Positions 1 to 29,854 of a stretch of 29,854 nt of DNA are shown in pieces. Origin of the DNA: Actinomycetota bacterium. GTDB taxonomy: Bacteria; Actinomycetota; Humimicrobiia; Humimicrobiales; Humimicrobiaceae. The notes under the pieces are model-generated. The model saw only the letters and a list, made by a program, of their open reading frames with translations, searched no databases and was not told the origin of the DNA. The stretch covers positions 1-29,854 of the forward strand of contig JAMCVO010000120.1 of assembly GCA_023475715.1 (NCBI GenBank), written 5' to 3'. The position numbers and the translations under genes are program-made. Each line of letters begins with the position of its first letter. Position 1 is the first letter of the stretch.

Positions 1-109
1 CCTGTGGTTTTTCCTTTGCAGAATCCGGAAGTACGATTCCGCTTTTTGTTTTTTCTTCACTTTCTTTTGGTCTAACAAGTAGCCTGTCTCCTAATGGTCT
101 ATATGCCAT
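1..109 (-). CDS. groES: GroES co-chaperonin, N-terminal part (runs off the window edge)
   Basis: Reading leftward from ATG at 109, the 36 visible codons begin [14 protein letters not shown] and continue through [15 protein letters not shown], the typical N-terminus of the 10-kDa co-chaperonin that caps GroEL in the cytoplasm. The mobile-loop region and C-terminus lie outside the window; groEL would be expected next. A strong ribosome binding site, GGAGGT, lies at 116-121 just before the ATG. A CIRCE operator upstream (161-187) indicates HrcA-controlled heat-shock expression. The gene is short here only because the window ends. Confidence 0.93.
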
Positions 110-160
110 GCCGATACCTCCTTTAAATTTTGTCTATTTGCACATTTAATTAAATAAATT

Positions 161-187
161 TTAGCACTCTAATGTGCTGACTGCTAA
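161..187 (-). promoter_or_regulatory. CIRCE operator (HrcA binding site)
   Basis: The sequence TTAGCACTC, nine spacer bases, then GACTGCTAA matches the CIRCE consensus TTAGCACTC-N9-GAGTGCTAA with a single mismatch in the right arm. It lies 51 bp upstream of the groES start, between tsaD and groES, where HrcA represses chaperonin transcription in Firmicutes, Actinobacteria and others. The groESL promoter is probably in the 67 bp between CIRCE and the tsaD stop, but I see no clear -35/-10 pair. Confidence 0.92.
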
Positions 188-254
188 ACCAAAAGTAATA
201 GTAATATATGGTTAAGCAAAAAGCAAGGGAAAAATTAAAATAAATTAAAAACTT

Positions 255-1280
255 TTATATATCACTCCTGGAATAAACATCCACATCAAGATTAGAAAAA
301 TTTCCGTTTATAAATTCATGATAACCAAGGCATGCTACCATTGCAGCATTATCCATGCAGAGAGAAACTGGAGGTATAGAAACTTCAATATTATTTCTTT
401 TAGCTTTAATTTCAAATTTTTCCCTCAGCCTGCTGTTTGCGGCAACTCCGCCGCTTATCAGGATTTTATTGAATTTAAACTCAAGACAGGCTCTAATTGT
501 TTTTTCAACCAGTACGTCAACCACAGATTCCTGAAAACTTGCAGCAAGGTGGCAGATATTCTCTTTGCTGGCAATTTCAGGGCTTCTTCTTGTTCTATAA
601 ATCAATGCAGTCTTAAGACCGCTGAAGCTGAAGTTAAAATCACCACTTCCAAGCATTGGTCTGGGAAGCTCAATTACTGCTGGATCTCCCTGCCTGGCAA
701 GCTTATCTATTATCGGCCCTCCCGGATAACCGAGATTTAAAAATCGCGCAATCTTATCAAACGCCTCACCTGCGGCATCATCGAATGTATGACCAATTTC
801 AGAAATGCTCCAATCTCTTTCAATAACATAAAGGCTTGAATGCCCTCCGGAAACAATAAGTCCGATAAAGCCGCCCTCCTGCGCCGGGTTTATAAGAATA
901 TTTGAATAAAGATGAGCTTTGAGATGATTAATGGCAATCAAAGGTATTTTGGCTGCATAGCTGATGGATTTTGCAGCCCCAACCCCGATAAGAAGCGAGC
1001 CTACAAGTCCCGGCCTGTTTGTTACACTGACCGCATTTATATCCTTTAACTTAAGCTCTGATTGTTCCAGGGCTTCTTTGATTATTATTGTTATTATTTC
1101 AATATGTTTCCTGGATGCAAGCTCCGGAACGACACCACCATATTTTTCATGAATATAATTCTGGGAAGCCACGACATTTGAAAGGATTTTGCTGCCGTTC
1201 TGAACGACTGCTGCGCAGGTGTCATCGCAGGAAGTCTCGATCCCTAAAATGTTTATATCTTTTTTATCAATTTTTTTCAT
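255..1280 (-). CDS. tsaD: tRNA N6-threonylcarbamoyladenosine transferase TsaD (Kae1/Gcp family)
   Basis: TsaD transfers the threonylcarbamoyl group from TC-AMP to A37 of ANN-decoding tRNAs, working with TsaB and TsaE in the cytoplasm. Visible family motifs, counted from the ATG at 1280 (341 aa, normal length), are ILGIETSCDDT near residue 11, the metal-binding HxxxH (HLKAH, about 119-123), VSGGHS, FDDAAGEAFDK, FSFSGLKTAL, SGGVAANSRLR and CMDNAAM, whose Asp is the third metal ligand. In-frame alternative starts exist at 1292 (ATG) and 1304 (TTG); none has a convincing Shine-Dalgarno sequence, and I chose 1280 because it leaves the shortest leader before the family core. It is last in the ppa-udg-tsaE-tsaB-tsaD run, before groES. 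The usual rimI between tsaB and tsaD is absent. Confidence 0.95.
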   Translation of the reverse strand: MKKIDKKDINILGIETSCDDTCAAVVQNGSKILSNVVASQNYIHEKYGGVVPELASRKHIEIITIIIKEALEQSELKLKDINAVSVTNRPGLVGSLLIGVGAAKSISYAAKIPLIAINHLKAHLYSNILINPAQEGGFIGLIVSGGHSSLYVIERDWSISEIGHTFDDAAGEAFDKIARFLNLGYPGGPIIDKLARQGDPAVIELPRPMLGSGDFNFSFSGLKTALIYRTRRSPEIASKENICHLAASFQESVVDVLVEKTIRACLEFKFNKILISGGVAANSRLREKFEIKAKRNNIEVSIPPVSLCMDNAAMVACLGYHEFINGNFSNLDVDVYSRSDI

Positions 1281-1300
1281 TATAATAACCATTATCCGGA

Positions 1301-1387
1301 CCAATAGAACTTGCGCTGACTGATCCTAACCAATAAAACCTGCTCAGATTAATTAGGATCAATAAAACCTGCTAGGACCAAACAGTC
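1301..1387. repeat. Three degenerate 29-bp tandem repeats between tsaB and tsaD
   Basis: Copies start at 1301, 1330 and 1359 with an exact 29-bp spacing. Each begins with a version of CCAATARAACYTGC and then diverges. They occupy most of the 150-bp tsaB-tsaD gap, which otherwise holds no gene. Function unknown; the degeneracy suggests an old duplication. Confidence 0.6.
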
Positions 1388-1432
1388 TTCTGGTTAACAA
1401 TAATTTCTGGTTTACAATAATTCTCCTGCATT

Positions 1433-2317
1433 TTATCTCTTAAAAGGTGTAAATTCCCTCACATAAAGTGGCGCCAGTCCATAATCTTCAGGGCTATAAT
1501 CGGGTATCTCATGATCGCTTTGTTCGGTATCCTTAATTTTTTCTAAATCTTCCTGTTTATTTTTTAAATAACTGTAATATGCACACAGGTTAAGATGAAA
1601 AGCAGATTCGAAATGTTCATGGCCGCTAAAACCACTGCCTCCCATTAATGTATATGACGAAAAACCGTTATCGGGAACAAATAAAGTATTGAATTTTTTG
1701 GTAAAGTCTTTTGATTCTGTCAGATAACCGCCGGAAAATTTATTTATAAAATAATTTTTGTTTTGAATAGTTATAGTTGAAATGGTATGAGCTTTAAATC
1801 CTTGGTGTTCATCTCTGCTTTCAGGATGTTCATATCTGTTATCATAGTTTTTCCGGTCGGCCGCTGCAACGTCCAAACCACTCTCTTCCGCTTTAAAAAA
1901 TGAAAAAAATACTTCATTTCTTTTAACATCGAGCATGGGTACTATGATAATTTGTTTTCCTTCTTCAAGCAGTTTTTTAATCTTCTTTAAATTTTTAAAA
2001 AATATGCCAAGAGCAGTTATATCAAGTGATTCAATCCCACAGATAGGCTTGCTTCCTATCCAGGCAAGTGTTTTTGCAACTGTCATTCCTATCCTTGTAC
2101 ATGTAAAATCACCAGGGCCGATGTTAACTGCAAAAAGATCCACGAAATCCAGACTGACATTAGCTTTCTTTAATGCCTTGTCTATCAAATAAATAATATT
2201 AACCATGTACCTCTGATTTTTGCCATTGCCATATTCTATTTTTGACAGCAATTGCTGATCCTTATTTACTGCTATGCTTACCTGTCCGGAGCTGCTGTCT
2301 ATTCCAAGAATATACAT
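1433..2317 (-). CDS. tsaB: tRNA threonylcarbamoyladenosine biosynthesis protein TsaB
   Basis: TsaB is the non-catalytic ASKHA-fold partner that dimerises with TsaD in tRNA t6A37 synthesis. The N-terminus ILGIDSSSGQVSIAV (3-17) and the core motif GPGDFTCTRIG (67-77) are diagnostic, and the C-terminal PLYVREF matches the family's P-x-Y-[LV]-R end. At 294 aa it is longer than the usual 220-240; the excess is a hydrophilic insert at about 143-270, rich in Asp, Glu and Lys, between conserved segments. Its start overlaps the end of tsaE by 19 bp, so the two are probably translationally coupled. Confidence 0.92.
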   Translation of the reverse strand: MYILGIDSSSGQVSIAVNKDQQLLSKIEYGNGKNQRYMVNIIYLIDKALKKANVSLDFVDLFAVNIGPGDFTCTRIGMTVAKTLAWIGSKPICGIESLDITALGIFFKNLKKIKKLLEEGKQIIIVPMLDVKRNEVFFSFFKAEESGLDVAAADRKNYDNRYEHPESRDEHQGFKAHTISTITIQNKNYFINKFSGGYLTESKDFTKKFNTLFVPDNGFSSYTLMGGSGFSGHEHFESAFHLNLCAYYSYLKNKQEDLEKIKDTEQSDHEIPDYSPEDYGLAPLYVREFTPFKR

Positions 2318-2874
2318 CTTTGCCTTTCGAGTAACTTTTTAAAAACTTTTAGCTTCCTGTCCCAGTAGCCGCTGACGGCAGGGCCGTTAAATGAAATCAA
2401 CCTTTTTTCCAAATTTGAATTGAAATCATGTCCTGTAGTATATCCTGAGGTATATGCTTTGTCAGAATCATTGCCCGATGGATAAAAATATTCAAATTTG
2501 ATTTCCAGGTAATTCGGACCAAGGAAATCTTTGATCTTGTCTCCCCATTCCATGCATGCAATGTTCCTGCTGCCGGAAAGATAATCTTCTATACCTGTAT
2601 TCAATATCTCATCAGAACTATTAAGCCTGTAAAAATCTGCATGAATAAATTTTTTTTCTGAGGCAATTTCATACAAGTTAATTATTGTAAAACTTGGACT
2701 TGAAAGATTTTCCTTAATCCCCAGGCCTTCCGCAACTCCGGATACGAAAGTAGTCTTTCCTGCACCCAGCTCCCCTGTCAGCAACAACACGTCTCCACTT
2801 TTAAGAATTTTTGAAAGAATTAAACCAATTTTTCTAGTAAATGATGGAGAATCTGAAGCTAGCTTCATAATCAT
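2299..2874 (-). CDS. tsaE: tRNA threonylcarbamoyladenosine biosynthesis ATPase TsaE
   Basis: TsaE is the P-loop ATPase that drives turnover of the TsaBD complex in t6A synthesis. The Walker A motif GELGAGKT is at 34-41, followed by SSPSFTIINLYE (58-69), HADFYRL (78-84) and MEWGDKI (108-114), all family hallmarks. Length is 191 aa; typical members are about 150 aa, and the extra is a C-terminal tail beyond residue 130 with no motif I recognise. The ATG shares one base with the upstream glycosylase stop (TGATG arrangement); a second in-frame ATG two codons later is also possible. Confidence 0.93.
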   Translation of the reverse strand: MIMKLASDSPSFTRKIGLILSKILKSGDVLLLTGELGAGKTTFVSGVAEGLGIKENLSSPSFTIINLYEIASEKKFIHADFYRLNSSDEILNTGIEDYLSGSRNIACMEWGDKIKDFLGPNYLEIKFEYFYPSGNDSDKAYTSGYTTGHDFNSNLEKRLISFNGPAVSGYWDRKLKVFKKLLERQRCIFLE

Positions 2875-3659
2875 CAGAATAATCCTAATTGTTCATTCTT
2901 GTTTTTTTGCAAATCAGATTCTGCTGAAACAGCAGGTTCTTTTTTATCTCTAATACCAGAATCAGGATCTTTTAATAAATTAGTCGCTGCCGCCAATCCG
3001 GAGCTGCCGTTTGTGTCAGCATTGCCGGTTGATCCACTTTTAGCAAGACCATCCAAACTTGTAATATTTCCCGGGTTTTCATAATTTTCCAATATCATTT
3101 TGATTCTCCGGAAATCTTCTTTCAATATTTCAAGCCTTGAAGGCGTATAGAGTGCAGCAGCAGGGTGATTTATCGGCAAAACCATTCTATTTTTGACCCT
3201 AAAAACCTTACCTCTCAGCTTTGTTATCCCGGTATCTGTATTTAAAATCAACTGGGTTGAATATTTTCCCATTGTGCAAATAATTTTAGGGTCAATTATT
3301 TCTATTTGCTTGAATAGATATTTTTTGCACATATTTATTTCTTCTAATTTTGGATCTCTGTTCTCAGGGGGTCTGCATTTAAGTACATTTGCTATAAAAA
3401 CATCGCTCCTTTTAAAACCTATGGATGATAAAAGCTCGTCAAGAATCTTTCCTGCCTGCCCAACAAATGGTTTGCCCTGTAAGTCTTCGTTTCTTCCCGG
3501 AGCTTCACCGATAAATAATATTTCAGCACCGGAATTGCCGCTTCCAAAAACAAAATTGGTTCGTGTTGTACCTAGATCACAATCCATACAGTCTTTTATC
3601 TGGAAATAAAATTCCTTTAATTTTTCTCTTTTATCTTCGCTCATTTTATCTTCGCTCAT
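2874..3659 (-). CDS. Family-4 (4Fe-4S) uracil-DNA glycosylase with C-terminal clamp-binding motif
   Basis: Removes uracil from DNA to start base-excision repair. Four cysteines at 24, 27, 95 and 111 match the cluster ligands of family-4 enzymes in spacing (CxxC, then a pair 16 residues apart). The active-site motifs GEAPG (51-55) and the His of HPAAAL (165) are present, as is KPFVGQAG. The catalytic domain ends near residue 192; a low-complexity Ser/Gly/Asp/Lys tail follows and finishes in EQLGLF (256-261), a good match to the bacterial beta-clamp-binding pentapeptide QL(S/D)LF. The N-terminus has a perfect 15-bp duplication giving [10 protein letters not shown], so the start may be either ATG (3659 or 3644). 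It is the second gene of the ppa operon. Confidence 0.93.
3630..3659 (-). repeat. Perfect 15-bp tandem duplication at the start of the uracil-DNA glycosylase gene
   Basis: Two identical copies of TTTATCTTCGCTCAT (3630-3644 and 3645-3659) each carry an in-frame ATG on the minus strand. The same ATGAGCGAAGA string also opens ppa at 4169. The duplication adds five codons (MSEDK). Confidence 0.85.
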
Positions 3660-3683
3660 ATAATTAATCTTTTAAATCATAGT

Positions 3684-4169
3684 TTATAATTTTGTTTTCT
3701 TTAAATATTCTCTTGCAACATTTCCGGATTTCCATCCATCAGAAATAACAACTTTGGCTTCCAATTTTTTGTACGTCTGAAAGAAATTTTCTATTTCTGC
3801 AAGAAGATGGGGCGGGATCTGATGGATATCATTAATATGGTTCCACATGGGATCTTTCTCCGGAACTGCAAGGATCTTATTATCTATACCCTTTTCATCC
3901 TTCATTTGCAAAACTCCAACAGGTCTTGCCTCTATGAGACATCCTGAGAATGTCGGTTCCGAAATCAGCACAAGTACATCTACTTCATCGCCATCTTCTG
4001 CCAGTGTTCCCTCTATGAATCCGTAATCGGCAGGATAATGAACCGCACTGAATAAAACCCTGTCAAGCTTTATTCTTCTTGTTTCATGGTCGAACTCATA
4101 TTTGTTCCTGCATCCTTTTGGAACTTCTACTATTACTTTTACCAGGTGTGGGAATCTTTCTTCGCTCAT
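3684..4169 (-). CDS. ppa: Family I inorganic pyrophosphatase
   Basis: Hydrolyses pyrophosphate to phosphate with Mg2+, pulling biosynthetic reactions forward in the cytoplasm. The sequence shows VPKGCRNKYEFD (17-28), YPADYGFI (45-52), the signature EDGDEVDVLV with metal-ligand Asp residues 59, 61 and 64, and a further conserved Asp in GIDNK (96). At 161 aa it is full length for the short bacterial form. It is first in the leftward run to tsaD, 24 bp ahead of the glycosylase gene, with a candidate promoter at 4229-4257. Confidence 0.95.
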   Translation of the reverse strand: MSEERFPHLVKVIVEVPKGCRNKYEFDHETRRIKLDRVLFSAVHYPADYGFIEGTLAEDGDEVDVLVLISEPTFSGCLIEARPVGVLQMKDEKGIDNKILAVPEKDPMWNHINDIHQIPPHLLAEIENFFQTYKKLEAKVVISDGWKSGNVAREYLKKTKL

Positions 4170-4228
4170 CGTTTTTCCTTTTCAATAGTTACAAATAAAT
4201 AATAAATTTTTCCGATTTATAAATAAGT

Positions 4229-4257
4229 ATTTTATTTTAAGACAGGTAATCTATCAA
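4229..4257 (-). promoter_or_regulatory. Candidate housekeeping promoter for the ppa-udg-tsaEBD run
   Basis: On the minus strand TTGATA (4252-4257), a 17-bp spacer and TAAAAT (4229-4234) form a good -35/-10 pair about 60 bp before the ppa start. Several other AT-rich -10 lookalikes exist nearby, so this is the best of several. Confidence 0.5.
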
Positions 4258-4372
4258 TTTTATACTTACAATTATTATAATCTTTTAAAAAGATATAATA
4301 AAGATTTCAAAAATGATATAATATTTTAAATTAATTTTTATGCTTGCAATTACTTCTTCTTAAGGAGGAATA

Positions 4373-4819
4373 ATGAAAATAATATCTTCCGCTTTTGAAA
4401 ATAATTCGCTTATGCCATCAAAATATACTTGCGAAGGACCTGAAGTAAACCCGCCATTGGAATTCAAAGATGTGCCTGAGGATTCAAAGTCTCTGGTGCT
4501 TATAGTAGACGACCCTGACGCTCCCGTAAAGACATTTATCCATTGGACAATATGGAACATTGATCCGAAAATAACCGAAATTGGCGAAAACAGCAGCCCC
4601 AAAGGCGCAATTGAAGGCATTACCAGTTCCGGCAAGCGAGGATATGATGGCCCTTGCCCGCCATCCGGTACACACAGATATTTTTTTAAATTATTTGCCA
4701 TAGATAAAATGCTGGATTTAAGCCCAAGTTCTTATGTCGGAGATATTGAGAGTGCAATCGAAGGACACGTTATCCGGAAAGCCGAATTAATTGGTCTTTA
4801 TAAAAAAAAATACGGTTAA
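4373..4819 (+). CDS. YbhB/YbcL family protein (phosphatidylethanolamine-binding protein fold)
   Basis: The 148-aa protein carries the PEBP hallmarks: DDPDAP (46-51), HW (57-58), the GPCPPSGTHRY block (93-103) and the N-terminal PSKYTCEGPEVNPPLEF region. Bacterial members are small cytoplasmic or periplasmic proteins whose ligand and role are mostly unknown. A strong ribosome binding site (AAGGAGG) precedes the ATG. The upstream 200 bp is a divergent promoter region shared with ppa; tandem TATAAT-like hexamers at 4294-4299 and 4317-4322 are possible -10 boxes. The lipoprotein gene follows 36 bp later and may be co-transcribed. Confidence 0.9.
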   Translation: MKIISSAFENNSLMPSKYTCEGPEVNPPLEFKDVPEDSKSLVLIVDDPDAPVKTFIHWTIWNIDPKITEIGENSSPKGAIEGITSSGKRGYDGPCPPSGTHRYFFKLFAIDKMLDLSPSSYVGDIESAIEGHVIRKAELIGLYKKKYG

Positions 4820-4855
4820 CAAACCCGGAGTAATAAAAACAAAAAGAAAACGAGC

Positions 4856-5338
4856 ATGAAAATAAAAAGCAGATTATTATTGACTACATCAGCAGCAATA
4901 TTAATATTAGTTTTTGCATCAGTAACATGGCTTTTATCCCTCACAAGCTGCAGCAGTGACAGTAGTAAAATTGGGGAAAAAGTACAGGAAGTGCTGAAAA
5001 AAGGCCCTTCTGAAGTTGAAGATGCAGTTATTTGCAAAAATATTGATTCAAATTATGCTCCGATAGATCCTACGGATATTTTCCCTTCAGGAACAAAAGA
5101 AATACACTTATCGATAAAATTTAAGAATTTTACCAACAAGGATAACCTGAAGGTTGTATGGAAATTTATCGAAACAGGAAAAGACATAAGTACACAGGAA
5201 TTCAATCCCCAGGGGTCTGGTTCAGGTTATCATAGTTTTAATATAAAAGTTGCTGAAGGATTCCCGGCAGGAAGATATAATGTTAAATTATATTTTAACG
5301 ACGCTCTTTTTAAATCCTTGGATTTTATAGTACAGTAA
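4856..5338 (+). CDS. Small lipoprotein of unknown function
   Basis: A basic N-terminus, a hydrophobic segment (about 7-28) and a lipobox LTSC with Cys at 32 indicate a lipid-anchored exported protein, 160 aa. After a Ser-rich linker the rest (about 75-160) alternates hydrophobic and polar residues and ends AGRYNVKLYFNDALFKSLDFIV, which looks like a beta-sandwich of the kind seen in extracellular ligand or adhesion domains. I cannot assign a family. The ribosome binding site is weak. It probably shares a transcript with the upstream PEBP gene. Confidence 0.75.
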   Translation: MKIKSRLLLTTSAAILILVFASVTWLLSLTSCSSDSSKIGEKVQEVLKKGPSEVEDAVICKNIDSNYAPIDPTDIFPSGTKEIHLSIKFKNFTNKDNLKVVWKFIETGKDISTQEFNPQGSGSGYHSFNIKVAEGFPAGRYNVKLYFNDALFKSLDFIVQ

Positions 5339-5477
5339 AGCCCCTGGTGGTAAATACATCGCAAAAGTAAAAGTTTAATAAATCAATAAATATACTGCTT
5401 TGAACGGAACCTTTGACTAAGCCAAGCTTAATATTTGTATTAACATTATAAACATTAGTTACTTAATAATTATTTGC

Positions 5478-5500
5478 TTCGAATCCTCTCTCCCCAGCCA
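5478..5500 (+). other. tRNA-Gln 3'-end fragment (candidate att-site remnant)
   Basis: The 23 bases contain a T-loop (TTCGAAT), the 3' half of a T-stem (CCTCT), the 3' acceptor strand (CTCCCCA), discriminator G and CCA. This pattern, ending CCCCAGCCA, is that of bacterial tRNA-Gln genes. The bases upstream do not form the matching T-stem or acceptor strand, and no tRNA body is present. Such isolated 3' ends are typical of the distal attachment site left by tRNA-targeting integrative elements. No integrase is in the window. Confidence 0.6.
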
Positions 5501-5550
5501 CTTCAGTATGTATGTCACATAAATTTCAATAAATGGTGGGCAACCAGACT

Positions 5551-5775
5551 TTAAATTAATTCTTTTAATTCCGCTTTATTTATACCAGCACTTTTTAAGA
5601 TTGCAATACAGGTGCCTATTGGTAAATCTCTTTTATGAAATGGAACAACAACTTTTGTTTTTGTTTCAGGCTGGTAATAAATATGATGACTTCCTTTGGT
5701 TCTGTCCAGGACAAATCCTTTTGATTTTAATATCTTGATAATCTTGGCTGATGTTAAAGTAGGTAAATCAGGCAT
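5551..5775 (-). CDS. hicA: HicA-type mRNA interferase toxin
   Basis: The small basic protein has the HicA pattern: S-A-K-x-I-I-K-I-L-K-S-K-G-F, then R-x-K-G-S-H-H-I-Y with the catalytic His, and V-V-V-P-F-H near the middle. HicA toxins cleave mRNA through a double-stranded-RNA-binding-like fold and are neutralised by HicB. The start used is ATG at 5775; an in-frame GTG at 5781 would add two residues. It overlaps the 3' end of hicB by 8 bp, so antitoxin comes first, as in many clostridial hicBA pairs. Confidence 0.9.
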   Translation of the reverse strand: MPDLPTLTSAKIIKILKSKGFVLDRTKGSHHIYYQPETKTKVVVPFHKRDLPIGTCIAILKSAGINKAELKELI

Positions 5776-6001
5776 TCTCACTTACCGTTAGAGTATACTC
5801 TAATACATTTTCTTCAGTAGGTATATCTTCACCATGAGATTTTAAACTCTCAATATATAATTCTATGGCTTCTTTTGCATTTATTATGGATTCATCAATT
5901 GTTTCACCATAAGTAATACAGCCAGGAAGAGAAGGGACGAGTACTGTATATCCGCCTTCAGGTTCCTTTTTTAATAGTATTTTATAATTTAATATCTTCA
6001 T
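5768..6001 (-). CDS. hicB: HicB-type antitoxin
   Basis: The 77-aa protein shows the HicB partial RNase-H-like fold: YKILLKKEPEGGYTVLVPSLPGC at the N-terminus, T-x-G-E-T-I-D-E-S-I-x-N-A-K-E-A-I-E-L-Y-I-E, then a short acidic end. It lacks a separate C-terminal DNA-binding domain, which longer HicB proteins carry, so autoregulation may depend on the complex. It lies upstream of and overlapping hicA. An inverted repeat at 6048-6073 is a possible operator. Confidence 0.9.
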   Translation of the reverse strand: MKILNYKILLKKEPEGGYTVLVPSLPGCITYGETIDESIINAKEAIELYIESLKSHGEDIPTEENVLEYTLTVSENA

Positions 6002-6047
6002 TTTTTTGTTTTCAGATTTTTAAGAATTTTAATAACCATATTATGCT

Positions 6048-6073
6048 ATTGTTTTATTCAAAAGTAAAACAAT
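6048..6073. promoter_or_regulatory. Inverted repeat upstream of hicBA, candidate operator
   Basis: ATTGTTTTA (6048-6056) and TAAAACAAT (6065-6073) are perfect 9-bp arms around an 8-bp centre, 47-72 bp upstream of the hicB start. There is no U-tract, so a terminator is less likely than an operator. Confidence 0.45.
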
Positions 6074-6171
6074 TAAAGCAATTGACCCACAAGTCATAGT
6101 TCCGGTATAAAAATAATCTTATCTGAACTTAAAATTCGAGTTCTACCTTCGTTCGCTATGGCCATCCGTAC

Positions 6172-6447
6172 TTAAATAAATTTATAAGTTGATTTATCTC
6201 TTTTTATAATTCTTAGAATAATTATCTTTTTATCTTTATCATAAATATCGTATATTATTCTGTAAGACAAAAACCTTACCCTGAAAGTAATATTGAAACC
6301 TTTTACTTTCCTTACTCCATAAGGTTTTGGATTCGTTGATAATTCGTCAATGGCAACAACAAGATCATCAAAGTTTTTTAATTTTCTTTTTAAATCCTTA
6401 AGATCTCTTTCAGCAGCATGTGAGAATTCAATATCATATTCTTTCAT
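6172..6447 (-). CDS. RelE/ParE-superfamily toxin
   Basis: The 91-aa basic protein matches the RelE/ParE toxin pattern: an N-terminal strand and helix (EFSHAAERDLKDLKRK), the middle G-V-R-K-V-K-G, R-V-R-F-x-S-Y-R-I-I-Y-D-I, and a final strand IIILRIIKRD. Members are ribosome-dependent mRNA interferases or gyrase poisons; the sequence alone does not decide which. It starts 9 bp after the stop of the ribbon-helix-helix gene without a clear ribosome binding site of its own, suggesting translational coupling to its antitoxin. Confidence 0.85.
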   Translation of the reverse strand: MKEYDIEFSHAAERDLKDLKRKLKNFDDLVVAIDELSTNPKPYGVRKVKGFNITFRVRFLSYRIIYDIYDKDKKIIILRIIKRDKSTYKFI

Positions 6448-6456
6448 TGATACAAA

Positions 6457-6684
6457 CTATAGGTTTACTTTTAATTCTTTCCAGGATTTAGAACCCCTGG
6501 ATTTTACTTCTTCCTGACTGTTTTTTATAAGTGGTGCTAACTCTAAATCTTCCTGACTTTCAATCCATTCAACAACTGCTTCAGAAACAATATCACTCGC
6601 GTTAATATTTCTTTTAGCTGCCTCGACTTTTAAATGTGTATAAGTATTTTCATTTTTGAATACAACTGTCATTCTCTTACTCAT
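6457..6684 (-). CDS. Ribbon-helix-helix (CopG-like) antitoxin
   Basis: The N-terminal MTVVFKNENTYTHLKVEAAK followed by NASDIVSEAVVEWIE is a ribbon-helix-helix DNA-binding motif; the acidic C-terminal half would wrap the toxin. Length 75 aa. A good ribosome binding site (AAGGAG) precedes the ATG. The gene is first in a two-gene unit with the RelE-like toxin, and the palindromic AT-rich segment at 6724-6748 upstream is a plausible autoregulatory operator. Confidence 0.82.
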   Translation of the reverse strand: MSKRMTVVFKNENTYTHLKVEAAKRNINASDIVSEAVVEWIESQEDLELAPLIKNSQEEVKSRGSKSWKELKVNL

Positions 6685-6723
6685 TATAATTCTCCTTTTT
6701 TACATACAGACGTATATATGCCC

Positions 6724-6748
6724 ATATGCATATTATCAAATAATGCAT
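6724..6748. promoter_or_regulatory. Candidate operator of the RHH/RelE-like pair
   Basis: A 10-bp palindrome ATATGCATAT (6724-6733) is followed by a second ATGCAT (6743-6748), 17 bp from the first ATGCAT (6726-6731). The site is 40-65 bp upstream of the antitoxin start, where RHH antitoxins usually bind paired half-sites. Confidence 0.4.
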
Positions 6749-6807
6749 TCTTTTTCAAGCGATTATTTTAATAAAAGATATTTAAGTATAGATGTCTCTT
6801 AATTATT

Positions 6808-7014
6808 TCAGTCTGTAAGAATAAAGGTAACCTTCATCAAAATACGATATTCGGCAATTTTCCCTTGGGCATCTACAATGACTTCAAAATCTTTTATCCA
6901 TGCGGACTTGACATTCTTTAATGTTTTATTTGCCCGGGCTATGCCTTGCTGTATTGCATCATCGAAGCTTTTGGGTGAAGATACTTTAATTTCAGTGACT
7001 TTTGCAACTGACAT
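6808..7014 (-). CDS. Dodecin (flavin-binding dodecamer)
   Basis: The 68-aa protein has the dodecin layout: V-x-E-I-K-V-S-S-P-K-S-F-D-D-A-I-x-x-G-I-A-R-A, then V-K-S-A-W-I-K-D-F-E-V with the flavin-stacking Trp (39), and the ending EYRILMKVTFIL. Dodecins form hollow dodecamers that store or buffer flavins in the cytoplasm. The start is supported by GGGAGGT seven bases or so upstream. It is a single gene, divergent from rubredoxin across a 392-bp gap. Confidence 0.92.
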   Translation of the reverse strand: MSVAKVTEIKVSSPKSFDDAIQQGIARANKTLKNVKSAWIKDFEVIVDAQGKIAEYRILMKVTFILTD

Positions 7015-7406
7015 TTGTAACCTCCCTTACTTTTAATAAAATTTATATTTTCATAAAAAATGCTTCAAATATATTTTACTACTTTAAAAATGTTATACAA
7101 AAAATTAATTATACTGGAGGAGAGTTTTTTACAGTAATTTTCAAACATTTGTCTTAGATTCCAATATTAATCTACCAATATTAATCTATTAAATTATTCG
7201 CAAAAATAAATAATTTGTAATAATATTTCTTAATAAGCAATTGCTTTATTTATTGATAATTTAAATTTCTAAACAGACAAAAGGAGAACTGGTAGATATT
7301 GATGAAATGATATTAATTTATCTTTCAGCTCACCTTGTTTGTTTTAATTTTAGGTCAATAAATATTATTAATAAAATTTATCATCCTAATAAGTAAAAGG
7401 AGTTAT
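7015..7406. other. Intergenic region between dodecin and rubredoxin genes
   Basis: Divergent promoter region of 392 bp. It holds a perfect 14-bp tandem pair (7161-7188) and a 16-bp string (7064-7079) that recurs upstream of the secreted-protein gene. A short open frame ends at the TAA just before the rubredoxin ribosome binding site, in the same frame as an ATG near 7307, but it has no convincing start signal and I do not call it a gene. No RNA gene is seen. Confidence 0.6.
7161..7188. repeat. Perfect 2 x 14-bp tandem repeat
   Basis: CCAATATTAATCTA occurs twice in tandem (7161-7174 and 7175-7188) upstream of the rubredoxin gene. It could be paired regulator sites or simple slippage. Confidence 0.75.
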
Positions 7407-7571
7407 ATGGAAAAATGGGAATGTATGGTATGCGGCTATATCTATGACCCTGAAATTGGAGATCCCGATAATGGTGTTAAACCAGGCACCAGATTTGAGG
7501 ATATTCCCGATGATTGGGTATGTCCAAATTGCGGAGCTCCAAAAACTCAGTTTGAGAAATTAAAAGAGTAA
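7407..7571 (+). CDS. Rubredoxin
   Basis: This 54-aa gene encodes [15 protein letters not shown] at the N-terminus and [14 protein letters not shown] near the end. The four iron-ligand cysteines are at 6, 9, 39 and 42 (two CxxCG knuckles), and the conserved D-W-V-C-P and Y-x-Y-D-P aromatic core is intact. Rubredoxin carries single electrons to oxygen- or peroxide-reducing enzymes in anaerobes. AAAGGAG lies just upstream of the ATG. The DJ-1 family gene starts 11 bp after the stop, so the two form an operon. Confidence 0.95.
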
Positions 7572-7582
7572 AGGAGTAAAAA

Positions 7583-8098
7583 ATGTCTAAGAAAGTAATT
7601 ATTTTAATTGAAGATTTATTTGAAGATGTCGAGGCAATTTATCCATACTACAGATTAAAAGAAGAAGGTTATGAGGTGAGTGTTGTTGGTCCGGAAAAAG
7701 ACAGAGTTTATGAAGGCAAGCATGGATTAGCTTTAAAAGCAGATTTTTCATCAGAGAAATTAAACATTAATGATATTTCAGCAGTAGTAATACCCGGCGG
7801 ATACGCACCGGATAAAATGGTAAGAACGAAGTCAATGGTAGATATCGTAAAAGAGGCTTCAAAAGAATGTAAAATAATAGCGGCCATTTGCCATGGTCCG
7901 CTCATGCTGGTTGAAGCAGGGGTCATTGAAGGAAAAAAAGTTACAGGATTCATCAGCATAAAAACCCCTCTAAAACTTGCCGGTGCTGAATTTATTGATA
8001 AAGCTACTGTAACAGATGCTAATATCCTGACTTCCAGGTCTCCTGACGATTTGCCTCAATTCTGCAAAGCATTGATAACATTAATAAATATATATTGA
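7583..8098 (+). CDS. DJ-1/PfpI family protein
   Basis: The 171-aa protein has the single-domain PfpI layout: a glutamate-rich first strand (EDLFEDVE), IPGGYAPDKM (70-79), the nucleophile elbow AAICHGP with Cys103 and His104, and the typical ending SRSPDDLPQF. Family members act as proteases, glyoxalase-type deglycases or stress chaperones; the sequence does not choose between these. Coupled to rubredoxin with its own AAAGGAG site, it fits an oxygen- or carbonyl-stress unit. Confidence 0.92.
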   Translation: MSKKVIILIEDLFEDVEAIYPYYRLKEEGYEVSVVGPEKDRVYEGKHGLALKADFSSEKLNINDISAVVIPGGYAPDKMVRTKSMVDIVKEASKECKIIAAICHGPLMLVEAGVIEGKKVTGFISIKTPLKLAGAEFIDKATVTDANILTSRSPDDLPQFCKALITLINIY

Positions 8099-8148
8099 AA
8101 AATAGATATTTATTGAAAAAAGCTTAACTCAAGCAAAATTCTATGCAG

Positions 8149-8235
8149 CAACATTAATCTAGCAGTAGTAAACTGGCGGCAATGAATTAGTAACCATAAT
8201 CCAACAACATTAACCTGGCAGCAATAACCCGAAAG
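8149..8235. repeat. Degenerate direct repeat downstream of the DJ-1 gene
   Basis: CAACATTAATCTAGCAGTAGTAA at 8149 is repeated imperfectly as CAACATTAACCTGGCAGCAATAA at 8205, a 56-bp period, within the 203-bp gap before the phosphoribosyltransferase. No function evident. Confidence 0.4.
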
Positions 8236-8301
8236 CAATAATCGCCGTTATGAATTACTTAGGTAATCTTAAATATAAAAATATACGATATTTACAAGCA
8301 T

Positions 8302-8934
8302 ATGTTTAAAGATCGAAAAGACGCTGGTAAGAAGCTGGCATCCGTTTTAGCGGGATATAAAAATAAAAATGTTTTAGTTCTGGCCATTCCAAGAGGCGGA
8401 GTGGAAGTTGGTTTGGAAGTTGCCCGTTATCTGAAAGCTGATTTTGACATATTAATAAGCAGGAAGCTGCCAATTCCATCTAATCCCGAAGCTGGGTTTG
8501 GCGCCATCGCAGAAGATGGAAGCGTATATATAAATAAAGGCTCCAGCTTATGGGTATCCAAAGATGAAATAGAAATCATTAAAAAAGAACAAATAGAAGA
8601 GATAAAAAGAAGAATATCTGTCCTGCGCGGTGGAAGACCTCTGAAAAGTATTAGGAACCGTGAGGTAATCCTAATTGATGATGGTCTTGCCATGGGTTCA
8701 ACAATGAAGGTCTCCATTAAAATGTGCCGCAATCAGAATGCCAAAAAAATAATTGTTGCGGTGCCTGTTTCCGGAGTAGCTACTTTTAATGAAATAAAAG
8801 AAATAGCTGATGAAATTTATGCGCTTGAAAAACCGTATAATTTTAAGGCAGTTGCTCAGGTATATCTAAACTGGTATGACGTTACTGATGAAGAAGTACT
8901 CGAAATGATGGAAAAGGAAAATCTTAAATATTGA
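8302..8934 (+). CDS. Phosphoribosyltransferase family protein
   Basis: The 210-aa protein begins with a region (AIPRGGVEVGLEVARYL, 28-44) seen in stand-alone type I phosphoribosyltransferases and carries the PRPP-binding loop VILIDDGLAMGST (122-134). The acceptor substrate is not known for this subgroup, which is often annotated only by domain. The start at 8302 lacks a good ribosome binding site, but the MFKDRKDAGKKLA opening is typical of the family. Monocistronic by appearance; a hairpin terminator lies about 95 bp downstream. Confidence 0.85.
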   Translation: MFKDRKDAGKKLASVLAGYKNKNVLVLAIPRGGVEVGLEVARYLKADFDILISRKLPIPSNPEAGFGAIAEDGSVYINKGSSLWVSKDEIEIIKKEQIEEIKRRISVLRGGRPLKSIRNREVILIDDGLAMGSTMKVSIKMCRNQNAKKIIVAVPVSGVATFNEIKEIADEIYALEKPYNFKAVAQVYLNWYDVTDEEVLEMMEKENLKY

Positions 8935-9028
8935 ATATCTGACAGGTCCATGCTTGAAACAAGCGCTTCGGGCCAGACATCTGTATCTTTTATGTCTTAA
9001 AAAATATTTTATTCAGCTTGCATAAATG

Positions 9029-9060
9029 ATAAGACCCCATGTTAATATGAGGTCTTATTT
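9029..9060. terminator. Bidirectional hairpin terminator
   Basis: ATAAGACCCCAT (9029-9040) pairs with ATGAGGTCTTAT (9047-9058) with one C-A mismatch and a 6-base loop, followed on the plus strand by TTTAT. It sits between two convergent genes (phosphoribosyltransferase and the secreted protein) and can serve both. Confidence 0.8.
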
Positions 9061-9096
9061 ATATAAGCTGAAAATATGTTGAACAGGTCTATTTTT

Positions 9097-10011
9097 TCAT
9101 GCCAGCATGCTCAGATGCCTGAGATTTGGGATTAAATGGGGCTTTTGCTGCCCAGGTGCAGTATCCAACCCTTTCCCCGGAACCCCGCTATCTATTAGTG
9201 CATCTGCTTTTGCAATTGCAACATGAACTGCGATACTTATAGAGCTCGTATCAGCCGTAAGAGTGTCTGTTCCAGTTACCGTGGCAGTATTATCTATAGT
9301 ATAATCTCCGGTTGTTGCATAAGGGCCAATCGGCCAGCTATATGTATATGTATACGTTCCGGCGTCCCCTACCCAGGTTTCGCCAAGATACCCTTTCAGT
9401 GAGTCAGAAACATCTGCGAAAGCATCAGCAGTAACTGTTCCGCCTGATACAGAAAAACCTGTAGTATAAGAGAATTCATGGAAACCAGTTCCACCACCGG
9501 GGATGGAATAGTTTGCCAGACCAACAAGCGCAGTATTTCTGTAAGACATTGCCCCTTCTACAGGAGTAAATGAAACATCGTAAGAAACATCTGAAGAGCT
9601 GCTTGCCGGAATTGTAAAAGGCCCACTTATGACCTCAGTTTTTAGTGCAGTCCAGGGACCATCACCAATCTTGTACTCAATCATGTCGTTTACATAGGTA
9701 ACAGATGCAGCTTCACTGCCAGCATTCTGGATGTGAATATCCCCGTTTACAGCTCTGCCGGTTTCATGATAGGTTGGTGCTACTGTTACTGTATAATTAA
9801 CGGTAGTAGCTTGTCCTACGGCGAGATTTATAGAATTTTTATCCACAGACTTTTCGATACTCCAGGTAAGATAACCTTCGCTGCTCCCTGTAGCGTCCTT
9901 GGTTACCACTAATGAAGTTCCTGAAGGATCGGCATTTAAAAAACTTAGTGGAAGCAAAGTAAAAATAATAATAACCGGAAGCACAATTAATAATAACCAT
10001 TTCTTTTTCAT
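9097..10011 (-). CDS. Secreted protein with DUF11-like beta-sandwich repeats
   Basis: A lysine-rich start and a hydrophobic stretch (residues 5-26) make a signal peptide. The mature part has two Ig-like segments: SIEKSVDKNSINLAVGQATT with VNYTVTV (about 51-75), and later SLKGYLGETW, YTYTYSWPIGPY and DYTIDNTATVTGT (about 204-250), the pattern of DUF11 or prealbumin-like surface repeats. The usual C-terminal anchor (LPxTG, transmembrane segment or S-layer domains) is absent; the protein ends in a short Pro/His/Leu tail. It may be released, or a 3' portion may have been lost. An AGAGGTGG site supports the start. 304 aa. Confidence 0.75.
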   Translation of the reverse strand: MKKKWLLLIVLPVIIIFTLLPLSFLNADPSGTSLVVTKDATGSSEGYLTWSIEKSVDKNSINLAVGQATTVNYTVTVAPTYHETGRAVNGDIHIQNAGSEAASVTYVNDMIEYKIGDGPWTALKTEVISGPFTIPASSSSDVSYDVSFTPVEGAMSYRNTALVGLANYSIPGGGTGFHEFSYTTGFSVSGGTVTADAFADVSDSLKGYLGETWVGDAGTYTYTYSWPIGPYATTGDYTIDNTATVTGTDTLTADTSSISIAVHVAIAKADALIDSGVPGKGLDTAPGQQKPHLIPNLRHLSMLA

Positions 10012-10339
10012 TTACCACCTCTATTATATTATTTAAAATTTCCTAACTTGTTTTTTATTTTTATTTAATTTTCAAATATATTTTACAGCTTCAAAAGTAA
10101 AATATAAACTTAAACATTTTTCTTTTTTCAAGTTTAAAATATATCAGATTGTGGAAGATATTAACACAAATAATTATAATTCTGAATTTCCCATATATTT
10201 ATATTGTTGACGGGAATTTTTTGATATTCGCTGTTCTGGCTGGTATAATTTTTTAATTATTAAAATAAAGAAAAGATGATTTTTAATGCTAACCCGCTTA
10301 CCGATATAAATTAGATTTCTTAATTTTCTGGAGAATTTG
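10012..10339. other. Divergent intergenic region before the glycosidase-like lipoprotein
   Basis: 328 bp, very AT-rich. It holds an inverted repeat, TATATTTTAC (10077-10086) and GTAAAATATA (10097-10106), 66-95 bp upstream of the secreted-protein start, which may be an operator or a leader hairpin. I see no gene or RNA here. Confidence 0.5.
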
Positions 10340-12046
10340 ATGAAAAAATTATCGCTGATTGAAAAATTACAGATTTTTTTTCTTGTTTTCATCCTGATCG
10401 CTTTCCTGTTAACTATAACAGGATGCAGAAATATAAATAATAAATCCAAAATATCATCTGATGCAGCGGAAATTGCAGTTACAAATAATACTGATGATCA
10501 AAAAGAGGAGGAGCAAACAAACACGACCGCATCCGGCAGGGATGACCTTGTAGATAAAAAAACAAATAATAATGAAAATAATGAAATAATAATCGGAGTG
10601 GAATATGTTTTTCCAGGTCTGGCAAAAGATTTCGCGGAGACAGGTATTGAAGCTGCAAAGCCCTTTCCGGAAGCAATTATGTGGGAAAAAATGCAAAAAT
10701 CTGCCGAAAGTCCTATTGATTTCAGCACTGCTGACAGGTTTGTAAAAGAATATCAGGAAGCAGAGATTGAAACTATTTTTATAACATTGCGTTCCAGGAG
10801 TAATTGGGCCTCAAAAGATTATAATGCAAATCCTTCTCCGAAAGAAGAATATGTAAGTCTCTATGAAACCTGGGTATCAAGTGTTGCCGAAAGATATGAC
10901 AGGGATGGAATTGATGATATGCCGGGACTTCTAAGACCGGTAATTTATTTTGAAATCGGCAGTGAATTTTCTTCCTACGAGCCTGAACCAGTAGAAGACT
11001 ACATCGATATGCTCAAAACCGCATATAATGCAATTCATGCAGCCTCGGAAAATTCTATCGTGTTGCATGCGCCATTTTTGACAACTACAGCTTTTAAAGA
11101 TAATCCAGAACCTCAGGATTATGAAAAAGCTTTTGCAAAAGTTGACAAGCGCATCATGTTTCACAGCCTTAAAGAAATAAGAATAATACTTGATAATAAT
11201 GAAATTTTTGATGTCATAAATATTCACTCTATAGGTAATCCTCTTGAAATTGAAGGCAATATAAAATGGTTGAATTATGAAATGGATTTAAGAGGTTACA
11301 ATAAACCCATAATAATAAGCGATACCGCTGTTAATCCCTTTATGGGCTGGGGTCCTGCAACAAATCCTGAAAGGAAAATCCCAAAACCGGGAATAATTAT
11401 TCCACCCGCTACAGAAGATGACAGGTTCAGACTTGCAGAATACTTCAATAAATTAATAGACGGTGATGAAGAGTATTTAAAATGGGTCAGAGCATACGGC
11501 GCTGCTGATATTGCAAAAATGGTTACAGTAGCTGCAGAGCAAAATGTTGCACTTATAAATACTGCATTTACGGAAGATTTTGAGCTTGCACAAACTGAAC
11601 TTTTTGGTGCCGCTGCAGGAAATACTTCCTGGAGCGGAATGACTAAGGTAAAGATGAATTTTACCGAAGATAAGCATGAGGTTGTAAAAAGGTATCCTTC
11701 CTTTTATGCATTAAAACAGATTGCAGGATACCTTAAAGATTATGATTCCATCGAGAGGATTTCATTTGAGGACAAAAGTCTAAGAATATATAAGGTAACT
11801 GATGAAAACGGATATTTTTTTATTGCCTGGTTCGAGCCTGGATATCTTGTCCTTCCGGAAGACGAAATCCCTGAATCAAAATTAAAGCTGGATGTTCAGT
11901 CTGAAAAAGCAGCAGTGGAAAATTTAATAACCGAAATAGGGCAGCAAAACCCAATTAAAGAAACACAGATTACTTCAAATGGTATTCTGGAAATGGATCT
12001 TACAAGTACGCCGGTTTTTATATTTCCACAAAGCTATTTTGAGTAA
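10340..12046 (+). CDS. Lipoprotein with a clan GH-A glycosidase-like TIM barrel
   Basis: The start is ATG at 10340, preceded by CTGGAG. Residues 8-28 are hydrophobic and end in the lipobox ITGC, so Cys29 is lipidated and the protein sits outside the cell. A Asn/Asp/Thr-rich linker (30-82) precedes the barrel. The barrel shows glycosidase-like strand ends: YFEIGSEF (203-210), where Glu209 would be the acid/base; FDVINIHS (290-297); and NKPIIISDTA (321-330), where the usual nucleophile Glu is Asp328. I cannot place it in a named GH family, and the altered positions raise doubt about hydrolysis. It converges with the sugar locus and could supply it, but this is inference from position only. 568 aa. 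Confidence 0.7.
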   Translation: MKKLSLIEKLQIFFLVFILIAFLLTITGCRNINNKSKISSDAAEIAVTNNTDDQKEEEQTNTTASGRDDLVDKKTNNNENNEIIIGVEYVFPGLAKDFAETGIEAAKPFPEAIMWEKMQKSAESPIDFSTADRFVKEYQEAEIETIFITLRSRSNWASKDYNANPSPKEEYVSLYETWVSSVAERYDRDGIDDMPGLLRPVIYFEIGSEFSSYEPEPVEDYIDMLKTAYNAIHAASENSIVLHAPFLTTTAFKDNPEPQDYEKAFAKVDKRIMFHSLKEIRIILDNNEIFDVINIHSIGNPLEIEGNIKWLNYEMDLRGYNKPIIISDTAVNPFMGWGPATNPERKIPKPGIIIPPATEDDRFRLAEYFNKLIDGDEEYLKWVRAYGAADIAKMVTVAAEQNVALINTAFTEDFELAQTELFGAAAGNTSWSGMTKVKMNFTEDKHEVVKRYPSFYALKQIAGYLKDYDSIERISFEDKSLRIYKVTDENGYFFIAWFEPGYLVLPEDEIPESKLKLDVQSEKAAVENLITEIGQQNPIKETQITSNGILEMDLTSTPVFIFPQSYFE

Positions 12047-12074
12047 TTTAGAAAAATAAAGAAAATATCAGCTT

Positions 12075-13151
12075 TTATCTAAATGGCAAATAAGAATATT
12101 CTTTTATAGCTTTTACTAATGTTAAAATATTTATCACAGGAACATTTGACATCAAACACTGATCCGGAGCAATTATATAACCGCCATCTTTACCTAATAT
12201 TTGAATATATCTTTTTACTTCCCTTTTAATTTCTTCCGGATTTCCATTGGTTAATAAATTTTGGCTGTCTATCCCTCCAAAAAATACAATATCTTTACCA
12301 AATTGTTTTTTTAATAATTCAGGGTCCATAACATGCTGGATAGGATTTAAAACATCCAGACCAATCTCTATTAAATAAGGAATGATTTTTATTATATTTC
12401 CGCAAGAATGTAATATTACAGGGATCTTTTCCTTTTTAAATAAATCCCATATCTTCTTTAAACGCGGCATTATGAATTTTTTCCAATCATCAACAGACAT
12501 AATTAAATTTTCCTGAGTTCCAAAGTCATTGCTGTCCATAACACAATCAATTCCCATATCTATAAATCTTTTTGCTAAACTTAATTGGTATTCTGTAATT
12601 TTGTCTAATAATTCTTCCGCAAATTTTTTATTAGTTTTCATATCAATTAGAAAATTACCAAAACCTCTTAACGTATAAGCTCTTTCAAATATACCAAAAC
12701 CTAGTAGTGGAACTATGCAATATTTATCCTTATATTTTTCTTTTATCATCTTGGCACGGTCCAGTAAGTGTGAACCATTCGGATCAGGAAATTTATAATT
12801 TTCCAAATTGAAATCATCAGGTACAGGATTATATTTGATACAGATTCCTTCCTGAGTAATGTCATATCCTACACCCCAACTATCATACATAGTTTTTCCA
12901 TCTGCGCTTTGTTTACAATATTTTTTAGAATCATTAAGTTCGTCTTTTTTATTCCAGGATAAATGGCTGTCCGAACTGTAGACCAATACAATATGTCTAT
13001 CCAGAATATCCATTAATTTATCCTCATTATCATTTATTTCTTCTAGCAGTATATTTAAAAAATATTTTGATAACCATATATCACTTGGCAATCTATCGAT
13101 TTCTTTTCTCGTTATAGTATTTAATAGTCTTTTTTTTGGTGTCAGTTCCAT
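12075..13151 (-). CDS. URO-D superfamily protein 1 (MtaA/CmuA-like, zinc triad intact)
   Basis: The 358-aa protein has the uroporphyrinogen-decarboxylase/corrinoid methyltransferase fold. It opens with the PKKRLLNTITRKEIDRLP segment typical of the family. In its C-terminal half it carries LHSCGN with His248 and Cys250, and IAPDQCLMSNVP with Cys332. This H-x-C...C triad is the zinc site of MtaA/MtbA-type methyl-transferring enzymes. The N-terminal arginines used by true heme-pathway HemE are not evident. Last gene of the sugar locus, 33 bp after the amidohydrolase. I infer a methyl-transfer or related role; the substrate is unknown. Confidence 0.85.
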   Translation of the reverse strand: MELTPKKRLLNTITRKEIDRLPSDIWLSKYFLNILLEEINDNEDKLMDILDRHIVLVYSSDSHLSWNKKDELNDSKKYCKQSADGKTMYDSWGVGYDITQEGICIKYNPVPDDFNLENYKFPDPNGSHLLDRAKMIKEKYKDKYCIVPLLGFGIFERAYTLRGFGNFLIDMKTNKKFAEELLDKITEYQLSLAKRFIDMGIDCVMDSNDFGTQENLIMSVDDWKKFIMPRLKKIWDLFKKEKIPVILHSCGNIIKIIPYLIEIGLDVLNPIQHVMDPELLKKQFGKDIVFFGGIDSQNLLTNGNPEEIKREVKRYIQILGKDGGYIIAPDQCLMSNVPVINILTLVKAIKEYSYLPFR

Positions 13152-13184
13152 CAGCTTTCCTTTCTTACAACAGTATAAATTTAA

Positions 13185-13994
13185 TTATTTGAATTTAAAA
13201 AGCCTACTTGCATTGTTAAAAAAAATATTTTCCCTTTCCTTATCATCAAGATCTGCCTTAAGTACATTTATTATGTAATATCTTATGTCGCCCATTGGCA
13301 TATCAGTTCCAAAAAGAGTTCTGTCAGGACCAATGCTGTCTATTATTTTTCTATAAACCGGTGGATAATAATCATCCCCCGAAAGATCCAGATAAACATG
13401 ACTGTATTTACCGGTAAAATTTATAACTTTCTCAAAAAAAGATTTCCTACCGCCCGCATGTCCGAGAATAATTTTTAAATCCCGGAAATTATTCAACACT
13501 TTCTCTAAAAGGAGCGGGTTTGCATAGAACTGCTTCGGATTATCGGTATAAGGGCTCCAGCTATGGGTTAGAATGACCGTATCATTTTCAAGAGAATACT
13601 TCCATAGAGGATAATAAGATATATCATCAATCATTGTTTCATGAAATGCCGGATGTATTTTCACTCCTGCAAATTCCACTTTAATTCTATTTTTTTTAAT
13701 AATCTCCAACGATTTTTCCGGGAAATGGGGATTGTATATTAAGTACCAACTTATAAAATTTCCAAATTCATTGGAAATTCTGGTTATTACATCCATCTGA
13801 CCTTCTACATCAAAAAAACCTATGGCATGAGAGCAGATACACCTGACTACGTTATATTTTTTTAACAAATTTATGGTTCTTTTGTCACTATACTTATCAT
13901 AATAAATATTCGGCAATACTTTACCCAGATGCATATGCGCATCTATAATTTTAAATTTTTTTATTTCACTGATATAATCCCTGACTTTAATCAA
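13185..13994 (-). CDS. Amidohydrolase family 2 metal-dependent hydrolase (intact site)
   Basis: A 269-aa TIM-barrel hydrolase of the amidohydrolase-2 group, which includes lactonases and decarboxylases. Metal and catalytic residues are visible: IIDAHMH (His20, His22), VKIHP (Lys112, His114), THSW (His144), LGHAGG (His179) and LFGTDMP (Asp231). The start is TTG at 13994, supported by AAGGAG 9 bp upstream; it overlaps the preceding gene by 8 bp. Within a sugar locus a lactone-opening role is reasonable but unproven. The upstream partner is a related protein that has lost these residues. Confidence 0.88.
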   Translation of the reverse strand: MIKVRDYISEIKKFKIIDAHMHLGKVLPNIYYDKYSDKRTINLLKKYNVVRCICSHAIGFFDVEGQMDVITRISNEFGNFISWYLIYNPHFPEKSLEIIKKNRIKVEFAGVKIHPAFHETMIDDISYYPLWKYSLENDTVILTHSWSPYTDNPKQFYANPLLLEKVLNNFRDLKIILGHAGGRKSFFEKVINFTGKYSHVYLDLSGDDYYPPVYRKIIDSIGPDRTLFGTDMPMGDIRYYIINVLKADLDDKERENIFFNNASRLFKFK

Positions 13995-14766
13995 TTTCTA
14001 TACTCCTTAAAAGATTATCGATATTATTGAAGACTATATCTTCTTTAGCCTTATTATTTAAACCTGACATAAGCATCCTGACAACAGAAAATTCCATCTC
14101 AAGCACAGGATAGCTGGTACCGAAAATTAGTCTCTTTGAACCGAATTTTTTAACCATATCTTCAATCTGTTCCATCAAAAAAAGTTTACTAGTTTCAATA
14201 TATAAATTCTGGTATTTCTCAAGTAAAGGATACAATAACCTGTTAAACATTGCCTGTTTTAAAGTGCATTCTAAAATAACAGGTAAATCCGGATTTTCCT
14301 TCAGGATGATGTTCAATTCATCCATTGCAAAATACTTGTTGCCCGTTATGTCAAGCTCTTTTAGATCTATCATAATTGGAATTCTTCTGCCCGAGAGTAT
14401 TTTAAATATTTTTTTCATATAGATATCGTTTATATAAAACAGGTGAGATTTCGGAAATAACCTGAACAGCTTTACTTTTTGAGTAAGAGAAGATTTTACA
14501 TATTTGTTAAAATCAAAAACAATATAAGCTTCCGGCACCAGAATCAAACAAAGGTATAAATTATCACTTTCCAATAATGATTTATTTGACAGTAATTCGT
14601 TATTTCCTGTATGCCAGTCATATTTAAGAGACAATTCATTTGTTAAAATTGCAGTTTGAATTTCGTTTTCAGACAAAGATTTAACCAGCTTTATCAATTC
14701 ATTTTTTTCATCCTTTATGAATTTATCTCCTCTTATCCAATGGTTTATATCGAAAAAATTCATCAT
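13987..14766 (-). CDS. Degenerate amidohydrolase-like protein (probable pseudoenzyme)
   Basis: The 259-aa protein aligns by eye with its downstream neighbour: the end KRLIFGTSYPVLEMEFSV followed by KEDIVFNNIDNLL mirrors RTLFGTDMPMGD and IFFNNASRLF. The metal ligands are gone: FFDINHW in place of DAHMH, FRLFPKSH in place of VKIHP, VILECTL in place of ILGHAGG, and Ser218 in place of the catalytic Asp. The reading frame is intact and coupled by overlap to the active gene, so it is maintained as a protein, perhaps a regulatory or structural partner. The first of two consecutive ATGs is used. Confidence 0.78.
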   Translation of the reverse strand: MMNFFDINHWIRGDKFIKDEKNELIKLVKSLSENEIQTAILTNELSLKYDWHTGNNELLSNKSLLESDNLYLCLILVPEAYIVFDFNKYVKSSLTQKVKLFRLFPKSHLFYINDIYMKKIFKILSGRRIPIMIDLKELDITGNKYFAMDELNIILKENPDLPVILECTLKQAMFNRLLYPLLEKYQNLYIETSKLFLMEQIEDMVKKFGSKRLIFGTSYPVLEMEFSVVRMLMSGLNNKAKEDIVFNNIDNLLRSIEID

Positions 14767-14818
14767 AATACTGCTTTCCTGATTATAAGTTTGTAAAAAT
14801 TTAATTAACTTAAAAAAC

Positions 14819-15487
14819 TTATTGGCTATCCTTCATTAATTTTTTCCTGTATTTTTCTATCTCAAGATTATTTATTTCATCAATCTCTTCAGATGTAATT
14901 ACTGCCTCTTTCCCTAAAGTTCTTGCAGCAATAATCATTTTTGCTGTTTCTTCTATTAATACTGTCTTTACCCAGGCTTCTCTAAAGTTTTTTGCAACAA
15001 CAATAAGACCGTGTTTTTTTAATGTTAATGCTTCATAATTTCCGATATTTTTTTTAATCAGATCAGCTAATTTTTGGGTACATGGAGTGGTGTATTCAAT
15101 AATTGGAACTTTCTTTCCAAGAAATAATGGAAAGTCGGGGAAAAGTGGCTTTATTTCAACTCCTGCACCGATAACACCGATGGTGATAGGCGGATGAGTA
15201 TGAAAAATTGTATTTACATCTTCTCTGATCTTGTAAATTTCAATATGCATTGCAATTTCACTGGTTGGTCTTCTGGTCCCACTGGTAATCTCCCTGGTAT
15301 TTAGATCTATACAAACAATGTCCTCTATATCTATTTCATCAAAACCAAGTCCTGATGGAGTTAAAAATACAGTATTACCTCCCCGGTGGGAAATATTGCC
15401 TCCAGGGCCTACCACCAGATTTCTATCATTTATCATTTTCCCGTATTTTATTATTTCCTCTTTTATTTTTATTTCTTTTTCATCCAT
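14819..15487 (-). CDS. Class II aldolase/adducin family protein (FucA-like)
   Basis: A 222-aa zinc aldolase of the FucA/RhaD/AraD family, which splits phosphorylated ketoses to DHAP and an aldehyde or epimerises pentulose phosphates. The active-site set is complete and spaced as in E. coli FucA (Glu73, His92, His94, His155): Glu77 in PTSEIAMH, His96 and His98 in IFHTHPP, and His159 in LKKHGLIV. The phosphate-binding N-SHRGGN and TPSG segments are present. It is the smaller of two aldolases in this locus. Its ribosome binding site is weak. Confidence 0.92.
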   Translation of the reverse strand: MDEKEIKIKEEIIKYGKMINDRNLVVGPGGNISHRGGNTVFLTPSGLGFDEIDIEDIVCIDLNTREITSGTRRPTSEIAMHIEIYKIREDVNTIFHTHPPITIGVIGAGVEIKPLFPDFPLFLGKKVPIIEYTTPCTQKLADLIKKNIGNYEALTLKKHGLIVVAKNFREAWVKTVLIEETAKMIIAARTLGKEAVITSEEIDEINNLEIEKYRKKLMKDSQ

Positions 15488-15605
15488 TTCTTAATATTTT
15501 CAAATTAGTTATTAGTGTATGGCAACTTTTAACTATCAGTAACAAATTTAAAATTTTATAAACTGTCTTAAAAATTCTAAGTTTAAAAATATGCTAAAAA
15601 TTCAA

Positions 15606-16823
15606 TTAACTTTCAGGCATATCAGGATTGGTATCAGGTCCAAAAACTTTCAGCATAACCAAGGGTTCGTTTGCACTATTTTCTATTTCCACTCCTTTTT
15701 TTGCTGCCGAATATGTAACAAAAAATTCGTCATCTGTTAGCTCACCATATCTTATCTGGGTAGGGCTGGAAACCCCAACTCCATTAATTTTTCCAATACC
15801 CTGCAACGCTACCAATCCATATGCTCCCTTATCTGAAATAATTGCTTTTACTTTAGGGTCTATGGTTAATTCCTTGGCGCTAAAATATTCCTTATCATCA
15901 ATTTTCCCATAGATTATCCACTTTTCCATGTAACCCTTACTCCTGGTATTAGCATCAACTGTCTTTGGAACACGATAAAATTTCTCTTTAAAATTAGGAG
16001 TAATATTTTTTTCCCAATCCAGCATGCTAGCAATATAATCATAATCATTTTTTCTTTCAGGCGGCACACTAATGGTCAATAGTTCCTTATCTATAAACTT
16101 GTCTCCAACCATTGATTGAAATAAACTTAAGATATCAGATGCCCACTGAACCTCATATGTTAGAAGTGTCCCGGGTGCATGCAGTATCCCCGGTGGCAGC
16201 AGCCATCCTGTCCCGGGTTTTAACCTGTATGCCTTTGAAAGATCTAAAATCCCGTTATCTCCCTTGTCCCAGTTTTTAAGACAATTAATCAAATCCTGTT
16301 TGCTTGTACCGGGTTCCAGTCCAAAAAAGGTATAAGGAAATGTATTTTTGATTGTATTTAGCTGAACCGGAAAATAATATGCTTCGGGTTTTCCTTCCAT
16401 ACCTACATTTTTTGCATGCTCGTCCATTTGGTGAACATGATGAGGAATTGGTTCCATATTATCAAAAAACTTTGCATATATTTTCCAGCCGCCATACTTT
16501 TTCATGGTGTCTTTTCCAAGTATTATATCCCCACAACATTTTATAATATCTTTTAGAGTATGTTTCCGGTTATCGTGGACTACATAACTTAGACCCTCAT
16601 CATCCGGAGTTAAGGGTCCGTTATATGCTTTTGTTGTTGAAGCAAGCCATCTTTCGTCAATTCCTCCTCTTTGGGTTCCTAAGATATAGAGGTCATCCGG
16701 ATGCAGTTTTAATCTTCTGCCCGGAACCAGAAATGAACGCGGAACCCAGGTGGGCAACAGGTGGAGCACTCCATTTCCTTGGGCCAATGCTGCTTCAGTA
16801 AAATCTTTTATTCTGTTACTCAT
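15606..16823 (-). CDS. Cupin-type protein related to sugar (phosphomannose-type) isomerases
   Basis: The 405-aa protein carries a cupin metal motif, PIPHHVHQMDEHA (His128/129, His131), followed by KPEAYYF (Glu147) and WLLPPGILHAPGTLL (His215). These are the four metal ligands expected of a type I phosphomannose-isomerase-like site. A second cupin-like barrel (about 300-395) lacks an obvious metal set. The N-terminal GVLHLLPTWVPRSFLVPGRRL is conserved in a group of uncharacterised sugar-operon proteins. It lies between the two class II aldolases, so I infer isomerisation of a pathway sugar. The exact family is uncertain. Confidence 0.7.
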   Translation of the reverse strand: MSNRIKDFTEAALAQGNGVLHLLPTWVPRSFLVPGRRLKLHPDDLYILGTQRGGIDERWLASTTKAYNGPLTPDDEGLSYVVHDNRKHTLKDIIKCCGDIILGKDTMKKYGGWKIYAKFFDNMEPIPHHVHQMDEHAKNVGMEGKPEAYYFPVQLNTIKNTFPYTFFGLEPGTSKQDLINCLKNWDKGDNGILDLSKAYRLKPGTGWLLPPGILHAPGTLLTYEVQWASDILSLFQSMVGDKFIDKELLTISVPPERKNDYDYIASMLDWEKNITPNFKEKFYRVPKTVDANTRSKGYMEKWIIYGKIDDKEYFSAKELTIDPKVKAIISDKGAYGLVALQGIGKINGVGVSSPTQIRYGELTDDEFFVTYSAAKKGVEIENSANEPLVMLKVFGPDTNPDMPES

Positions 16824-16918
16824 TAGTCAAATCCCTTTCTTCATACCTTAAAGCTTTTATTTTTAGGAATATATAAAAATATGTTTCAATAATTTAATTT
16901 ATTCGAAACTTAACATAA

Positions 16919-17650
16919 TTAAAACTGCACATCTTTTCTTTCAAAATAAAACTCGGTGTCTTTTATTTGGGTTCTTTGAATATGCTGCCAGTCTTCATAC
17001 ATATCTTCCAAGCACATATCTTTATATTCCTTATAAAAATTACTATTTTTTATTATTTGCATGTAATAGAAAGTTCTTGCATTATTTTCCAGGGCTTCTG
17101 TTTTTGAAAATGCCTCCCGCAAATCTTTGCCTGCAATTACTGCACCATGACCGGGCAGCAGGCACGCCAAACCACTATTGGGATTTAAGTTATATAAGTA
17201 TTTAAAATATTTTGTAACCGCAACTGACTCTCTGATGCTTACTTCCGGCTCGTCTTTAATGCACTTGATATAACGTGGAAACAGCCAGTCACGGGCAAGC
17301 CCCGTTACTATCGGCATATCAGATTTGAGTGATGCAAATCCAAGCAGGTATCTTGGATGAACATGAAAAACTGCATTTATATGGGGAAACTCATCCAGTA
17401 TCCTGTAATGAACGTGTGACTCACGGGTTAGGAAAGCCTGCATTTCCGGTCTGGCTGCTTTTCCGGTCAAATCAGTTTCAATAATGAAGTCCTCATCAAG
17501 GTTCCATTGTTTGAGGCTTGAGCTTTCCCTTCTTGTTACAAAAACTTTATCACCTTCCCTGGCAGAGCAATTACCTCCTGCAGAATCAAGTATTTCCTTC
17601 TGGTATAGGGCTTTAACATATTTTTGTAATTCTTCTTTGACTTTAGACAA
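16919..17650 (-). CDS. Class II aldolase/adducin family protein, second copy
   Basis: A 243-aa class II aldolase with Glu77 in TRESHVHYRIL, His96 and His98 in AVFHVHPRYL and His168 in LPGHGAVI, so the zinc and catalytic set is complete. It differs clearly from the other aldolase and has an extended C-terminal region (from about 200) rich in charged and aromatic residues. The start is TTG at 17650, just after a strong GGAGGAG site. It follows the xylulokinase-like gene by 37 bp. It likely acts on the product of one of the two kinases. Confidence 0.9.
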   Translation of the reverse strand: MSKVKEELQKYVKALYQKEILDSAGGNCSAREGDKVFVTRRESSSLKQWNLDEDFIIETDLTGKAARPEMQAFLTRESHVHYRILDEFPHINAVFHVHPRYLLGFASLKSDMPIVTGLARDWLFPRYIKCIKDEPEVSIRESVAVTKYFKYLYNLNPNSGLACLLPGHGAVIAGKDLREAFSKTEALENNARTFYYMQIIKNSNFYKEYKDMCLEDMYEDWQHIQRTQIKDTEFYFERKDVQF

Positions 17651-17687
17651 TTTTCTCCTCCAGATATTAATTCTTTTTTATTAAAAT

Positions 17688-19223
17688 TTACATTTCTCTG
17701 ATTTTAGCAAGCTCTACATATAGATCTTTATTTCTATCATAAAGCTCCAAAAATATTTTATAATACTGTTCATATATTTTCGTATTAGCGGCAATTGGCT
17801 CTGTCCTGTCACCAATCTTTACCCATTTTTTTGTTACTGAAAAATCTTTAAATACACCGGTACCAACCCCTGCAAGTACGGCATTACCCAAAGGCGCACC
17901 GGTTGAACTTTTCATATATGATCCGGGTATCTCAAGCATATCGCAGACTATCTGTCTCCATAACTTTGATTTTGCTCCACCCTCACTTAAAATTATTGGA
18001 AGGTTTATCTTAATTCCACTTTTTTTGATAATACTGTAGTTGTTTCTGAATGCATAACCTGCCGCTTCCATAATGGCTCTCAGTATATGAGCCCTGGTAT
18101 GATTAAATGAGAGCCCAAATATAAGTCCCCTTGCATAAGGGTCCCAGATTGGTGTTCGCTCACCCTGAAAATATGGTAGTATTACCAGCCCGTCACAACC
18201 TGGTTTTATTTTTTCTGCTTCAATATCCATAATTTCAAATGGATCCATTCCAAGATCCCTTGCGGCATTAACTTCTGCTATGGCCAGTTGGTCTCTGAAA
18301 TACCTGTATAGTCCTCCGCATAATTGCGCAGAAACAGTAGTATAAGTATTTTTAGAGTCAGCCGTGTGAATAATTGTAATCATATTTCTGGTAAAACTAT
18401 CTTTTTTATGTACTATTCCCAAAACCCCTGCAGTTCCCATAACTACTGAAGAGTCCCCGTCATCAATAGCTCCCCCGGCTGCCCAGGCAGCAGTGGCGTC
18501 CACAGTGCCTGCAACAACAGGTGTACTTTCCGGGATGTTGGTACTTAATGAGGCGTTCTTTGTAACATAGCCTATTATCTCTTCACATGGGTAAGCATCC
18601 GGCAGTTTTTGCCTATCAATACCTATTTCTGCCAGAAGTTTTTCATCCCAAACTTTTTTTCTTATATCAAATGCTATTCCAATCAGGGATGCATTTGAAT
18701 AATCCGTGACTGCTTTGCCTGTAAGTTTCATGGTCGGATAATCTGCGGCAGTTTGAAGCTTGTAGGTTCTTTTATACAGATCCGGCCTGTTATCCCTTTC
18801 CCACATAAGCTTGGTCAGCGCATAATAAGGATCTATGGGGTTTGCCGAGAGATTAAATATTCTCTCTTGCCCAATATTTTCTTTTAACCACTCACATTGT
18901 TTTGTTGACCTTCTGTCCATCCAGATATGGGCAAGCTGCAATGGTTTTAGCTCTTTATCTACAAGTATGCAGGCTGGCGATAGGGCGCTTATGCTTACAC
19001 CCTTTATATTTTTTGGATTTATTTTGGAATCAGTTACTGCTTTGCTTATTGTATCTGCCACAGCTCTCCAGTACCATTCCGGATCATGCTCTGCGTAACC
19101 TGTGCTGTTTGTAAGTAATGGATATTCAATAAAATGCTGCCCTAAAATATTACCGTCTTTATCTATTACTACAGATTTTGTCCCGCCTGTTCCAACATCT
19201 GAACCGACTAAATAATCAGTCAT
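17688..19223 (-). CDS. FGGY-family carbohydrate kinase (xylulokinase-like)
   Basis: A 511-aa sugar kinase. It shows the phosphate-1 motif SDVGTGGTKSVVID (8-21), GYAEHDPEWYW (42-52), the WMDRRS substrate segment (101-106), GTVDATAAWAAGG with the catalytic Asp242, the GTAG phosphate-2 motif and LPYFQGERTPIWDP. These fit xylulokinase-type FGGY enzymes, but the exact ketose cannot be read from sequence. GGAG precedes the ATG. The position before a class II aldolase suggests it phosphorylates the ketose that the aldolase cleaves. Confidence 0.9.
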   Translation of the reverse strand: MTDYLVGSDVGTGGTKSVVIDKDGNILGQHFIEYPLLTNSTGYAEHDPEWYWRAVADTISKAVTDSKINPKNIKGVSISALSPACILVDKELKPLQLAHIWMDRRSTKQCEWLKENIGQERIFNLSANPIDPYYALTKLMWERDNRPDLYKRTYKLQTAADYPTMKLTGKAVTDYSNASLIGIAFDIRKKVWDEKLLAEIGIDRQKLPDAYPCEEIIGYVTKNASLSTNIPESTPVVAGTVDATAAWAAGGAIDDGDSSVVMGTAGVLGIVHKKDSFTRNMITIIHTADSKNTYTTVSAQLCGGLYRYFRDQLAIAEVNAARDLGMDPFEIMDIEAEKIKPGCDGLVILPYFQGERTPIWDPYARGLIFGLSFNHTRAHILRAIMEAAGYAFRNNYSIIKKSGIKINLPIILSEGGAKSKLWRQIVCDMLEIPGSYMKSSTGAPLGNAVLAGVGTGVFKDFSVTKKWVKIGDRTEPIAANTKIYEQYYKIFLELYDRNKDLYVELAKIREM

Positions 19224-19271
19224 TTATATTCTCCAATTTAAAAGTTTATAAATACTTCAAAACTGCCCAAT

Positions 19272-20375
19272 TTAATACCTGCCGTATTCATGAATGGCAT
19301 TTATATAAGCTACAAAATTTTCATGCGGGATATTATTACCAATTGAATGTGAACAAGTGGCAACATAACCGTATCCTGGTTTTAGGAATTTCATATGTTC
19401 CTCAACATCTTTTACCACATCTTCAGGTGTTCCTCTGGCTAACGGGAAATCAATATCCACATTTCCTGAAAGACAAAGTCTATCTCCATACTTTTTTTTA
19501 TAATCCCTGTAATCAACACTGTATGGGTCCATAGGATTAATACAATCAATCCCTATATCAATAAGATCTTCAACTATATCGTCTATTTTTCCATCAGAGT
19601 GAAACATGACAGGTACACCTGCATTTACTGCCGGTTCTATTATTCTGGCAACCCTGGGAACCCAGATTTCTTTCATAATTTTCGGTGGAATAAAAAGCCC
19701 GCCTTTAAAAGCAACATCATCTGCAGGAAAAATAAAATCCACTCCTTCTCCAATTATGACCTCTGTTAATTTTATGAAGTATTCTGTCGACACTTCCAGC
19801 ATATCCTCAACCAGTTGCATGTCGTCATAGCACATAATCATGAAGTCATTCATTCCTACCACAAATTCATATAGAGTTTGCAGGATACAACCGTAACTGT
19901 AAGTAATTCCAATCCTGGAATTTCTTCTTCTCAATGTCTCCTTGTATTCTCTTATATATTTGATGTCATAATCGATTTGAGGTTTAGAATCTAAAATTAA
20001 GGATTCAAAGTCTTTTCTTGTTTTTACCGATTTATCAATAACCTGAACTAATTTACCATTTCTGTCTTCCTTTTTAAAAGGAGTCCAAAAACCACCGTCC
20101 AAGGTCATGACATCCTGGCCGATGATATTACAAAGATCTATATAATCATCCGGATACATAGGCCTTACGGCTGAATGTGCCGGACCTTTGCCAGGATCTC
20201 CGCCGTATGCAATTGTACTTCCACTATATTTTCCTAATATTTTCTCCACATGCATACTGTCAATCAATGTTTCGTTATTTGGTACCCTGTCAACCTTTTT
20301 TCTTTTTAGAGTCGCCAGGAACCTTTCCTTATCAGGTTCATCAGCGTATGGCTCAATTATTTTTGTTTCTATCAA
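19272..20375 (-). CDS. URO-D superfamily protein 2 (variant metal site)
   Basis: A 367-aa uroporphyrinogen-decarboxylase-fold protein. The segment matching the zinc-site HxC reads FHSDGK (His259, Asp261) and the later cysteine region reads ATCSHSIGNNIPHEN (Cys341, His343). One thiolate of the methyltransferase triad is therefore replaced by Asp. The start is TTG at 20375 with AAGGGA upstream. It sits between the two FGGY kinases. Function unknown; the changed ligand argues against a simple MtaA role. Confidence 0.82.
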   Translation of the reverse strand: MIETKIIEPYADEPDKERFLATLKRKKVDRVPNNETLIDSMHVEKILGKYSGSTIAYGGDPGKGPAHSAVRPMYPDDYIDLCNIIGQDVMTLDGGFWTPFKKEDRNGKLVQVIDKSVKTRKDFESLILDSKPQIDYDIKYIREYKETLRRRNSRIGITYSYGCILQTLYEFVVGMNDFMIMCYDDMQLVEDMLEVSTEYFIKLTEVIIGEGVDFIFPADDVAFKGGLFIPPKIMKEIWVPRVARIIEPAVNAGVPVMFHSDGKIDDIVEDLIDIGIDCINPMDPYSVDYRDYKKKYGDRLCLSGNVDIDFPLARGTPEDVVKDVEEHMKFLKPGYGYVATCSHSIGNNIPHENFVAYINAIHEYGRY

Positions 20376-20426
20376 TTTTATTTCCCTTTAATTATGAACA
20401 ATCTAACTTTTAAATATTTTTTCATA

Positions 20427-21914
20427 TTATAAAATCTTTATATAATTGTTAAATGCCTCATCCCATTTATCTTTATTTTTTTTATCGGGTTCGTAATAAA
20501 TCACTGTGCTTGAATTTAAAGACAATTCTCTTCCCTCTTCTAAACTTCCTATCTCTCCTGCAGCTTTAAGCTGCATAATCAGATTACCCATCGATGTAGT
20601 TTCAACCGGCCCTATTACCACAGGTATACTTAATGCATCTGCAATCCACTTGCAAAATATCCTGTTTTGGGTACCCCCGCCAATAATTTGTACTATTTCT
20701 ATTTTTTTATTAATTAATTTTTCAAGCATACTGAAATTACTTTTTATACTCATTACAATGCTCTCATATATGCATCTGGAAATTTCTTGTATATTCTCAG
20801 GAACTTTTAGCCCCTTATTTTTGCAATAATCTGCAATTGTACCCGGCATATCTGATTGCGGTTTTAAAAAGATACTATCATCAATATTTATAAATGTTTT
20901 AAAAGGTATAGACTTTAGAGACATTTCGTCTATTTCGTCCCATGACATATTAACACCTTTTTCCTTTATCCATCTTTCCCGGCATTGCTGAATCAGCCAG
21001 AGCCCAGTTACAGCTTTAAAAAGCAAATTTAAACCCTCAGCACCGCCTTGGTTACTAAAACCCGAAACAAATACTTCATTGTTAATAACAGGATGGTCGT
21101 TTTCAATACCTATTACATACCAGGTTCCAATACTTATAAACGCCCACTTTTTATTTTTATTCATTACAGGAATACCAGCCACTGCCGAGGCAGTATCATG
21201 TGTGGCTGGAGCAATAACGTTAACTGAACTTATTCCAAGTTCAGTTTTTAAATCATCCGTAAGAGCACCTAATCTAGTTCCGGGCATAACTATCTGATTA
21301 AAAATATTTGCAGATACATCTATTTTTTTTAATATTTTATCTTCCCATTTGTTATCTTTCTGGTTATACAAAAGGGTAGAAGTAGCATTTGTAAATTCAC
21401 TAAAGATTTCTCCTGTTAAAAAATAATTTAAAATATCAGGTATCATAAGAAGTTTATATGCATATAATATTTCTGTTGAATTCTTTTGTTTTAAGGAATA
21501 TAAATTATATAGTCCCAAGGTTGAATTTATATTGCCGCCTGTCAGTTTAAATATTTCAATTTCAGGAACAATTTTATACAAATCATGGGCCATGACGCAC
21601 CTGCTTTGATCCCTGTAATGAACCGGGTTAGCTATTAATTTTCCATTTATATCTATAAAACCAAAATCACTTGCCCATGTATCAATTCCCATTGAAACAA
21701 TGCTGTTAAATCGTTTAGATGCTAGTGAGATTCCATTTTTTAATTCCGAGAATAATCTAAGAATATCTGTATAAAGAGTACCTGCTGCATAGACTGGTTT
21801 ATTTATAAACCTGTGAACTACTTCCATACATATTTCTTTTCCTGAATATTTTGCAACAGTGCACCTGCCATTGCTTGCCCCAAAATCAAAAATTAAATAA
21901 TTACTTGAAACCAT
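20427..21914 (-). CDS. FGGY-family carbohydrate kinase (rhamnulokinase-like)
   Basis: A 495-aa kinase with the RhaB layout: DFGASNGR (10-17), GIDTWASDFG (76-85), NPVHYRDQSR (96-105), NSTLGLYNLYSLK, APATHDTASAV with the catalytic Asp240, ISIGTWYVIG and GGAEGLNLLFKAVTGLWLIQQ. Rhamnulokinases phosphorylate L-rhamnulose at O1; close relatives act on fuculose or other 6-deoxyketoses. It begins 11 bp after the permease stop, so it is co-transcribed with the transporter. It is the best pointer that a 6-deoxyhexose-type sugar is used. Confidence 0.9.
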   Translation of the reverse strand: MVSSNYLIFDFGASNGRCTVAKYSGKEICMEVVHRFINKPVYAAGTLYTDILRLFSELKNGISLASKRFNSIVSMGIDTWASDFGFIDINGKLIANPVHYRDQSRCVMAHDLYKIVPEIEIFKLTGGNINSTLGLYNLYSLKQKNSTEILYAYKLLMIPDILNYFLTGEIFSEFTNATSTLLYNQKDNKWEDKILKKIDVSANIFNQIVMPGTRLGALTDDLKTELGISSVNVIAPATHDTASAVAGIPVMNKNKKWAFISIGTWYVIGIENDHPVINNEVFVSGFSNQGGAEGLNLLFKAVTGLWLIQQCRERWIKEKGVNMSWDEIDEMSLKSIPFKTFINIDDSIFLKPQSDMPGTIADYCKNKGLKVPENIQEISRCIYESIVMSIKSNFSMLEKLINKKIEIVQIIGGGTQNRIFCKWIADALSIPVVIGPVETTSMGNLIMQLKAAGEIGSLEEGRELSLNSSTVIYYEPDKKNKDKWDEAFNNYIKIL

Positions 21915-21925
21915 CTTAAAAAATC

Positions 21926-22765
21926 CTATCCTTTTACCGCTCCTGAAACCAGACCTTTAATGATATATTTCTGGGCAACAAAAAATAAGACAATCGCCGG
22001 GATAGAAGCAAGTATAGCTGCAGCCATCAATGCTGAATAATTTGAAAACCAAAAACCTAAAACATTTGCCAAACCTGCCATAAGCGTAAAGCTCTTTTGG
22101 GAAGTAATAAAAGTAATTGCAAACATATATTCCATCCAGGCCAGCATGAAAGAGAATGCACCTGCCGATAAAATACCAGGAGCAGAAATTGGGAAAATTA
22201 TCCTTAAAAGAATCCCGATTTCGCTGCACCCGTCAATCCTTGCCGAATCATCAAGTTCTTTTGGCAATCCGTCAAAAAAACCTTTAAGCAACCAGATGCA
22301 GAGCGGGAGAGAAAATGTTATATATGCTATTATGAGTGAAGCTATATTGTCAATAAGATTAAATCTGTAAAAAAGTAAATATAACGGTATTACAAGAAGA
22401 GCGGGGGGAAACATATAAACCAACAGCACTGATTGAGAAATAAATCTGTCCCCGAAAAATCTATATCGGGACAGAGCGTAAGCTGCCAAAGACCCCACAG
22501 AAACGCTAAAAAAAGTAGTAGATAAGGATATTATCAGAGAGTTTAATCCGTACTTTAAAAAATTTCTGTTAAAAAGAATTGATTTGTAACCCTCAAGGGT
22601 GGGATTTTTAATCATAAGAGTGGGAGGATAAGTTAAAATCTCCGTCTTTGGTTTAAAAGAAGTAACTAATGCTACTACTATCGGGTAAAATGTAATAATT
22701 AAAGCAACAGCAATGATAAAATAACCTATTATCTTATAAATTGTTATTTTACTGGTATGTTTCAT
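21926..22765 (-). CDS. Carbohydrate ABC transporter permease (MalG-like)
   Basis: A 279-aa inner-membrane protein with about six hydrophobic segments and the cytoplasmic EAA loop ELDDSARIDGCSEIGILLRIIFPIS (near 190-215) that contacts the ATPase. The ending IIKGLVSGAVKG is typical of MalG-type subunits of the CUT1 family. It is the second permease gene, following the MalF-like gene by 84 bp. No ATP-binding subunit is encoded here, so a shared ATPase elsewhere, such as an MsmX/UgpC type, must serve it. Confidence 0.93.
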   Translation of the reverse strand: MKHTSKITIYKIIGYFIIAVALIITFYPIVVALVTSFKPKTEILTYPPTLMIKNPTLEGYKSILFNRNFLKYGLNSLIISLSTTFFSVSVGSLAAYALSRYRFFGDRFISQSVLLVYMFPPALLVIPLYLLFYRFNLIDNIASLIIAYITFSLPLCIWLLKGFFDGLPKELDDSARIDGCSEIGILLRIIFPISAPGILSAGAFSFMLAWMEYMFAITFITSQKSFTLMAGLANVLGFWFSNYSALMAAAILASIPAIVLFFVAQKYIIKGLVSGAVKG

Positions 22766-22849
22766 CTTTTTATCCTTAAATATTAAACAAAATAAACCTT
22801 AATAAACCGGTAAATGCCAGATAATAATTATTATGAAATATTTTTTTAC

Positions 22850-23737
22850 CTAATCTCTTCTAAGCGACCTGATATAAAATATCGAAACAATAACAAGAAC
22901 GATAAAAATAACCACTCCAATCGCAGAACCATAACCTAAATTAGAACTTCTGATTGCATAATGATAGCTTAATGTACTCAGAAGCTGTGTTGCACCACCC
23001 GGACCGCCCTTGGTCATTACCCAAACGAAATCAAATGATGTAAAAGTCCAGAGAAATAATATTATTGCCATAAGCTTGATTATTGGCCTGAGTAAAGGTA
23101 AGGTAATATATCTGAACTTATGCCAGGCAGTGGCCCCATCAACTGAAGCAGCTTCAAATACTTCTTCTTCAAGAGATTCTATGCCTGCAATAAATACCAG
23201 CATAACAAAAGGAAATGCTCGCCATATAAGCGGAATACTTACAGACAACAAAGCTAATTTAGTATTTGCCAGGAATAATATTTTGCCATGTAAACCCAGA
23301 AGTTTAGCATAATAATTTAGAAACCCATACATCGGATTGTACAGCCACATAAAAATGATACTCGTTGATATTGTCGCTATTGTCCATGGAATTAAGAAAA
23401 AAGCTCTAAATATTTTTTCACCTTTAAGACGCCGTGTCAGCAGATATGCCATGCCAAATCCTACCAATAATTGTCCACCAACTCCAATTATTGACCATAT
23501 TATTGAATTCTTTAAGGCTTGCCAAAAATCAGGATCCTTAAAAAGTCTTAAATACTGATAAACTCCTACCAGGTTATAGGCCCTCTCTGTTAGAAACTTA
23601 TCTGTAAATGATAGAAATATCCCGCGAAATATAGGATATATTATAATCGTAAATATTATAACGATTGCAGGAAGCATAAGTGCATAAGGAAAAATCTTTT
23701 TTCTTGTCTGCCATCCAAATAAATTATTTTTTAACAT
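22850..23737 (-). CDS. Carbohydrate ABC transporter permease (MalF-like)
   Basis: A 295-aa inner-membrane protein with six predicted transmembrane segments, beginning near LMLPAIVIIFTIIIYPI, and the EAA loop EEVFEAASVDGATAWHKFRYITLPLL near the C-terminal third. WVMTKGGPGGAT before the last helices is a CUT1 MalF-type hallmark. It pairs with the MalG-like permease and the binding protein. A stable hairpin lies upstream, between it and the binding-protein gene. Confidence 0.93.
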   Translation of the reverse strand: MLKNNLFGWQTRKKIFPYALMLPAIVIIFTIIIYPIFRGIFLSFTDKFLTERAYNLVGVYQYLRLFKDPDFWQALKNSIIWSIIGVGGQLLVGFGMAYLLTRRLKGEKIFRAFFLIPWTIATISTSIIFMWLYNPMYGFLNYYAKLLGLHGKILFLANTKLALLSVSIPLIWRAFPFVMLVFIAGIESLEEEVFEAASVDGATAWHKFRYITLPLLRPIIKLMAIILFLWTFTSFDFVWVMTKGGPGGATQLLSTLSYHYAIRSSNLGYGSAIGVVIFIVLVIVSIFYIRSLRRD

Positions 23738-23800
23738 TTTTAAACCCTGATTTATTAATTACAGAAATTTTTAACAAATAAAATTATCATATTGTTAATT

Positions 23801-23834
23801 TAATTGTGGAGCTTTTTTAAGAGCTCCACAATTA
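23801..23834 (-). other. Stable intergenic hairpin between binding-protein and permease genes
   Basis: Perfect 13-bp arms, TAATTGTGGAGCT (23801-23813) and AGCTCCACAATTA (23822-23834), with an 8-base loop. It lies 43 bp after the binding-protein stop and no U-run follows on the transcribed strand. It is more likely an mRNA 3' stabiliser or partial attenuator that raises binding-protein levels over permease than a full terminator. Confidence 0.75.
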
Positions 23835-23876
23835 CTAATTAATAATGCTATATTTAAACACTAATTAAATAAAGCA

Positions 23877-25271
23877 TTATTTTTTATAGATTTCTTCGTA
23901 TTTTGCCTGTGCATTTTTTAAAGCTTCCTCAGGAGCCATTCCTTTAACAACTACATCCTGAACCATATTTGCCTGAATAAAAGCTTCCCAGGCAGCACCA
24001 TTTTTTGGATTGCCCGGATCCGGATCAAAGCCACGGTTACTGGTTTTTTGCTGTTCCAGCGCTAATGTCATGTAATCTTCTATTTTATTACCCATGCTTT
24101 CCCATGCATCCCAGGCAGGCTTATATCCTGGAATAAAACCGGTACCGAAAACCCATTCAGCATGACGTTTTGGTTCAAAGTACATTTTGATGGCAGCTTT
24201 AACTAAATCCGGATACTTTGTGGTACTAAAACCATTAATTGTACCCAGTGATGCCCATGCACCATGCACACCGGTTAAAGGATCTGCCGGAAGCAGGGTT
24301 AACCCTGTTTTTGCAAACGTATCAGGGTATTGGGTTTTAATTTGCTGCAGTCCTATCATATTAAATTCCATCATAGCAATCTGCTCTTCTCCAAACATTG
24401 CAATAAGAGGAGTAGATATGGATTCATAACCAGATATAGCAGTAATGCCTGGAGGTGTTACTTTATACTTGAGCCCTATATCAGTATATACCTGTAACGC
24501 ATGCAATGTTTCCGGGCTATTAAGAACTACATTTCCATCCTTATCAAGTAAATGACCACCAGCAGCTATTCTATAGCCTGTAAAGTATTGTTCAGTTGCA
24601 TTGCTGGCACTATAATCAAGACCCATCCCATATACCTCTTTTGCAGGATCGGTAATAGCCTGTGCTATTTTTATCATTTCATCCCAGTCATTTGGCGGGT
24701 TATCAAAACCAGCATTTTTTAACATTTCTTTATTATAATAGAATAATTCTGCTGACTCCACGTATGGCAACATCCATGTTTTACCATCAGATTGATAATT
24801 TTTCAGGAGTGGAGAAAAACTATCAGGTCCCCCAAGGTCAGCAAGTACATCATCTAATTGCAGAACAAGACCATCAGGAACAAAAGGAAACACATGTGAA
24901 TCCCCTGCCTGAGTTAAATCAGGAAGATTGCCTGCTTCTGCCGCTGCTACCGTTTTTTGCCAGAAACCTTCCCATGGCACCCACTCAATTACTAAATCAG
25001 CATCAGGATTTGCTTTTTCAAAGTCAGCTTCAAAAGTTTTCCAAAAATTAGTCTCCCAATCATTGCCAACGTAGGGATGCTGCCAGAAAGTTATAACCTT
25101 TTTCTCACCTGCTGCAGTAGTTGCAGCCGCTGTAGTTTCGGCAGCCGCTGTAGTTGCTGCAGCTGTAGTTTCTGCGGCTGTCGTTGTTGTAGCTGTTTTA
25201 CACCCAACACCAACAAAAACCATAGTACCGATAAAAACTGTTATTAACATTATAATAACGAACTTCTTCAA
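23877..25271 (-). CDS. Extracellular sugar-binding lipoprotein of the ABC transporter
   Basis: A CUT1-type (MalE-like) solute-binding protein. I start it at TTG 25271 because GGAGGT lies five bases before it; the in-frame ATG at 25283 overlaps that ribosome binding site. The N-terminus LKKFVIIMLITVFIGTMVFV is a signal peptide ending GVGC, an atypical lipobox with Cys at residue 24. A Thr/Ala/Glu linker with two perfect 11-residue repeats follows, then ITFWQHP and the family core with LPDLTQAGDSH, LPYVESAELFYYNKEML and the C-terminal KYEEIYKK. The sugar cannot be told from sequence. It is preceded by its own promoter at 25438-25466. Confidence 0.93.
   Translation of the reverse strand: MKKFVIIMLITVFIGTMVFVGVGCKTATTTTAAETTAAATTAAAETTAAATTAAGEKKVITFWQHPYVGNDWETNFWKTFEADFEKANPDADLVIEWVPWEGFWQKTVAAAEAGNLPDLTQAGDSHVFPFVPDGLVLQLDDVLADLGGPDSFSPLLKNYQSDGKTWMLPYVESAELFYYNKEMLKNAGFDNPPNDWDEMIKIAQAITDPAKEVYGMGLDYSASNATEQYFTGYRIAAGGHLLDKDGNVVLNSPETLHALQVYTDIGLKYKVTPPGITAISGYESISTPLIAMFGEEQIAMMEFNMIGLQQIKTQYPDTFAKTGLTLLPADPLTGVHGAWASLGTINGFSTTKYPDLVKAAIKMYFEPKRHAEWVFGTGFIPGYKPAWDAWESMGNKIEDYMTLALEQQKTSNRGFDPDPGNPKNGAAWEAFIQANMVQDVVVKGMAPEEALKNAQAKYEEIYKK
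25110..25175 (-). repeat. Two 33-bp repeats encoding the Thr/Ala linker
   Basis: The lipoprotein linker encodes AETTAAATTAA twice in tandem (11 residues each). The repeat is perfect in protein but the DNA copies differ at synonymous positions, so it is old or under selection for composition. Confidence 0.75.
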
Positions 25272-25392
25272 ATTAACCTCCATTTTAAGAATGATATTGA
25301 TTTAACTTAAAAATTTTCTTTTTTAATAAAACCACCTCCTTATTTTATTTATTATTACCCTATTTGTTTCACCTCCCTGCTATGTAATATTG

Positions 25393-25413
25393 ATAATATA
25401 AAAGTTATATTAT
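25393..25413. promoter_or_regulatory. Palindrome in the binding-protein leader, candidate operator
   Basis: ATAATATAA (25393-25401) and TTATATTAT (25405-25413) are perfect 9-bp arms around a 3-bp centre. It begins about 18 bases past the predicted transcription start, a position where a bound repressor would block elongation. AT richness weakens the case. Confidence 0.45.
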
Positions 25414-25437
25414 TACAATTTAATGAATTATAGTGAA

Positions 25438-25466
25438 ATTATATTACATTATTTAGTTAAAAGCAA
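25438..25466 (-). promoter_or_regulatory. Housekeeping promoter of the ABC transporter and downstream genes
   Basis: On the minus strand TTGCTT (25461-25466), a 17-bp spacer and a perfect TATAAT (25438-25443). It is the best promoter match in the sugar locus and lies in the large gap before the binding-protein gene. Confidence 0.7.
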
Positions 25467-25576
25467 GAAATAAATATATCTTTTTTATCAAATTTTATAT
25501 TGAAAAACTAAGTGAAAAACAAGACGTAGAAGCTAAAGATATACCCATTTACTTTAAAATTGAAAATCTGCAATTT

Positions 25577-25693
25577 TTAAATTTCTATAATAATCTTCAA
25601 TTTATCCATATTAGAATTATTAGCTAAATTAAATGCTTTTTAAATTTCATTCAATTTAGATCTATCTCCTTGAAATCTAATAATTACTTTCAT
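25577..25693 (-). pseudogene. Small open frame with an in-frame stop
   Basis: ATG at 25693 opens 17 codons (MKVIIRFQGDRSKLNEI), then a TAA, then 20 further codons in the same frame (KAFNLANNSNMDKLKIIIEI) to a second TAA at 25577. The two parts look like one continuous 38-residue alpha/beta peptide interrupted by a nonsense change. It may be a recent pseudogene, or only the first part may be made. I do not recognise the family. Confidence 0.4.
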
Positions 25694-25714
25694 AACCTTA
25701 TCTTATTATATTTC

Positions 25715-26809
25715 CTATTCTTTTATAATTTCTTCTATTTTTCTTTTCATATCAATAGTTTGGCTCTTATTTAAATAGCCTGCTATCATATTAAATTTTC
25801 TACTGCTTTTTTCCCTAAGTACTGAAATGTTACCTTTTTCCTTTTCTTTTAAATAACCGTCTGCCTCACAAGTTGCCGGACATGCAATGCTTATTGCACT
25901 GAAGTCTTTATTTATAACTGTCCATCTGGTTAGGTGGTTAAGTTCTTCAGGCTTGTATCCAACATAGTCTGAAGAACCATCAGAATGAACCTGCATAAAA
26001 TGTACTAGTTTATTACTGTCCGTTTTGAGTTTATTAAAATAAAAAATAATTCCGGGATCGTAAGGATCGGACAGTTTTATGAACTTTGTCAGCGATGGAT
26101 TGACTGATATTTTTTTAACAAAATCCACATGTTTCTTAGCCGCACCCAAATCAGGATATAAAGCATTTCTTAGAATCATATTCTCTTTATTAAAACCTGC
26201 GCTCTGCATGATTTCTCCATTTTCAACAGGTAAGAAGTTTATATGAGCCAAATACATAAGTTCCATCGGATAATTTGATAAATTCATAATTTCAATAGAG
26301 ATTTCCAGTAAGGTAGAGTCTTTATAAAATTTAATTACTGACTTAGCGCAGTAATGGGAGCCAAATGCTTTGTTGTATTCAAAAACACCAGTCACTCCTA
26401 AATATGTTCCTTTACTATCTTTCCCTGTTAATATTTTGACATTATCATATTCAGCGGTCGGTAATTCGCCATGAAAAGAAAAATCACTTGAATCGGGACT
26501 GCCTACTCTGAGCGCTCCACAATGCATAAAAAAACAGCCGTAAGAATAATAAAAATTATTAGTATTGACGGGCAAAGTAAATGGAGACTTCATTTTTAAT
26601 CTGCGGTTATCAAAGACAATATCCCAGATTTGCTGGCCGTTAAATGGCAGTACTATTGCATATCCATTTTCATTTACTAATTTTACTGCGCAAACGCCAG
26701 TGTCATATTTAAATAAAAATACTTTTAAACCATCAATTTCGATAAACTTTTGTTCTTTATATACAAAAAAATCTTTATTTAATAAAATTTGTGTTTCGTT
26801 GTTTTCCAT
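25715..26809 (-). CDS. DUF4432 family protein (aldose-epimerase-like fold)
   Basis: The 364-aa protein looks like the DUF4432 branch of the galactose-mutarotase fold: FNGQQIWDIVFDNRRLKMKSPF, then MHCGALRVGSPDSSDFSFHGELP (about 95-117) with the conserved HGE, and YLAHINFLPVENG near the middle. Proteins of this group occur in sugar loci and are thought to epimerise or mutarotate aldoses; the exact reaction is unproven here. AAAGGAG precedes the ATG. It lies between the isomerase gene and the transporter. Confidence 0.78.
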   Translation of the reverse strand: MENNETQILLNKDFFVYKEQKFIEIDGLKVFLFKYDTGVCAVKLVNENGYAIVLPFNGQQIWDIVFDNRRLKMKSPFTLPVNTNNFYYSYGCFFMHCGALRVGSPDSSDFSFHGELPTAEYDNVKILTGKDSKGTYLGVTGVFEYNKAFGSHYCAKSVIKFYKDSTLLEISIEIMNLSNYPMELMYLAHINFLPVENGEIMQSAGFNKENMILRNALYPDLGAAKKHVDFVKKISVNPSLTKFIKLSDPYDPGIIFYFNKLKTDSNKLVHFMQVHSDGSSDYVGYKPEELNHLTRWTVINKDFSAISIACPATCEADGYLKEKEKGNISVLREKSSRKFNMIAGYLNKSQTIDMKRKIEEIIKE

Positions 26810-26918
26810 AAATATTTACTCCTTTAATAGAGTACACAATGATAATTGAAATAAGCTATTCTGCAGTAATTTTTGTAAATTTTTATCAAATTAAAAATGT
26901 TTTTAATATTTTTAATAA

Positions 26919-28280
26919 TCAACAAATTATGTCCTGAATTTTTAGAATTTTACAAATTCTTATTAGCTCGTCTTTAAAATCCCCATAAACCCAATGCATG
27001 TGGTGTGCCAAAATATTTTGGAGAAAATATTCAATATCGCTATCCAGTTTGATAAAAATTGCAGGCATTCTTTCCCTGACTTCTTTTAATTTCTCTCTGG
27101 GTTCATATATTGCAGTTCCCGTAGATATTTGCATATGGTACTTTCCTTCAATTCTTCCCAACCTTGCTATTGTGACTCTGCCTGGTTTGCTGACAAAAGA
27201 AGTAGTCGTTCCGGTCCCAGGTCCGGGGCACAAATAATCATACATCTCCATTAAATATACATCTTTGGGACTTTTTGCAAAATCAGTAGGAAATGATCCG
27301 CAATTCATAAGTCTAAGAATATTCCCCTTTATGTCTATATCAGAGACATCCCCAAACCCGGGTATGGAATTTGAAACCATTTTTAAGATCTGCATCGTAA
27401 GCGCTGCATTGACATCACCTTCGCAAGCCACGACAAAACCTTCATCTAAATTCTTTGAAACAGATAAACAATGTGAACAGTAACTTCCATGTACCTCAGG
27501 CATACATTTCACTGCAGCAAAATCTAAATCATATTCATTTGCCAGTTCCTTCAAAGCAAAATACAGTCTAATCGATTTCTCTTCAACCTCAGGCGGTGTC
27601 TCAATTCTGCCGTATTTTCCATGAAGATAATTTGAATACTCGCTTATCTTATTTTTATCAATCGCTTTTGCCCTGTCCACTAAGCAAGATTCATTAATAT
27701 GTGATGTTTCAACTCCAAAAACTTTTTTAACCTGTATAAGATCAGTGGTCCCGGTATACATGTGCATATACTTACCGCCAAAAATCCCAAAACTCATACC
27801 ATTCAGTTCATTTACAATAGAAGATGTGCCGGCTGTTATTTTTATCTTTTCTATAAATTTGTCATCTTCCGGTTCTGCATATACAATTTCATGCTCCAGT
27901 CCCATCTCCTTAAAAGTGCCGCGTAAATGGCATAAAGATCCTATCGGTAATACCATTGAATTATGAAAGGCCCATAATATTATAGGAATTCTCTTATTAA
28001 GCAGATCAACTGAATCAATAATTAATTGCGGAGGAACCCAGGCGCCTATCTCAAAAACGATGCAGTCAACGTCTTCCTGAATCAAATACTTTACTTTTTC
28101 CCGGGCTACAGCGCTGTCATCTATTATTTCCTCAATATTTATAACATCCATGCCGGCACTTTTTATGCTTTTCTCGGCTCTTTTAGAATATTCTCTTATA
28201 ATTTGTTCAGCTTCTTGCGGAACGGGTGAAATTTTTTTTGGAATTGAAACAATAATTATCCCTATTTTTGGTTTTTTCAT
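26919..28280 (-). CDS. L-fucose/L-arabinose isomerase-fold protein
   Basis: The 453-aa protein has the N-terminal alpha/beta region of FucI/AraA-type isomerases (IGIIIVSIP, then IVFEIGAWVPPQLI). The C-terminal half carries the likely metal residues: Glu262 in CMPEVHGSYCSH, Glu287/Asp289 in CEGDVNAALTM and the AHHMHWVYGD cluster (His426-429). These fit aldose-ketose isomerases using Mn2+. It is shorter than E. coli FucI (591 aa), like many uncharacterised family members, so substrate assignment is open. It would make the ketose for the kinases encoded downstream. Confidence 0.85.
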   Translation of the reverse strand: MKKPKIGIIIVSIPKKISPVPQEAEQIIREYSKRAEKSIKSAGMDVINIEEIIDDSAVAREKVKYLIQEDVDCIVFEIGAWVPPQLIIDSVDLLNKRIPIILWAFHNSMVLPIGSLCHLRGTFKEMGLEHEIVYAEPEDDKFIEKIKITAGTSSIVNELNGMSFGIFGGKYMHMYTGTTDLIQVKKVFGVETSHINESCLVDRAKAIDKNKISEYSNYLHGKYGRIETPPEVEEKSIRLYFALKELANEYDLDFAAVKCMPEVHGSYCSHCLSVSKNLDEGFVVACEGDVNAALTMQILKMVSNSIPGFGDVSDIDIKGNILRLMNCGSFPTDFAKSPKDVYLMEMYDYLCPGPGTGTTTSFVSKPGRVTIARLGRIEGKYHMQISTGTAIYEPREKLKEVRERMPAIFIKLDSDIEYFLQNILAHHMHWVYGDFKDELIRICKILKIQDIIC

Positions 28281-28333
28281 CTTTGTTTTTATTACCTTTC
28301 CTTTAAAAAAAATAATTATTAAATTTATTGATT

Positions 28334-29515
28334 TTAAATCTCCACATTATGCCTGCCCAGTTTTAGAGGATATTTCCCAAACTTGTCCAGTAAATAAACA
28401 GCATACTCGTAATTTTTAGGAGGTACGGCATTGCTTACAGAATGATCGGTTTGAAAAATGAACCCCCCGCCCTTGGCGGCATTTAATTTATACATTATTT
28501 CATTTTCAATATCTTCAAATGATCCACTTTCTAATACCTGTATGTTGATGTTTCCATTATAGGCCAATTTGTTGCCATATTTTCTTTTTAATTTGACTAT
28601 ATCCAGCCCTGTTTTAGACTCAATGGAATTGTAACAGTCAATACCGGCATCTATTAAATCACCAAGGATTGGTTCATTGTTACCGCAGCCGTGCCATATA
28701 ACTTTTAGCCCAAGGCTATGAACACAATTACACAACCTCTTTAGGCAGGGTTTAAATACCCTTACCCAGATTTCAGGTGAAAATAGAAGTGTTTTTTTAT
28801 ATGCTACGTCTCCAAATAAATATATTCCTTTTACACTCCCGTTTGCTGCTATGACTTGTTCTTTAATAAGTTCAACTTGAAAATCTGTAATTCTCCTGCT
28901 GAAATCCTCAATTACATCTAAATCGGTTGCCATTAACATGAGAGCTCTTTCTGTACCAATTATTCTCCACAAATATTCAAAGACATCAGAAGCAGCACCA
29001 AATACACAATAGTCTTCCTTTTTCAAATCTATTTTTTCAAGGAAAGAATCTGTTGCTTTACCGAATTTATCTCCTATGCAATTTGCCTGGTCATCAATCA
29101 CATCATAAAATCTTCTTTTATCTTTCGGATCATCAAATTCAAATTTTTTAATTTTTTCAATTGTATTTGTCTCAAAGTCTAAGAACATAGGCATAGGCTG
29201 ATTAAAGACTTTTTTAATTTTTGCCTCAAAGCCGGTTCTGACTACAACATACTCATCTGTTTTTTCAATAACCTCAAAATTTTTAATATGCGGATCCATG
29301 TTTGGCATAATTACCACAATATCAAGATCAAAATATTTATCTATGTCAAAATCTGCAAAACCGCTTTCTTGTGCTCCAACAGGCAAATTCTTGTATTTCC
29401 TAAAATTTTCTATAAAGCTGCTCCAGAACCACTCTCCTTTTGGTATTTTATCTGGCTCCATATGATTTAATGTTGTTAAAACTCTATTTGTTTTTTCTTC
29501 AGATTTGTCACTCAT
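28334..29515 (-). CDS. URO-D superfamily protein 3 (variant metal site)
   Basis: The 393-aa uroporphyrinogen-decarboxylase-fold protein is the first gene of the locus. The zinc-site segment reads WHGCGN (His275, Cys277), but the third ligand position reads QTDHSVSNAVPP (Asp357, His358) in place of Cys. It is therefore another variant of the methyltransferase triad, different from that of protein 2. Opening EEKTNRVLTTLNHMEPDKIPKGE is typical of the group. Its ribosome binding site is weak. A candidate promoter lies at 29654-29682. Substrate unknown. Confidence 0.83.
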   Translation of the reverse strand: MSDKSEEKTNRVLTTLNHMEPDKIPKGEWFWSSFIENFRKYKNLPVGAQESGFADFDIDKYFDLDIVVIMPNMDPHIKNFEVIEKTDEYVVVRTGFEAKIKKVFNQPMPMFLDFETNTIEKIKKFEFDDPKDKRRFYDVIDDQANCIGDKFGKATDSFLEKIDLKKEDYCVFGAASDVFEYLWRIIGTERALMLMATDLDVIEDFSRRITDFQVELIKEQVIAANGSVKGIYLFGDVAYKKTLLFSPEIWVRVFKPCLKRLCNCVHSLGLKVIWHGCGNNEPILGDLIDAGIDCYNSIESKTGLDIVKLKRKYGNKLAYNGNINIQVLESGSFEDIENEIMYKLNAAKGGGFIFQTDHSVSNAVPPKNYEYAVYLLDKFGKYPLKLGRHNVEI

Positions 29516-29653
29516 TCTTTCAGGAAGCCCTTCCGATTCTCAGATTGCTAATAGATTAAATATTTTAATTATGATATTTTTGAAATTCATCTAATAATTT
29601 ATAATAATAGAGCATAAAAGTAAATATATTACATAATAATTAATAATAATGAA

Positions 29654-29682
29654 ATTATAGAACAAAAAACAATAAATATAAA
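29654..29682 (-). promoter_or_regulatory. Candidate promoter of the sugar locus
   Basis: On the minus strand TTTATA (29677-29682), a 17-bp spacer and a perfect TATAAT (29654-29659), about 140 bp before the first gene. The -35 matches four of six consensus bases. Confidence 0.5.
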
Positions 29683-29788
29683 TTTATTTTCAATCTTTGT
29701 ATTTAAAAGCTATTTCTTACTCCCAGCCAAATTGTTTTAAACTTTTACCTATACAACTAGACCTACCAGGAAAGATTTAATATTTTTG

Positions 29789-29854
29789 TTTTTATAAAGT
29801 AAAAAAATCATATTGATTTCAAAAACAGAAAATCATAAGTATACTTTATAAAAA
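29789..29854. repeat. Inverted repeat at the window end
   Basis: TTTTTATAAAGTA (29789-29801) and TACTTTATAAAAA (29842-29854) are perfect 13-bp arms around 40 bp that contain two AATCATA copies. The right arm ends exactly at the last base of the window, so the repeat may extend further. Confidence 0.7.

Follow-up and report, generated by a model that had tools for sequence, protein, structure and literature searches.

A fifteen-gene bacterial sugar locus whose relatives point to possible corrinoid-dependent removal of methyl groups from sugars

Which sugar is degraded by a locus that combines two kinases, two aldolases and three URO-D-superfamily proteins? The question is posed by a row of 15 open reading frames (ORFs; 222–511 aa), all on the minus strand between positions 12075 and 29515 of the 29,854-nucleotide stretch of DNA that was analysed (the window). 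ORF calling and a Pfam scan of 29 window ORFs bear out the description in the first-pass annotation of 15 one-strand genes in named families; the matches in the row are to URO-D (three), Aldolase_II (two), FGGY N- and C-terminal domains (two of each), BPD_transp_1 (two), Amidohydro_2, SBP_bac_1, DUF4432 and Fucose_iso_C. Two proteins of the row, the 405-residue cupin and the 259-residue AHo2, have no Pfam match at E 0.001. Intergenic gaps run from −8 to 139 nt, the sole exception being 431 nt between the DUF4432 and binding-protein genes. No Rfam family or tRNA was detected in the window, promoter and terminator counts were close to those of shuffled background, and a PDB search with the lipoprotein at 10337–12046 gave no match. 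The genes of the row are as follows.

12075..13151, minus strand, URO-D1, candidate corrinoid methyltransferase with motif HSCG ... C (PF01208, 115 bits)
13185..13994, minus strand, AHo1, amidohydrolase with intact metal motif (HMH, FGTD; PF04909, Amidohydro_2, 88.6 bits)
13987..14766, minus strand, AHo2, amidohydrolase-like partner of 259 aa with neither HxH nor Asp
14819..15487, minus strand, AldA, FucA-like class II aldolase A (PF00596, 136 bits; L-fuculose-phosphate aldolase model 130 bits, below its cut-off of 264)
15606..16823, minus strand, phosphomannose-isomerase-like cupin, 405 aa (by predicted structure; no Pfam match)
16919..17650, minus strand, AldB, class II aldolase B with HVH, GHG and Glu (PF00596, 83.5 bits)
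17688..19223, minus strand, XylK, xylulokinase-like FGGY kinase (TIGR01312, 340 bits against a cut-off of 380)
19272..20375, minus strand, URO-D2, candidate sugar:corrinoid methyltransferase with motif HSDG ... SHS (PF01208, 100 bits)
20427..21914, minus strand, RhaK, rhamnulokinase-like FGGY kinase (TIGR02627, 360 bits, below its cut-off of 528)
21926..22765, minus strand, ABC permease of MalG/UgpE type (PF00528; GlcU 111 bits, MalG 101 bits)
22850..23737, minus strand, ABC permease of MalF/UgpA type (PF00528; UgpA model 91 bits)
23877..25283, minus strand, CUT1-type sugar-binding lipoprotein (SBP_bac_1, 76 bits)
25715..26809, minus strand, DUF4432 protein (PF14486, 56.7 bits)
26919..28280, minus strand, ISO, FucI/SftI-superfamily aldose-ketose isomerase (Fucose_iso_C, 72.8 bits)
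28334..29515, minus strand, URO-D3, candidate corrinoid methyltransferase with motif HGCG (PF01208, 70.5 bits)

Transport and sugar breakdown account for much of the row. The claim of a CUT1 transporter lacking its own ATPase holds, as no ABC ATPase was matched by Pfam among the 29 window ORFs. The protein first described as epimerase-like is the DUF4432 protein, which from knowledge of the family we read as aldose-mutarotase-like. The best curated model for ISO is SftI, at 113 bits against a cut-off of 700, a score on which we rejected the sulfoquinovose pathway, and ISO has no fucI match. For L-fucose, the FucK model gave 124 and 102 bits (cut-off 471) and the FucA models 130 (cut-off 264) and 69 (cut-off 400); for L-rhamnose, RhaK falls short of the rhamnulokinase model and no window protein matched RhaA/RhaI or RhaD. 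RhaK shares up to 57% identity with kinases of related genomes, and a tree of 25 kinases failed to place it. Both AldA and AldB keep an HxH, a third His and a Glu, which we take to be the class II aldolase motif. An AldB search at E 1e-40 found no match in 40 genomes, with weaker relatives (27–35%) in individual loci; at three of these (L069, L076, L077) relatives of 34–35% identity adjoin URO-D2 and a corrinoid protein.

The cupin has no Pfam match even at E 1 and matches no NCBIfam model. Its predicted structure (pLDDT 76.8, with 54 residues below 50) retrieved mannose-6-phosphate isomerases as all of its best 17 PDB matches, at TM about 0.5 and 11–16% identity (top Foldseek match E 3e-14, TM 0.54). 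H129, H131, E147 and H215 are invariant across 26 sequences and look like the metal (zinc) ligands of phosphomannose isomerase, to which they may correspond. On this model the cupin has the type I phosphomannose isomerase fold and is a candidate second isomerase; isomerase, kinase and aldolase would thus all be doubled in the row. The first-pass annotation had listed one isomerase-fold protein (here ISO, with its Fucose_iso_C match) beside a cupin isomerase-like protein.

The three URO-D proteins lie well above the PF01208 cut-off of 23.9 bits. MtaA/CmuA-type methyltransferase models score best for URO-D1 (110 and 103 bits) and URO-D2, with hemE far lower, and all scores are far below the respective cut-offs; URO-D3 gives 44 and 38 bits with these models. 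The hemE model (cut-off 303) scores 38.5 for URO-D1 and 23.4 for URO-D2 and does not match URO-D3. The N-terminal RQAGR, which we take to be the HemE motif, is absent from all three. These low scores and the missing motif led us to reject a HemE role. A profile of URO-D2 searched against the PDB scored the methylcobalamin:CoM methyltransferase 4ay7 at 51 bits, CdmB at 29 and HemE at 23.5. Comparison of folds (URO-D2 model, pLDDT 88.7) was not decisive between HemE and methyltransferase, and the absence of CdmB (9rui) among the 50 structure matches listed carries no weight. The UroD superfamily includes the O-demethylases MtvB, OdmB, VdmB and MtoB, according to PMC13222342.

Among the window ORFs scanned, neither a corrinoid protein nor a methyltetrahydrofolate methyltransferase (MT-II) was found. 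Relatives were compared in 40 genomes of the class of Candidatus Humimicrobium (presumably Humimicrobiia), with corrinoid methyl-carrier genes detected as PF02607 and other neighbours identified through BLASTP against the window proteins and a few annotated references; CUT2 permeases and ATPases were named by likeness or reading rather than by family scan. For URO-D2, 19 of the 35 places where a relative occurs have a PF02607 gene no more than 3 kb away (0.46 expected; in one case the PF02607 match is below cut-off), and the same is true of 18 of the 25 places where identity is at least 61% (0.32 expected). RhaK relatives occur at 45 places, of which 15 have a PF02607 gene (1.5 expected) and 13 a URO-D2 relative (0.9 expected) inside 10 kb. 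The URO-D2 relatives often belong to operons with a RhaK-like kinase and a sugar ABC transporter whose binding protein is of the Peripla_BP_4 family; a RhaM mutarotase and a xylose-isomerase-like barrel occur there too. A URO-D gene is present in 12 of 37 ISO-family loci against 3.2 expected, a figure that assumes even scatter and assigns the mean of 20 counted genomes, in which all 12 loci fall, to the other 17; those 20 hold up to 61 URO-D matches each. PF02607 occurs in 35 of the 40 class genomes. RACo, the ATP-dependent reductive activator, is present in 39 of them but in just 1 of 14 controls; PF00809 occurs in all 40, a count that takes in other pterin-binding enzymes. Since short contigs cut many neighbourhoods, absences from them weigh little.

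At one clostridial locus (L013), a single row holds a CUT1 transporter (its ATPase named by likeness or reading), an ISO-family isomerase (SftI model 298 bits), PFK, a ketose-bisphosphate aldolase, a URO-D1-like protein, a corrinoid protein and MT-II. The URO-D protein, a 32% relative of URO-D1, adjoins the corrinoid protein and lies near the methyltetrahydrofolate:corrinoid methyltransferase (358 bits, above the cut-off of 259), which as a query against 46 genomes found only itself. Relatives of three enzymes of the locus often adjoin B12 methyl-carrier proteins in sugar operons, which suggests anoxic removal of methyl groups from methylated sugars. The first-pass proposal that URO-D proteins remove a modification gains support from these gene neighbourhoods, at many places for URO-D2 and at L013 for URO-D1.

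The amidohydrolases were given the same task in that proposal and the data do not favour it, as none of 18 places of AHo1 relatives has a corrinoid gene within 10 kb. Of the two amidohydrolase-fold proteins described, AHo1 keeps its metal motif; AHo2 scores 12.4 bits against a Pfam cut-off of 26.4, and its 16 distinct relatives all lack HxH in the first 90 residues. AHo2 adjoins AHo1 in all 15 distinct AHo1 relatives, and the pair is perhaps an ester or lactone hydrolase.

A single pathway for all parts, as first proposed, is not supported. In relatives the parts form two sets, RhaK with URO-D2 (partly with amidohydrolases) and the cupin with isomerase, kinase and epimerase. Such a split, named beforehand as counting against one pathway, is partly borne out in relatives, where RhaK and URO-D2 relatives are missing from the 10 kb around each of nine cupin places in the 40 class genomes, but not in the window itself. 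The window's row brings together sets that relatives keep apart, so the locus probably handles two ketoses. It could even be that two unrelated operons, a rhamnose-type one of RhaK/URO-D2/amidohydrolases and one of cupin/isomerase/xylulokinase/aldolase, were merged by rearrangement and serve a sugar each with no joint pathway. We regard this as rather improbable, although the cupin travels with ISO-family isomerase, epimerase-like protein, ribulokinase and AraD in three loci (L115, L117, L119) and, without the isomerase, in the short L118, and although cupin M1308_11270 is 92% identical whereas the URO-D2 relative with the same locus-tag prefix, M1308_11700, reaches only 72%. The nine genes from RhaK to URO-D1 (RhaK, URO-D2, XylK, AldB, cupin, AldA, AHo2, AHo1, URO-D1) do not form two blocks but are intermixed, −8 to 118 nt apart, and in relatives URO-D genes accompany both sets (6 of the 9 cupin stretches).

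Ordinary catabolism of L-fucose or L-rhamnose by paralogous enzymes, in which the URO-D proteins are bystanders or act in an unrelated role, would suit a RhaK, a FucA-like aldolase and a FucI-fold isomerase. Against it, neither the isomerase nor any of the kinases and aldolases reaches the curated cut-offs for fucose/rhamnose enzymes, and URO-D genes are more frequent than expected near ISO-family genes and RhaK. Moreover, two genomes (G016 and G023) hold a separate RhaI-RhaK locus without methyltransferase (one on a contig of only 5 kb), which makes ordinary rhamnose an unlikely substrate of the methyltransferase-linked sets. The 24 RhaK stretches examined for such loci are biased, many having been chosen for URO-D2; the unbiased sample is the 45 RhaK places. 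Taken together we consider ordinary catabolism very improbable. Some chance, still small, attaches to the methyltransferases acting on an N-methylated amino sugar or a sugar-linked methylated aglycone rather than on a sugar O-methyl. Sugar operons of the class contain MttB-family genes, some with corrinoid genes; a class III aminotransferase lies near AHo or URO-D2 relatives in three loci (L086, L133, L158); and the known URO-D O-demethylases work on methoxy-aromatics (PMC13222342, PMC8630106). Against this, no MttB, aminotransferase or aromatic-compound gene was matched in the window.

Demethylation of the sugar itself by corrinoid chemistry is our best reading, and on balance we lean slightly towards a locus for uptake and breakdown of one or two methylated sugars; O-methylated 6-deoxyhexoses, alone or within an oligosaccharide, are the likeliest candidates. 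The proposed order of steps is that (i) the sugar would enter by the CUT1 transporter, powered by an ATPase from elsewhere; (ii) one or more URO-D proteins would act as methyltransferase I, with a corrinoid protein encoded outside the locus accepting the O-methyl group; (iii) the methyl group would move on to tetrahydrofolate; (iv) the freed aldose would be isomerised by FucI-fold ISO or the phosphomannose-isomerase-like cupin; (v) an FGGY kinase would phosphorylate the ketose; and (vi) a class II aldolase would cleave it to dihydroxyacetone phosphate and an aldehyde. More tentatively, and with a little less than even confidence, we suggest that anaerobes of several phyla use operon-borne, sugar-specific URO-D (perhaps also MttB-type) methyltransferases to strip the methyl ether and feed tetrahydrofolate, the sugar passing to isomerase, kinase and aldolase.

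6-O-methyl-galactose is demethylated by a P450 route, and the corrinoid route, if true, would be its anaerobic counterpart. Large URO-D expansions have no function assigned to them here. Should many of these proteins turn out to be sugar demethylases, it would become testable whether they open a hidden supply of methyl groups in anoxic sediments and an oxygen-free way to degrade methylated polysaccharides. Among the titles and abstracts surveyed we found no report of URO-D/corrinoid demethylation of sugars; uroporphyrinogen, corrinoid and methyltransferase do not occur in the text of a study of rhamnose regulons (PMC3870299), nor is sugar or O-methyl mentioned in PMC10805028.

The locus combines features of several known systems. 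The cupin shares with type I phosphomannose isomerases the fold of its model and His/Glu residues resembling metal ligands, but differs in its low identity, its lack of a family model match and its position alongside a second isomerase candidate. SftI of the sulfo-SFT pathway is the best curated model for both ISO and the L013 isomerase, yet ISO stays below the cut-off and no other locus gene matched sulfoquinovose-pathway models. The RhaABD and FucIKA pathways share a FucI-fold isomerase, a rhamnulokinase-like kinase and a FucA-like class II aldolase with the locus, whose enzymes lie below the family cut-offs and which adds a second isomerase, kinase and aldolase, three URO-D proteins and two amidohydrolase-like proteins. 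Corrinoid O-demethylases (MtvABC, OdmB, VdmB, archaeal MtoABC) and the haloalkane system CdmBCA act on methoxy-aromatics or haloalkanes, whereas the URO-D proteins here sit among sugar transport and catabolism genes, with neither corrinoid protein nor MT-II found among the window ORFs scanned. In common with those systems, a URO-D-superfamily protein would take the place of methyltransferase I, and relatives of the locus pair URO-D with a corrinoid protein, in L013 also with MT-II.

The fifteen sugar-locus genes all lie on the minus strand (29515 to 12075), and are listed here in order of transcription, followed by two neighbouring features.

Genes 1–6, minus strand: URO-D3 (candidate corrinoid methyltransferase), ISO (isomerase of the FucI/SftI superfamily), DUF4432, CUT1-type binding protein, permease, permease
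Genes 7–11, minus strand: RhaK (rhamnulokinase-like), URO-D2, XylK (xylulokinase-like), class II aldolase B (AldB), cupin
Genes 12–15, minus strand: class II aldolase A, AHo2 (amidohydrolase-like), AHo1 (amidohydrolase), URO-D1
10337–12046, plus strand: lipoprotein-like protein of 569 aa, convergent with URO-D1
5551–6684, low-GC: toxin genes of HicA-like (72 bits) and ParE-like (45 bits) type, with a small gene beside each, possibly its antitoxin

Intergenic gaps in the row run from -8 to 139 nt, the sole exception being 431 nt ahead of the binding protein. The protein families named for the fifteen genes in the first-pass annotation were borne out. The kinases, the aldolases and ISO all score under the curated cut-offs of named sugar enzymes and the substrate is therefore not readable from them. 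Neither a corrinoid protein nor a methyltetrahydrofolate methyltransferase (MT-II) was found among the 29 window ORFs scanned. The lipoprotein-like protein, without match in Pfam and PDB searches, may be a surface enzyme of unknown type.

The cupin shares 92% identity with a protein of the MAG "Actinobacteria bacterium" (M1308) and its further relatives come from Candidatus Humimicrobiaceae; comparison therefore covered 40 genomes from the class of G001 (Candidatus Humimicrobium oleiphilum, locus L023). In this set sugar operons and corrinoid methyltransferase genes are linked by position. Relatives of URO-D2 (E 1e-90) occupy 35 places in 21 genomes and genes for the corrinoid methyl carrier (PF02607) 95 places in 35 genomes. 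The two lie within 3 kb at 19 of the 35 places, against 0.46 expected from gene density, with one of the 19 depending on a PF02607 match below cut-off; where URO-D2 identity is at least 61%, the count is 18/25 (0.32 expected from gene density). Within 10 kb of RhaK relatives (45 places), a PF02607 gene is found at 15 (1.5 expected) and URO-D2 at 13 (0.9 expected). The URO-D2/corrinoid operons carry ABC genes, including one for a Peripla_BP_4 binding protein, along with a xylose-isomerase-like barrel, a mutarotase (above cut-off for Pfam rhaM; 73 against 99.6 in NCBIfam) and a RhaK-like kinase (365 against a cut-off of 528). The corrinoid gene of L071 has both B12-binding domains above Pfam cut-offs, and AldB relatives (34–35%) occur in the URO-D2/corrinoid rows of L069, L076 and L077. 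Genomes G016 and G023 each possess a RhaI-RhaK locus free of methyltransferase (L155; L161, on a contig of just 5 kb) and a second, methyltransferase-linked locus. The reductive activator RACo is present in 39/40 class genomes versus 1/14 controls.

MttB-family (trimethylamine methyltransferase type) proteins replace or join URO-D in L072, L082, L083, L152-L154 and L156-L158. They sit within sugar ABC operons with RhaK in L153, L154, L156, L157 and L158, an unexpected location for MttB, accompanied in all but L158 by a xylose-isomerase-like barrel. The single sugar operon of L152 (19.9 kb) holds three genes each for MttB-like and URO-D-like proteins and a single corrinoid gene, along with two RhaM-like mutarotases, an aldolase, an isomerase and a RhaK truncated by the end of the stretch.

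Across many phyla, 29 ISO relatives used as queries against genome contigs gave 37 loci, 12 of which have a URO-D gene (BLASTP) against 3.2 expected, the expectation resting on URO-D counts in 20 genomes with the mean assigned to the remaining 17; random draws reached 12 or more roughly twice in 100,000. Among closer ISO relatives, a URO-D gene is present in L003 and L005 and absent from L001, L002 (both short contigs) and L004. Lachnospiraceae L007 and L008 combine an ISO-family isomerase with two RhaK-like kinases, adjoined by two class II aldolases in L007 and one in L008; no gene in either is labelled URO-D, and they are a doubled branch without the methyltransferase.

The first-pass annotation had proposed one pathway for all fifteen genes, in which URO-D and amidohydrolase parts would take the modification off a sugar. 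Gene neighbourhoods in the 40 genomes argue against a single pathway: none of 9 cupin places has RhaK, URO-D2 or a corrinoid gene closer than 10 kb, and none of 18 AHo1 places is near a corrinoid gene. AHo1 does occur within 10 kb of URO-D2 at 4/18 places and of RhaK at 5/18 (0.4 expected for each). The window looks like two gene sets joined; the genes of both are interleaved and tightly spaced, with no two-block layout. The 9 cupin stretches include an ISO-family gene in four, URO-D in six and an epimerase-like gene in five. In one, L119, ribulokinase scores above cut-offs, AraD above a subfamily model and the epimerase above none.

The cupin had no Pfam match; its model (pLDDT 76.8) has mannose-6-phosphate isomerases as all of its best 17 PDB matches, at TM-scores of ~0.5. 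H129, H131, E147 and H215, invariant across 26 sequences, resemble the metal ligands of that enzyme family and may be their equivalents. AHo2 lacks the amidohydrolase HxH and Asp. Since it adjoins an AHo1 relative in 15/15 distinct near-full-length cases among the compared loci, and HxH is missing from the first 90 residues of all 16 distinct AHo2 relatives, AHo1 and AHo2 appear to form a constant pair, an enzyme with a degenerate partner. The pair, an intact amidohydrolase and a paralogue lacking the metal ligands, occurs at 13185-14766 in the window and in L080, L086 and L124-L133; in several of these loci its neighbours include sugar ABC genes and a DeoR regulator.

The likeliest account of the locus remains uptake of a methylated sugar, corrinoid-linked demethylation by URO-D and two isomerase-kinase-aldolase branches. 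A methylated sugar, or several of them joined in a short chain, would be imported; URO-D methyltransferases would take the methyl off via a corrinoid protein supplied in trans, and the two branches would process the demethylated products. That corrinoid methyltransferases demethylate the sugar itself we infer from these linkages. Searches of the open literature, chiefly titles and opening abstract text, found no earlier report. A clostridial locus, L013 (Clostridiaceae bacterium BRH_c20a), has the following row on one strand.

First part: ABC ATPase, CUT1 binding protein, two permeases, ISO-family isomerase, GntR regulator
Second part: phosphofructokinase, ketose-bisphosphate aldolase, URO-D1-like protein, corrinoid protein, 210-aa protein, methyltetrahydrofolate:corrinoid methyltransferase

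The isomerase scores 298 bits with the SftI model, the URO-D1-like protein stands at 32%, the corrinoid protein has both B12-binding domains and the methyltetrahydrofolate:corrinoid methyltransferase exceeds its cut-off; the intervening 210-aa protein (L013:16355-16987) has no Pfam or NCBIfam match. With only 3 URO-D matches in that genome, the chance of one falling within this stretch is ~1.5%. Relatives of the L013 methyltransferase (E 1e-60) were found in 0/45 other genomes searched in its class. As a single case, L013 is a hexose operon complete in all three corrinoid demethylase parts.
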